The notes under the pieces: model-generated
Database searches by the model: none
Told to the model about the DNA's origin: nothing
Seen by the model: the letters and a program-made list of their open reading frames with translations, nothing else
From: a virus
Reading direction: 5' to 3' (one strand)
IMG/VR virus record: IMGVR_UViG_3300046511_000119
Span: 1 to 41,986 of that record
Length of the DNA stretch: 41,986 nt
Translations under genes and position numbers: made by a program
In this document: positions 1 to 41,986 of the stretch, one piece after another
Layout of the letters: each line of letters begins with the position of its first letter
Position numbering within the stretch: position 1 is the stretch's first letter

Positions 1-372
1 TGCGCGTTCAATGAGCAGAATGCTCTCACCCTCAAGGTTCTCCAACCTAAAGTGGCATCCAGGCTCAATGGTGCAGAGCACTTTCATCAGATTCTCGATC
101 GGCTGGTCGCTGCAGGCTACCTGACGATGGAGCGGGAAGGCCGCACGTCGACCTGCACGCTGACGCTCAGCGGTGAGGAACGCATGATCGCGATCATCTT
201 GGAGTCGTCGACAGACATCAGGCTGAGGCACCGGGTAGTGCGGACGGACGTGGAGCGCAAGTCAAGGCTCAGTGAGCTGGCGCGGCCGATACACACTGAG
301 TTCATCCCCGACATATCGGGGCAAGACGATGATGAAGACGACCAGGAAGAGATCGTCCGCTTCGAGGAATGA
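1..372 (+). CDS. Winged-helix-like protein, C-terminal part (5' end outside window)
   Basis: The frame is open from base 1, so the true start lies upstream; the GTG at 52 is only an internal possibility. The visible part begins with a stretch of helices (LKVLQPKVASRLNG, FHQILDRLVAAGYL) followed by a beta-wing-like segment (MEREGRTSTCTLTLSGEE). This resembles the recognition helix and wing of a winged helix-turn-helix domain. The last 25 residues are very acidic (DDDEDDQEE). Its place next to an excisionase-like gene and the integrase fits a lysogeny or accessory regulator. The family cannot be named from this fragment. Confidence 0.55.
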   Translation, partial: CAFNEQNALTLKVLQPKVASRLNGAEHFHQILDRLVAAGYLTMEREGRTSTCTLTLSGEERMIAIILESSTDIRLRHRVVRTDVERKSRLSELARPIHTEFIPDISGQDDDEDDQEEIVRFEE

Positions 373-489
373 GTCCTTATAAAGTCTTTATGTGAGCTGA
401 GAAAAACGTAAAAATTTTTCCGGCGAGATTTCACCCTTACTTCAGATTTATCGGTCATCAAGTTTTCATCGGGATGGTAGAGTAGCGTC

Positions 490-506
490 ACAACCGGGAG
501 GGTTGT
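490..506 (+). promoter_or_regulatory. Shine-Dalgarno inside a small hairpin, recurring leader CAACCGGGAG
   Basis: ACAACC and GGTTGT can pair around GGGAG, placing the ribosome-binding purines in the loop. The same leader CAACCGGGAG recurs at 978-987 before the integrase and at 5860-5869 before the FkbM methyltransferase. In the first two copies the next bases are GG. Confidence 0.35.
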
Positions 507-516
507 TGAACGGGTT

Positions 517-918
517 ATGGACGACGTGGAACAGAACGACATAGAAGTTTTACATGCCTGCGAACGCCTGCTGCATAAGATCGTCAGTACAAAGCATGCG
601 CTGATCAGTCAGCGTGCTGCACCATACGCGCAAAGCGTTACCATTCACTCACCAGCTTTGCTGGTGGAGCAGCCGCAACGACCGGCTGAGACGGCAGCTG
701 CCCCAGTACCTGAGCCCAAGGTCGGCCGCGGGCCGATGATCAAAGCAGGAGACCTGCTGGACATCACCGAAGCGGCAAGCCTGTTGGGGATGTCAAAGAA
801 GTATCTCTATACCAACGCGGATCAGCTCTCATTCACTGTACGCCTGCCGAGTGGTGGCGTGCGGTTCTCACGCTGCGGGATCGAGCGGTGGATTCTATCT
901 GGAGGTGGTACTCGCTGA
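517..918 (+). CDS. Excisionase-like helix-turn-helix protein
   Basis: 133 residues. The C-terminal 55 residues (LDITEAASLLGMSKKYLY, then VRLPSGGVRFSRCGIERWI) match the pattern of MerR-like / HTH_17 excisionase domains: a helix-turn-helix followed by a wing and a final W-I helix. The N-terminal part is a helix plus a Pro/Ala-rich linker of unknown role. Excisionases bind attP arms and steer the integrase towards excision. The integrase gene follows within 75 bases and its promoter sits in the gap. Assignment as Xis is inference from domain and position; a DNA-binding regulator is the alternative. Confidence 0.6.
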   Translation: MDDVEQNDIEVLHACERLLHKIVSTKHALISQRAAPYAQSVTIHSPALLVEQPQRPAETAAAPVPEPKVGRGPMIKAGDLLDITEAASLLGMSKKYLYTNADQLSFTVRLPSGGVRFSRCGIERWILSGGGTR

Positions 919-930
919 CCACTTTTGCTA

Positions 931-960
931 TTGACGACCGTTGCACTTTTGGGATACACT
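931..960 (+). promoter_or_regulatory. Sigma70-type promoter of the integrase gene
   Basis: TTGACG (931-936) and TACACT (955-960) are 18 bases apart and precede the integrase start at 993. TGGGATA at 950-956 is the reverse complement of the heptamer TATCCCA found in the attP arms, so integrase or excisionase binding could repress this promoter. Confidence 0.45.
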
Positions 961-992
961 CCTCCCTGTCAGCAAGACAACCGGGAGGGCAG

Positions 993-2255
993 ATGGCACT
1001 AAAAGAGAGACGGCGCGGTGAGGGTGGTGTGTTTATCCGTGGCGACAAGTACTACGTTTATTACACACCACCCGGACAGAAGCAGCAGAAGGAACCCACG
1101 GGACACAACCTCGCATGCGGCGGGCCGGTCTTTGTCGGTGATAAAGACGCCGACCGGCGCGCAGATAGTTACCTCGACAACATCATGAAGAAGATGGCGG
1201 CAGTGGAGCTGGGGTTGACCGAGTTCGTCGGCCGCTCCTCGCACAAGGTGACGATCAATGACCTGCTGGATGTGATGATGAAGCAGAAGGAAGCCGAAGC
1301 GATCCGCCAGAGCGGCACGCGCACGGCACAATATACCGACCGCTCGCTTGTCTCGGGCGTAAAGCGGTGCAGGGAATGGTTCGGTGACATGCGTGCCATG
1401 CAGCTGACCGATACGTTCTGGGATGGTTGGAAGTGTGATGTCCTGCCCGACTATCTGGAGGAGTATGAGAAGGCCACGGTCAACAAGACGCTGGCTTACT
1501 TACGTCAGTCTTTGCGGATGGGGGTGGAGCGGCGCCTGATCACGAGCGTCCCTGGATCGATCTCGAAGGTCATGTTCGATGACGATGAGCTGGACAATGC
1601 ACGGCAGGGGTTCTTTGAGCCTGCGGAGTTCACGGCGCTCATCGAGGCGACCGACGACCAGGACTATAAGGACTACTATGAGTTCGGATACATCACCGGC
1701 TGGAGATCTGGCTCGATCAAGAAGCTGACGTGGTCTGTAGTCAACATGATGGATCATACTCTACTGTTGAAGGCCACGAAGACCAAGGAGCGGTACAAGA
1801 ACTTCATGCCGCTGGGCGATGAGGGTGACACGCTGTTCGAGCTGATCAAGCGTCGTTGGGCGCGCCGCACATACAAGAAAGCCAATGGCGTCACGGGCAT
1901 CTCGGCCTATGTCTTTCATCGGGACGGGCAGCCCATCGGAGACATCCGAAAGAGCTGGGCAAGTACCTGCAAGAAGGCAGGTTTGGTCGAAGATAATGGT
2001 GGACAAGTCCTACAGGCTTGTGAGACTATGTCCTATACCGAAAACAAGACGGAGACGGTGCCTTCGAAGCTGTTTCATGATCTTCGGAGGACGGCAGTGC
2101 GAGACATGCTGAACGCTGGCGTACCGTGGCCCACAGTCAAGACGATCACGGGACATCGGACGGACAGCATGCTGGCTCGGTATAACATTGTTGTCGACGC
2201 TCAGAAGATTGAAGCAATTCGGCAGCGCATGGCATGGTTGGTGAAGCGGGGCTAA
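993..2255 (+). CDS. int: Tyrosine recombinase, phage integrase
   Basis: 420 residues from the ATG at 993, chosen because CCGGGAGGGC lies just upstream; an in-frame ATG at 888 would overlap the preceding gene and lacks such a site. Catalyses site-specific integration and excision between attP and attB. The catalytic set is visible: Arg238 (TGWRSGS), a beta-hairpin Lys in LLLKATKTKERYK, His362-x-x-Arg365 (FHDLRRT), His388 (GHRT) and nucleophile Tyr397 (RYNIV). The N-terminal 60 residues are basic and beta-rich, consistent with an arm-binding domain. An intrinsic terminator overlaps the 3' end and an attP-like region with a tRNA-Lys half follows directly, which fits a tRNA-targeting integrase. 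Confidence 0.95.
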   Translation: MALKERRRGEGGVFIRGDKYYVYYTPPGQKQQKEPTGHNLACGGPVFVGDKDADRRADSYLDNIMKKMAAVELGLTEFVGRSSHKVTINDLLDVMMKQKEAEAIRQSGTRTAQYTDRSLVSGVKRCREWFGDMRAMQLTDTFWDGWKCDVLPDYLEEYEKATVNKTLAYLRQSLRMGVERRLITSVPGSISKVMFDDDELDNARQGFFEPAEFTALIEATDDQDYKDYYEFGYITGWRSGSIKKLTWSVVNMMDHTLLLKATKTKERYKNFMPLGDEGDTLFELIKRRWARRTYKKANGVTGISAYVFHRDGQPIGDIRKSWASTCKKAGLVEDNGGQVLQACETMSYTENKTETVPSKLFHDLRRTAVRDMLNAGVPWPTVKTITGHRTDSMLARYNIVVDAQKIEAIRQRMAWLVKRG

Positions 2256-2273
2256 GACGGCCCCGTTTCTTTT
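2247..2273 (+). terminator. Intrinsic terminator of the integrase gene
   Basis: CGGGGC (2247-2252) pairs with GCCCCG (2260-2265) around a 7-base loop, followed by TTTCTTTT. The stem starts inside the last codons of the integrase. Confidence 0.75.
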
Positions 2274-2420
2274 GCGTAGCACGTGAGAAAGCTGGATGCT
2301 GTAACTCATCCCGGTCGATGAAGGCTGGGGTTTTTAAGAGGGTGTTACAGACACACGACAATCAATGACGACGCGTGGGTTCACTAAGAAACGAGATCGG
2401 TGCCAGACAGACAACAGGGT

Positions 2421-2444
2421 TTGGTACTCAACGTGTATTAGTGG
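2421..2444 (+). promoter_or_regulatory. Phage promoter-like motif, copy 1
   Basis: TTGGTACTC at 2421-2429 followed by TGTATTAGTGG at 2434-2444. Matches the motif shared by five other + strand copies, with changes in the GGC and TCA positions. The next gene is 520 bases away, beyond the tRNA half, so it may also transcribe the attP region. Confidence 0.5.
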
Positions 2445-2583
2445 ATGCGTTCAAAACGACACCAAGGAAGAATCAGATGTACAACGACAACGACAACCGG
2501 GAATCACCATAGTCAGATGATGCTGCTGAGCCATGGCAATGTAGGGCAGACAAGGGCAATGGGATTCGTCTGGCAAAACGATT

Positions 2584-2601
2584 TATCCCAACCGTATCCC
2601 A
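2584..2601 (+). repeat. Left tandem arm-type repeat
   Basis: TATCCCA at 2584-2590 and again at 2595-2601, 11 bases start to start. The same pair with the same spacing recurs at 2879-2896; only the two bases after the first heptamer's trailing A (CC against TT) differ across 18 positions. Confidence 0.6.
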
Positions 2602-2676
2602 CCTCGACATCTCCTCGCTCGGTAGCATCCACACCAATAACGCAAGGCATTCATTCTGCGTTAGATAGTACGCGTC

Positions 2677-2715
2677 GGGCCGTTAGCTCAGTTGGCAGAG
2701 CATCTCACTTTTAAT
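2677..2715 (+). pseudogene. tRNA-Lys(TTT) 5' half, likely att core
   Basis: Acceptor 5' strand GGGCCGT, then TAGCTCAGTTGGCAGAGC as D-arm, then the anticodon arm 5' strand and loop CTTTTAA with anticodon TTT. The match to a bacterial tRNA-Lys stops two bases after the loop: the expected TGAGA becomes TGCTA and no T-arm follows. It is therefore not a working tRNA alone. Carrying the 5' rather than the 3' half means a recombined host tRNA would take its 5' half, and its promoter, from the phage. Confidence 0.8.
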
Positions 2716-2878
2716 GCTATTCTGCCACCTCTGCTGAGCAGCGCACCTTCCGCTAGACTTCCATAACGTAGTCAGGTCTGTCCCCAGGAACCGCACCGAT
2801 CGCGGGCTCGGAGACGTGTGCCTGATTGCTGAAGTCTGCGGATTGCCCCGGCACGGATCACCTTAACCCAGAGAGAAG

Positions 2879-2896
2879 TATCCCAATTGTATCCCA
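2879..2896 (+). repeat. Right tandem arm-type repeat
   Basis: TATCCCA at 2879-2885 and 2890-2896, 11 bases start to start, mirroring the left pair. The second heptamer runs into a perfect 7-bp hairpin TCCCAAG / CTTGGGA (2892-2898 with 2904-2910). Confidence 0.6.
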
Positions 2897-2966
2897 AGCA
2901 ATCCTTGGGAAAGACGGCGCCGACGTGTGCCTGCGGGCACCAAACAAAACAAAAGGAGACCACATT

Positions 2967-3164
2967 ATGAAAGCAAAAGTATTCGAACAGATGAAAGCAG
3001 AACGCGACGTACTCAACGCACAGCTCTCTTCCCTCGGCCGTAAGCGTGACGACATCGACACGGAGATCGGGCAGGTCGAAGGCAACCTTGTTGCGATCAA
3101 CACGTTCCTCGTCAATTACGAACCGTCCGAAGTAAAGCGCGGACGTCCCGCCCGTCAGGCATAA
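2967..3164 (+). CDS. Small coiled-coil protein, function unknown
   Basis: 65 residues from the ATG at 2967, chosen for the strong AAAAGGAGA site 8 bases upstream. Residues 1-50 form a continuous charged helix with heptad-like spacing (FEQMKAERDVLNAQLSSL, then RDDIDTEIGQVEGNLVAINTFL), probably a coiled coil. The tail EVKRGRPARQA is basic and resembles an AT-hook-like RGRP motif. It is the first gene of the early block and is followed at 7 bases by the next gene. I do not recognise the family. Confidence 0.7.
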   Translation: MKAKVFEQMKAERDVLNAQLSSLGRKRDDIDTEIGQVEGNLVAINTFLVNYEPSEVKRGRPARQA

Positions 3165-3171
3165 GGACGAC

Positions 3172-3471
3172 ATGCACATCGACATCAAAACCAATGACGA
3201 CGGTGACAAGCCATTCAAGTTCCGGCTTACGACCTTTGATCCGGCCGGGGGAATCAAATCGACATACCAGATCGAGGTCGACGGCTACCAGCTGACGGAC
3301 GCTGGCCTTCTGATGCTCTATCAGCGCGTCAAGGTCAAGGGCTACGCCATGGAACTCACCCAGCTGCAGCTGATCGACGTGTACCCACCGGGCAGCTGGC
3401 TCAGGCTGACGCCGATCAAGGACGAAGTGGCGAATGGAACTCAAAGTGTATTACTGGGCCAGAAACACTAA
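3172..3471 (+). CDS. Hypothetical phage protein
   Basis: 99 residues, ATG preceded by ATAAGGACGAC. Short alternating strands (DIKTNDDGDKPFKFRLTTFD, TYQIEVDGYQLTD) followed by a helix (AGLLMLYQRV) suggest a small alpha/beta domain. No motif is recognised. It sits 7 bases after the coiled-coil gene and 17 bases before the phosphoesterase gene, so it is probably co-transcribed with both. Confidence 0.65.
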   Translation: MHIDIKTNDDGDKPFKFRLTTFDPAGGIKSTYQIEVDGYQLTDAGLLMLYQRVKVKGYAMELTQLQLIDVYPPGSWLRLTPIKDEVANGTQSVLLGQKH

Positions 3472-3488
3472 CGGAGTAAGGATCAGGG

Positions 3489-4556
3489 ATGACAAACAAC
3501 GCAGGAAGCAGGGAGCAGATTGAAGCACTGGTGCTCCAATGGAAATCAAGTAATCCATCACGGGGCACACGGTGGCTTGCGAAGGTCGTAGGGATCAGCC
3601 GCAACCGTGTGACCCGCATCCTGCGAAAGAACGGGCTGCACTCGCCAGACTTCTGGAAATATCACCCAGCGCATGTCGATGAGGATCTGACGAAGATCAG
3701 CACCCAGTATATGGCCGGTGTCGATCCAGCCAGTGGTCCTGACTTCACCGTGGAATACGTCGTGCCTGAGATCAACAGGGAGACGTTCTATAGCTTCGAC
3801 ATCTTTGTCCCGAACCCAGCCAACAGGCCACGGATGCACTGCATCATTCCTGATGCACAGCAGAAGGACGGGGTGCCGAACGATCACCTGCGTTGGGTTG
3901 GCAACTTCATCGAAGAGAAACGGCCGGACGTGGTCATCAACATCGGTGACTTCGCTGACATGCCTTCGCTCTCCTCGTATTCACTGGGGAAGGCCGAAGC
4001 AGAGGGCTCACGGTACGTCTTTGACATTCGGGCAGCGCAAGAAGCAATGGCTGCACTGATGCGTCCGATCCAGCGGGCACAGAATTACAAGCCGCAGCTG
4101 GTGCTGACACTGGGCAACCACGAGAACAGGATCGATCGCGAGGCAGAAGCAAACCCGCGGTTCGAAGGCAAGATCTCAACGGATGACCTGGAGTACGAGA
4201 AGTGGGGCTGGCAGGTCTACCCGTTCCTGGACGTGGTGAAGATTGACGGCTGGGAGTACTCGCACTACTTCACGAGCGGTGCAATGGGCAGGCCGGTGTC
4301 GAGCGCAGCAGCCTTGCTGCGTGAGCGTCAGTGCAGCGCGGTCCAGGGTCACGTGCAGTATACCGACATGGCGATCCACAAGAAGACGGGCAACATCGCG
4401 ATCTTCTGCGGGATCTGCTACCTGCACAACGAGAAATATCTCACCCCGCAGGGGAACTCGACGCGGCGCCAGATCATCATGCTGCACGAAGTACACGACG
4501 GCTATGCCGATCCAATGTTCGTGTCGCTGGCATTTTTGAAATCGAAATATTCATAA
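3489..4556 (+). CDS. Calcineurin-like metallophosphoesterase with N-terminal HTH
   Basis: 355 residues. Residues 22-50 (SRGTRWLAKVVGISRNRVTRIL) form a helix-turn-helix. From about residue 115 a metallophosphoesterase fold follows: Asp122 (PDAQ, replacing the usual DxH), Gly-Asp154 (NIGDFADM), Asn210-His211-Glu (TLGNHENR), His259 (YSHYF) and Gly-His288 (VQGHVQ). These are the metal-binding blocks of the family, with the first His changed to Gln as in many DNA-related phage members. The enzyme would hydrolyse phosphodiester or phosphomonoester bonds using two metals; the substrate is unknown. The DNA-binding domain suggests a nucleic-acid target. Confidence 0.85.
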   Translation: MTNNAGSREQIEALVLQWKSSNPSRGTRWLAKVVGISRNRVTRILRKNGLHSPDFWKYHPAHVDEDLTKISTQYMAGVDPASGPDFTVEYVVPEINRETFYSFDIFVPNPANRPRMHCIIPDAQQKDGVPNDHLRWVGNFIEEKRPDVVINIGDFADMPSLSSYSLGKAEAEGSRYVFDIRAAQEAMAALMRPIQRAQNYKPQLVLTLGNHENRIDREAEANPRFEGKISTDDLEYEKWGWQVYPFLDVVKIDGWEYSHYFTSGAMGRPVSSAAALLRERQCSAVQGHVQYTDMAIHKKTGNIAIFCGICYLHNEKYLTPQGNSTRRQIIMLHEVHDGYADPMFVSLAFLKSKYS

Positions 4557-4570
4557 GGATTGGAGGACCG

Positions 4571-4813
4571 ATGACACCACAGGAGCTGATTAACCAGAAG
4601 GACGAACTCAAGCGGTGGATGGAGCTTGAACGAGAGTTGCCGCTGCTCGACAGGCAGATACAGGATCTGACTAAGAGGCGTGCTCAAGTTTGGGATGAGC
4701 AAAACGCGATCGGCCGTGTCTACGGCACAGAGTCGCGCCTGATTTTTATCGACGATGTTGTTCTTCGGTTGGGCAATAGCTACATCACGGTTGAACGCGT
4801 GGAGAAGCTGTGA
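4571..4813 (+). CDS. Small coiled-coil protein, function unknown
   Basis: 80 residues from the ATG at 4571 behind TTGGAGGACCG. Residues 1-45 are a charged helix (LINQKDELKRWMELERELPLLDRQIQDL, in segments), then a beta-rich end (LIFIDDVVLRLGNSYITVERV). Its stop overlaps the GTG start of the next small gene (GTGA), suggesting translational coupling. Family not recognised. Confidence 0.65.
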   Translation: MTPQELINQKDELKRWMELERELPLLDRQIQDLTKRRAQVWDEQNAIGRVYGTESRLIFIDDVVLRLGNSYITVERVEKL

Positions 4814-4962
4814 CAGTTCACATCTGCGACATGTGCATGAAGGAGATCAAGGGTACGCCAGTCGATGGCGTCAACGACGAGGGCTATGAGTTCTGCTCGG
4901 GTGCTTGCCGGGATGACTGGTACTTCACCACCGAGGGCAGAGACCTAAGCGCCGAGGAATAG
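4810..4962 (+). CDS. Tiny zinc-finger-like protein
   Basis: 50 residues starting with a GTG that overlaps the upstream TGA (GTGA). Sequence begins TVHICDMCMKEIKGTPV and contains CDMC and CSGAC, a Cys4 zinc-ribbon-like pattern, then WYFTTEGRD. It is followed 15 bases later by an AAAGGAGG-led gene. Such Cys4 mini-proteins are common in phage early regions and may bind host proteins or nucleic acid. The role here is unknown. Confidence 0.6.
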   Translation: MTVHICDMCMKEIKGTPVDGVNDEGYEFCSGACRDDWYFTTEGRDLSAEE

Positions 4963-4977
4963 AAAGGAGGAGAGCGA

Positions 4978-5316
4978 ATGGATGGTAAAGAGTTGGTTGA
5001 GGTATTGAAGGCATCGTTGGACTCGCACGTTGAGAACGTAATACGTGTGACTGGTGCGGCACGGATGGGTGACCCTGAGCTGTTGGAGCATACGGTCAAC
5101 GCACAGCGGATGGTCATCAATGGCGCCTATGCTGAGTTCATCGAGCGGACTGGTGTGACGAGTGATGCAGCGGTCTACGGTGCATTCATGGTCTTCATGG
5201 CAGGTTCGATGTATGCCTTCACGCTGGACATACTCAGCAAGCGGTTGCACACACCGGAGCGTGAGCTGACGGGTCCAGAGCGTGAACTGATTCAAGCATT
5301 CATTGAAGTGTTCTGA
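4978..5316 (+). CDS. Helical hypothetical protein
   Basis: 112 residues, ATG behind a strong AGAAAGGAGGAGAGCG site. Predicted nearly all-helical, with a more hydrophobic stretch AVYGAFMVFMAGSMYAFTLDIL at about residues 65-86 that could be a membrane-associated or buried helix. The last residues (RELIQAFIEVF) lead directly into the JAB gene, whose ATG follows the stop by one base. No family recognised. Confidence 0.65.
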   Translation: MDGKELVEVLKASLDSHVENVIRVTGAARMGDPELLEHTVNAQRMVINGAYAEFIERTGVTSDAAVYGAFMVFMAGSMYAFTLDILSKRLHTPERELTGPERELIQAFIEVF

Positions 5317-5317
5317 G

Positions 5318-5830
5318 ATGATCGACGCACACGTCCACCCATTGCTTCGTGTCCCCACGATCTATTTCCCACGGGAACTGGAGCGGGGATTCAAGCGGCG
5401 CGCACGAGTTGCGTTTCCGCTGGAGCATATCGAAGCAATCGCTGGAGACTTCGACGCATGGTCGGGTGGTGTGCGGATCAAAGCCTTGTTGGACATGGCG
5501 CACACGCGTCACAAGGATGGCAGAGGGCTGACGATGCTCGATGCTGATGACAACGACCACAACGAGGTCGAGTTCGTTAAGAAGTGGGCCGAAGAGCTGG
5601 GTCACCGCTGGCTCGGCACCATACACACGCACCCTGGAAATGATACGTGCCACGAGATGTCGCTCACGGATCACAGGCAGGGTTGGGCAGAAGGCGAGCT
5701 GGTATCAGGCATTCTGCATCTTTACAGAGTAGGGAATCCACCCGTCGGTCTTAAACCAGACCGTCGACGTTGGAACTCACGCCTTGCATGGTGGATTCCG
5801 CAACCAGAGATCTTAACAGTTTACACGTAG
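5318..5830 (+). CDS. JAB/MPN (JAMM) metalloprotease-like protein
   Basis: 170 residues from the ATG at 5318; a TTG 15 bases upstream lies inside the preceding gene and is less likely. The JAMM signature is visible: His103-Thr-His105-Pro, then Ser115-x-x-Asp118 (HTHPGNDTCHEMSLTD), after a conserved WLGTI strand. JAMM proteins are zinc isopeptidases or peptidases. In phages they are usually tail-tip components (K-like) or accessory enzymes acting on ubiquitin-like conjugates. This one is in the early block, far from the tail genes, so an intracellular role is more likely. Substrate unknown. Confidence 0.75.
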   Translation: MIDAHVHPLLRVPTIYFPRELERGFKRRARVAFPLEHIEAIAGDFDAWSGGVRIKALLDMAHTRHKDGRGLTMLDADDNDHNEVEFVKKWAEELGHRWLGTIHTHPGNDTCHEMSLTDHRQGWAEGELVSGILHLYRVGNPPVGLKPDRRRWNSRLAWWIPQPEILTVYT

Positions 5831-5881
5831 CCTGACTCCGAAAGGGTCAGATCAAAAATCAACCGGGAGAGGTGTGTCTAT

Positions 5882-6550
5882 ATGAGTCCAGTAGCAACGA
5901 CAGCACAAGAGAAACCAACGACAGGCGCCGCGGACGAGATGTATGAGCCGATGACGTCGATCCTGTTCAACACGGTGCTCGCAGCACAGCCGAAAGGATC
6001 GTTCGTCCTCGACATCGGTGGCGGCAACTTCCATTACAGCCAGCTTGCCATGGATCGAGGCATGAACGTGCTCGCCTTCGAGCCCCGTGTCGACCTGAGC
6101 CCCAAGAGATCTGGGGACAGCCTGCACGTCCGCCGTGAAGCGGTCAGCAACATCAACGGCCACGCTGCCCTGTTCTACACCCCATTCAGAAAGTACTCCG
6201 CATCGATCATCGCCCGTGCCACCAACCGTCACTCACATGAAGTCATCGTCGAGACCGTCACCCTGGACAGCGTGTGCTGGGGCATGCGGCCGGTCGCAGT
6301 CGTGAAGCTCGACATCGAGGGAGCTGAGCCGCTCGCGCTGCAGGGTGCAGAGTGCCTGCTGCACGCCAACCGGCCGGTGATCTTCATCGAGGTACTCAAC
6401 AACAGCATCGGCCTGGAGATCTCGAAGCATCTACCGAAGGGTTACGAGTTCTACAAGATCGACGACTACAACATGACGGTCACGCCGATGCCTGCACTGG
6501 CAGTGGGCGACGACTGGAACAACTTCATGCTGCTGCCGGTGGGGAGATAA
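5882..6550 (+). CDS. FkbM-family SAM methyltransferase
   Basis: 222 residues, ATG behind CCGGGAGAGG. SAM-binding motif I is FVLDIGGGNF (41-50), the acidic end of strand 2 is AFEP (65-68), and the FkbM hallmark VKLDIEGAEP is at 141-150. FkbM enzymes O-methylate sugars, polyketides or other small molecules. In phages the substrate is unknown; modification of a host glycan, of virion sugar or of a nucleotide is possible. A MazG/DUF1599-like gene starts 2 bases after the stop, so the two are co-expressed. Confidence 0.85.
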   Translation: MSPVATTAQEKPTTGAADEMYEPMTSILFNTVLAAQPKGSFVLDIGGGNFHYSQLAMDRGMNVLAFEPRVDLSPKRSGDSLHVRREAVSNINGHAALFYTPFRKYSASIIARATNRHSHEVIVETVTLDSVCWGMRPVAVVKLDIEGAEPLALQGAECLLHANRPVIFIEVLNNSIGLEISKHLPKGYEFYKIDDYNMTVTPMPALAVGDDWNNFMLLPVGR

Positions 6551-6552
6551 CC

Positions 6553-7368
6553 ATGGCACTGAAACCTGAAAACAAACCAGAGATGCCACGCAAGGTCCAT
6601 GTGGACTTCTTCCAGACGCCCAAGGTCGAGACACCGAAGGTCGAGCCCGCACCACTGAGCAAGTTCGAGCATAAGCTCACCGATCTTGGTCGGGATCTGG
6701 TCGAGCTGATCATCCGCAAGCACCGTGCATATGGTGGATCGTTCAATGTCTCGCCTGCGATCGTCGCACTGCTGTACCCGAACGGCATCAAGGTGGAGCA
6801 GTACGACGACCTGCTCTACATCGTGCGTGTCATCGACAAGATCAAACGTATCGCAGAACGCAATGACCCATTCGGTGAGAACCCAGCCCAGGACATTGGG
6901 GGCTACTCGCTCCTGAAGTGTGCAGTGGATGCGATCGCGATCGATGCACAGCTCGAAGAGAAGCAGAAGGCCGACTTGGTCGACCAGCTTCAGCAGAGCA
7001 TCAAGGAACGGGAAACGCAGGCTGCGCCACGTGGCGGGTTCATCCATCCCCGTGCAAGCACGAGCTTCGAGCCGCAGAGCTTTGACTTCTCGAAACCTAT
7101 CACCCTGCGAGCGGGCGACACACTCACTGTTAGGGAGGGGGAAGTTGCCGTCGTCCAGGATGGTGACGGTGTCCTGCACCGGCCGGATCTGCAGGAGCGC
7201 ATACACGATGGTGACGGCATCTATGACGGCCGAATGAACTGCGGCTGCGGCAACCTGCCCACACACCACTTCCATCGGAGCGGTGAGCTGGTCTACGTCA
7301 CAGCAGATGGTCGGAATCTCGTCGTGGCCCGCACCGTCCCATACGACCGCAACCTGGATGGCATATAG
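6553..7368 (+). CDS. MazG/DUF1599-like nucleotide-associated domain protein
   Basis: 272 residues from the ATG at 6553 behind GGGGAGATAACC; a longer in-frame reading would overlap the methyltransferase. Residues 30-140 are helical with the pattern RKHRAYGGSF, YPNGI, YDDLLYIVRVIDKIKRIA, FGENP and DIGGYSLL. This resembles the all-alpha MazG-like / DUF1599 (nucleotide-modification-associated) families, which bind or hydrolyse nucleotides. The C-terminal half is beta-rich (TLRAGDTLTVREGEVAVVQDG) and carries MNCGCGNLPTHHFH, a possible metal site. The assignment is by pattern only and the classical Glu-rich metal motif is not clear. Confidence 0.5.
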   Translation: MALKPENKPEMPRKVHVDFFQTPKVETPKVEPAPLSKFEHKLTDLGRDLVELIIRKHRAYGGSFNVSPAIVALLYPNGIKVEQYDDLLYIVRVIDKIKRIAERNDPFGENPAQDIGGYSLLKCAVDAIAIDAQLEEKQKADLVDQLQQSIKERETQAAPRGGFIHPRASTSFEPQSFDFSKPITLRAGDTLTVREGEVAVVQDGDGVLHRPDLQERIHDGDGIYDGRMNCGCGNLPTHHFHRSGELVYVTADGRNLVVARTVPYDRNLDGI

Positions 7369-7746
7369 GTGCCAGCACTCATGGCTGGAAGCCTGACGTT
7401 GCGACCTGAGTCCCAGAGGGGCAGGCCGATCTGGATCACAACAATCCGCGGCGGGATGCACTACCTCTACCTGCAGGACGTCCGCTATTGCCTGAAGAAG
7501 GTGGAGTGGATGCGGCAGATCGCGGAGCAGCACCCTGACAAGCACGAGTATCAGAACGAGAAGCAGCGAGTGAAGCAGCTGAAGCGATTCAGGAGGTTGC
7601 TGCAGTACTACCGCTGGTGGGAAGCGCGCATGGTCCACGAGTACAAGCAGCTCGGGCCGACGGTCACGCCACCGAACTGGAAGGACGTGAAGAAACGTCT
7701 GGGTCTGCAGCTCGAAGATTCGGGGGTGCCTGATGAGTCCAATTAA
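7369..7746 (+). CDS. Basic hypothetical protein
   Basis: 125 residues if the GTG at 7369, abutting the upstream stop, is used; an ATG at 7381 is the alternative, and neither has a strong ribosome site. Rich in Arg, Lys and aromatic residues (RRLLQYYRWWEARMVHEYKQ), with a long central helix. It overlaps the next gene by 14 bases. A nucleic-acid-binding role is possible but no family is recognised. Confidence 0.55.
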   Translation: MPALMAGSLTLRPESQRGRPIWITTIRGGMHYLYLQDVRYCLKKVEWMRQIAEQHPDKHEYQNEKQRVKQLKRFRRLLQYYRWWEARMVHEYKQLGPTVTPPNWKDVKKRLGLQLEDSGVPDESN

Positions 7747-8029
7747 ACGGAGGCTACGGCCAGAGTTTATGGGATGGAACCGGGTGTTCAAAACAAAAGT
7801 GCGGCTGTTCAATGAAGAGCTGCTTGAGCCCATGCCGCCTGATCAGTACAAGTATCTGCTGGAAGATGGCTTTATGGTGTTCATCCGTGCGGGCATGACG
7901 TCTGGTCGGATCGGATTCATCTGGACGGAGTCTGCACGTGAGTCGACGTATGCCGTCTGTGAGATCGTGCCGATCGTGGCGAAGAACTCTGACTTCAAGG
8001 CCATGGAAGATGAGCAGCGAGATCCGTAG
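7733..8029 (+). CDS. Hypothetical phage protein
   Basis: 98 residues; ATG within the end of the preceding gene. A short basic start (KRRLRPEF) is followed by alternating strands (EDGFMVFIRAGMTSGRIGFIW, in segments). The stop at 8027-8029 is one base before copy 2 of the promoter-like motif, so this is the last gene of the first early transcription unit. Function unknown. Confidence 0.65.
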   Translation: MSPIKRRLRPEFMGWNRVFKTKVRLFNEELLEPMPPDQYKYLLEDGFMVFIRAGMTSGRIGFIWTESARESTYAVCEIVPIVAKNSDFKAMEDEQRDP

Positions 8030-8030
8030 T

Positions 8031-8054
8031 TTGGCACTCGAAATGTATTAGTCA
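8031..8054 (+). promoter_or_regulatory. Phage promoter-like motif, copy 2
   Basis: TTGGCACTC at 8031-8039, AATGTATTAGTCA at 8042-8054. Followed by CGTCGTTCG, similar to the bases after copies 1, 3 and 5. An intrinsic terminator lies 35 bases downstream, before the next start codon. Confidence 0.65.
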
Positions 8055-8089
8055 CGTCGTTCGTTTGCATATCTGTAATCTCCTTTCGA

Positions 8090-8127
8090 CGGGGCAGCGA
8101 GCAATACGCTGCCCCGATTTTTTATTT
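8090..8127 (+). terminator. Strong intrinsic terminator between motif copy 2 and the next gene
   Basis: Perfect 10-bp stem CGGGGCAGCG (8090-8099) with CGCTGCCCCG (8107-8116), 7-base loop, then ATTTTTTATTT. The gene at 8141 starts 13 bases later, so this either ends the upstream operon or acts as an attenuator for transcripts from copy 2. Confidence 0.9.
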
Positions 8128-8140
8128 CTGGAGGGTTCAC

Positions 8141-8413
8141 ATGACCGAGGTCATTCTGCCAGCTGGTGAAGCCAGTGTCTACTTCATGAGAGACCTGACA
8201 ACGAAAGGTGACGAAGAGGGGATGAGCGAAGTGCGCGAGCTGAGACGGCGCCGAACGGACGCTCTCGCCGCGACTGCTGCGAAGGCCAGGAAAAAAGCGG
8301 AACTGGCATCAAGGCCGAAGAAAGCAAGGAAGCGAAAGAAATTAACCGGCCCGCTTGAAGAGGTACGGATACCGATTTATGGCGAAGATACAGCTCCCAA
8401 AGAATCTGAGTGA
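8141..8413 (+). CDS. Lys/Arg-rich small protein
   Basis: 90 residues, ATG behind CTGGAGGGTTCAC. The middle (residues 35-72) is extremely basic and Ala-rich (RRRRTDALAATAAKARKK, KKARKRKK), typical of a nucleic-acid-binding tail. The ends are acidic. Its 3' end overlaps the start of the exonuclease gene by 35 bases. Possibly a DNA-binding partner of that enzyme, inferred from overlap only. Confidence 0.6.
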   Translation: MTEVILPAGEASVYFMRDLTTKGDEEGMSEVRELRRRRTDALAATAAKARKKAELASRPKKARKRKKLTGPLEEVRIPIYGEDTAPKESE

Positions 8414-9158
8414 CGTCCAGGCGTCAGGCGTAACACTGCCGGTCGAGATGGCTGAGTGTTGCTGCTTCGTCTGGACACCTGAGTCGCTCGACAAAGACAC
8501 GAAGGTGAGGTTCTGCGAAGAGCATCACCGTTACTGGCGCGACTCCATCGAGCTGGTCAGCGTGACGCGCATGCTGCGCTGGACGTGGCCCATCAAACCG
8601 AATGCCGATGAGCCTGTGGACCAGCGGGTGATCGACAACGCGAGAGATCGCGGGGTCATAGTCGACCGGATGTTCTCAGCCTATGTGATCGGGAAGCTCG
8701 ATCCTGAGAACCTGCCGCCCGTGCGGGAGGATGCGATCGACCTGTTCAACAAGCTGCGCCGCTGGTGGGACGCACAAGGGTTCACGGAGAAGAACACCAG
8801 GAGCCAGCTGCTCCTGGCTGACGGCACGTTGGCCGGTCAGTGCGATCTCTTCAACCGTGATCAGCGGCCGACGATCCTCGACGTCAAGTGCGTGTACGAC
8901 ATCGACCTGACATATCAGCTGCAGGTTGGTGGGTACGGCGATCTCGCATCGAAGATGGAAGCGTATGGAGAGATCGAGCGGCTGGTGCTGCTGCACGCGA
9001 CGAAGCGGTTCAAAGAGGTGCGGGTGATCGAGGTCGACGCGAAGCTGGCCATGGAGGATTGGAGATCGTTGCGCCGCATGTACGAAGTAGTCGGCCGACG
9101 GACGGGACTGTGGGGAGGGACTGAAAAGGAAATGAAAGGAGGGTTACGCTGTGGATAG
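8379..9158 (+). CDS. PD-(D/E)XK exonuclease (RecB/Cas4-like)
   Basis: 260 residues from the ATG at 8379; an upstream TTG at 8355 is a weaker choice. The nuclease core shows GQCD (Asp156), ILDVK (Asp168-x-Lys170) and a following YQLQVGGY motif typical of the RecB-nuclease family. Residues 65-110 contain a helical R-x-x-R-G segment often seen N-terminal in phage members. The N-terminal Cys-rich part (ECCCF, RFCEEHH) could hold zinc. It probably resects DNA ends for recombination with the Sak4-like ATPase encoded downstream. Confidence 0.8.
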   Translation: MAKIQLPKNLSDVQASGVTLPVEMAECCCFVWTPESLDKDTKVRFCEEHHRYWRDSIELVSVTRMLRWTWPIKPNADEPVDQRVIDNARDRGVIVDRMFSAYVIGKLDPENLPPVREDAIDLFNKLRRWWDAQGFTEKNTRSQLLLADGTLAGQCDLFNRDQRPTILDVKCVYDIDLTYQLQVGGYGDLASKMEAYGEIERLVLLHATKRFKEVRVIEVDAKLAMEDWRSLRRMYEVVGRRTGLWGGTEKEMKGGLRCG

Positions 9159-9477
9159 GGAACTAACGATGGACACGTTAGACAAGGAACACAAACACTT
9201 TCAAAAGTGGCTGTCGTTTCACCGCGAGAATCCCCATGTGTATGGGGAGATCGTGGCACTGGCCCGCGAAGCCATTCGGTCGGGGTACAGCCGGTGGGGC
9301 ATGCAAGGCATCTTTGAAATTCGACGTTGGGAGAATCGATACAAAAATCCAGTGGACGTCGATGGCTACAAGATGAATGACCACTATCGATCTTTTTACT
9401 CTCGTTGTGTCATGGAGAATGAGCCAGACCTCGTTGAGTTCTTCGAAATTCGTGAGAGCAGGAGTATGGCACTCTAA
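9151..9477 (+). CDS. Conserved phage protein (phage hypothetical with W-x3-Ky-G-x-K pattern)
   Basis: 108 residues. GTG at 9151 is preferred because AAAGGAGGG lies 8 bases upstream; ATG at 9169 is the alternative. The pattern FHRENPHVYGEIVALAREAI, then IRRWENRY, GYKMNDHYRSFYSRCVME and FFEIR matches a widespread but uncharacterised small phage protein family known to me by sequence look. All helical; no enzyme motif. Its stop lies inside copy 3 of the promoter-like motif. Confidence 0.7.
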   Translation: MDRELTMDTLDKEHKHFQKWLSFHRENPHVYGEIVALAREAIRSGYSRWGMQGIFEIRRWENRYKNPVDVDGYKMNDHYRSFYSRCVMENEPDLVEFFEIRESRSMAL

Positions 9478-9489
9478 GTGTATTAGTCA
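9466..9489 (+). promoter_or_regulatory. Phage promoter-like motif, copy 3 (ahead of the sigma gene)
   Basis: ATGGCACTC at 9466-9474, AGTGTATTAGTCA at 9477-9489, then AGGCGTTCG. The motif overlaps the stop codon of the upstream gene. It is the nearest promoter-like element to the operon that includes the sigma factor, so self-activation is possible. Confidence 0.65.
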
Positions 9490-9542
9490 AGGCGTTCGAC
9501 AGTAACAACGTAAGTACAACCGAAAGGATCAAAGAAGGAAAC

Positions 9543-9815
9543 ATGGCAAGAAAATCAGCAGCAGCAACGGCGATCGTCTACGGAGAGTTCTCTCTGTTCT
9601 TCACAGGGGCGAAGCTCAAGACGGGTGCCGACTACAGCAAGCAGATTGAGGATGCCGCACAAGGCATGATCGAACTGCAGGCATTGATCGGCCGCATGCA
9701 GGCCGCACAGGGCCGCACGAAAGCGGTAGCAGGAGCGAAGAGCACTCGGACTCGGAAAGGTGTGAACACTCCGAGTGCCATCCCAACAGAAGCAGCGTCA
9801 GAAGCAGCGGCCTAA
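9543..9815 (+). CDS. Small hypothetical protein upstream of the sigma factor
   Basis: 90 residues, ATG behind AAGAAGGAAAC. N-terminal basic stretch (MARKSAAATA), a central helical part (YSKQIEDAAQGMIELQALIGRM) and a Lys/Thr/Ala-rich tail. The 3' end overlaps the sigma gene start by 41 bases, suggesting coupling. Position just before a sigma factor invites the thought of a regulator, but nothing in the sequence proves it. Confidence 0.6.
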   Translation: MARKSAAATAIVYGEFSLFFTGAKLKTGADYSKQIEDAAQGMIELQALIGRMQAAQGRTKAVAGAKSTRTRKGVNTPSAIPTEAASEAAA

Positions 9816-10431
9816 TCGCCGCAAGCTAACGCTTGAGGATTTCGAGTCCGCAGTCAGTAAGTACTACCCCCGTATCGTTCTTTACTGCGGCAAGAGCACG
9901 AACTGGCATGACGAACATGCGGATCTGGCTCAGCAAACGTTTCTGAAAGCGAGACGGGCGTTCCATAAGTTCGAAGGACGCAGCTCGCTGTATACGTGGT
10001 TCCACACAATCGCTCAGAACCTCGTGATCGACTGGCGACGAAAGCAAAAGCAAGTCGCTACGGTCCCATTGGACAAACACGACTGGGGAGGTAACGGTGC
10101 AACGCTTGATGGTTGGCCCACCGAATACGGTGAGTCTGCAATCGCGCACTCCGACCTCATCCAGCTGAGCGAAGCAAGCTCGTGCCACGCCATCGGTGAT
10201 CCGCTGCGCGCTGTCTTCTCTCGCGAAATACGCGAGATCGTTGAGGGTGCGTTGGATGAGATGACCGACAAGGAGCGTCAAGCATACGAGCTTCAAGTGG
10301 ACGAAGGCAAGAACACGCGGGAGGTCGCAGAGCTGCTGGGTGTAGCCGAACAGACCGTGAGGAATCGGTTGCATCTGGCAAGGAAGCGCATCCGGCGCAA
10401 GTTGGTCGAAGCCAATGTGCTGAGTGGCTGA
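9775..10431 (+). CDS. Phage-encoded sigma-70 family factor, ECF-like
   Basis: 218 residues with GTG start at 9775; the exact start is uncertain because of the overlap. Region sigma2 is seen at about residues 20-85 (DEHADLAQQTFLKARRAFHKF, then LYTWFHTIAQNLVIDWRRK), and sigma4 at about 160-210 (MTDKERQAYEL, TREVAELLGVAEQTVRNRLHLARKRI), with no sigma3 between. This is the two-domain architecture of ECF factors. It would redirect host RNA polymerase to phage promoters. Promoter-like motifs occur directly before its operon (9466) and 25 bases after its stop (10457), making it a prime candidate to read them. Confidence 0.88.
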   Translation: MPSQQKQRQKQRPNRRKLTLEDFESAVSKYYPRIVLYCGKSTNWHDEHADLAQQTFLKARRAFHKFEGRSSLYTWFHTIAQNLVIDWRRKQKQVATVPLDKHDWGGNGATLDGWPTEYGESAIAHSDLIQLSEASSCHAIGDPLRAVFSREIREIVEGALDEMTDKERQAYELQVDEGKNTREVAELLGVAEQTVRNRLHLARKRIRRKLVEANVLSG

Positions 10432-10456
10432 CCCTAGCGGGTTGGCCACTCGCCTT

Positions 10457-10480
10457 CTGGCACTCAGATTGTATTAGTCA
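10457..10480 (+). promoter_or_regulatory. Phage promoter-like motif, copy 4
   Basis: CTGGCACTC at 10457-10465, ATTGTATTAGTCA at 10468-10480. Only 17 bases separate its end from the GTG of the Sak4-like gene, with AAAGGA in between. Transcription must therefore start within a few bases of the motif end if the gene is to keep its ribosome site. Confidence 0.65.
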
Positions 10481-10497
10481 GCGCAAAGGATCATAAA

Positions 10498-11409
10498 GTG
10501 AAACTATCTGCAGTCAAGAAACGTTACCGAAAGATTTTCCTGTGCGGGCCAGCCGGTAACGGTAAGACCGTCGGCGGTGCGAGCTTTCCCGGCTCGACGT
10601 ATTGGTTCGAGTTCGATCCCGAGGGGCTGGAGTCGGTCCAGACGTTTTATGGTTCGAAGGGCCAGGATGCCAGCCGCATCGAGGCGATCGAGTTCGATTC
10701 ATACATCGATCACAACCCGGACAAGCCTGTTGCCTACAAGGCGTTCGAGAAGAAGGTCACCGACTGGCAGGCTTACGTTGTAAAGAACGGTCGGATGCCG
10801 TTCGACAACATTGTCCTGGACTCGCTGACGTCGGTTCAGGTCGCACTGGGTCATTACATCAAGTTCAACACGGCGAGTCAGAACCGTGTGTTCGGTGGAG
10901 TGAGCAACCTCCAGGACTACCTGATCCTCAACCACTTCCTGAAGGAGTTGTTCCCTGAGTTCCTGGCACTGCCGTGCAACATCATCGTCACGGCGCACAT
11001 GAGGAAGGTCCAGGACGACACGGGCGCCATCACGTTCGATCCGCTCGTCCAGGGTAAGGATCTGCCCGTGATGATCCCAGTGTGGTTCGGTGAATCGTAT
11101 CACTGCCACACCGTTGAGGGCACGGGAGAGAAGAAAGGGCAAGTCGAGTTCAAGTGGGGATTCAAACCGGATCGTAAGATCGCGTGGGTGAAGTCGAGGG
11201 CACTGCCGTCGACGCTGGCGAGCCCGATCCCTGCTGGCTTTGCGTCGATCAAACCTCACGTTCAGTGGAAGCTCGCAGAGGAGAACCTCCTGGTTCCCGA
11301 AGACATGGCGAGCACGCAAGCAGCCCTGAAGGCAGCAGCCGCAGGCATTGGCACGGCCACAACCGTGGACGATGAAGCAGCCACGCGCCTGAAGAACGCT
11401 ACTTCGTAA
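10498..11409 (+). CDS. Sak4-like RecA-fold ATPase (AAA_24), recombination
   Basis: 303 residues, GTG start after AAAGGATCATAAA. Walker A GPAGNGKT at 17-24, Walker B NIVLDS with Asp108, and a later conserved THAHM-like sensor region (VTAHMRK). Length and order fit the Sak4/AAA_24 single-strand annealing or recombination ATPases of phages. It probably works with the upstream PD-(D/E)XK nuclease and the DUF669-like protein just downstream, a combination common in phage recombination modules. The C-terminal 50 residues are Ala-rich and probably disordered. Confidence 0.85.
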   Translation: MKLSAVKKRYRKIFLCGPAGNGKTVGGASFPGSTYWFEFDPEGLESVQTFYGSKGQDASRIEAIEFDSYIDHNPDKPVAYKAFEKKVTDWQAYVVKNGRMPFDNIVLDSLTSVQVALGHYIKFNTASQNRVFGGVSNLQDYLILNHFLKELFPEFLALPCNIIVTAHMRKVQDDTGAITFDPLVQGKDLPVMIPVWFGESYHCHTVEGTGEKKGQVEFKWGFKPDRKIAWVKSRALPSTLASPIPAGFASIKPHVQWKLAEENLLVPEDMASTQAALKAAAAGIGTATTVDDEAATRLKNATS

Positions 11410-11417
11410 ACAAAAGT

Positions 11418-11441
11418 TTGGCACGCGAAGTGTATTAGTCA
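11418..11441 (+). promoter_or_regulatory. Phage promoter-like motif, copy 5
   Basis: TTGGCACGC at 11418-11426, AGTGTATTAGTCA at 11429-11441, then ATGCAGTTCGTTTG, similar to the bases after copy 2. The next gene starts 86 bases further on. Confidence 0.65.
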
Positions 11442-11527
11442 ATGCAGTTCGTTTGACGATAAACCCAGCCCGATGGGAAACGACAAGGATGATCGGGTAA
11501 ACAAACAACAACCAAGAAAGGTCAACA

Positions 11528-11917
11528 GTGAGAATACAAGTACCCAAGTCCCTTGATGAAGTTAAGTCCGGCTTTGATCCGCTTCCCGAAGGCACGTATC
11601 GCGTTCGTGCGACGGAAGCCAAAGTCAAAACCAGCGGCAAAGGCAACCCCTACGTCGCGTTCACGTTCCAGGTGGTCGACAACGAGACAGCGAGCTTCAA
11701 CAATCGCAAGCTGTTCCACAACTCGACGATCACCGAGGAAACGCTCGGGTTCCTCAAGCAGGTTCTCGAAGCTCTCGGCACCCCGTGGGATGCGGAAGGA
11801 TTCGATACCGACGACGTCATCGGCAACGAGTGCATTGTTGGCGTGAAGATCCAGCCACGTTCCGATCAGCCGGAAGTGCTGCAGAACACGATCAAGACGT
11901 TCGCCAAAGCTGCCTAG
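11528..11917 (+). CDS. DUF669-like protein, likely single-strand DNA-binding
   Basis: 129 residues; GTG start behind AAGAAAGGTCAACA. Beta-rich (GTYRVRATEAKVKTSGKGNPYVAFTFQVVD, in segments) and ending in helix. It shows the F-x-P-L-P-E-G-x-Y pattern and the TGFLKQVLEALG-type helix typical of the DUF669 family, which is usually encoded beside recombination ATPases and thought to be a phage SSB-like OB-fold protein. Its position after the Sak4-like gene supports this. Confidence 0.75.
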   Translation: MRIQVPKSLDEVKSGFDPLPEGTYRVRATEAKVKTSGKGNPYVAFTFQVVDNETASFNNRKLFHNSTITEETLGFLKQVLEALGTPWDAEGFDTDDVIGNECIVGVKIQPRSDQPEVLQNTIKTFAKAA

Positions 11918-12205
11918 CTAAACGGCGAAATCCGAAAGCCGGGTCAAGGCTTGACGCCTCGGAGAGACGAGGTCAATTCATCGTGGCTGCTTCGGTTGTC
12001 GCTTTACGACATGGGACATCGAGGAGCATATCGAATGTGCGGATCAAGTGCCCATAGGGCAGTGCCCGCGCCAGCCATATCGATTGTCGTAGCCCACGGA
12101 CGGGCAAGCAGGTCCGCTAAACAGGGAGGTAAGGCACCGCACCTGCACGACGAGACGGGTGGCTAGGCTACGAGGGCTGATGCCACCCAACAACCAGGAG
12201 AACAT
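11918..12205 (+). ncRNA. Gene-free, hairpin-rich stretch A; candidate structured RNA
   Basis: 288 bases with no credible gene. Hairpins seen by eye: TTGAC/GTCAA plus CTCG/CGAG with a 2-base bulge (11951-11976), GTCG/CGAC (11998-12010), CGGAC/GTCCG (12097-12116) and a 7-bp GGGTGGC/GCCACCC (12157-12188). The dense GC-rich pairing is unlike ordinary spacers here, which are about 20-120 bases. It could be a processed RNA, a long 5' leader of the following genes, or an unknown riboregulator. No known RNA family is recognised. Confidence 0.4.
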
Positions 12206-12481
12206 ATGAAAAGACTTTGGCGTGAGTTCTTGATCTTGATCGGCATGGGACCAGTCGGTCGCAATGCCCGCCGCATGGTGCGCGTGAAGATCCGGCAGGT
12301 CGAGCGGGAGTACGCGGAGATCGAGAGCGTGGCTGACAGCCTGTTCCGGGTTGACCTCGGCCGCGAGTGGTCTGATGAGCTGATCTACCAGAAGAAGGTG
12401 GCCTACGCAGACGAGAAGCAGCGCGCCCTGAATCACTTCAGCATGCAGATTTTTGTTGGAAAGAAAAGAGAGGAGAACTAA
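12206..12481 (+). CDS. Hypothetical protein
   Basis: 91 residues, ATG behind CCAGGAGAACAT. Basic N-terminus with a short hydrophobic stretch (FLILIGMGPVG), then charged helices (RQVEREYAEIESVADSLF). Stop TAA overlaps the ATG of the following membrane protein (TAATG), so the two are coupled. Function unknown. Confidence 0.65.
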   Translation: MKRLWREFLILIGMGPVGRNARRMVRVKIRQVEREYAEIESVADSLFRVDLGREWSDELIYQKKVAYADEKQRALNHFSMQIFVGKKREEN

Positions 12482-12675
12482 TGAGGTTTCTAAATTTACT
12501 GACGCTGATCTTCGTGATCGCGAAGCTGTCTGGCCACCTGGACTGGAGCTGGACGATGTGCTTCGCTCCAACGATCATCCATGTCGCAGTCGGCATCCTT
12601 CTGCTGGTCCTGTGGATGGCCACAATCATCGCGGGGGTGGTGTTCCAGGCTGCAACGCCAAGGTGGAAGCGGTGA
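12481..12675 (+). CDS. Small two-helix membrane protein
   Basis: 64 residues starting in the TAATG overlap. Two hydrophobic segments: about 3-17 (FLNLLTLIFVIAKL) and 27-54 (FAPTIIHVAVGILLLVLWMATIIAGVVF, in segments), with a basic tail PRWKR. Looks like an inner-membrane mini-protein. Its early position argues against a classical holin; superinfection exclusion or membrane anchoring of replication are guesses only. Confidence 0.65.
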   Translation: MRFLNLLTLIFVIAKLSGHLDWSWTMCFAPTIIHVAVGILLLVLWMATIIAGVVFQAATPRWKR

Positions 12676-13043
12676 GCTACACCATCGCAGAGATCGTCGA
12701 TGCGCCAGCGAAGGAGTCCAACAAGCAGACTGTTGGCGAAGCGTACTTCGCGGAGATGGTCGATCGCAAGGCGCAGGCACGGGTCATCACGATGCACCCT
12801 GATCTCCTTAGCGCACTGCTCGCGATCCGCAAGCACGGCCGGTGGCGCGAGTTTCCTCGCCCTGTGCCGTCGAACGAGCAGATGCGCGCACAGGCCAAGA
12901 TTGCAGCCGACCGTGACGAGCATGTGTTCCAGTCGATCCAGGGTGAGAAGATCGCCACGATCGCGAAGATCCCAGTCGAGAAGTTCGAGCCGACGATCGC
13001 TCTGGCGAGCAGCATGCCACCTCCTGGGTTGATCGTCCGATGA
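12672..13043 (+). CDS. Hypothetical protein
   Basis: 123 residues from the GTG at 12672, overlapping the upstream TGA (GTGA). Mixed helix and strand; short conserved-looking element LLALRKHGRW-like (SALLAIRKHGRWREF). Ends with ASSMPPPGLIVR. Its TGA overlaps the ATG of the tiny gene at 13040 (ATGA). No family recognised. Confidence 0.6.
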   Translation: MSYTIAEIVDAPAKESNKQTVGEAYFAEMVDRKAQARVITMHPDLLSALLAIRKHGRWREFPRPVPSNEQMRAQAKIAADRDEHVFQSIQGEKIATIAKIPVEKFEPTIALASSMPPPGLIVR

Positions 13044-13138
13044 GACCGATCGACGTGTTCATGCTCCTTGCCGCCGTCATGCTGATCTACTGGGGGATAC
13101 GTTCCCCCAATGATCGTGATGACGACTGGCTTGGTTGA
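13040..13138 (+). CDS. 32-residue membrane mini-protein
   Basis: Begins in an ATGA overlap with the previous gene and encodes a single hydrophobic segment (VFMLLAAVMLIYWGI) followed by an acidic tail (NDRDDDWLG). Overlap-coupled start and membrane helix support it being real. The coding DNA contains a 7-bp hairpin TGGGGGA / TCCCCCA (13091-13109), which may also belong to the structured region that follows. Confidence 0.5.
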   Translation: MRPIDVFMLLAAVMLIYWGIRSPNDRDDDWLG

Positions 13139-13521
13139 TAGGCGAGGGTTCGACTCCCTCCTGTGACGGTCCTTCACGGACGCCCTGCTGGTAGCGGGCT
13201 GGGTGGTTGGCTTCCACCATGGACACATTATGCGGGGTGTGAAGCGCAGATGAAGGCGCAATGACGTTGCCTGTGCGGGCTGGTTAGAGCCTACATCGTC
13301 AAAGAGCTGGGAGAACATAGTCTAATCCTCAAGGTCCGCAGGAGCGGCCTATTCTCTCGGAAAGCACAGTCGGAGGGGCTGCCCCTCTCCCCACCCCGCT
13401 CCAAGTTATGGGATTGCCGGGTCGCACCCGGTCAGCGAGTCTCTTTGCGGAGTCCTGCACTGGTAACGTTCGGTGCAGGCAGCTTGAGCGAGACTCGCTG
13501 TCCCCCCAACCTTCGGAACGA
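13139..13521 (+). ncRNA. Gene-free, highly structured stretch B; candidate large structured RNA
   Basis: About 380 bases without a gene. It holds a tRNA T-arm-like element (13144-13160) and hairpins GTCC/GGAC (13169-13181), GCCC-GC/GCGGGC (13182-13199), GGTGG/CCACC (13202-13218), GAGGGG/CCCCTC (13373-13387) and CCGGGT/ACCCGG (13417-13431). An 11-bp helix CAGCGAGTCTC/GAGACTCGCTG (13433-13443 with 13490-13500) encloses a 7-bp CCTGCAC/GTGCAGG hairpin (13454-13479). Nested long helices of this kind indicate a folded RNA. I do not recognise RNase P, tmRNA, a group I intron or a known riboswitch. Confidence 0.5.
13144..13160 (+). other. tRNA T-arm-like element
   Basis: GAGGG TTCGACT CCCTC: a 5-bp stem with the canonical TTCGANT T-loop. 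No matching acceptor strand or D-arm is found at proper distance on either side, so it is not a complete tRNA. Confidence 0.45.
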
Positions 13522-13545
13522 TTGGCCCTCGAATTGTATTAGTCA
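13522..13545 (+). promoter_or_regulatory. Phage promoter-like motif, copy 6 (ahead of DNA polymerase)
   Basis: TTGGCCCTC at 13522-13530, ATTGTATTAGTCA at 13533-13545. It lies between the structured stretch and the DNA polymerase start at 13590. Confidence 0.65.
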
Positions 13546-13589
13546 CCCCGCCCACAGTAATGCCCGAAACAAGGAAGTAGTAAAGCCGC

Positions 13590-16271
13590 ATGGATGCGAA
13601 GCAACTGTTCAACAAGCTGGCCGGTGATCTGCCCACGCATTATGGGTTGTCACTGGCCAGCAGGCTCACCCCGCCGAATGGTCCCACCACTGCGCGCATC
13701 GTTGTCATCTCCGACTATCCATCGCACCAGGACGAGAAAGGCCGAGGCTCACTGACGAGCTGGGCTGGCAAAGAGTTCGACAAGATGCTGCGGAACGTCG
13801 GCATCGATCGAGCCGAAGTCTACGTCACCGATCTGGTGAAGCTCAAGCCGCTGAAGAACGACATTTCGAAGGCCGAGATCCCATGGACTGACCCACTGTG
13901 GGCGGACATGCTGAAGCGCGAGCTGGAGGAGATCAAGCCGAACGTCGTGATCGTCCTGGGATCGGTGAGACGGAAGAACATCGCTCTGAATGCACTGTGC
14001 AGCCGTCCAGGCAGCGACATGTCGACGATGAAGTACCGCGGTTCCGTGCTGGAGAGCACACTGGTCCCCGGATTGAAAGTCGTCCCGACGATCCACCCAT
14101 CGGCAATCATGAACCAGTGGGCATGGCGCCAGCTGGTTGTCGCTGACCTGGAGAAGGCGAAGAGCGAGAGTGGGTTCAAAGAGATCCGCCGTAAGAACCG
14201 AAGGTTCTTCACCCGGCCGACGTTCAACCAAGCTATCCAGTGGATTGATGACATCATCGCCAGCCGCAAGGAATACTGCGTTGACATCGAGACGGGCAAG
14301 AAGTTTCACTTCATCTCGTGCATCGGACTGGCGAAGTCGGACACCGAGACGATGTGCATCCCGTTCATCGCGAACAAGGGATCGTACTGGAGCGAGCGGG
14401 AGGAGTACGAGATCTGGAAGCGGCTTGCCGTGTTGTTGGAGAGCGACATCCCGACGATCTATCAGAACGGTCTGTTCGATATGTTCTGGCTGACACTCCA
14501 TGGGATCAAAGTGAACGCGCACAACGTGTGGGACACGATGCTGATGTTTCACCTCCTCTACGCCGAACTCCCGAAGGGTCTGGACACACTGTGCTCGATC
14601 TATACGGATCTGCCGTATTACAAGGACGACGTCAAGGCACACAACTGGAACGTCTCGGACGACGCACTGTGGGACTACAACTGCCGTGACACAACCGGCA
14701 CTTGGGAGTGCAAGCAGAGGCTGTTGGAGGAGATGAAGGAGTTCCAGACTCCCAAGATCTATCTGCAGTCGCTCCGCAAGTGGAACGTCCTCGACCTGTA
14801 CACTCGAACGATCCAACCGCTGGTTGCTGACATCCTGAAGACGGAGATCCGTGGAGTCAAGATCGATACGATCAAGCGTGCAGCCGCAGCGGTCGAGCTG
14901 GGTGTGAAGATCGTCGAGGCGCAGGCACGCCTGGATGCCGTGGCCGGTCACGCACTGAACGTGCAGTCACCGAAGCAGCTCAAGGAGTTCTTCTACAAGG
15001 AGTGCGGAATCGAGGAGCAGGTCAACCGCAAGACCGGCAAGGTGAGCACGAGCGAAGAGATCCTGCTGAAGATCCAGGACAAGCTGACGTTCGAACAGCG
15101 CACAAGGGAAGAGGCTGCGAGCACCCGCAAGCGTCAGCCATCGGCCGCTCAGCTTGCTAAGTGGGATCTGGAGGAGCGGGTGCTGCAGGCGATCCCGGCC
15201 GTGCTCGACATCCGAGGCTACAAGAAGATCAAGAAGACATACCTGGAGGCACAACTTGACCCTGATCAACGAATACGCTGCTCTTACAACCCGGCAGGTA
15301 CTGATTTTGGACGACTCGCATCCAGTAAGAGTCCTCTCGGTTCCGGTGGAAACCTTCAGAACATCCCCCCTGGAATCACACGAGACATTTTTATCGCAGA
15401 TAACTGCGAGAGAGCGCCGGGACTTCATTGTTATGAAGATCTCCCACCAGTGCAGAAGGTCGACAAAAAGGGTGAGACGTATGAAGTATCGCAGTGGTCG
15501 ATAGACCCTCTCCACCCACCCGACATCTGCGTCTTTGACACATGCACGATGTGGCTTGCTGGTGACTTGTCGCAGGCTGAAGCGCGCATCGTGGCATACA
15601 TCGCGCCCGAGACGAACATGATCGCGGCCTTCGAGTCGGGTCAGGACATCCACATCTACAACGCATCGCTGCTCTTCGACATCCCCTACGAGAGCATGCA
15701 CGGTGAGTCACCAGAGCGGTTCATCGCGAAGCATCTGGTCCACGCGTGCAACTACAAGGTGGGCAAGGGCAGGTTCGCAGACACGGTGAACATCAAAGCG
15801 AAGATGCACGGTGTCGATGTGTTCTTCACGCCAGAGAAGGCAGGGACCGTGCAGCAGCTGTACTACACGAAGTTCTCAGGCATCCCTGCGTTCCACAAGT
15901 TCGTCGAGGACGAGATCAAACGCAGCCACATGCTCTGGAATCTCATGGGCCGTCCACACATCTTCTTCGACCGTGCCGACGACAACGTCTTCCGCACTGG
16001 CTACGCCTGCATACCGCAGGGTACGGTGGCCGACATGGTGAACATCGGCTATGTGCGAACCGCGAAGTGGTATCCAGTGGTGCTGCAAGTGCATGACTCG
16101 ATCACGACGCAGATCAAGCCGCGGGAGGTGGAGCAGGCAATGAGGGTGATGGAGGATTCGTTCAGGATACCGCTCAACGCCCACGGCAAAGAGTTTTATA
16201 TCCCGATGGACTTCAAGATCGGGCCGTCGTGGGAGAACGCGAAGAAAGTCAAGCTGCCGAGAGCAGCATAG
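13590..16271 (+). CDS. Family A DNA polymerase with N-terminal uracil-DNA-glycosylase-like domain
   Basis: 893 residues; ATG with AAGGAAG upstream. Residues 30-190 resemble family-4 UDG (VLGSVRRKNIAL, then motif HPSA with His169). The usual Cys ligands of the iron-sulfur cluster and the GExPG acid are not evident (ISDYPSHQD, DLVKLKP). A 3'-5' exonuclease domain begins with Asp232-x-Glu234 (VDIETG). The polymerase domain has motif A GDLSQAEARIVAY (Asp659), a motif B of the R-x3-K type (RFIAKHLVHACNYKVG) and motif C VHDS (Asp836) with Ser837 where Glu is usual. It is the replicative polymerase; the glycosylase part may detect uracil or be structural. A related fusion exists in SPO1-like phages. 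Confidence 0.9.
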   Translation: MDAKQLFNKLAGDLPTHYGLSLASRLTPPNGPTTARIVVISDYPSHQDEKGRGSLTSWAGKEFDKMLRNVGIDRAEVYVTDLVKLKPLKNDISKAEIPWTDPLWADMLKRELEEIKPNVVIVLGSVRRKNIALNALCSRPGSDMSTMKYRGSVLESTLVPGLKVVPTIHPSAIMNQWAWRQLVVADLEKAKSESGFKEIRRKNRRFFTRPTFNQAIQWIDDIIASRKEYCVDIETGKKFHFISCIGLAKSDTETMCIPFIANKGSYWSEREEYEIWKRLAVLLESDIPTIYQNGLFDMFWLTLHGIKVNAHNVWDTMLMFHLLYAELPKGLDTLCSIYTDLPYYKDDVKAHNWNVSDDALWDYNCRDTTGTWECKQRLLEEMKEFQTPKIYLQSLRKWNVLDLYTRTIQPLVADILKTEIRGVKIDTIKRAAAAVELGVKIVEAQARLDAVAGHALNVQSPKQLKEFFYKECGIEEQVNRKTGKVSTSEEILLKIQDKLTFEQRTREEAASTRKRQPSAAQLAKWDLEERVLQAIPAVLDIRGYKKIKKTYLEAQLDPDQRIRCSYNPAGTDFGRLASSKSPLGSGGNLQNIPPGITRDIFIADNCERAPGLHCYEDLPPVQKVDKKGETYEVSQWSIDPLHPPDICVFDTCTMWLAGDLSQAEARIVAYIAPETNMIAAFESGQDIHIYNASLLFDIPYESMHGESPERFIAKHLVHACNYKVGKGRFADTVNIKAKMHGVDVFFTPEKAGTVQQLYYTKFSGIPAFHKFVEDEIKRSHMLWNLMGRPHIFFDRADDNVFRTGYACIPQGTVADMVNIGYVRTAKWYPVVLQVHDSITTQIKPREVEQAMRVMEDSFRIPLNAHGKEFYIPMDFKIGPSWENAKKVKLPRAA

Positions 16272-16285
16272 CCAAGGAGGGCTCA

Positions 16286-16579
16286 GTGGAAGATCGAGAT
16301 AGTAAGCCAGCAGCATCGCAGGAGCAGAAGGGCCAGCCCAAAACAGAACATCTGGTTGAGGGTCAGCGTTTCCAGTTCGCAAAGAGCAAGACGGAATATG
16401 TGATTGGGAAGGGTGGTGAAGCGCGCCGCGTAGCGGGCAAGCTGATCCCCAAGAAGCTGAGAAACAAGCTGAAGCGCGAGGTGTTCAAAGCTGGTGCCAC
16501 CTGGAATGGGTCGGCTGGTCAAGAGGCAGTCGATCGCAATCTGTACGAATACAAACAGCAACGTGGAAGCCTCGTCTAG
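16286..16579 (+). CDS. Small basic hypothetical protein
   Basis: 97 residues from the GTG at 16286, 14 bases after the polymerase stop and behind AAGGAGGGCTCA. The N-terminal 30 residues are polar and likely disordered; the rest is basic with LIPKKLRNKLKREVFK. A replication accessory or DNA-binding role would fit the location, but no family is recognised. Confidence 0.6.
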   Translation: MEDRDSKPAASQEQKGQPKTEHLVEGQRFQFAKSKTEYVIGKGGEARRVAGKLIPKKLRNKLKREVFKAGATWNGSAGQEAVDRNLYEYKQQRGSLV

Positions 16580-16641
16580 TTCTGGAGTAAGGCAAAACCC
16601 CCAACACTAAACAGGCCACCGGCCGGAAGGAACCAGTCACA

Positions 16642-18009
16642 TTGAGTCAAGTCAGCATTAAGAAGGATACGAAGCGCGCAATCGGGCAGCAGAGCTGGAT
16701 CGATGCGTTCATGGAGTACACCAAACAATACGAATCACCAACGTTGTTTCATGCGTGGGTTGGGATTCAGACCGTTGCCGCAGCTCTCGACCGGCGCGTG
16801 TTCCTCGACAAGGGATACCAGATCTATCCGAACATGTACACCGTCTTAGTAGCGGGAACCGCCGCATGCAGGAAGGGAACGGCGATCGATCTCGGGAAGT
16901 CGATCAGCGGCAAGGTCCAGGGTATCCGTCATTACGAGGGGACGATCACCGCACCACGTCTTATCGGCGCCATGAAGCATGACTCGGGCAGCGGAAAGAA
17001 GGCTGTCCAGGAAGGGACGACCGTTCAGTTCCCCACCGATTCTCCGACCGACTCCCTCTACGTGCTCAATGGCGAAATGTCAATGTTCATGACCGAGACC
17101 AATCGGGATGACCTTGAGGCAACGCTCACAGAGCTGTACACACCGAAGGATGCGTGGGACTACCAGACCAAAACGCGTGGCTGCGTCGGCTTGAAGAACA
17201 CCTGCCTGAACACACTGTTCGCCACGAACCCACGTTGGCTTGCGAAATCGGTTAAGGAGGATTCGTTCGAGGGTGGTTTTGCTGGGAGGGTGATGTGGAT
17301 CTACCAGGACCAACCCCGTACCCGGAACGGGTGGCCCGAGAACAGTCTCGACCGTGTCGATCTCGGCTTCCGCCTACGTGATGACCTGCAGCACATCGTC
17401 GAGAACATCAAGGGTGAGTTCGGCATCGAGTCCCGGAAGGTTCGCGACAAGTTCAAGAAGTGGGACGAGACCCGCAAGCGGGACTACTCGAACTTTCGGA
17501 TGATCGGGTTCCAGGAAAGGAAACCAGATCACATCCTGAAGCTCGCCATGGTTCTCTCAGCGTGCGAGTCCGATGAGCGGGTGATCCGCGGACGCCACAT
17601 CGATCGAGCGAAGCTGATGGTCGAGCAGATCGAGGAGAACATGCCCTATGCCTTCCGCTATGTCGGCACGGAAGATCAGTCGATCAGCGAGGAGATCCTG
17701 AACACACTGGGTCAGTCCAAGGGCACAGCATACCAGAACGATCTGTTGAAGGCCGTGAAGCACCGCTTGAAGAACGGCAAGAAGCAGTTCCTGGGAATCC
17801 TGGAGATGATGGCGGACGTCGGTGAGATCACCTGCCATGGAGCATCTGCAGAAGATAAAAATATTGTTTGGACGCTGACCGAGGATCGGGTCGAGAGCAC
17901 CAACAAGCGTAACGCGCCAGTCGTCCTGGTGCCGGATGTCCCCGAAAGGACGGAGGAGGTCAATGATGTGGGGCAAAGTGAAAACAGTTCTCCTGTTCTT
18001 GGGGAATAG
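16642..18009 (+). CDS. DUF3987-like replicative helicase / ATPase
   Basis: 455 residues; TTG start after GGAAGGAACCAGTCACA. N-terminal WIDAFMEYTKQYESPTLFHAWVG-like segment, then a P-loop strand VLVAGTAACRKGTAI (72-80), in which the classical GKT/S is replaced by RKGT. A Walker-B-like NGEMSMF follows at about residue 145, and FAGRVMW at about 213. This order fits the DUF3987 / primase-helicase group of phage replication ATPases. It follows the polymerase with one small gene between, as expected in a replisome operon. The altered P-loop may be a family variant rather than a loss. Confidence 0.7.
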   Translation: MSQVSIKKDTKRAIGQQSWIDAFMEYTKQYESPTLFHAWVGIQTVAAALDRRVFLDKGYQIYPNMYTVLVAGTAACRKGTAIDLGKSISGKVQGIRHYEGTITAPRLIGAMKHDSGSGKKAVQEGTTVQFPTDSPTDSLYVLNGEMSMFMTETNRDDLEATLTELYTPKDAWDYQTKTRGCVGLKNTCLNTLFATNPRWLAKSVKEDSFEGGFAGRVMWIYQDQPRTRNGWPENSLDRVDLGFRLRDDLQHIVENIKGEFGIESRKVRDKFKKWDETRKRDYSNFRMIGFQERKPDHILKLAMVLSACESDERVIRGRHIDRAKLMVEQIEENMPYAFRYVGTEDQSISEEILNTLGQSKGTAYQNDLLKAVKHRLKNGKKQFLGILEMMADVGEITCHGASAEDKNIVWTLTEDRVESTNKRNAPVVLVPDVPERTEEVNDVGQSENSSPVLGE

Positions 18010-18130
18010 CCTCATTGCAATCGTCCAATTAAGTGTGCCACCGAAGAAGCCGAAGAAGGCCGTTTACAGCCTTCAGATATTTACCAACGAAGTCAAAGGA
18101 AAGAAAGTTAAGGAGAAAGAAGTAACAAAC

Positions 18131-18469
18131 ATGTCCACTACGATTTCAGCAGCCGCAAAAAGAACGTTCACCGCTGTCCTCAAAGACAACGGAGTCGCCG
18201 TCAGTCCCGTTGGCGTTCCGGTTTGGACCGTCAGCCCTGAAGGGGGCGTCTCACTGTTCCCGTCAGCCGATGGGTTGTCAGTCGACGTCCTCAATCTGGC
18301 GGCTGGCAGCCAAACGCTGACCGTCACCGCAGATCCTGGTTCGGGAGTCGCGCCGCTCAGCGCATCCGTCGACATCCAGACGCTGGCAGCACCGCCGCCG
18401 CCACCTCCCCCGCCGCCAACTCATTCCTTCACGCTCGACATCGCAGTCGGGGATGAAGTCCCGGCGTAG
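18131..18469 (+). CDS. Ig-like domain protein with poly-proline linker
   Basis: 112 residues from the ATG at 18131 (AAGGAGAAAGAAGTAACAAAC upstream). An in-frame ATG near 17963 would add a hydrophobic N-terminus but overlaps the helicase gene. Residues 8-80 look like a bacterial Ig (Big_2-like) domain: AVLKDNGVAVSPVGVPVWTV, LNLAAGSQTLTVTAD (in segments). A run of nine prolines leads to a short tail. Ig-like domains in phages often decorate virions or bind surfaces. Finding one at the end of the replication operon, on the strand opposite the virion genes, is unusual. Confidence 0.65.
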   Translation: MSTTISAAAKRTFTAVLKDNGVAVSPVGVPVWTVSPEGGVSLFPSADGLSVDVLNLAAGSQTLTVTADPGSGVAPLSASVDIQTLAAPPPPPPPPPTHSFTLDIAVGDEVPA

Positions 18470-18476
18470 TCAACCT

Positions 18477-18506
18477 GCTGGGGATGCCTCTGGTCCCCAG
18501 CTTTTC
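18477..18506 (+). terminator. Intrinsic terminator after the Ig-like gene
   Basis: GCTGGGGA (18477-18484) pairs with TCCCCAGC (18494-18501), 9-base loop, then TTTTC. Lies 8 bases after the stop codon. Confidence 0.75.
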
Positions 18507-18523
18507 AACAGTGGGAGTAAATC

Positions 18524-18733
18524 ATGGGGATACAGGTAGGACAATACAAGCGCATCTGTGCCACCTGCCGCCAGCCTACAGACGAACTCCCGGAGTCACC
18601 GGCCGTCAGGTGCCCTGCATGCAACGATGCGCTCTGTGAGGATTGTGTCGCGGAATATGGGCCACTCTGCAAGGACTGCTGGATGACCGAGTCGATCGTC
18701 GATTGGTTTAAGAGTTTGGGTGGCGCGTGCTAA
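18524..18733 (+). CDS. Cys-rich zinc-binding mini-protein
   Basis: 69 residues, ATG behind GTGGGAGTAAATC. Four CxxC pairs (CATC, CPAC, CEDC, CKDC) in an order resembling a B-box or RING-like cross-brace binding two zinc ions. It lies after a terminator and is the last + strand gene. Its TAA overlaps the - strand stop of the zincin gene. It may act as an adaptor for host proteins; nothing specific can be shown. Confidence 0.65.
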   Translation: MGIQVGQYKRICATCRQPTDELPESPAVRCPACNDALCEDCVAEYGPLCKDCWMTESIVDWFKSLGGAC

Positions 18734-19278
18734 TAGACGGAAGGCTTGAACGGATCATAGACATGTCCAGGCATGTACACCAGCTCCCCGATCGCCAGCA
18801 GCTTCTTTAGAATCGGATCTTCGGGCACACCGTGCCCCATGAACTCCCAGCCCGCTTTGCCTGCAACGAACTGCAACAGATGACCGAACTCGTGCGAGAG
18901 CACGATCCCGCCGCGGTTCATCTCATAGTCCCAGTCAACGTGAATGTCGTAAGAAATGCCAAAGGCAGGATAGAGCATCTGCCCACCAACGATCCCGGCG
19001 CCGGTCGGACTCTCGAACAGCCCAGGATGCAGGTGGACGTTGACGATCAGCCCTTCACCGTCTGGTGCCGGTGCATCGTTCAGCCAGCTGATGATCTGGC
19101 GCTCTGCTTCCCAACGGGCAGGGAAGTACGACTGCAGGAGCCAGTCGCGGTCAGCCTGCGGCATCGGCCCTTCGGACGAATCGGCAGTGAAGATGACCGG
19201 CTGTGCTGCGAGCACCGTGCCTACCAGCAGGCCGAACATCAACAGGACGAACACCAGGAGGGTGCGAAGCAGGCGCAT
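18730..19278 (-). CDS. Secreted HExxH zincin-like metallopeptidase
   Basis: 182 residues. N-terminal signal peptide (MRLLRTLLVFVLLMFGLLVG, then TVLAAQ) with a likely cleavage after AQ or before it. The mature part contains SHEFGHLLQF, an HExxH zinc-peptidase motif, and a following conserved-looking GHG. It is the last gene of the leftward unit, overlapping the next upstream gene by TAATG. Possibilities are an exported peptidase acting on the host envelope (lysis), a conversion factor, or a virion peptidase. No endolysin of a known class is seen in the window, so a lysis role deserves thought. Confidence 0.7.
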   Translation of the reverse strand: MRLLRTLLVFVLLMFGLLVGTVLAAQPVIFTADSSEGPMPQADRDWLLQSYFPARWEAERQIISWLNDAPAPDGEGLIVNVHLHPGLFESPTGAGIVGGQMLYPAFGISYDIHVDWDYEMNRGGIVLSHEFGHLLQFVAGKAGWEFMGHGVPEDPILKKLLAIGELVYMPGHVYDPFKPSVY

Positions 19279-19565
19279 TAGGCTGCAGGAGTGGTAGGCG
19301 TGGCCGACTTGAAGTAGCCGACGGCCTTAGCGAATGCCACGAACTTGGTTGCCACGCTCGTAATGGTTGCCACGATCTCGGGCCACGGCAGCGTTTGCAG
19401 AGCTTGCTCACCCTGATACACACTATCGATCAGGTCGATGAGGAGTTGAAGTTTCTGCGTGCCAACGTTCGGTATCGGCAGGGTCTGCTCGATGGCAACG
19501 ATCGTCATGAGGATCTGCGGAATCATCGCCAGCTTTGCGAATGCGTTCTTGAGTTTATCTAACAT
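19278..19565 (-). CDS. Small helical hypothetical protein
   Basis: 95 residues from the ATG at 19565; a TTG at 19583 is an alternative and neither ribosome site is strong. Hydrophobic and amphipathic helices throughout (IPQILMTIVAIEQTLPI, EIVATITSVATKFVAFAKAVGYF, in segments) and a Pro/Thr/Ala tail. Looks membrane-active or membrane-peripheral. Lies in a run of membrane-related genes, so a role in lysis is possible. Confidence 0.6.
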   Translation of the reverse strand: MLDKLKNAFAKLAMIPQILMTIVAIEQTLPIPNVGTQKLQLLIDLIDSVYQGEQALQTLPWPEIVATITSVATKFVAFAKAVGYFKSATPTTPAA

Positions 19566-19588
19566 ATTCTTTGGGTACTCCAAGTACC

Positions 19589-20251
19589 TTATGGGATGAC
19601 GAAGCGCGCTGCGCCGATGATCGCGGGGATCACCGTACCGCGCAGGAAACCCTTGGGCTTCGTGTAGTAGTGGATGTCTGCGGCGACGGTGGCTGCATTC
19701 CCGGTCAGAGTATTCATGTTTTTCGTGAACTCGGGTGCAGCCTTCGCGCCTTCTTCAGCCATCTTCCTGCCAGCATCCAGCGTCCTCATGGACTCGCCAG
19801 AGACGGCAAGGAATCGGCTGTAGACCATTGTTTCTTGGGAGTCGATTTTCGTAAGCAGGCTGTCGACGTCCTCGACGATCGGGTCGACGCGCTGCAGTGT
19901 CGCGGCTACGGTGACGAGTGCTGTCTTGTTGTACTCTTCGGCCGCATGGTTGATGACTCGGTTCGTATCGTTGAGCCGGGTATTGAGATCAATCTCCGTT
20001 TGGTCGAGCTTGTAGTTGAGGTCTGCCTCGATGTTCGTGAGGTGCTTGTCAGTCAAGGCCAGCACTTCGTAGCGCGTAGCAGTCAGCTGCAAGTAGAGAT
20101 CCTGACGGGTGCCCTGGAGCTGGCCGACGATCTGCTGCCTCGTCGTTGCAATCTCTGCCGGGATGCGGTAGATCGTGTATGCGATCACCCCCACGGAGAT
20201 GCTGGCAACAGCCAGGAAGATGGCCAGGAGAGTTTGGATGATGCGCCGCAT
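19589..20251 (-). CDS. Membrane-anchored coiled-coil protein
   Basis: 220 residues. One N-terminal membrane helix (LLAIFLAVASISVGVIAYTIY, residues 7-27 or so), then a long coiled coil of Gln/Asn/Thr-rich heptads (IATTRQQIVGQLQGTRQDLYLQL, split; LTNIEADLNYKLDQTEIDLN). The layout resembles an inner-membrane spanin or a membrane-tethered scaffold, though it is longer than typical spanins. The TAATG overlap with the upstream 62-residue gene suggests coupling. Confidence 0.65.
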   Translation of the reverse strand: MRRIIQTLLAIFLAVASISVGVIAYTIYRIPAEIATTRQQIVGQLQGTRQDLYLQLTATRYEVLALTDKHLTNIEADLNYKLDQTEIDLNTRLNDTNRVINHAAEEYNKTALVTVAATLQRVDPIVEDVDSLLTKIDSQETMVYSRFLAVSGESMRTLDAGRKMAEEGAKAAPEFTKNMNTLTGNAATVAADIHYYTKPKGFLRGTVIPAIIGAARFVIP

Positions 20252-20439
20252 TAGGAGGACGACTTTCCCTGTTTCATGGCATAACCCATGACGGCGAGCG
20301 CCCAGACGAAGAGGTCGCGCCCCTCACCGGAGTGGTATGCGGCAATGTAATGCAGGCCGACGAGCAACAGGATAAGGGCGATCAGAATGTGACCGCCCTC
20401 TGCCTGCAACAACCCAAGTAGATCCCGGAGATAACCCAT
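20251..20439 (-). CDS. Holin-like small membrane protein
   Basis: 62 residues with one clear hydrophobic segment (HILIALILLLVGLHYIAAY, about 17-35) and a second moderately hydrophobic stretch (DLFVWALAVMGYAMK), ending in KQGKSSS. Size, helices and basic tail are holin-like, and it lies between two membrane-anchored coiled-coil genes. The assignment to lysis is inference. Confidence 0.6.
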   Translation of the reverse strand: MGYLRDLLGLLQAEGGHILIALILLLVGLHYIAAYHSGEGRDLFVWALAVMGYAMKQGKSSS

Positions 20440-20468
20440 ACATCTACTTGGACTGCGGAAACGCTGGG

Positions 20469-20840
20469 TTATTTAGTCGGTGCTGGCGTGGGCGTAGGCT
20501 GAGCCCGCTCGACGTGCGGTACGAAGGACCAGGATTGAATGTTCAAGTCGAACTTCTTCTGATCCAGCTTGTGCTTCTCATAAGCCGCAACGACCAGCTG
20601 GTTGAGCTGATCGACGAGCTGCTGATGCTGCTGTTGAATCGGCTGCATCTTCAGTTCGAGGTTCTCCACCTCCAGCATCTTCGTGTGGATTACCGCCCGC
20701 TCGTCCGGTGCCAGCGTGAAGTTCGGCGTTGATGCCGGTGGCAGGCCCAACAAGCGCATTGTCCCGATGAGGATCAGCCCACCGAGCACCATGAGGACCA
20801 GCATTTTGATGTCGATTCGTGTTCGCTGTGATAGTGTCAT
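20469..20840 (-). CDS. Membrane-anchored coiled-coil protein with Pro-rich tail
   Basis: 123 residues from the ATG at 20840 behind GGTGGGCGGT. An N-terminal membrane helix (MLVLMVLGGLILIGTMRLLG) is followed by a Gln-rich coiled coil (VENLELKMQPIQQQHQQLVD) and a PTPTPAPTK tail. Spanin-like in plan. It starts 44 bases after the large beta-helix protein and may share its transcript. Confidence 0.6.
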   Translation of the reverse strand: MTLSQRTRIDIKMLVLMVLGGLILIGTMRLLGLPPASTPNFTLAPDERAVIHTKMLEVENLELKMQPIQQQHQQLVDQLNQLVVAAYEKHKLDQKKFDLNIQSWSFVPHVERAQPTPTPAPTK

Positions 20841-20883
20841 ACCGCCCACCAATGCACTTGGGTTTCCACTCCCCGAAGGGGGG

Positions 20884-23800
20884 TTAGTGAGTGAAGAATC
20901 CCAGATACTTCCGACCACTCACCACAGTCGACGCGAGGAAGTCTGCGATCGCCGCGGCAGCCTCCTGATTCAGCCCATTGAAGTCCCATGTTGGGTTCTC
21001 AGCTGCAGCAGCTCCCTGGACGAAGTATGCGAGACCACAAGGCACATTGTTAAAGCCCCCAGGCACAGTGTTCACGAGCGTGAACCCGGAATTGATCGTA
21101 AGACCATCCGTGCCGTCAGGGGCTAAGGCAGCGATGCCCAGTGTGCCCGCCGAGCTGGGTGTGATCGAGCCAGTTGCGAGACTGGTCGCACCGGCTGTGG
21201 TCGCACCGTTCTCGTGATCGAACGGGCCGGATGCTTTCGCTCCAGAGAATACCGCAACACAGAGCGACGGGTACGACATGGTGTGCGAGACTGAGAACGT
21301 ATGACCAGTGCCGACAGTGCAAGGATTGCAGTATGAAATTCGAACAGCGATGTTGGTGGTTACCTTCGTCGTGAGACCATTCCATGTATTCGCCTTGCTA
21401 TCGGTAAATGTCGGCGGCGAGAACCCTTGATCCACTCCCTGCACAACCACGATCAGGTTTCCACCAGACGAGTCAATCACGGAGGTGGTGACGGTGTTGG
21501 CGTCACTGCTGGCTGCGGCAGTGTTGGTGAGACATCTCCAACCATGCCCGAGACTCGTGTTATTGCATGCTGACACTGTGTTGAATACGAATGCCCCAGC
21601 ATCCCATGCCCCGGCTGGTTGTCGTGCAGCATTAGCAAAGTCAGTCGTGAAGATGCTGAAGAGGTTGGTGCCAGTTCCGATTGCAGGACTACCGCCTTGC
21701 AGATGGAAGTCGCCAGTCCCTGAATCCGCAAACACTGGATTAACTCCAGCATCGGTCGTACTACAGCCCGACACATTGAAGTTCGTGATGCAAGATGTAG
21801 ACGTGCCACCATCTGAAATCGCACCATTCGTGTTCTGATAACAGATGTTGTTCTCGAAGATGTTCCCCGTGTCGGACGAGTCTGTGACGGTCGCGCAGTA
21901 GCCAGTGCTTCCGAAGAAGACATTGTTCGCGATGAGGTTGCCTACCGAACCACTGTAGATGTTGAGACCATTCAGGTTCGCGTGAGCATTCGTTCCCCAG
22001 ATCAGGTTGTTGTAGAACTGGTTGTTGTTGCCATGCCCGATCAGAACTCCATCACCGCTCGAACTCGGGTCAGTCCCTGTCGAGTTGTTGAAGATGCGGT
22101 TGTTGCGGATGATGTTGCTGTCTGCCCCGAACCCGCTGTAGTAAACATGCAGGCCGAACCCACCGTTGTCGTGCAGGTAGTTCCCTTCGATGAGGTTGTG
22201 GTTCCCGGAGACGTAAACACCGTAGTGCGGGTTGTTGTAGAACTCCGAGTTCGTGAGCTGCGAGTTCGATACCTGTGGGCCGAACCCGATCCCGTACTCT
22301 CCAGCGTGCGAGCCGTCGTCTGTGGCATTCAGCCCGACGCAGTTGTTCACGATGAAGTGATCGCCCGTTCCGGGTGCGTCCGGTGAAAGATGCCAAGGGT
22401 TCGACAGGGAGTTGACACCATCAGCGACCAGCCCATCGAACGTGACATAGGATGCGGTGAGCACCGTTGCACCGATCTGAATAACGTAGTGACCGCCCGT
22501 TGGGCGCAGGGTGACTTGTCTGGCGTTGATTGCCTTGATTATTGTTGGGGCGCCAGCAGAGCCGCTGGGCACGATGTTCCGAAGTGCTTCGGTATATGTG
22601 CCGTCACCGATAAGCAGCGTGTCCCCACCGGACATGCAGCCGATGCCTGCCAAGATGGTCAGCTTCCCGTTGGCCGGTGTTGAGGACTTTGCAGTCGTGC
22701 AGCTGTTTGCATCCGAGCCGAGCTTATTGACGTAATAAACCGTTGCTCCAGCCAAGCCATTGAATGGGCCAGCATCCCAAGCTCCCATTGATGGTCGCGG
22801 ATTGCCGTCGAAGTCTACCGTGCAGCAAGTGCCCGTAAGATTAAGGCCAAACCCTAAAGCAGGACTACCTGCCTGGAGATGGAAGTCACCAGTCCCTGGA
22901 CTGACAAACTGCGGATTGACACCACCCTCTGGTGAACCACAGCCGCCCGTGACATTGAAGTTGTTGCTGCAGATCGCCCCACCTGACGTCGAGTCATCGA
23001 TAGCGTCAGGTGCTCCGAGGTTGTGGGCACAGATGTTATTCCTGGCGATGATGCCGCTCGGAAGACCGGAACCGAAATCATTATACTGCATGCAGGCAGT
23101 AGCACTGTTGAAGATGACGTTGTTGAAGATAAATGCCGAGGTGACGAATGTCGTGCTGATTTCGATCCCGACATTCGAACCATAGATGACGTTGTTGTAT
23201 GCTTGGTTGCCTGGACCTCCCGCGATCAAAATCCCAGCCTGCCCATCACCCTGGATTACATTGTTTCGGAAGATGTTATTTATGCCATCAGCGTGGACTG
23301 TATAGTTGTGAATCGAAAATGCAGAACTATTCGTGAACCGATTTCCATCGATGATGTTGTCATGGTCAGCTGTGCCAACATAGACCGCGTGATCATACAG
23401 CGATGTGTCAGCCGCACCAGTGCTGATGAAATCGTTATTCTTAATCGTGCTGAAACTGTATGGTCCTTCCAGACCTGACGCTTCACCGATTGACGTTCCG
23501 TCTCCACCAACCCTGTAGAATGTCCCATTGATGATAGTCAGGTTCGTCACGGGGACGGTGGGAATGACACCACCGCACTGGGTCGAGTAGTGAGTAAAGC
23601 AGTCAACGTAAAGGCCATCGAACGTCACATAATTATGTGTGAGGATCGACAAATAGTGACCATTGGCTGGCCGGATCTTCGCCAGATTGCGATTCCGCGC
23701 CCGGATGATTGTGGGATGTCCAACTGATCCAGCGGGCGGGTTGAAATCCTGCTCATCGTAGTTCCCATCACCAACGATCAAAGTATCACCACCCGACAGG

Positions 23801-25269
23801 CAGGCGAGTCCAGCTGCGATGGTCAGCTTCGAATGGCTCGGTGTTACCCCGCCCGTTTTTGCTGTTGCACAACTGTTGGCGTCGACGCCTGCTTTGTCGA
23901 CATAGTAAGTCACCGAGTCTCCGCCGCATGCCGCCGGGATCGTTCCAAAGAGCGAATTCATTGTGGCCGTAACGTCAACAGCAGTTCTACCCGCAGCAGT
24001 CAGGGCCGCTTTGATCCGATCATTCATGGGCCATGGCCAGAGCGGAGTCGAGGTTAAAGTGCCATCGACATATTGGTAGCAGACTCTCGCCCCAGTTCCT
24101 CCTGTACCATTCCAGATATTGTCTGCTGCGGCCACGGAAGCGATCTGCTCTGAATTCGTAACTTGCCAGTCTGTATCAACAAGACGGCGAGTACCAGCAG
24201 TTCGGATCTCAGTCACCTTGTCAAATGTATGGTCACCGGACATCGCAGGGCCACTGTAGATTCCACTCAAGGTAGCATTGCTGGCTGTCATCACCGCTTG
24301 ATCGGCGTAGGCTACAACATCTTTATAATGAATGCAGGTGAGAGCCAATCCCCCTTGGAGCAGACCCAAGCTATTGTTAACATTCATCGGGTCAGTCGTG
24401 ATGATTGGTGTCTCGGCCGCGGTTACATATGCGATGGACCCTAAATATTTCGCGCTTCCGGCACAAACAGAGGCGTAGGTGCCGTCATACAAATCGTTCA
24501 TCCGCTCAAAGATGAACACACCGTACATCCCATTCGCCACTGAGACGCCAGGGTCTGGATCGATTGTGCCGATAACATTTTCATAAAGACCATTGTGGCT
24601 GTTGTACGTATTGGAAAATGTTTCGGATGGTCCTACGTCTCCAGTTGATTTATTCCAAATTCCAAACGCTCTGCGGTAGATGACGCCGTCACTACCTTGC
24701 GAGTTGCCAAAGGTCTTGCGACCCTGCCCAAAACCAGCTACATCTTCAAACAGGTTGTTGGCGTCTGAAGAATTGAAGACAGCATGTCTATCACCTGCAT
24801 CCCACCCAATCGTCCTACGAACAATGTTGTGCGTTGCCCCAACGTCAAGGTCTACAACATTGCTTCCAGCGTCAGCATGCGCGGCGTTAATACCAGTGAT
24901 CACCCACCAGGAATTTCCTGTGGCTAAGCGAATTGGAATCCGCAACGTCTGACCGTCGATCAGAACCCCACCATCTGTTTCCGCTTGCAGTGTGATCGGA
25001 TGGCCGGAAGATCCCGCGCGGCCAGACGCTGGGACGATCATTCCATTTACGCCGGTATAGGTGCCGTTCGCCAGGATTCCAATGTCGTCTGGCCCTAACG
25101 TGTTTCCGCTCACTCCTGCGACAAGTTGAGCCACTGTGCATTTGTTGGCGCTGGAACAGACCGTGCCACTACCCGTCGGAGAAGCATAGAAGGTCGTCGC
25201 CTGAGCGAGACTCGGGAGCAGGAGCAATGCCAGGAAGGCAAAGATGAGAGTTCTGAAAAATGTCTTCAT
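20884..25269 (-). CDS. Giant secreted parallel beta-helix protein (pectate-lyase-like fold, three modules)
   Basis: 1461 residues from the ATG at 25269 (GGAAAC precedes it, as at the neighbour gene); an ATG at 25287 would add six residues. Starts with a signal peptide MKTFFRTLIFAFLALLLLPS ending in LAQA. Three right-handed beta-helix modules follow, near residues 25, 455 and 845, the last two beginning YYVDKAGVDANSC and YYVNKLGSDANSC and sharing CLSGGDTLIVGDG-like turns. Many N-N-x-I/F repeats (NNVIFN, NNLIWG) are the helix rungs. From about 1225 a beta-sandwich ends the protein. The fold is used by tailspikes and polysaccharide lyases. A Sec signal on a tail-locus protein is odd. Confidence 0.8.
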   Translation of the reverse strand: MKTFFRTLIFAFLALLLLPSLAQATTFYASPTGSGTVCSSANKCTVAQLVAGVSGNTLGPDDIGILANGTYTGVNGMIVPASGRAGSSGHPITLQAETDGGVLIDGQTLRIPIRLATGNSWWVITGINAAHADAGSNVVDLDVGATHNIVRRTIGWDAGDRHAVFNSSDANNLFEDVAGFGQGRKTFGNSQGSDGVIYRRAFGIWNKSTGDVGPSETFSNTYNSHNGLYENVIGTIDPDPGVSVANGMYGVFIFERMNDLYDGTYASVCAGSAKYLGSIAYVTAAETPIITTDPMNVNNSLGLLQGGLALTCIHYKDVVAYADQAVMTASNATLSGIYSGPAMSGDHTFDKVTEIRTAGTRRLVDTDWQVTNSEQIASVAAADNIWNGTGGTGARVCYQYVDGTLTSTPLWPWPMNDRIKAALTAAGRTAVDVTATMNSLFGTIPAACGGDSVTYYVDKAGVDANSCATAKTGGVTPSHSKLTIAAGLACLSGGDTLIVGDGNYDEQDFNPPAGSVGHPTIIRARNRNLAKIRPANGHYLSILTHNYVTFDGLYVDCFTHYSTQCGGVIPTVPVTNLTIINGTFYRVGGDGTSIGEASGLEGPYSFSTIKNNDFISTGAADTSLYDHAVYVGTADHDNIIDGNRFTNSSAFSIHNYTVHADGINNIFRNNVIQGDGQAGILIAGGPGNQAYNNVIYGSNVGIEISTTFVTSAFIFNNVIFNSATACMQYNDFGSGLPSGIIARNNICAHNLGAPDAIDDSTSGGAICSNNFNVTGGCGSPEGGVNPQFVSPGTGDFHLQAGSPALGFGLNLTGTCCTVDFDGNPRPSMGAWDAGPFNGLAGATVYYVNKLGSDANSCTTAKSSTPANGKLTILAGIGCMSGGDTLLIGDGTYTEALRNIVPSGSAGAPTIIKAINARQVTLRPTGGHYVIQIGATVLTASYVTFDGLVADGVNSLSNPWHLSPDAPGTGDHFIVNNCVGLNATDDGSHAGEYGIGFGPQVSNSQLTNSEFYNNPHYGVYVSGNHNLIEGNYLHDNGGFGLHVYYSGFGADSNIIRNNRIFNNSTGTDPSSSGDGVLIGHGNNNQFYNNLIWGTNAHANLNGLNIYSGSVGNLIANNVFFGSTGYCATVTDSSDTGNIFENNICYQNTNGAISDGGTSTSCITNFNVSGCSTTDAGVNPVFADSGTGDFHLQGGSPAIGTGTNLFSIFTTDFANAARQPAGAWDAGAFVFNTVSACNNTSLGHGWRCLTNTAAASSDANTVTTSVIDSSGGNLIVVVQGVDQGFSPPTFTDSKANTWNGLTTKVTTNIAVRISYCNPCTVGTGHTFSVSHTMSYPSLCVAVFSGAKASGPFDHENGATTAGATSLATGSITPSSAGTLGIAALAPDGTDGLTINSGFTLVNTVPGGFNNVPCGLAYFVQGAAAAENPTWDFNGLNQEAAAAIADFLASTVVSGRKYLGFFTH

Positions 25270-25286
25270 GTTTCCAATCACAGCCA

Positions 25287-27287
25287 TTAGAAGTTATCCA
25301 GCATGGAGAGGAAGTCCCACTTGCTGGCCGTTGCGTTGTACTCGAAAGCCAGATACATGGTCTTCCCGAGTGTCGTTGCCGTAGGCAGTGCGAGGTCGGA
25401 GCTGGCTCGATAGATTGCGTTCCAGGCCAGCGTCCGGGAAGTACCGTTGTCTGTGACTCGAATCAGCAGCCGATGACCTTGTGCTGGAGAACCAGAAGGC
25501 GCCGCGAACGTGGCGTTGACCGCCAGTGCGGTAACAGTGAACTCGCTGTCCTTTGCATCCGTCGGTGTCGGCGTTGAGCTGGAAGCGACAGTCGTCGATG
25601 CTACGGTTGGCGGGGTAACCTGCACTCCATTGAGGAAGAGAGCGGTGAGGTTGACTCCTCCAGTACCTGGATCTCCACCGGCCGGTGAGCCGAGGATGAT
25701 GCTGGGTGCCGTGATGTGGCCCTCGATCCCAAGGTTGCCGAGACGGTCCAGGATCATGGCCAATGTCTGAGCGGTATTCGCCGGATTCGTGTAGAACTCG
25801 ATGCGGGAGGGCGGACGCTGCCCAGAAGTAAATGTGCCATCGACTACGAAATTGATCTGGGCACCACCAAAGTAACCACCACCGGAATATGCGTTGTTGG
25901 CGATGATCCCTGTTTTATCGTTGTTGGCTGAGTTCGTGCGAGACGCTTGACTCCCATTCGCTTGCTGGAACTGGAGGACGCTTCCGGTGCTGCCGATCGA
26001 GTCAAGAACGGCAAACGTGATGCTGTTACTGCCAACATAGAACTGACCAGTAGAATTGGTGGTGTCAAACATCGATACGGTGTCGCCAAAACGCACTGCC
26101 CCAGCACCCGTATAGAGCGCATAGTTCGTGACGCTACCAATGTTCTGGTCATCGATCTTGATCCCGTAGTTCCTCGTCAAAGCACCGGCCGACTTGCTGT
26201 TCGAGTTGATGTACAACCCATAAGCATTCGTGGTCGTGCCACCACCAATCACCACTCCTTCGGAGCGGAGAACAGACACGTCAGTGGCCGTACCGCCGTT
26301 GATGTTCGTGACGCCTGCCGCAGCTGATACGTTGGTAGCTGTGCCCGTGGTCAGGATGGCGTTCGCACCCAGCCCCTCCAACCTCGTAACTGTCCCGGCC
26401 GTCTGCGTTGCGAGCCCATAAGTGCCGACGAGTGTTGTCGTCGTGCCCGCACCACCTTGCGTGGAGAAACCGTAGAAGGCAACGCCAGAGGAGCGAGTGC
26501 CCGAAGGGTTGTTCGACGTGAAGGCCGAGTTTGCACCACGCAGCGTGGTCGTGTCAGTGATGGTCGTAGCGACGTCGAAGGGGTAGCTGGGAGACACCCG
26601 AATGCCGAGAGCACCAATGAACTTGACGGGCGCGCCGGGGGTATTAATGAGATCGATGGCATCACCACCCGTACTCGTCCAGAGCATCAAGTCAGTGGAT
26701 GAAACAGGGCGATAAACTGCTCCCGAGTCAACTCCAGCAGACTGCAGGTAAAAGGTGCTCTGGTTCCCGAATGGGGAGTTTACCCTCACGCCTGCTGCAG
26801 AACTGACACCAGTCAGGATGAGTGAGCCATTCGAATGCTGCATCGTTTGGGTAAACGTGCCAGTGCCGTCTGTCGCGTTGGTCAATCCCCATTGGAGCGG
26901 GATGTTGGAAGCCGTAGAGCTATAAACTTGCCGAAGGGTTGCATCGCTACCGTAAGAGAAATATGCCCAGTTCGATGGGTCACGATAGATTGTGAGGCGC
27001 GATTGAGTGAATGGCGTATTTACTGGGGCAGTTTGAATACGAAACTCACCGGCAGTGGTGGCTGAGAACACCGTGGCCGAGGTCGAGAAGTTCCCCGCCA
27101 CAGCGGTATTCCGCTCCAGAGCGAAGACATCACCATTCAGATGGAAGCGCCACAGCCCAGCGGGCAGCGTCTGGTCTGTCTCCCGCATCTGGAGCTTCAG
27201 GTCGGTGCCGCTGAACTGAGCCCCTGCGGGCTGCACTATGCTGAGCAGCAGCGACAAGCTGAGAATAAATGTCAGAAGTCTTTTCAT
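25287..27287 (-). CDS. Secreted tail-fibre-like protein
   Basis: 666 residues, ATG behind AAGGAAAC. Signal peptide MKRLLTFILSLSLLLSIVQP followed by AGAQ. The body is Gly/Thr/Ser-rich beta repeats (GVRVNSPFGN, LGIRVSPSYPFDV, NYGIKIDDQNIGSVTNYALYTG in segments) of the kind seen in trimeric fibres. The C-terminus (FTVTALAVNATFAAPSGSP, SKWDFLSMLDNF) resembles phage tail fibre tips. Its stop overlaps the next gene's alternative ATG. As with the neighbour, the signal peptide suggests export rather than normal virion assembly in the cytoplasm. Confidence 0.75.
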   Translation of the reverse strand: MKRLLTFILSLSLLLSIVQPAGAQFSGTDLKLQMRETDQTLPAGLWRFHLNGDVFALERNTAVAGNFSTSATVFSATTAGEFRIQTAPVNTPFTQSRLTIYRDPSNWAYFSYGSDATLRQVYSSTASNIPLQWGLTNATDGTGTFTQTMQHSNGSLILTGVSSAAGVRVNSPFGNQSTFYLQSAGVDSGAVYRPVSSTDLMLWTSTGGDAIDLINTPGAPVKFIGALGIRVSPSYPFDVATTITDTTTLRGANSAFTSNNPSGTRSSGVAFYGFSTQGGAGTTTTLVGTYGLATQTAGTVTRLEGLGANAILTTGTATNVSAAAGVTNINGGTATDVSVLRSEGVVIGGGTTTNAYGLYINSNSKSAGALTRNYGIKIDDQNIGSVTNYALYTGAGAVRFGDTVSMFDTTNSTGQFYVGSNSITFAVLDSIGSTGSVLQFQQANGSQASRTNSANNDKTGIIANNAYSGGGYFGGAQINFVVDGTFTSGQRPPSRIEFYTNPANTAQTLAMILDRLGNLGIEGHITAPSIILGSPAGGDPGTGGVNLTALFLNGVQVTPPTVASTTVASSSTPTPTDAKDSEFTVTALAVNATFAAPSGSPAQGHRLLIRVTDNGTSRTLAWNAIYRASSDLALPTATTLGKTMYLAFEYNATASKWDFLSMLDNF

Positions 27288-27293
27288 GTTTCC

Positions 27294-27863
27294 TTATGAC
27301 GATGTGCGGTAGTCGCAGCGGATCGTGTGGCCGGTCTGCGGTGGAATCGTGAATGTAATGGTCGCGCCAGACATCGTGTAGTCGACGCCAATGAGCTGGC
27401 GCACACCACTCAAGTAAATCTTCACGGTGCCAGCGAGCGGTGTTGATGCCAGCGTGAATGTCAGATTCGAATTGTCGATCGATCCCGACGGAGTCTCATC
27501 GTCGACGAGACGGAGGAGCGACAGCGGAGCAGACCCGATGATCAGGAGATCTCGAAGCAAGCGTGGACTCGGTGACGGGGGGAGGGTGAACGCACCGAGA
27601 CTCTGCTGAAGGGCTACGCCACCGATCGTGCAGTTGACTGAGACATTGTAAGTACGCCCGTTCGGCGTGCCGTCTTCGGTGCTTTCCAGAACGATCGAGA
27701 ACGTACCGTCTGCGGGATTGATCGAGCAGCTTTCCGACTTGGGCAGGGTGAAGTCACCGCCAGCATCGATATACCAATCACTCAGCGTGAAGTTGACGGT
27801 GCCAGACGACGGCTTTGCATTCTGAGCGTCCTCGATGACTCCGGTGATCGTGATCTGAGCCAT
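27294..27863 (-). CDS. Beta-rich tail-associated protein
   Basis: 189 residues. Two beta domains: residues 1-115 (ITITGVIEDAQNAKPSSGTV, then IVLESTEDGTPNGRTYNVSV) and a short C-terminal domain (TLASTPLAGTVKIYLSGVRQ, YTMSGATITFTIPP) like those capping phage fibres. No signal peptide. It sits between the fibre-like gene and a small membrane protein and is joined to the latter by TAATG. Probably a baseplate or fibre-linked structural protein. Confidence 0.6.
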   Translation of the reverse strand: MAQITITGVIEDAQNAKPSSGTVNFTLSDWYIDAGGDFTLPKSESCSINPADGTFSIVLESTEDGTPNGRTYNVSVNCTIGGVALQQSLGAFTLPPSPSPRLLRDLLIIGSAPLSLLRLVDDETPSGSIDNSNLTFTLASTPLAGTVKIYLSGVRQLIGVDYTMSGATITFTIPPQTGHTIRCDYRTSS

Positions 27864-28150
27864 TAGTTTCCACCAAACAGTCGGTGGCCTAATGCCTGAC
27901 TGATCTTCGCTTGCTCGATCTTCAGTTCTTCGACTTCGGCCGTGAGCTTGTCGAGCTTCTCTTCGTTTCGTTGCAGGGTGTCGATCAGGAGTTTGCGGTC
28001 TTTGAGGTAGGGGGATTCCTCCTCGATCATCTGTTTGACTTCAATACGCGTAGGTACGGAGAACCCGAAAGGTACAACGTTCCAGCTGACTGTCAGCATG
28101 ACGCCGATCACAGCCGCGACAATTACCGGATCATTCCACTTGAACGTCAT
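27863..28150 (-). CDS. Small membrane protein with coiled coil
   Basis: 95 residues; ATG behind GGAGGACGGTCTCGCCT. N-terminal membrane helix (VIVAAVIGVMLTVSWNVVPF), then a charged coiled coil (LIDTLQRNEEKLDKLTAEVE, ELKIEQAKISQ). Holin- or spanin-like layout within the late unit. Function unproven. Confidence 0.6.
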   Translation of the reverse strand: MTFKWNDPVIVAAVIGVMLTVSWNVVPFGFSVPTRIEVKQMIEEESPYLKDRKLLIDTLQRNEEKLDKLTAEVEELKIEQAKISQALGHRLFGGN

Positions 28151-28208
28151 AGGCGAGACCGTCCTCCTGGGTAATTGGACCGTCTCGGGGGGTGGGAATT
28201 TTGTGGGT

Positions 28209-28670
28209 TTAGGCTGTTGGCTGGTCGGTTGAGTGCTGCAGCTTGGCCCTCAGATCAACCTCGCTGCCGTGCCAGTGCTTCTCGGCATCCTCGAACTTGT
28301 CGAGCAGCCGGGTGTATGTTTTCCGGCGAGGTTGCGGAGGCTGCACACCGTCTAATAGGCTGTTGATGAGCACGAAGCCAGCATCCTCTACAAAGATGTA
28401 CCCACGGAGGTTGCCCACCAGCTCACGGCGCGTCGGGACACGCCACCATTCGAAGTTCGGCGGTGCGATGACCTTGGTCCCGTGTGGGCAGATGATGTGA
28501 TCGGGAGTGGCGATTGCCTCTGAGATGCTCTCAAGCTGCAGCTCAACTGCGTCGGCCGTGCGTGCTTCAGCACGCGTCTTTGTTTTCACAAACGCCCATG
28601 CTTCCCAGAGGAACTCGAAGACATCACGATCTTCCTGGTTGAGCGGATTAAACTTGATGAGGTATCCCAT
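28209..28670 (-). CDS. Hypothetical protein
   Basis: 153 residues. Helical start (DRDVFEFLWEAWAFVKTKTRAEARTADAVE, in segments), a central beta part (HIICPHGTKVIAPPNFEWWRV, split) and a helical end (LLDKFEDAEKHWHGSEVDLRAKL). Its start codon lies 7 bases from the - strand copy of the promoter-like motif. No family recognised; could be a fibre chaperone from its place near fibre genes. Confidence 0.6.
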   Translation of the reverse strand: MGYLIKFNPLNQEDRDVFEFLWEAWAFVKTKTRAEARTADAVELQLESISEAIATPDHIICPHGTKVIAPPNFEWWRVPTRRELVGNLRGYIFVEDAGFVLINSLLDGVQPPQPRRKTYTRLLDKFEDAEKHWHGSEVDLRAKLQHSTDQPTA

Positions 28671-28677
28671 AGCCCTC

Positions 28678-28699
28678 AGTCATACACTTCGAGTTCCAA
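28678..28699 (-). promoter_or_regulatory. Diverged - strand copy of the phage promoter-like motif
   Basis: On the - strand TTGGAACTCGAAGTGTAT is followed by GACT, so the first 18 bases fit the + strand consensus and two bases (TA) are missing from the end. It fills the gap between the hub gene and the gene at 28670. It is the only copy found on the late strand. Confidence 0.45.
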
Positions 28700-28702
28700 A
28701 GT

Positions 28703-31700
28703 TTAGGAGACATAGAGGACATTGTGCCCGAGCCCATCAGCGAACGTCTTCACCTGCTTCAGCGTCGGGGAACCACCATGCCAGATGGCAAAGGCAGTCG
28801 TGCTCGCATCGGCATCGCTCGACTTGATGCTCATCGTGATGTTGCCATCTGTGACGAGCACGATCGGGTGGAATGCGCCACTTCCTGTTTTACCTGCGGC
28901 GATCGACAGATAGTTGCCAGCGATCATTACAAACGATCCAATTTCAGCGTTCGAGGTTGCCGTAGCGGATGCGATCTGTCCCCTGACGATGACCGCTGGA
29001 TTGCTGTTCGAGTTGTCGGTTGACGTCAGCCCAACCAAAAGCCGTGGTGTACCACTGTTGATGTCGATACGCATTGCCTCAACCGCATCGACTTCGAACA
29101 TCAGCGGGAGGAATGTACCAGAGCCTGTTCTACCGGATGTGATCGCAACGTAGTTACCCGCGATAGCGGCTATTGAGCCAATCGACGCATTGAGAATCCC
29201 GGTTGCACTCTGAATCGCACCACGGGCCACGATCGATCCACCGCTGACATCGGTCGAAGTCAGGTCGAACACAGTGCGCCCAGGAACGATCGTATCTTGC
29301 TGCGGGGTTGCTGGTGAGCCGAACACAGGGTTCCGTCCAGTGGACCCGAGCATCTGCACTCGGGCGACAGCTGTGCCGCCGAGACCAGCGAAATTCAAAT
29401 GCGTCGGTGATGCGGTAACCCGTCCCTGCCCCAGCAGGTTGTAGTTAGAAACCCAGACGTAAATGTCGGGCGCCGCCGAGTCGAAGAGAGCAGTACGGGT
29501 GCTCGTCAGATCCTGACCAATAGTCAGGTTGGATTCGTCCAACTCCAGTGGGGTTGTGAACATCAGCTTCTCGAAGAAGTGATGACCGGCGCCGTTGTTG
29601 ACGATGTAGAATCCAAGACCACTCAGGGTGTAGACACGGAGACCGTCGGGCATGGTGAAGGTGATCGTGTTCGACGTGTTCGAGATGACGTTCACAATGA
29701 ACATCTGGCCTTCATAATCGAAGGTCGTTGATCCAGGCGCAGCCCGGTGCGTACCGAAGACCACAAGGTCTTTACCGGCCCAGACGTTTGGCGAAAAGCC
29801 TGGAGAACCAGCACAAGTCAAGACGTTGCTGCCTGCGGACAGCGAGCCGGTTACGCCAGCATGAGCGAACGAGCTGTATTGCGTGGTTGCCGTCGGCAAC
29901 GTCGAGCTGCTGTGGATGTAAATCGAGAACCCGTAGTATGACTGCGTGTTCAGGGTTGGGATCTTGAAGCTGACGTTGAAGACATTGCCACCGAGTGCGG
30001 TGATGGTGCTGTTCTTGGTGACAACCAGATTGTCTGGCGCCGATGGGATGTCGGTGTCAGCCGCAATGTTGTCCTCATATCTCGTGGAGCGTGTCAACAC
30101 TATGGACCACGGGCTGTCTCCGAATCCATTGTGGACTTTGGCGCGGATGAAATAGACACCAGGAATCTTGGTCGAGAACGGCACGTCACGAGGAGGAGCA
30201 TCAGCGAACACACCACCACCGGCTGCTGTGCCAGCGAGCGAGTTTCCAGTTGAGAACGTAGCGAATGAAGCATCAGTCGAGACCTGGACGATCGTCTTAT
30301 CGATCTGATTCCAGTTGGCTGCTCCTCCAGGCTTGCTGACGACAATCAACCACCCGTACTGGTTCGAGTCGAAGAACAGTTCGTCATTGATCAGTGCAAT
30401 GGTTGGCGCATCCGGGACAGCGGCATCTGTCGGGCTGATCAGCGCAGCGGTTGTCGAGAGAGCGACTGACGGAGTCCCCTCCTGATTGAGGATGCTGTAT
30501 CCGACAACCCAGTAGTAATATGTTGTTGCAGAGGAGACGGTCGAGTCGACGAACAGCGTGCCATCGAACGGGCACAACAGCGTTGCTGTGGCGAAGTTGT
30601 TGACAGAGTTCCGGTAGATGTGGAACGTCTTGTAGAGCTTGAGCTGCGTTCCGGTATATGGCAACCAACTCAGCTGCACTCCATGTGAGAGTGAAGTGAT
30701 CGAAGCTCCAGTGGGCGCCGGAAGCACATCAGTGACGCCATCGATCAATACTGGTGTGCGCGGGTACTTGTACGAGACACCATCGGTGTCCAGCGTCAGC
30801 ACATTGGGTACGGTGCCCAGCAGTGTGCGGCTGACCGCGGCGAAGAACTCAACGACACCGCTGATCGGGTAATCATATGCCGATCCAGGGTTGTAGACCG
30901 TGATCCCGGTGTCTCTCCACTTCGTATCATCCGGCATGCCTGAGCCGGGGCTCGTCTCGATCGTCGAGAAGATCTGCACCCCGTTGAAGTTCAGCTTCGG
31001 ATTGGGCTCACTATAATTGAAGTTGACCAGTGTGGCGGGTTTGTTGTTTGCATCGAAGATGCCACCATCAGCTGCGCTGAAACCCGTTACCGCTGGCGGT
31101 TCGGCGTCAGCAGCTCCATTCGGGAGGAGACGGGTAAAATCGCTAACCGTGTTTGCTGTGTCATCATAGATCGCGTTGTCGTGCAGCGTGGCGGTGATCC
31201 GGCGCCCATAGAGGAAGCCACCACCTTCGACGGTCTCGACAACATCCTCGATGTTGACCACGCGCCAATAGAGTTCGTCGATTGGACTCAGGACGTCATC
31301 GGTGACCGGGATGATGTCTCCCAGCTCCAGGTCGTTCGAATCCATGTAGTAGGTATCGAACGTGATCTGCAGGTTGTTGGCGAGACCACCCTGAGCGAAC
31401 TCACCGGCACGCAGGATCAGTGTGGCAATGCGCGCCGCTTCATCAATGGTCGAGACACCGGGGAGGTCGACGGTCTTCGAGATGACGGACGTCGTATTGT
31501 CACCGATGATCGCACCGGCTTGCGTCTGAGCATCCCTGTCGGCAATGACAAGCTGCAGCTTGGTGAAGTCGCTCTTCTGGACGAAGTTCACCCTGAGTTC
31601 ATTCGGGATCTGGAGGATCGACTGGCGTGACTTCACCAACGAGGAAACACCATCCTTCGTGATGATGTTCCGATGCATTGCGTCGTTAGAGCTGAATGCC

Positions 31701-33484
31701 GTCAGACCCGTGAGCAGCTCAGCCTTCAGGCTCCTGGTTTTGTACTTGCCGTCACCACCCAAGTACGGCGGGAGGCAGTACATCTGGAGACAGACCGCAC
31801 GAATCCAATCGCTGTAGGACTTCTGTGAATCGATCGTGCCGTTGAACGTCCACCTCGGAACCATCCCACCATTGAGCGTGTCCGTGACCAGCTCTGCGTT
31901 GTGGGCCTGGACATCCTGAAGCGAAGGGATGTCGATCCGGTCGACATCGAGCCCACCACCACTGCGCCTGGATTTCATCAGATCCAGGAGAACCCAAGCA
32001 GGCTTCGTGGTCGCCTTGCGCGTCGGAGTCACTGGATCGAGATCGTAATCGTCGACGATCTGGCCGTATGCGACATCGAACTGACCCGACACGTTCGCAT
32101 TCATGTCGACCGTCGGGTTGTTCTGCATCTGAATCCGAACCGCCAGCCATGCTGTGCCAGCAAAGTTGAGCTGGCTCGCCTGGAAGTCGGCTACGTTCGG
32201 GAACAGGTTTGCAATCGGGGGCTCCTGGAAGCGATCACCCAGACCAATCTGAATGCCAAAGTTAGCCCGCGGATCATGCCGGTGGGCGCCGTTGACGAAG
32301 ATGCCATAGGGGTAGGCACCGGCCACGCTGTCGGGCAGGTAGGCATTGATCGGTGTGACCTGCGTCTCGTCATTCGGGTTGGTCGCCAGTGGGCCTTCGC
32401 AAACTGCGAACAGCGCACTCGTGTAATTTGAGTCGACGTCATCGATCTTCGCAATCAGGACGATCGGATTCGCCATCCTGACTCGGCCGTAAACCTTCGG
32501 GATCGGGCTGGCATATGCACTGTCATTGCCAGAGAAAGCCGCGAATGGGCGCAGCCCGCGGATGAAGTAATCGGAGAACGAGACTTGGTGGTACTGCCAG
32601 CCGGTGATGAGCGGGAAGCCACCGAAGTAATTGTTGTTGATGATCCCCGTTTTGTCTGCCGAGTTGTTCCCGTACATGCCACGACGTTGGCAAGCCGAGT
32701 TCGAAAACTGGCAATTGGCAAACCGGACCTGATCAGCCGCAGCATGCGCCGCAATGGTTGTGCCCTTCTGTGCGCGCAGAGCGGTAAGCGTGTTGCCCGC
32801 GGCGAGCGTGACCAGGAGACGCTCCGTGCCAATACGCAGCTCGTCACCCTGGACGAAGAACTGGCTGTTGGGCAGCGGATCGACGACGAACGTGACAGGA
32901 TCGGAAAAGTTATCGATCGAGGAAGCACCAGCAATCGTGGTGACGAATCCGATGTTCGTTGTTTTCTGGTACGGGCACTCGAACCCATCAAAGTCCGTGA
33001 TCGTCTGCGTGGACGAGAACTTACCAAACTCCCAGTTGCACTGGAGACTGATGGTACGTTTGGGCATGTTGGCGCGAGTCGTTGGCGTGCCCCCGTAGCA
33101 GGTCAGGGTTGCAGTCAGGGCATCGATCGATGTGATCTCGTCAGACCAGCCCTGCCACTTCAGGTAGCCATCAGAGATCGAGTCGATGTACTCGATGATC
33201 TCGATTTTCGCCCCGCGGAAGGACTCGACTTGGTCGATCGCCGTGACAGCCTGATCGGCATTCGCCAGGACGAGCGTGACGTTGTTCGAGTCATCGATCC
33301 CACTCGGGAGGTTGGAGATCGAGCCCACGCGAGCTTCATAGAGGTTGCCAGCGAATGTGATCCCGCCACGCTCTGCGTAATAGCGGATGCCGCTGGCAAG
33401 CGTGATGTTGACGAGGTAGAACACTCCACCGACTTGGGGAGAGTTCAGAGCAGCTGCAATTGTGGGCGAAAGTCCTCTGGGCAT
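28703..33484 (-). CDS. Large tail hub / host-specificity protein
   Basis: 1593 residues. The N-terminal 170 residues (FYLVNITLASGIRYYAERGG, GSISNLPSGIDDSNNVTLVL) resemble the DUF2163-like distal tail or hub proteins. Residues about 480-830 resemble the gpJ-type hub (KPAWVLLDLMKSRRSGGG, ELGDIIPVTDDV). FN3-like domains follow at about 850-1250 (APTGASITSLSHGVQLSW, TTYYYWVVGYS). The last 200 residues hold two copies of a repeat (VARGAIQSATGILNASIGS; VRGQIASATATSNAEIGS). It would sit at the tail tip and join fibres to the tube. Fusion of the two hub parts in one gene is notable. Confidence 0.8.
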   Translation of the reverse strand: MPRGLSPTIAAALNSPQVGGVFYLVNITLASGIRYYAERGGITFAGNLYEARVGSISNLPSGIDDSNNVTLVLANADQAVTAIDQVESFRGAKIEIIEYIDSISDGYLKWQGWSDEITSIDALTATLTCYGGTPTTRANMPKRTISLQCNWEFGKFSSTQTITDFDGFECPYQKTTNIGFVTTIAGASSIDNFSDPVTFVVDPLPNSQFFVQGDELRIGTERLLVTLAAGNTLTALRAQKGTTIAAHAAADQVRFANCQFSNSACQRRGMYGNNSADKTGIINNNYFGGFPLITGWQYHQVSFSDYFIRGLRPFAAFSGNDSAYASPIPKVYGRVRMANPIVLIAKIDDVDSNYTSALFAVCEGPLATNPNDETQVTPINAYLPDSVAGAYPYGIFVNGAHRHDPRANFGIQIGLGDRFQEPPIANLFPNVADFQASQLNFAGTAWLAVRIQMQNNPTVDMNANVSGQFDVAYGQIVDDYDLDPVTPTRKATTKPAWVLLDLMKSRRSGGGLDVDRIDIPSLQDVQAHNAELVTDTLNGGMVPRWTFNGTIDSQKSYSDWIRAVCLQMYCLPPYLGGDGKYKTRSLKAELLTGLTAFSSNDAMHRNIITKDGVSSLVKSRQSILQIPNELRVNFVQKSDFTKLQLVIADRDAQTQAGAIIGDNTTSVISKTVDLPGVSTIDEAARIATLILRAGEFAQGGLANNLQITFDTYYMDSNDLELGDIIPVTDDVLSPIDELYWRVVNIEDVVETVEGGGFLYGRRITATLHDNAIYDDTANTVSDFTRLLPNGAADAEPPAVTGFSAADGGIFDANNKPATLVNFNYSEPNPKLNFNGVQIFSTIETSPGSGMPDDTKWRDTGITVYNPGSAYDYPISGVVEFFAAVSRTLLGTVPNVLTLDTDGVSYKYPRTPVLIDGVTDVLPAPTGASITSLSHGVQLSWLPYTGTQLKLYKTFHIYRNSVNNFATATLLCPFDGTLFVDSTVSSATTYYYWVVGYSILNQEGTPSVALSTTAALISPTDAAVPDAPTIALINDELFFDSNQYGWLIVVSKPGGAANWNQIDKTIVQVSTDASFATFSTGNSLAGTAAGGGVFADAPPRDVPFSTKIPGVYFIRAKVHNGFGDSPWSIVLTRSTRYEDNIAADTDIPSAPDNLVVTKNSTITALGGNVFNVSFKIPTLNTQSYYGFSIYIHSSSTLPTATTQYSSFAHAGVTGSLSAGSNVLTCAGSPGFSPNVWAGKDLVVFGTHRAAPGSTTFDYEGQMFIVNVISNTSNTITFTMPDGLRVYTLSGLGFYIVNNGAGHHFFEKLMFTTPLELDESNLTIGQDLTSTRTALFDSAAPDIYVWVSNYNLLGQGRVTASPTHLNFAGLGGTAVARVQMLGSTGRNPVFGSPATPQQDTIVPGRTVFDLTSTDVSGGSIVARGAIQSATGILNASIGSIAAIAGNYVAITSGRTGSGTFLPLMFEVDAVEAMRIDINSGTPRLLVGLTSTDNSNSNPAVIVRGQIASATATSNAEIGSFVMIAGNYLSIAAGKTGSGAFHPIVLVTDGNITMSIKSSDADASTTAFAIWHGGSPTLKQVKTFADGLGHNVLYVS

Positions 33485-33523
33485 CGTTTAATTGGACTGG
33501 CTGACGCCCGCGGAATCTGAGCT

Positions 33524-33970
33524 TTAGGCGCGCACTTCCTCAATGGAGATGCCCACATTGAAGAGCTTCAGGCGGAACATCTCCCGCTTGAGGGTGTCCT
33601 CGGAGAAGATGCAGAGGTAGCGGCCGATTGGGTCTGTGCCGGTCAGATCGATGACGTCATTTTCGGCAGGGTTGTAGAAATAGAACGCGTCGAATCCACC
33701 GAGGCGCGCCTTGTAGAAGTTCCAAAGGAGGTTTGCATTGGCTGTTGGCGAGACTGAGTTGACATGCGCGAGGTTACGTGCGTTCAGCGTGAACTTGTTG
33801 ATGCCTTTGTAGGTGATGACATTCCCCTCACCGTCCGCACGTGGTCCCCATGCGAGGTTCTTGTTGACACTCTGGCGAAAGCCATCCCCGAAAGGTTTGC
33901 TCACGTTCGAGAAGACAACCTCGTGATCCAGTGGATACCACAGCTTGATCGGGAACACTGTTACGGCCAT
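33524..33970 (-). CDS. Minor tail protein, DUF2460-like distal tail protein
   Basis: 148 residues. Beta-rich with FPIKLWYPLDHEVVFSNVSK at the start, LLWNFYKARLGGFDAFYFYN in the middle and RLKLFNVGISIEEV at the end, a pattern of the DUF2460-like minor tail proteins encoded between the tape measure and hub genes. The tape measure stop is one base away. Likely part of the distal tail ring. Confidence 0.7.
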   Translation of the reverse strand: MAVTVFPIKLWYPLDHEVVFSNVSKPFGDGFRQSVNKNLAWGPRADGEGNVITYKGINKFTLNARNLAHVNSVSPTANANLLWNFYKARLGGFDAFYFYNPAENDVIDLTGTDPIGRYLCIFSEDTLKREMFRLKLFNVGISIEEVRA

Positions 33971-33971
33971 C

Positions 33972-36900
33972 TTATTGTTTGACCCCCATCGTGGTCTGGA
34001 ACTGCGAGCGCAGCTTCGCGTTGCCCTGCACCGTTCTGTCTGCCGCTACGACGATCGCTGTGCCAGCCGCAGGCGCCCCAGCTGCCACGACCACACCGGC
34101 AGGCATTGTCGAGATACGCTTCAGGTTGTTATTGAGCTGGCTCAGCGTGTGCTGCAGCTGCGTGTTGATTCCATCCTGCGGGCTGATCACGACGGTGGCC
34201 GAACCAGAGCCGATGTCCGATCCACCACTGGAGCTGCCACCACCCCCACCCAGCTTTGCTGCAAGACCGAACATCACACCGGCCGCGGCGAATAGTGCGA
34301 TCGCCGCACCGGGACCGCCGAAGAGGGCACTGAATATTGGAATCACTCCACCGGCCAGTGCGAAGGACGCCATGGCTGCTGCCATCTCGCCCAGGACGTT
34401 CAGGATCGCAGCGAGTGCCTTCTTCCACAGCGGCACCGAAGAGTCTGCACCAGAGACCCAGGAGGTGAAGAACGCCTGCACAGCCTGACCTGCGGCGCGC
34501 AGGATGTTCGGCAGCTCGTCCTTGAAGACGTCCTTGATCTTCTCGTGGAACTTCACGACACGGATCAGGATGTCAGTCAGCACATCACCGAACGTGACCT
34601 GACGCTGATAAATCTGGCGCCACGCGTCGGCCTGCTCATGGAGCGAGAGGGTCAGCTCTTTGTTTTTCTTCGAGAGCTGATCGATCTTCTGTGTGAGCTG
34701 CGCGATCTCCTCGGGGTTCTTGGTCATCTGACGCATCGCTTCGGCCGTGCCGATCATGATGTCGTTGGTGACCTTCCGCATGTTGAGCTGTGCGGCTGTC
34801 AGTGTTCCGATCTCATTGGCTTGTTCGAGTGCTCCTGCAGTACCGATCTGGTTGAGCTTCTGCACTTCACGCATGTTCTGAAGCAGCATGTCCGTTGCGG
34901 CAGCAGCAGCGTCCATACCACGAGTGAAGTTCTTGAAGTCAAGTGCTTCGCGCTCTGTGTCTGCAAGCTCTTTTATCAACCCCAGCACTATTGTCAACAG
35001 CTCTGGATAGTTCCTGAACTCCTTCACAGCCTGGATGGTCGAGCGGATCGCTTTCTGATTGATCTCTTCCATCTCATCGCCACCATTCTTCACCGCACTA
35101 ATCTCACGTCTGAAGCTGGCTGTCTGCTCGTCGAACTTCTCTTTCACCTGAAACGCAATCATCTCCTTCTGAACGGCGAGGATCTGCTCGCTCAGCTTCT
35201 TCATCTGTTCGAGGAACGGCGGGTTGCCAGCGAGTGCCTCATTGAGGAACGTCTGCCGGTCGATCTCCTCCTGCTCGATCTTTGCCACCTCACCGAGTGT
35301 GGTCTGCTGCAATGCCAGCTCTGCTGTACGCAGCTTGGTGTAAAGGAGGTTACGAACTTCGTTCTGCCCGATCTCATCCAGGTAGCCTGCTGCCTGCTGC
35401 AGCGCAGCGTTGTTGTGCTCGAAATCTTTGTCGTGTCGAAGTTTGTCGAACTCCTCCCTGAGCTTGATGATGATCTGGTAGAACTCGTTCGCACCGTGTG
35501 ACGTAGCCTCGACGCGATCCTTCAGCTCATCGAAGGTCTTCGCCATTTTGTCGGTCATCTGGTTGCCGTTGGTCTTGAACAGGTCGCCGGTAACAGCCTT
35601 CGAGATGTCTGCGAGATGCTTCGCGAGGTTCGCCTGCATCTTCTCCATGTCCGCTGTCGCATCGGCCATGTTCTCTTTGAATGCTGGCACGATGTTGTAA
35701 GCGATCAGCCCGAGGACAGCGGCAACACCGGCCAGGATCGGAAGCCACGGAGCGATCGCGGCGCCAATGGCAGCGAACCCAACGACCAGCTCTTCACCAG
35801 CCAGGAGCATCATGATGCTCTTCACCACAACCCAGATGCCGGTGAACACAGCCAGACTCTTTACCAATACATTACTGTTCAGGCTTTCCAGGACCGTGCG
35901 GATGAAGACCGCAATCTGGAGAATGTCATAAGAGATCGCATCGATCTGCATCAGCTTGTCGTGCGTGCCGAACAAGTTCGCAATCAGTTGCTCTGTACCC
36001 TGAAGGATCTGTCCGATCGATTCACCCAGCCGGATGAACACCAAGAGAATTTCCTGTGTTCCTGGTCGGAGCTGGTCGATATGTCCGTTGAACGTGCCGA
36101 TGTCCTGGACCGCATCACCGATCAGATCGCGCCATTCGCGCAGGTAGTTCACAATGACCGCGAATCCGCCACCAGCGTGCATCGTGATGCGATCGAGTTG
36201 CTCCAAGCTACCTTTGATGGACTCGACCATGCCCTGCATCGTGTTGCCCAACCGCTGAGCTGCCGCATCCATTCCTGGGAACAGTCGGGCGAGTTCAGCA
36301 GTCAGATTATGGTTTTGCTTGACGCTCTCAAGCCACGCCTTGAGGTCACCGACCTGAGCTTTGATCAGGCGCCCGATGACGTTGTATGTCGAGGCATTGC
36401 CCTCCAGGGTGTTGCCGATCTCCGATACGACTCGACGTTCGGTTTGCATACCGCCCGTGAGTGCCACGATGATGTTCGTCATCTTCGCAGCAGCAGTCGC
36501 CGCATCGTCGAAATCCTTCGTCAGCTCCAGGCCACCATGGCCGACAAGGGTCTGGAAGGCCAGCCGGATGGTCGACGCGGAGACGACGGATTTTGCGGCA
36601 AGGGCTGCAAACTTGATTTCGAGCTGCTCCGACATGATGACGGCATTCTCGAAGGACTCACCGAGCGTTGGGCCAAAGGATGCGAAGGATGCCAGAAGGC
36701 CAGCCGTCGAGTAAACGGCGCGCTCAGCTTCGTCGGCCGCGGCGATCGCCGCTTTCGCAACCTCGTAGAAACCGTTCGCGATCTCCTGGGGGATCTTGAT
36801 CAGGAGGTTGTACGCCACGAGGATCGCGGCCATCGAGATGAGTGCTTTACCGGCTGTGGCGATCGCTGAGTTCATGCCGCCGAAGGCACTCTGTCCGGCC

Positions 36901-36986
36901 TGCCCAACCTGTTGGAGCTGGGTATTGACTTGGGCGGCACCGTTGACGGTGACCCGGACCACTACCTGTTGTGTGACAACGGCCAT
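33972..36986 (-). CDS. Tail tape measure protein
   Basis: 1004 residues; ATG behind CAGGGAGTTTCTGTCCAAC. Ala/Gln-rich N-terminus (LQQVGQAGQSAFGGMNSAIA), long helices throughout, and hydrophobic clusters at about 390-440 (FTGIWVVVKSIMMLLAGEEL, LPILAGVAAVLGLIAYNIV) and 870-930 (FALAGGVIPIFSALFGGPGA). These are standard for tape measures, whose length sets tail length. At about 1.5 angstrom per residue the tail would be near 150 nm, an inference. It lies directly after the frameshifted chaperone gene. Confidence 0.92.
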   Translation of the reverse strand: MAVVTQQVVVRVTVNGAAQVNTQLQQVGQAGQSAFGGMNSAIATAGKALISMAAILVAYNLLIKIPQEIANGFYEVAKAAIAAADEAERAVYSTAGLLASFASFGPTLGESFENAVIMSEQLEIKFAALAAKSVVSASTIRLAFQTLVGHGGLELTKDFDDAATAAAKMTNIIVALTGGMQTERRVVSEIGNTLEGNASTYNVIGRLIKAQVGDLKAWLESVKQNHNLTAELARLFPGMDAAAQRLGNTMQGMVESIKGSLEQLDRITMHAGGGFAVIVNYLREWRDLIGDAVQDIGTFNGHIDQLRPGTQEILLVFIRLGESIGQILQGTEQLIANLFGTHDKLMQIDAISYDILQIAVFIRTVLESLNSNVLVKSLAVFTGIWVVVKSIMMLLAGEELVVGFAAIGAAIAPWLPILAGVAAVLGLIAYNIVPAFKENMADATADMEKMQANLAKHLADISKAVTGDLFKTNGNQMTDKMAKTFDELKDRVEATSHGANEFYQIIIKLREEFDKLRHDKDFEHNNAALQQAAGYLDEIGQNEVRNLLYTKLRTAELALQQTTLGEVAKIEQEEIDRQTFLNEALAGNPPFLEQMKKLSEQILAVQKEMIAFQVKEKFDEQTASFRREISAVKNGGDEMEEINQKAIRSTIQAVKEFRNYPELLTIVLGLIKELADTEREALDFKNFTRGMDAAAAATDMLLQNMREVQKLNQIGTAGALEQANEIGTLTAAQLNMRKVTNDIMIGTAEAMRQMTKNPEEIAQLTQKIDQLSKKNKELTLSLHEQADAWRQIYQRQVTFGDVLTDILIRVVKFHEKIKDVFKDELPNILRAAGQAVQAFFTSWVSGADSSVPLWKKALAAILNVLGEMAAAMASFALAGGVIPIFSALFGGPGAAIALFAAAGVMFGLAAKLGGGGGSSSGGSDIGSGSATVVISPQDGINTQLQHTLSQLNNNLKRISTMPAGVVVAAGAPAAGTAIVVAADRTVQGNAKLRSQFQTTMGVKQ

Positions 36987-37056
36987 GTTGGACAGAAACT
37001 CCCTGTCTTATTGGACCGCCTGGAGGGCGGGGAATCAGGAACGAACCAGCCGAAGG

Positions 37057-37799
37057 CTAGTGGGTTGGGTGTGAGGATCGCAGACGCTCGTTGTCCCGCT
37101 GCAGATCCAGCTGACGCTGAGCCTGGAATCGACTCATTTCCTCTTCGATGAGCAAGAAGACGTAAACGTCGTCGGCATCGATCTCAAGCATGGATCGCTG
37201 CATCTTGAATAGTCGATGCCGACGAAGGTACATCGTAGCGAGGCTGGCTGCGTCCTCACCGAACGCTTCCACCAGCTCGTCGTAATCTTCCTGAGCCTCG
37301 ACCTCATCACATGCGACGGCAACACGCGTCGACAGAGCCGATGGGTCTGGATCATCCGCGTACTGGACGTCGCCTGTGTAGTTCGTGACGAGGTAATTCG
37401 GATCAGACGATCGGTGGACAATGGCGCGAATTACCCCTCGGACTTTTTTCCGAGATCAGCCTCTGTCTCCGTGATGTAGTCGAGCAGATGGCGCGCCGCA
37501 GCATCCCGATGTTCCGCACCGAGATCGTCCTCGAAGTATGATCGGAAGTCGCCTTCCGGCAAGTCATCATAGCCCGAGACCGACTGAATGCAGGCATTCC
37601 AGATGTATGCGTTGGCTGTGGTGAAGTCCGGTTTCAGTTGACCTTTCTCAAACCGGGTGGAGAGCTTGCGATACTTCTCGCGCTCTTTCATCGTCGGGCG
37701 CCGGAACGTGTGGACGACGGTGGCTTCTGTATCATCCTGCTGGCGGAACGTCAGACCGATTTCGATGGCCTGGAGAACTGTTGCTTTGGAGAAACCCAT
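37057..37799 (-). CDS. Tail assembly chaperone, -1 frameshift product (gpGT-like)
   Basis: Reading from 37799 through the slippery heptamer A AAA AAG (37443-37449), a -1 shift gives an uninterrupted extension to the TAG at 37057: 119 residues in frame 0 plus 128 in the -1 frame, 247 in all. The extension contains YLVTNYTGDVQYADDPDPS, DELVEAFGEDAASLATMYLRR and a helical end. This mirrors the lambda G/GT pair, made by the same kind of slip just upstream of the tape measure gene. The extension usually binds the tape measure and tube subunits during tail assembly. Confidence 0.8.
37431..37799 (-). CDS. Tail assembly chaperone, frame-0 product (gpG-like)
   Basis: 122 residues from the ATG at 37799 (CCAAGGAAGGCAAGAAAATAAA upstream, in segments). 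Sequence includes QAIEIGLTFRQQDDTEATVV, FRRPTMKEREKYRKLSTRFE and ends DLGKKSEG. The stop is 9 bases after the slippery heptamer. Its place between tail tube and tape measure and its helical C-terminal half fit the short chaperone form. Confidence 0.8.
   Translation of the reverse strand: MGFSKATVLQAIEIGLTFRQQDDTEATVVHTFRRPTMKEREKYRKLSTRFEKGQLKPDFTTANAYIWNACIQSVSGYDDLPEGDFRSYFEDDLGAEHRDAAARHLLDYITETEADLGKKSEG
37443..37449 (-). promoter_or_regulatory. Programmed -1 ribosomal frameshift site
   Basis: Heptamer A AAA AAG in the frame of the chaperone (GGA AAA AAG), the same heptamer used in E. coli dnaX. CTCGGA and TCCGAG on its two sides are perfectly complementary, so the heptamer could sit in a hairpin loop in free RNA. 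Confidence 0.8.
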
Positions 37800-37870
37800 T
37801 TTATTTTCTTGCCTTCCTTGGTTATTGATCCGGCTCAGCCGGGTTATCCTTACGCTGTCAGTAATGCACG

Positions 37871-37904
37871 AAAGGGGCCATTCTCCGTGAAGAGAACAGC
37901 CCCT
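37871..37904 (-). terminator. Hairpin between tail tube and chaperone genes, likely partial terminator
   Basis: On the - strand GGGGC and TTCTC pair with GAGAA and GCCCC around a TTCACG loop, with a 2x2 internal mismatch; TTTCG follows. It would lower expression of the chaperone and tape measure relative to the abundant tail tube. Confidence 0.6.
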
Positions 37905-37925
37905 CGGTGGCACCCTATCAAGAGA

Positions 37926-38939
37926 TTACAGTAAGTAAGCCGCGATCGTGTTGGTGATCGTGACCGTACACGGGAACTTGGACGAGGTCGTGGTCGTCAA
38001 GACGCGGTACGTGATCTCGTTCACGTTGCGGATACCGTCGAACGTGTCCTTGATGTTCGTGATGATGCAGCGAGGCATCGCGATCTTGATGATGTCCGCG
38101 CCCTGCACCAACGTGATCTCGACGTTCTTGGTTGTGTTCGCAAACCAGTCAGTCCAGTACTGGTCGCCTTTGTTGCCCTGGATCTTCACCGTGAGCGAGC
38201 AAGAGCGGCTACCGAATCGGAGTGACGGGAGGTACAGACCAGTGGAGATCATTCCCCGAGCATCCGCTCGATCCAGGTTGTTCTTCCAGGTGAAGTCCCA
38301 GCCACGAAGTGCCGAAGACTTGTCGACCACAGCCGACGGAGCATCTGCCGTAGCGAACGTGGCGCCCGTGCCGTGAATCGGTGTGACGGTTTCCTTCGAA
38401 CCGGGGATGGCAAAGCCAGCACTCGCCGTTAGTGAGCCATCGCTGAACAGCGTCCCAGTCACGTCGACACGTCCGCGATTCTGCACCGCAAGTTTGATTT
38501 CCTCAACGCAAACGCCCTTGAGTTTCTGGTACGTTGCCGTGTCGCCCTGAATGAGCTGCACAATGGATGTGGAGGGGAGCTGATCACTGGTCGTGCCGTC
38601 CTGTGGCGTGATGGTGTGGATATAGGGACCGGCGCCCGAGACACCATAAGTGCCAAGCCCAAAGGCGAAGAGCCAGCCGCAGATCTCCGCATTGCAAGGG
38701 AACTTCAGGGGGATGGTCGCATCACGACTGAGCGTGATGTTGTAATTCGGATCGCTGGCGAACTCGTGTCCCTTGATGAGGACTGAGTCATCGAGCTGCT
38801 CCGACGTCATCTCAGCCAAACCTGGATCGATCAGATCGTACATCTTGGTGATGTTCGCATCGATAACGGCAGTGCCGTATGTCGACTCCTTGTTGTAGCT
38901 GAGAACTGCTTTTGTAGACTGCGGTCTGAGATTCGCCAT
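37926..38939 (-). CDS. Major tail tube protein
   Basis: 337 residues, ATG behind TAAGGACAAGAAGC. Beta-rich throughout; N-terminal MANLRPQSTKAVLSYNKEST fits tube subunits with a flexible N-arm, then a repeated strand pattern (YNITLSRDATIPLKFPCNAE; FGSRSCSLTVKIQGNKGDQY). An alternating-strand C-terminus (VNEITYRVLTTTTSS) ends the protein. Gene order (connectors, tube, chaperone, tape measure) is the classical siphovirus order. It is somewhat long for a tube protein, so an extra surface domain is possible. Confidence 0.8.
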   Translation of the reverse strand: MANLRPQSTKAVLSYNKESTYGTAVIDANITKMYDLIDPGLAEMTSEQLDDSVLIKGHEFASDPNYNITLSRDATIPLKFPCNAEICGWLFAFGLGTYGVSGAGPYIHTITPQDGTTSDQLPSTSIVQLIQGDTATYQKLKGVCVEEIKLAVQNRGRVDVTGTLFSDGSLTASAGFAIPGSKETVTPIHGTGATFATADAPSAVVDKSSALRGWDFTWKNNLDRADARGMISTGLYLPSLRFGSRSCSLTVKIQGNKGDQYWTDWFANTTKNVEITLVQGADIIKIAMPRCIITNIKDTFDGIRNVNEITYRVLTTTTSSKFPCTVTITNTIAAYLL

Positions 38940-38963
38940 TGCTTCTTGTCCTTACTTCTTTCT

Positions 38964-39134
38964 TTAGTCGGCTACCGGATCATCGATCCGAGTGAACTTT
39001 TCAGTCGCCAGCAACGTGTTCACAAGCTCATCAGGCACTTCGACTTCTGCTCCTGGCTTGACATGGATTGCCGGGAAATGGCCGATCGAGATCACGTTAT
39101 AAGGGCAATCGGCGGACGCCTGCAGCTTCACCAT
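38964..39134 (-). CDS. 56-residue hypothetical protein
   Basis: ATG at 39134 behind GCAGGAGTATTTCGTAA. Encodes MVKLQASADCPYNVISIGHF, then PAIHVKPGAEVEVPDELVNT and LLATEKFTRIDDPVAD. The V-K-P-G-x-E-V-E-V-P-D-E pattern recalls short phage proteins found next to tail tube genes. No function known. It fills the 260-base gap between the tube gene and the gene at 39200. Confidence 0.6.
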   Translation of the reverse strand: MVKLQASADCPYNVISIGHFPAIHVKPGAEVEVPDELVNTLLATEKFTRIDDPVAD

Positions 39135-39199
39135 TTACGAAATACTCCTGCCTTATTTGACACCCATGGGGCGTCACGGTTTTATTCCCTTCGGGGGAA

Positions 39200-39769
39200 C
39201 TATGGCCGCATCGAAACGTTGACGTTGGGCAGGGATACTGAAATACCGTTGGCAATGTCATCAGCCACTTTCGCTCCGACCTCGGCGCCCAGCCGGTTGA
39301 GCGCCACCTGCCCCTTATACCCATCCAGCTCTTCCATCAACGCGTTAGTCATGAACTTCGTCGGCCGTTTGTACCGGGTGATCGTGTAAGTGCGCGCACG
39401 AAAGATCGCCGTGTACGTCCTCACCTTGCCCTTCAGAGTGCTCAGGGCATTCCGCAGCTTCGCGGGGACCAGGATGCCACCGACTCGAATCGGCATCACC
39501 ATGGCTTTCGCACCGTTGGTCGGGCTGAGTGGTCCCTGGACGCCCGTCACTTCCCAGATGTATGCCACCGGGTAGTTCGAGAACACATCCCCGTTTGCTT
39601 CGTCGGGTGAACCACTGGCCGAGTACTGTATCGAGTTGCGTGTGCGGCCGGTCTGCGTCTTGAGCGCACCACGTCCGCCACCACTCAGGTTTCTCCTGGT
39701 CGTCGATTGAACACGCTGTGTGACTGAACGAGTCCAGTCGTAGAAGATCTGCCCGAACGTTGTTGCCAT
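39200..39769 (-). CDS. HK97 gp10-like neck / tail completion protein
   Basis: 189 residues. The start FGQIFYDWTRSVTQRVQSTT and LKTQTGRTRNSIQYSASG fit gp10-like neck proteins, with YPVAYIWEVTGVQGPL and a basic middle (RTYTAIFRARTYTITRYKRP). A helical C-terminus follows. Position between a terminator-like gene and the tube gene agrees. It could alternatively be the head completion protein. Confidence 0.6.
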   Translation of the reverse strand: MATTFGQIFYDWTRSVTQRVQSTTRRNLSGGGRGALKTQTGRTRNSIQYSASGSPDEANGDVFSNYPVAYIWEVTGVQGPLSPTNGAKAMVMPIRVGGILVPAKLRNALSTLKGKVRTYTAIFRARTYTITRYKRPTKFMTNALMEELDGYKGQVALNRLGAEVGAKVADDIANGISVSLPNVNVSMRP

Positions 39770-39771
39770 CT

Positions 39772-40242
39772 CTAATAGTCGTGGAACTCTGAGATCTCGA
39801 TCGTCATCCGCACCTGTGTGCCGACGTCCTCACCGTATGCCCACGTGATGCCGGTGATCTTCTCGATCGAGAACCCATCGTTCGTACCGAACGCGTTGTT
39901 GCAGTTCTGGACTGCCGTCGAAGTGAGCAAGGCCGAGAGCAGCTCGTCGATAAAGTCAACGCCGATCAGCGGATCACCAGTTCTGATGAATCCCCCAAGC
40001 ATGATCTTCATCGGCGTCATGGATCGCTGACTGGACATGATCGATTCGATCGTCAGATCACTCGGGTCCATCTCGATGTACGCAACCTTGTTGCCAGTCT
40101 CCTGTACCTCGGGTGGGAGCACCGCATAGCGGACAGCCTCAACCTTGGAGCTGATCTGGGCACCCAGCGTGGTGAGCACCGTGCGAAAGCGCGATTGCGG
40201 TGGGATCAGGTTCGAGACGATCGGTTGGATCAGCCCAGCCAT
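39772..40242 (-). CDS. Tail terminator-like or head-closure protein
   Basis: 156 residues. Alpha/beta pattern with YAVLPPEVQETGNKVAYIEM, a hydrophobic middle (FIDELLSALLTSTAVQNC) and a final strand VRMTIEISEFHDY, typical of small tail terminator proteins. The start codon overlaps the stop of the 48-residue membrane gene (TAATG). Whether it is terminator or stopper is uncertain. Confidence 0.55.
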   Translation of the reverse strand: MAGLIQPIVSNLIPPQSRFRTVLTTLGAQISSKVEAVRYAVLPPEVQETGNKVAYIEMDPSDLTIESIMSSQRSMTPMKIMLGGFIRTGDPLIGVDFIDELLSALLTSTAVQNCNNAFGTNDGFSIEKITGITWAYGEDVGTQVRMTIEISEFHDY

Positions 40243-40388
40243 TACTTCGTCACCACTGGCGGCTTAGGGCAATGTTTGAACACACAGACGATCTTGTGCT
40301 CAACCTTCTTTGCTCCCTCGTATGCAGCATGCGTGCCGACGATAACGAGTCCGACCACGACTGCGACCAACATTGCTCGTGGGTCCAT
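40242..40388 (-). CDS. 48-residue membrane mini-protein
   Basis: Linked to both neighbours by TAATG overlaps, which supports translation. Residues 5-18 (AMLVAVVVGLVIVG) are a membrane helix, followed by a basic tail with two cysteines (KIVCVFKHCPKPPVV). A membrane protein inside a head-tail connector cluster is unexpected; function unknown. Confidence 0.6.
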   Translation of the reverse strand: MDPRAMLVAVVVGLVIVGTHAAYEGAKKVEHKIVCVFKHCPKPPVVTK

Positions 40389-40822
40389 TATTGAAGCACT
40401 CCCCCATTGTTGTCTGTGCCATTACCGTCGGTCACCGGGTTGTCCATACTCCCACGTTTGACCGAGGTCTGCAGGAGGTCGCTGTCGGATTCGTAGACGT
40501 CCTTCTGGGACTGCGTCAGTACAGCGAAGCCTTTCTGTCCGACCTTCCGCAACCGCTTCGCGAGCTTCTCGTACTTGTCACTGACTGCCGTGCGGTCGGC
40601 AGTTGTTTCACCGCCGCGGGTTTGCGTGAATTTTATGAATCTGGCTGCGAGAGATTCACACAGCATGATGCAAGCTGTGCGAAGTTGTCCCTTGAGGGCG
40701 AGCGCAGCGTTGATCTCCTCATCGTAGATGAGCTGATTCTGGGTGTCGGTATCCCCGAGGATGAAGCGCGCCTTGTCCTTATTGGACGGAAGGGTATTGT
40801 CGTAGGACCATGTGTTTGCCAT
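40388..40822 (-). CDS. Head-tail connector (gp6-like adaptor)
   Basis: 144 residues. N-terminal KDKARFILGDTDTQNQLIYD followed by EEINAALALKGQLRTACIML and a long helix (AARFIKFTQTRGG, then YEKLAKRLRKV) match the helical adaptor fold of HK97 gp6-like connectors. The tail is Asn/Gly-rich. It is the first connector gene after a terminator, as expected between capsid and tail genes. Confidence 0.75.
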   Translation of the reverse strand: MANTWSYDNTLPSNKDKARFILGDTDTQNQLIYDEEINAALALKGQLRTACIMLCESLAARFIKFTQTRGGETTADRTAVSDKYEKLAKRLRKVGQKGFAVLTQSQKDVYESDSDLLQTSVKRGSMDNPVTDGNGTDNNGGVLQ

Positions 40823-40849
40823 CGTTTATTTAGACCTGCTGCGGGGGCA

Positions 40850-40885
40850 GCAATAGAAAAGGGCCAGCTCTTCTGGAGCTGACCC
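40850..40885 (-). terminator. Intrinsic terminator between virion and connector genes
   Basis: On the - strand GGGTCAGCTC and GAGCTGGCCC form a 10-bp stem (one G-U pair) around CAGAA, followed by TTTTCTATT. Likely allows high expression of the virion proteins to its right relative to the connectors. Confidence 0.85.
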
Positions 40886-40929
40886 CTCCCTCGACCACGG
40901 CAGGTAGCGAAATTCCCTATGGTCGAAAC

Positions 40930-41352
40930 CTAATTTCTCAGGTGAGCAAAGATCGCGAGTGTCGTCCCACCCGCGTATGTTCCTGTGGTCGTCAGCTTCA
41001 CGCGGAAGCGGTCACCGAGGATTCCATCCTTCGCGGTATCATCCGCAAGTGATCCATCGGTTGCCGTGTACGACGCGACAATGGATGTCGCTGCATTCAC
41101 CGTCATCACCTTATTGAGGCTTGCCGTCAGGAACGTGAAGCAAGCGATGTCGACCCAGGTCACTCCACCGTCAAGCGACGTCTGGACGTAGGCGGTAGTT
41201 TTTGTACCGCCCGATCCATACGTGAACTGCGCTTCAATAGTGACCGACCGAACACCAGCGACGGATAGCGACGTGCCCAGGACGGTAGCAGCTTGTGCTA
41301 CCGTGATTCCCGTGGCCGGGAGAACCGTCATTGCGCCATAGTTGTGTCTCAT
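40930..41352 (-). CDS. Virion protein, beta-rich (possible decoration protein)
   Basis: 140 residues, ATG behind GAAGGGAACCG. Beta-sandwich-like pattern: VRSVTIEAQFTYGSGGTKTT, YVQTSLDGGVTWVDIACFTF, FRVKLTTTGTYAGGTTLAIF. The phrase S-x-D-G-G-x-T-W is common in phage surface and decoration proteins. Between two terminator-flanked genes on the capsid side, so a capsid-associated role is likely. Confidence 0.65.
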   Translation of the reverse strand: MRHNYGAMTVLPATGITVAQAATVLGTSLSVAGVRSVTIEAQFTYGSGGTKTTAYVQTSLDGGVTWVDIACFTFLTASLNKVMTVNAATSIVASYTATDGSLADDTAKDGILGDRFRVKLTTTGTYAGGTTLAIFAHLRN

Positions 41353-41366
41353 CGGTTCCCTTCAGT

Positions 41367-41986
41367 TTAGGAGAACGTGATCCCAACCGAGCAGAGTACT
41401 TTCCACCGGCCGTTGTACGCTTCCAATGTCAGACCGGCGCCCTTCTGTGCGGCAAAGGTTGCCAAGTTGACCGAGGCAGTACCAGTGTCCAGCAAGGCGG
41501 TTGCCGTCAGAGTGTGAGCATTCGCCGTGTCGGAGAAGATCGTGATTTCCAGACCATCGTCCGTACCGGCCGTCGGAGCAGCCAGCGTCAGAGCAGCCAC
41601 GCCAGCTTTCGTAATGGCGTAGGTATGTCCAACGTGGGGCGGGATAGCACCCGAAGCAGCAATCGGTGCAGGCACCGAGGACCACAGCGAGGGAACAGCG
41701 ACACTCCAGTTACCGGCCACCGTACACAAGTACAGGCAGCGGGTCTGAGCACCTTGAGAGATGCCGGTCGCCGTAGCGATCGAGTTGATCGTGTCCGTGC
41801 CGTTGCCGAAGACCTGCATGGCATTCGCGCCATCATTGCTGAGCATGATGAATGCACCAGCCTGAGCGGGCGGCAGTCTGACTGAGTCACCTTGAGCGGC
41901 GACCACAGAGACGCGAACGAGTCCAGCAGCCAGTGCCACAGCACTCGACTGTCCGCCACCAGAGAACGCTGTGGCACTGGCTGCTG
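41367..41986 (-). CDS. Virion protein, beta-rich, 5' end outside window
   Basis: At least 206 residues; the frame is open to the right edge and a GTG at 41939 is an internal candidate start. Contains AGLVRVSVVAAQGDSVRLPP, AGAFIMLSNDGANAMQVFGN, GTDTINSIATATGIS and LYLCTVAGNWSVAVP, a pattern seen in small phage surface proteins with a repeated beta motif. Its C-terminal part repeats the theme (IAASGAIPPHVGHTYAITKA). The outermost 19 bases form an inverted repeat and may not be genuine. Confidence 0.7.
   Translation of the reverse strand, partial: AASATAFSGGGQSSAVALAAGLVRVSVVAAQGDSVRLPPAQAGAFIMLSNDGANAMQVFGNGTDTINSIATATGISQGAQTRCLYLCTVAGNWSVAVPSLWSSVPAPIAASGAIPPHVGHTYAITKAGVAALTLAAPTAGTDDGLEITIFSDTANAHTLTATALLDTGTASVNLATFAAQKGAGLTLEAYNGRWKVLCSVGITFS
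41924..41986. repeat. Inverted repeat at the right end
   Basis: Nineteen bases at 41924-41942 are the exact reverse complement of the last nineteen bases (41968-41986), separated by 25 bases. Being at the very end it may be a fold-back artefact of amplification or assembly. Confidence 0.7.

Follow-up and report, generated by a model that had tools for sequence, protein, structure and literature searches.

A repeated element of about 30 bp ahead of gene groups in an uncultured phage: a probable phage-specific promoter with an encoded ECF-type sigma factor as candidate reader

What is the short sequence that recurs at gene-group boundaries in this phage, known from environmental DNA only, and, if it is a promoter, which factor reads it? 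The window, meaning the whole stretch of DNA analysed (41,986 nt, IMG/VR record IMGVR_UViG_3300046511_000119), had received a first-pass annotation that listed seven copies of a promoter-like motif, six on the plus strand and a diverged one on the minus strand.

We found TTGGCACTC-N4-TGTATTAGTCA at all six annotated plus-strand sites (2421, 8031, 9466, 10457, 11418 and 13522), where none was expected and none occurred in 100 dinucleotide shuffles; these copies have 0-3 mismatches to TTGGCACTCN4TGTATTAGTCA. A matrix built from the six was used to scan the window. The scan recovered the diverged copy at 28699 on the minus strand (TTGGAACTCGAAGTGTATGACTGA), which is real, and an additional one at 3434 on the plus strand (ATGGAACTCAAAGTGTATTACTGG) that had been missed, the next score in the window being far lower. 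The seven listed copies thus stand, and the count becomes eight clear copies plus a weak and uncertain ninth at 37858-37881 (minus strand, ATGGCCCCTTTCGTGCATTACTGA), in which TGCA replaces TGTA.

The only close relative found is IMGVR_UViG_3300014166_000003 (62,340 bases), which has the same gene order and a DNA polymerase about 70% identical. The same scan gave four clear copies there, ahead of the single-stranded DNA-binding protein (SSB) gene, the ribonucleotide reductase gene and two small genes, and only chance matches in the controls. The skeleton TGG-N9-TGTA-NN-A-N-T occurs 8 times in the window against 0.4 expected and 4 times in the relative against 0.5 expected; lengthening or shortening the spacer by one base leaves no occurrence in either. 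T2 G3 G4, T14 G15 T16 A17, A20 and T22 are invariant in all twelve clear copies; the version in the relative is TGTAAKASTCA, as against mostly TGTATTAGTCA in the window. Two look-alikes, at 16077-16100 in the window and 5852-5875 in the relative, were rejected as a coding coincidence, since both fall in the conserved QVHDSI stretch of the DNA polymerase.

The copies share a mean identity of 76-81% over two blocks (positions 1-9 and 14-24). The mean falls to about 40-57% at positions -3 to 0, 10-13 and 25-28, and to 25-28%, that is background, outside positions -3 to 28. This sets the length of the element at about 30 bp (28-32 by varying estimate) with sharp edges, and its consensus is AGTTTGGCACTCNAANTGTATTAGTCANGC. 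High identity in the blocks with background values just outside points to a selected site, and not to a recent duplication or the remnant of duplicated segments. Neither a strong palindrome in the element nor an RNA fold common to the copies was found.

A same-strand gene start lies 6-87 nt downstream in seven of the eight window copies, as compared with 4.6% of random positions. The exception is the first copy (2421-2444, plus strand, TTGGTACTCAACGTGTATTAGTGG), with the next clear gene 523 nt away (start at 2967). On one side of this copy is an integrase gene (888-2255) and on the other the 5' half of a tRNA-Lys(TTT)-like sequence (2677-2716, plus strand), a possible attP; if so, integration would split the promoter at 2421 from the genes downstream. 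The copy at 3434-3457 (plus strand) sits in the final codons of gene 3172-3471, and the phosphoesterase gene 3489-4556 starts 32 nt on. Four copies overlap the stop codon of the gene before them or follow it directly. Among them, that at 8031-8054 (plus strand) directly follows the stop of gene 7733-8029 and is 87 nt from gene 8141, at the head of the 8141/exonuclease genes, while that at 9466-9489 (plus strand) spans the stop of gene 9151-9477 and is 54 nt from gene 9543, the sigma factor gene coming next. The copy at 11418-11441 (plus strand), at the stop of the gene before it, is upstream of the SSB gene 11528-11917, and the one at 28676-28699 (minus strand), where the tail-fibre gene 28703-33484 stops, ends 6 nt ahead of the ATG of the late-region gene 28209-28670. 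The other two are intergenic: 10457-10480 (plus strand) is 18 nt from the GTG start of the Sak4-like gene 10498-11409, ending 5 nt ahead of a Shine-Dalgarno-like AAGGAT, and 13522-13545 (plus strand) is 45 nt from the DNA polymerase A gene 13590-16271. The annotated placement between genes or across a stop codon, ahead of a gene group, thus holds for most copies; the copy at 3434 lies in coding sequence, and that at 2421, with about 0.5 kb lacking a clear gene, is the weakest case. No clear copy was found deep within a gene.

Some features near the copies were recorded in their own right. Between the copy at 8031 and gene 8141 there is a strong terminator-like hairpin (8090-8116, plus strand; 10 pairs, then ATTTTTTATT), about 35-40 nt past the copy; a promoter placed before it would give a short RNA or attenuation. 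The pairing of such a small RNA with Shine-Dalgarno sites did not exceed that of shuffled sequence. In the leaders between motif and SSB gene, 11442-11527 in the window and L013:511-746 in the relative, stem-loops can form in both phages (CCCGAT...ATCGGG; GCCGC...GCGGC and GCCTGC...GCAGGC), and RNA regulation of SSB is possible. The DNA polymerase is of family A with a fused N-terminal domain of the uracil-DNA-glycosylase superfamily. ARAGORN called a 95-base tRNA-Trp at 13075-13169 (plus strand), a length that suggests an odd or false call.

The relative's SSB copy (L013:487-510) occupies the slot orthologous to that of the window copy at 11418. The weak TGCA form also occurs in both phages, on the minus strand (about 37881-37858 in the window and about 20672-20649 in the relative), after the tail-tube gene and overlapping a hairpin, in the window its right arm. 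On the relative contig 36423, the sequence TTTGGAATCCAACGTGTATAGTCA (L025:4423-4400, minus strand), which has one base less between TGTA and GTC and lies inside the terminase small subunit gene, may be a decayed or alternative copy. Searches of viral contigs with the polymerase (alone and aligned), tail-tube, capsid, SSB and sigma factor queries gave no third close relative, and the polymerase search of genome contigs gave just a 24% match. Distant polymerase relatives taken as controls (Desulfofustis, Microcystis, Manatee Spring and Caulobacter phages) have no motif. Other motif matches in the collection were set aside as chance, those in L007-L009 being in contigs with no homologous genes and those in L038-L042 inside ORFs.

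The boundaries are sharp, the copies all point towards genes, the element is conserved in a diverged relative (in the orthologous SSB slot and at the head of the ribonucleotide reductase gene), and clear copies deep inside genes are lacking. Together these features argue that the element is probably a phage-specific promoter, as the first-pass annotation had proposed from the sequence. The short leaders of the copies at 10457 and 28699 would place the transcription start at about positions 24-31 of the motif, if both genes are expressed from those copies; for the copy at 10457 the start would be at or before about position 28-30, if the leader carries its Shine-Dalgarno sequence. With such a start the whole element would be the core promoter.

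As regards the reader, the annotation had pointed to a resemblance of GGCAC/GGAAC to an ECF -35 and had named no sigma factor gene. The motif cluster itself includes a gene (9775-10431, plus strand) for an ECF-type RNA polymerase sigma factor of 218 aa that has both region 2 and region 4. The protein matches PF04542 (6.9e-13), PF08281 (3.7e-13) and phrog_1740 (2.4e-25) and, in the PDB, ECF chains of the sigma-H/sigma-E type (1.2e-10); a structure model made with no alignment (pLDDT 44) was too poor to use. The gene lies between the copies at 9466 and 10457, its operon behind the former and the latter just after it. Among the 90 ORFs of the two phages, whose contigs are both incomplete, neither an RNA polymerase family nor a sigma54-activator family was recognised, which leaves this sigma factor as the only encoded promoter-specificity factor recognised. 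No sigma factor gene was found in the 62 kb of the relative, but that contig starts inside the Sak4-like gene, the neighbour of the sigma factor gene in the window, and hence just past the expected site.

Promoters of group 4 ECF sigma factors have, for example, GGAACTT with GTC/TCAAA, and the element is like them in GGCAC/GGAAC and GTC; the candidate reader is likewise an ECF-type sigma factor. However, the distance from GGCAC to GTC is 13 nt in each of the twelve clear copies, some 4 bp less than in a standard ECF promoter, with a conserved TGTATTA in between, whereas the -35 and -10 of ECF promoters are about 16-18 apart (PMC12153292; PMC3616915). Taking GTTTGG (positions -1 to 4) as an alternative -35 gives 16 nt to GTC and leaves the conserved centre of the element unexplained. 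The sigma70 arrangement TTGACA-N16-18-TATAAT does not fit either: the mean match to TTGACA is 2.42 against a background of 2.40, and no TATAAT follows TTGGCA, so that either partner hexamer is no better than background.

Use of host sigma54 (-24/-12) promoters by the phage would account for the TGGCAC half and for the exact GG-N10-G spacing, present as GG-N10-GT in all twelve clear copies, and a start about 12 nt past T16 would suit the short leader of the copy at 10457. The annotated likeness in spacing (G3 G4 to G15) is thus correct, and so is its reservation: compared with the consensus tGGcacg/tTGCt (PMC4641369), the -12 GC is GT in every one of these copies, and the element has an additional conserved ATTAGTCA, with A20, T22 and the trailing TCA conserved and not needed by sigma54. 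Neither phage genome has an exact match to the sigma54 consensus, and no enhancer-binding activator family was found in the phage ORFs. We regard host sigma54 as very improbable. A contiguous and rigid element of about 28 bp with sharp edges also looks like the promoter of a single-subunit (T7-like) or other dedicated phage RNA polymerase; no such polymerase family was recognised in the 90 ORFs of the two incomplete contigs, and we hold this, provisionally, to be very improbable. The sigma54, sigma70 and T7-type readings all fit worse than a reading by the phage sigma factor.

Two further explanations are each improbable in our view, and less so than these. The host housekeeping holoenzyme could be recruited by a phage activator bound to the TTTGGCACTC half, by a logic like that of MotA/AsiA or Ogr, with TGTATTAGT as a degenerate extended -10, which it resembles; a binding site for an activator would account for both the strong upstream half and the invariable spacing, and in both phages many ORFs belong to no known family. 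On the other hand, a suitably spaced -35 hexamer is lacking, TTGGCA is not followed by a TATAAT, and in the window phage a T stands at the position of the -11 A when TG14-15 is read as the extended -10; the spacing of T4 MotA also differs from that of the element. The copies could also be something other than promoters: asymmetric operators or 'stoperators' bound by a repressor of the phage, or a signal acting at the RNA level in intercistronic mRNA. L5-like mycobacteriophages are known to have asymmetric operators repeated between their genes, the integrase gene means that the phage may be temperate, and the copy at 8031 is just upstream of a terminator hairpin. Against this, no repressor gene was recognised in the ORFs of both phages, neither a strong palindrome nor a shared RNA fold was found, and replication and ribonucleotide reductase genes are also headed by copies; the distance from motif to next start, 6 to over 200 nt in the two phages, speaks against a translational signal.

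The best single mechanism, which we favour at somewhat better than even, is that the element is a phage-specific core promoter read through the encoded ECF-type sigma factor 9775-10431; we infer both a transcription start at the element and its reading by this factor. The element would direct the host core RNA polymerase to most early and replication gene groups (phosphoesterase, exonuclease, sigma factor, Sak4-like, SSB and DNA polymerase) and to at least one late-region gene (28209-28670). The sigma factor most likely recognises it and, as its own operon starts with a copy, would act in positive autoregulation, so that the phage would redirect the host transcription machinery to its own genes. 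A point against the sigma factor reading is the strong hairpin within about 40 nt of the copy at 8031, odd for a promoter of gene 8141. A more specific version, possible but unlikely, is that the ECF-type phage sigma factor, a member of the sigma70 family, possibly helped by a co-factor from the phage, recognises a compact promoter with a conserved spacer that copies the sigma54 -24/-12 layout by means of GG-N10-GT. To our knowledge such sigma54-like geometry is not known for ECF sigma factors.

Phages phiEco32 and 7-11 have sigma factors of their own that read middle and late promoters (PMC8948821). The gp36-dependent middle and late promoters of phiEco32 have tAATGTAtA (PMC8948821), and the present case is like it in the alternative phage sigma factor, the few near-identical elements ahead of gene groups and the TGTAT core; however, phiEco32 has a single short element and a sigma factor with no region 4, whereas here the element is bipartite, of about 30 bp, and the sigma factor has region 4. 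In phage 7-11, two-element late promoters read by gp47 (GTAAtg-16-aCTA; PMC8948821) likewise head gene groups, but the sequence is another one and the 16 nt spacer is outside the consensus, while here conserved sequence runs throughout. The class, a phage sigma factor with its promoter set, is already known; the sequence of the element and its compact layout with a conserved spacer were not found among the known ones.

If confirmed, the element and its sigma factor would make up a complete small regulon in a group of uncultured phages, with one sigma factor and some eight promoters. They would also offer a testable case of a phage sigma factor that reads a promoter outside the ECF spacing, as well as an orthogonal sigma-promoter pair for laboratory use.

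Follow-up and report, generated by a model that had tools for sequence, protein, structure and literature searches.

The DNA analyzed here, a 41,986-nucleotide stretch (the window) from the record IMGVR_UViG_3300046511_000119 of an environmental phage that has an integrase gene, carries nine copies of a long asymmetric motif, and five copies of a variant are found in a related viral contig. From their sequence and placement, we infer that the 14 sites are best read as a promoter class. That the ECF sigma factor encoded in the window, a type of protein by which host RNA polymerase is redirected, reads them is plausible and is inferred more weakly; a phage-wide promoter class read by this factor is our leading explanation, held tentatively. 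The weights that we place on this and the competing explanations are judgements and not computed probabilities.

The sigma factor gene and the ORF in front of it are located as follows.

9543 to 9815, + strand: ORF for 90 amino acids, the first of the presumed sigma operon (ORF list)
9775 to 10431, + strand: gene for an ECF-type sigma factor with regions 2 and 4 (Pfam, phrog_1740, TIGR02937, and, by sequence, PDB ECF chains)

The sigma ORF begins with GTG and encodes 218 amino acids. It matches the Pfam families Sigma70_r2 (E = 7e-13), Sigma70_r4_2 (E = 4e-13), and Sigma70_ECF (E = 3e-7), the "RNA polymerase sigma factor" family phrog_1740 (E = 2e-25), and the NCBIfam sigma70-ECF superfamily model TIGR02937 (95 bits; cut-off, 43), while all of the NCBIfam subfamily and equivalog models listed for it scored under their own cut-offs. 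According to Pfam and NCBIfam, the protein has region 2 and region 4 and lacks region 3, the arrangement that defines ECF (group IV) factors, and in sequence comparison its best PDB matches include ECF sigma factors with solved structures. Relatives encoded in bacterial genomes are mostly 22% to 31% identical to it over full or long alignments, with higher values only in short stretches, and a pattern scan for the motif at the loci of these relatives gave a single weak match, in locus L072. The 90-amino-acid ORF had no family match in profile searches and overlaps the sigma gene by 41 bases, which makes an operon plausible. ECF sigma genes in phages are already known from the phiEco32-like phages.

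The nine motif copies and the replication genes downstream of three of them are listed below, in order along the window.

2421 to 2444, + strand: weaker motif copy after the integrase gene (score scan with the matrices)
3434 to 3457, + strand: weaker motif copy before a metallophosphoesterase gene (score scan with the matrices)
8031 to 8054, + strand: motif copy before the gene starting at 8141 (mismatch scan and the relative's matrix)
9466 to 9489, + strand: motif copy preceding the sigma operon, copy 3 of the earlier note (sequence ATGGCACTCTAAGTGTATTAGTCA)
10457 to 10480, + strand: motif copy between the sigma and Sak4 genes, copy 4 of the earlier note (sequence CTGGCACTCAGATTGTATTAGTCA)
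10498 to 11409, + strand: Sak4-like gene downstream of copy 10457 (phrog_124, AAA_24)
11418 to 11441, + strand: motif copy before the DUF669 gene (a copy at the matching place in the relative G005)
11528 to 11917, + strand: gene for a DUF669/single-stranded DNA-binding protein downstream of copy 11418 (Pfam and PHROG matches)
13522 to 13545, + strand: motif copy before the UDG-PolA gene (mismatch scan and the relative's matrix)
13590 to 16271, + strand: UDG and DNA polymerase A gene downstream of copy 13522 (Pfam and PHROG matches)
28676 to 28699, - strand: weaker motif copy before ORF 28209-28670, on the late strand (score and regular-expression scans and the relative's matrix)
37858 to 37881, - strand: weaker late-strand motif copy in front of the gene in ORF 37431-37913 (matching copy in G005)

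With up to three mismatches allowed, TGGCACTCGAAKTGTATTAGTCA occurs five times in the window, whereas 100 shuffled sequences averaged 0 copies, and the weaker copies 2421+, 3434+, 28699-, and 37881-, identified by the score and regular-expression scans, bring the total to nine. Two of these (28699- and 37881-) lie on the late strand before late genes. A possible tenth site, 20869-, reached only 12.1 bits and was not counted. The earlier note placed the sigma gene between two motif copies, the second of them 25 bases past its stop codon, and both the ORF scan and the motif scan confirm this arrangement, the distance from the stop codon to copy 10457 being exactly 25 bases. The Sak4 (10498), DUF669 (11528), and UDG-PolA (13590) genes each have a motif copy upstream. 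The portion of the earlier note considered here mentions neither the weaker copies nor a conserved AGT directly before TTGG. The part of its proposal in which the motif is a regulatory element common to the sigma, Sak4, DUF669, and polymerase units is supported, and the motif reaches further, to four weaker copies, to late genes, and to the relative G005; the other part, in which the ECF factor is the reader, is plausible.

The 62,340-bp viral contig G005 (IMGVR_UViG_3300014166_000003; pieces L010, L032, L033, and L034) encodes a PolA 70% identical to that of the window. Several of its late genes are also related to those of the window, as are its DUF669 and DUF3987 proteins. Pattern scans identified five copies of a variant motif in it, one of which lies between Sak4 and DUF669, at the place matching window copy 11418, and another in front of the late-gene ortholog of the window gene in ORF 37431-37913, at the place of copy 37881. 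A sixth site, at ~36,422 on the - strand, has one base deleted, and a matrix match inside the G005 PolA gene is coding sequence and was not counted. When a matrix built from the five G005 sites only was run on the window, all nine window sites were within the top ten matches (14.4 to 32.8 bits), eight of them at 16.4 bits or more. Site 37881-, at 14.4 bits, scored below an unrelated match (27043-; 15.8 bits) and below the maximum of six Markov-simulated windows (15.1 bits); since this score is within the chance range, the copy rests mainly on the matching position in G005. The matrix from all 14 sites, trained on the very sites that it scored, gave a mean of 0.075 matches above 15 bits in 40 simulated windows, with a maximum of 17.9 bits.

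Among the contigs scanned, only the window and G005 carry the motif. A looser scan yielded 40 stretches, among which G005 alone was clearly real, and four other viral contigs with one full match each were taken as chance. L117, L121, and L124, which are overlapping pieces, gave several weak matches, and those checked lie within large tail genes or run antisense to them. G005 has ORFs that read, by sequence and position, as terminase, portal, and major capsid genes. No such genes were identified in the window, which (right end, 41986) is therefore probably a fragment.

The consensus of the 14 sites is AGT-TTGG[CAT]AC-TC-nAA-n-TG[T/C]A-n-n-A[G/C]T[C/G]A, a motif of 24 to 28 bases with a conserved AGT directly 5' of TTGG. 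In 24-mer numbering, T2, G3, G4, T14, G15, A17, A20, and T22 are invariant. The spacing of the outer blocks, TTTGG and [G/C]T[C/G]A, is 16 bases; ECF promoters have their -35 and -10 boxes ~16 to 17 bases apart, but in this motif the interior is conserved as well. All 14 sites have the orientation of the genes downstream of them, which favors a promoter class. At the seven + strand window sites, the motif ends 17 to 86 bases before the assigned start codon, although for copy 2421 the ORF in question, a small one, is doubtful. For copy 28699-, the distance is 5 bases. The motif was rejected as an RNA element: a single copy folded alone formed no stable RNA structure, and the window had no Rfam match.

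The promoter reading is weakened by the similar orientation and placement of the stoperators of mycobacteriophage L5, which are asymmetric, intergenic repeated sites co-oriented with transcription in an integration-capable phage (PMC9283540). A repressor or activator of the phage could bind at the motif, for instance as a stoperator-like block of transcription in the lysogen, in which case the motif would not be a promoter. In favor of this reading, both an integrase and an excisionase-like regulator are encoded by the phage, and several motif copies begin within a few bases of an upstream stop codon. However, the conserved stretch is about twice as long as the 13-base L5 consensus, which is bound by a known monomeric repressor, whereas no repressor gene was identified in this phage, and ribosome-binding sites and start codons follow closely after the copies. 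We regard a repressor or activator site as improbable.

In the leading explanation, many operons on both strands would have at their 5' ends a long promoter of a single class, defined by the motif. The ECF sigma factor, expressed from an operon with a motif copy at its own 5' end, would bind the host core RNA polymerase and initiate at the motif sites, thereby autoregulating its own synthesis and turning on the recombination, replication, and late genes together. The contacts could be made, for example, by region 4 at (A)GTTTGG and, at a spacing of 16 bases, by region 2 at A[G/C]T[C/G]A. Phage sigma factors with promoters of their own have precedents in phiEco32, where the promoter element is tAATGTAtA, and in 7-11, where the promoters GTAAtg-(16)-aCTA precede late genes (PMC8948821). 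The phiEco32 (Kuravirus) factor gp36 is likewise a phage ECF-type sigma, and its promoters precede middle and late genes on both strands (PMC4331800, PMC8948821). However, phiEco32 is a lytic podovirus, and the gp36 system has a single short element and lacks both region 4 and a -35 box (PMC8948821); in a pairwise BLASTP comparison with this one phiEco32-like member, gp36 had no significant match to the window sigma. The 7-11 factor gp47 retains region 4, as the window protein does, and its promoter boxes are also 16 bases apart (PMC8948821). The box sequences differ, though, and conservation of the 7-11 promoter interior has not been reported. That the sigma operon is itself preceded by a motif copy also supports the ECF factor as reader, as autoregulated ECF genes are expected to have their own promoter copy upstream (PMC5333181).

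Several observations speak against the ECF factor. A two-box ECF promoter would not be expected to have an invariant TG.A at its center, as this motif does, the spacing of sigma-54 promoters fits all 14 sites, and copy 8031 runs into a terminator.

8090 to 8126, + strand: intrinsic terminator with a 10-bp stem and a T-rich tail (terminator and folding prediction)

This strong terminator begins 35 bases past copy 8031 and ahead of gene 8141, and the copy may thus yield a short RNA instead of driving the gene. An RNA started there would be ~70 bases long and would carry UCUCCUUUCG, which is complementary to ribosome-binding sites. Phage 7-11 gives a further reason for caution: the motif computed for it (PMC4331800) differed from that which primer extension later revealed (PMC8948821).

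Against the ECF factor also stands G005, the only close relative, which carries the motif and has no sigma gene in its sequenced part: no PF04542 match was found in its 62.3 kb. A PF08281 match in a 300-amino-acid ORF just before the terminase-like gene was weak (E = 5e-4) and under the cut-off, and this ORF was judged from its place to encode the terminase small subunit rather than a sigma factor. The G005 contig starts inside Sak4, and the window genes upstream of Sak4, namely, the exonuclease gene 8355-9158 and a 108-amino-acid ORF (9151-9477), have no real match in it either; the likely place of a sigma gene, if there is one, therefore falls in the gap. Eight of nine more distant PolA relatives had no region-2 sigma match. 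The distant PolA relative G014 (IMGVR_UViG_3300037420_000837; 70.5 kb) has an ECF sigma gene of its own (L136:1420-1989), the product of which is 24% identical to the window sigma. The matrix scan of the nine distant relatives, which covered L040 to L043 as whole records and the others in part (for G014, the 22 kb of L039), gave no match of at least 15 bits. The pattern of motif and sigma gene in these relatives, G005 included, does not bear strongly on the link between the two, either way. A search of G014 for a repeated dyad turned up terminators as well as codons for zinc fingers; the method was also weak on the window itself. No close prophage relatives were found in the genome contigs searched with two PolA peptides.

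The spacing noted above is that of sigma-54-type (-24/-12) promoters, and the motif fits this layout at least as well as it fits an ECF promoter. The sites could then serve host RpoN together with a host activator, and the phage ECF factor would have another target. All 14 sites have a TTGGCAC-like box and GG-N10-G(T/C) followed by A, and they match the sigma-54 consensus at 8 to 11 of its 13 positions. GG is present in 14 of 14 sites, but the usual GC at -12 is found in only 2 and is replaced by GT in the other 12, so that GG-N10-GC does not describe the set. Genuine sigma-54 promoters with GT at -12 are nevertheless known in Salmonella, namely, those of pspA, hydN, and pspG (PMC3844500), and that of pspA (TGGCACGCAAATTGTATT), which shares the TGGCAC box and the GG-N10-GT spacing, equals copy 11418 at 16 of 18 bases. 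In contrast to pspA-type promoters, the phage motif adds the conserved A[G/C]T[C/G]A, whose invariant A20 and T22 fall beyond the -12 element and are left unexplained by sigma-54. No sigma-54 activator domain was found in the window or in G005 by searches whose controls worked, and a host activator would thus be needed. We also know of no phage that runs on sigma-54 promoters in such a manner, which counts against host RpoN. On balance, RpoN as the reader with a different target for the ECF factor is less likely than the leading explanation but is a serious alternative, second among those considered. The broader proposition, that this integrase-bearing phage uses host sigma-54-type promoters or that its ECF sigma reads a -24/-12-like site and not a -35/-10 pair, we consider rather unlikely.

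A further alternative is that the motif is the promoter of a single-subunit RNA polymerase encoded in an unsequenced part of the phage genome, or of another host sigma factor. An unbroken asymmetric motif of 24 to 28 bases resembles the promoters of single-subunit polymerases in length, and the window is probably a fragment. However, no single-subunit RNA polymerase (PF00940) was found in the window or in the 62-kb relative, in a weak search whose control gave no signal. The large ORFs of the window are those for the integrase, PolA, the DUF3987 protein, and a tail protein (ORF 28703-33484; phrog_31), plus three without a family-assigned function. One of these (ORF 25287-27287) matches a family of unknown function; no family was matched by ORFs 20884-25287 and 33972-36986, and their reading as structural genes comes from position and sequence only. 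Another polymerase or host sigma is, in our estimate, improbable.

If the ECF factor reads the motif, one self-amplifying sigma would run both replication and late genes of an integrase-bearing phage, a single-sigma strategy already established experimentally in the lytic phiEco32-like phages, and the sigma and motif together would become candidates for an orthogonal promoter system. With sigma-54 as the reader, expression of the phage would depend on a stress- or nutrient-responsive polymerase of the host.

Some other features of the window were also observed. Its early genes include a metallophosphoesterase gene (3489-4556) and an FkbM-type methyltransferase gene (5882-6550), and the UDG-PolA protein (13590-16271) carries an exonuclease domain and, at its N terminus, a uracil-DNA glycosylase domain. 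Regions 11918-12205 and 13044-13521 have no confident ORF and no Rfam match; ARAGORN predicted a tRNA-Trp of unusual length at 13075-13169. The left half of copy 37881- forms the 3' arm of a hairpin (37858-37905, - strand), and the same arrangement occurs in G005 at ~20,672 (- strand), with a different stem sequence.
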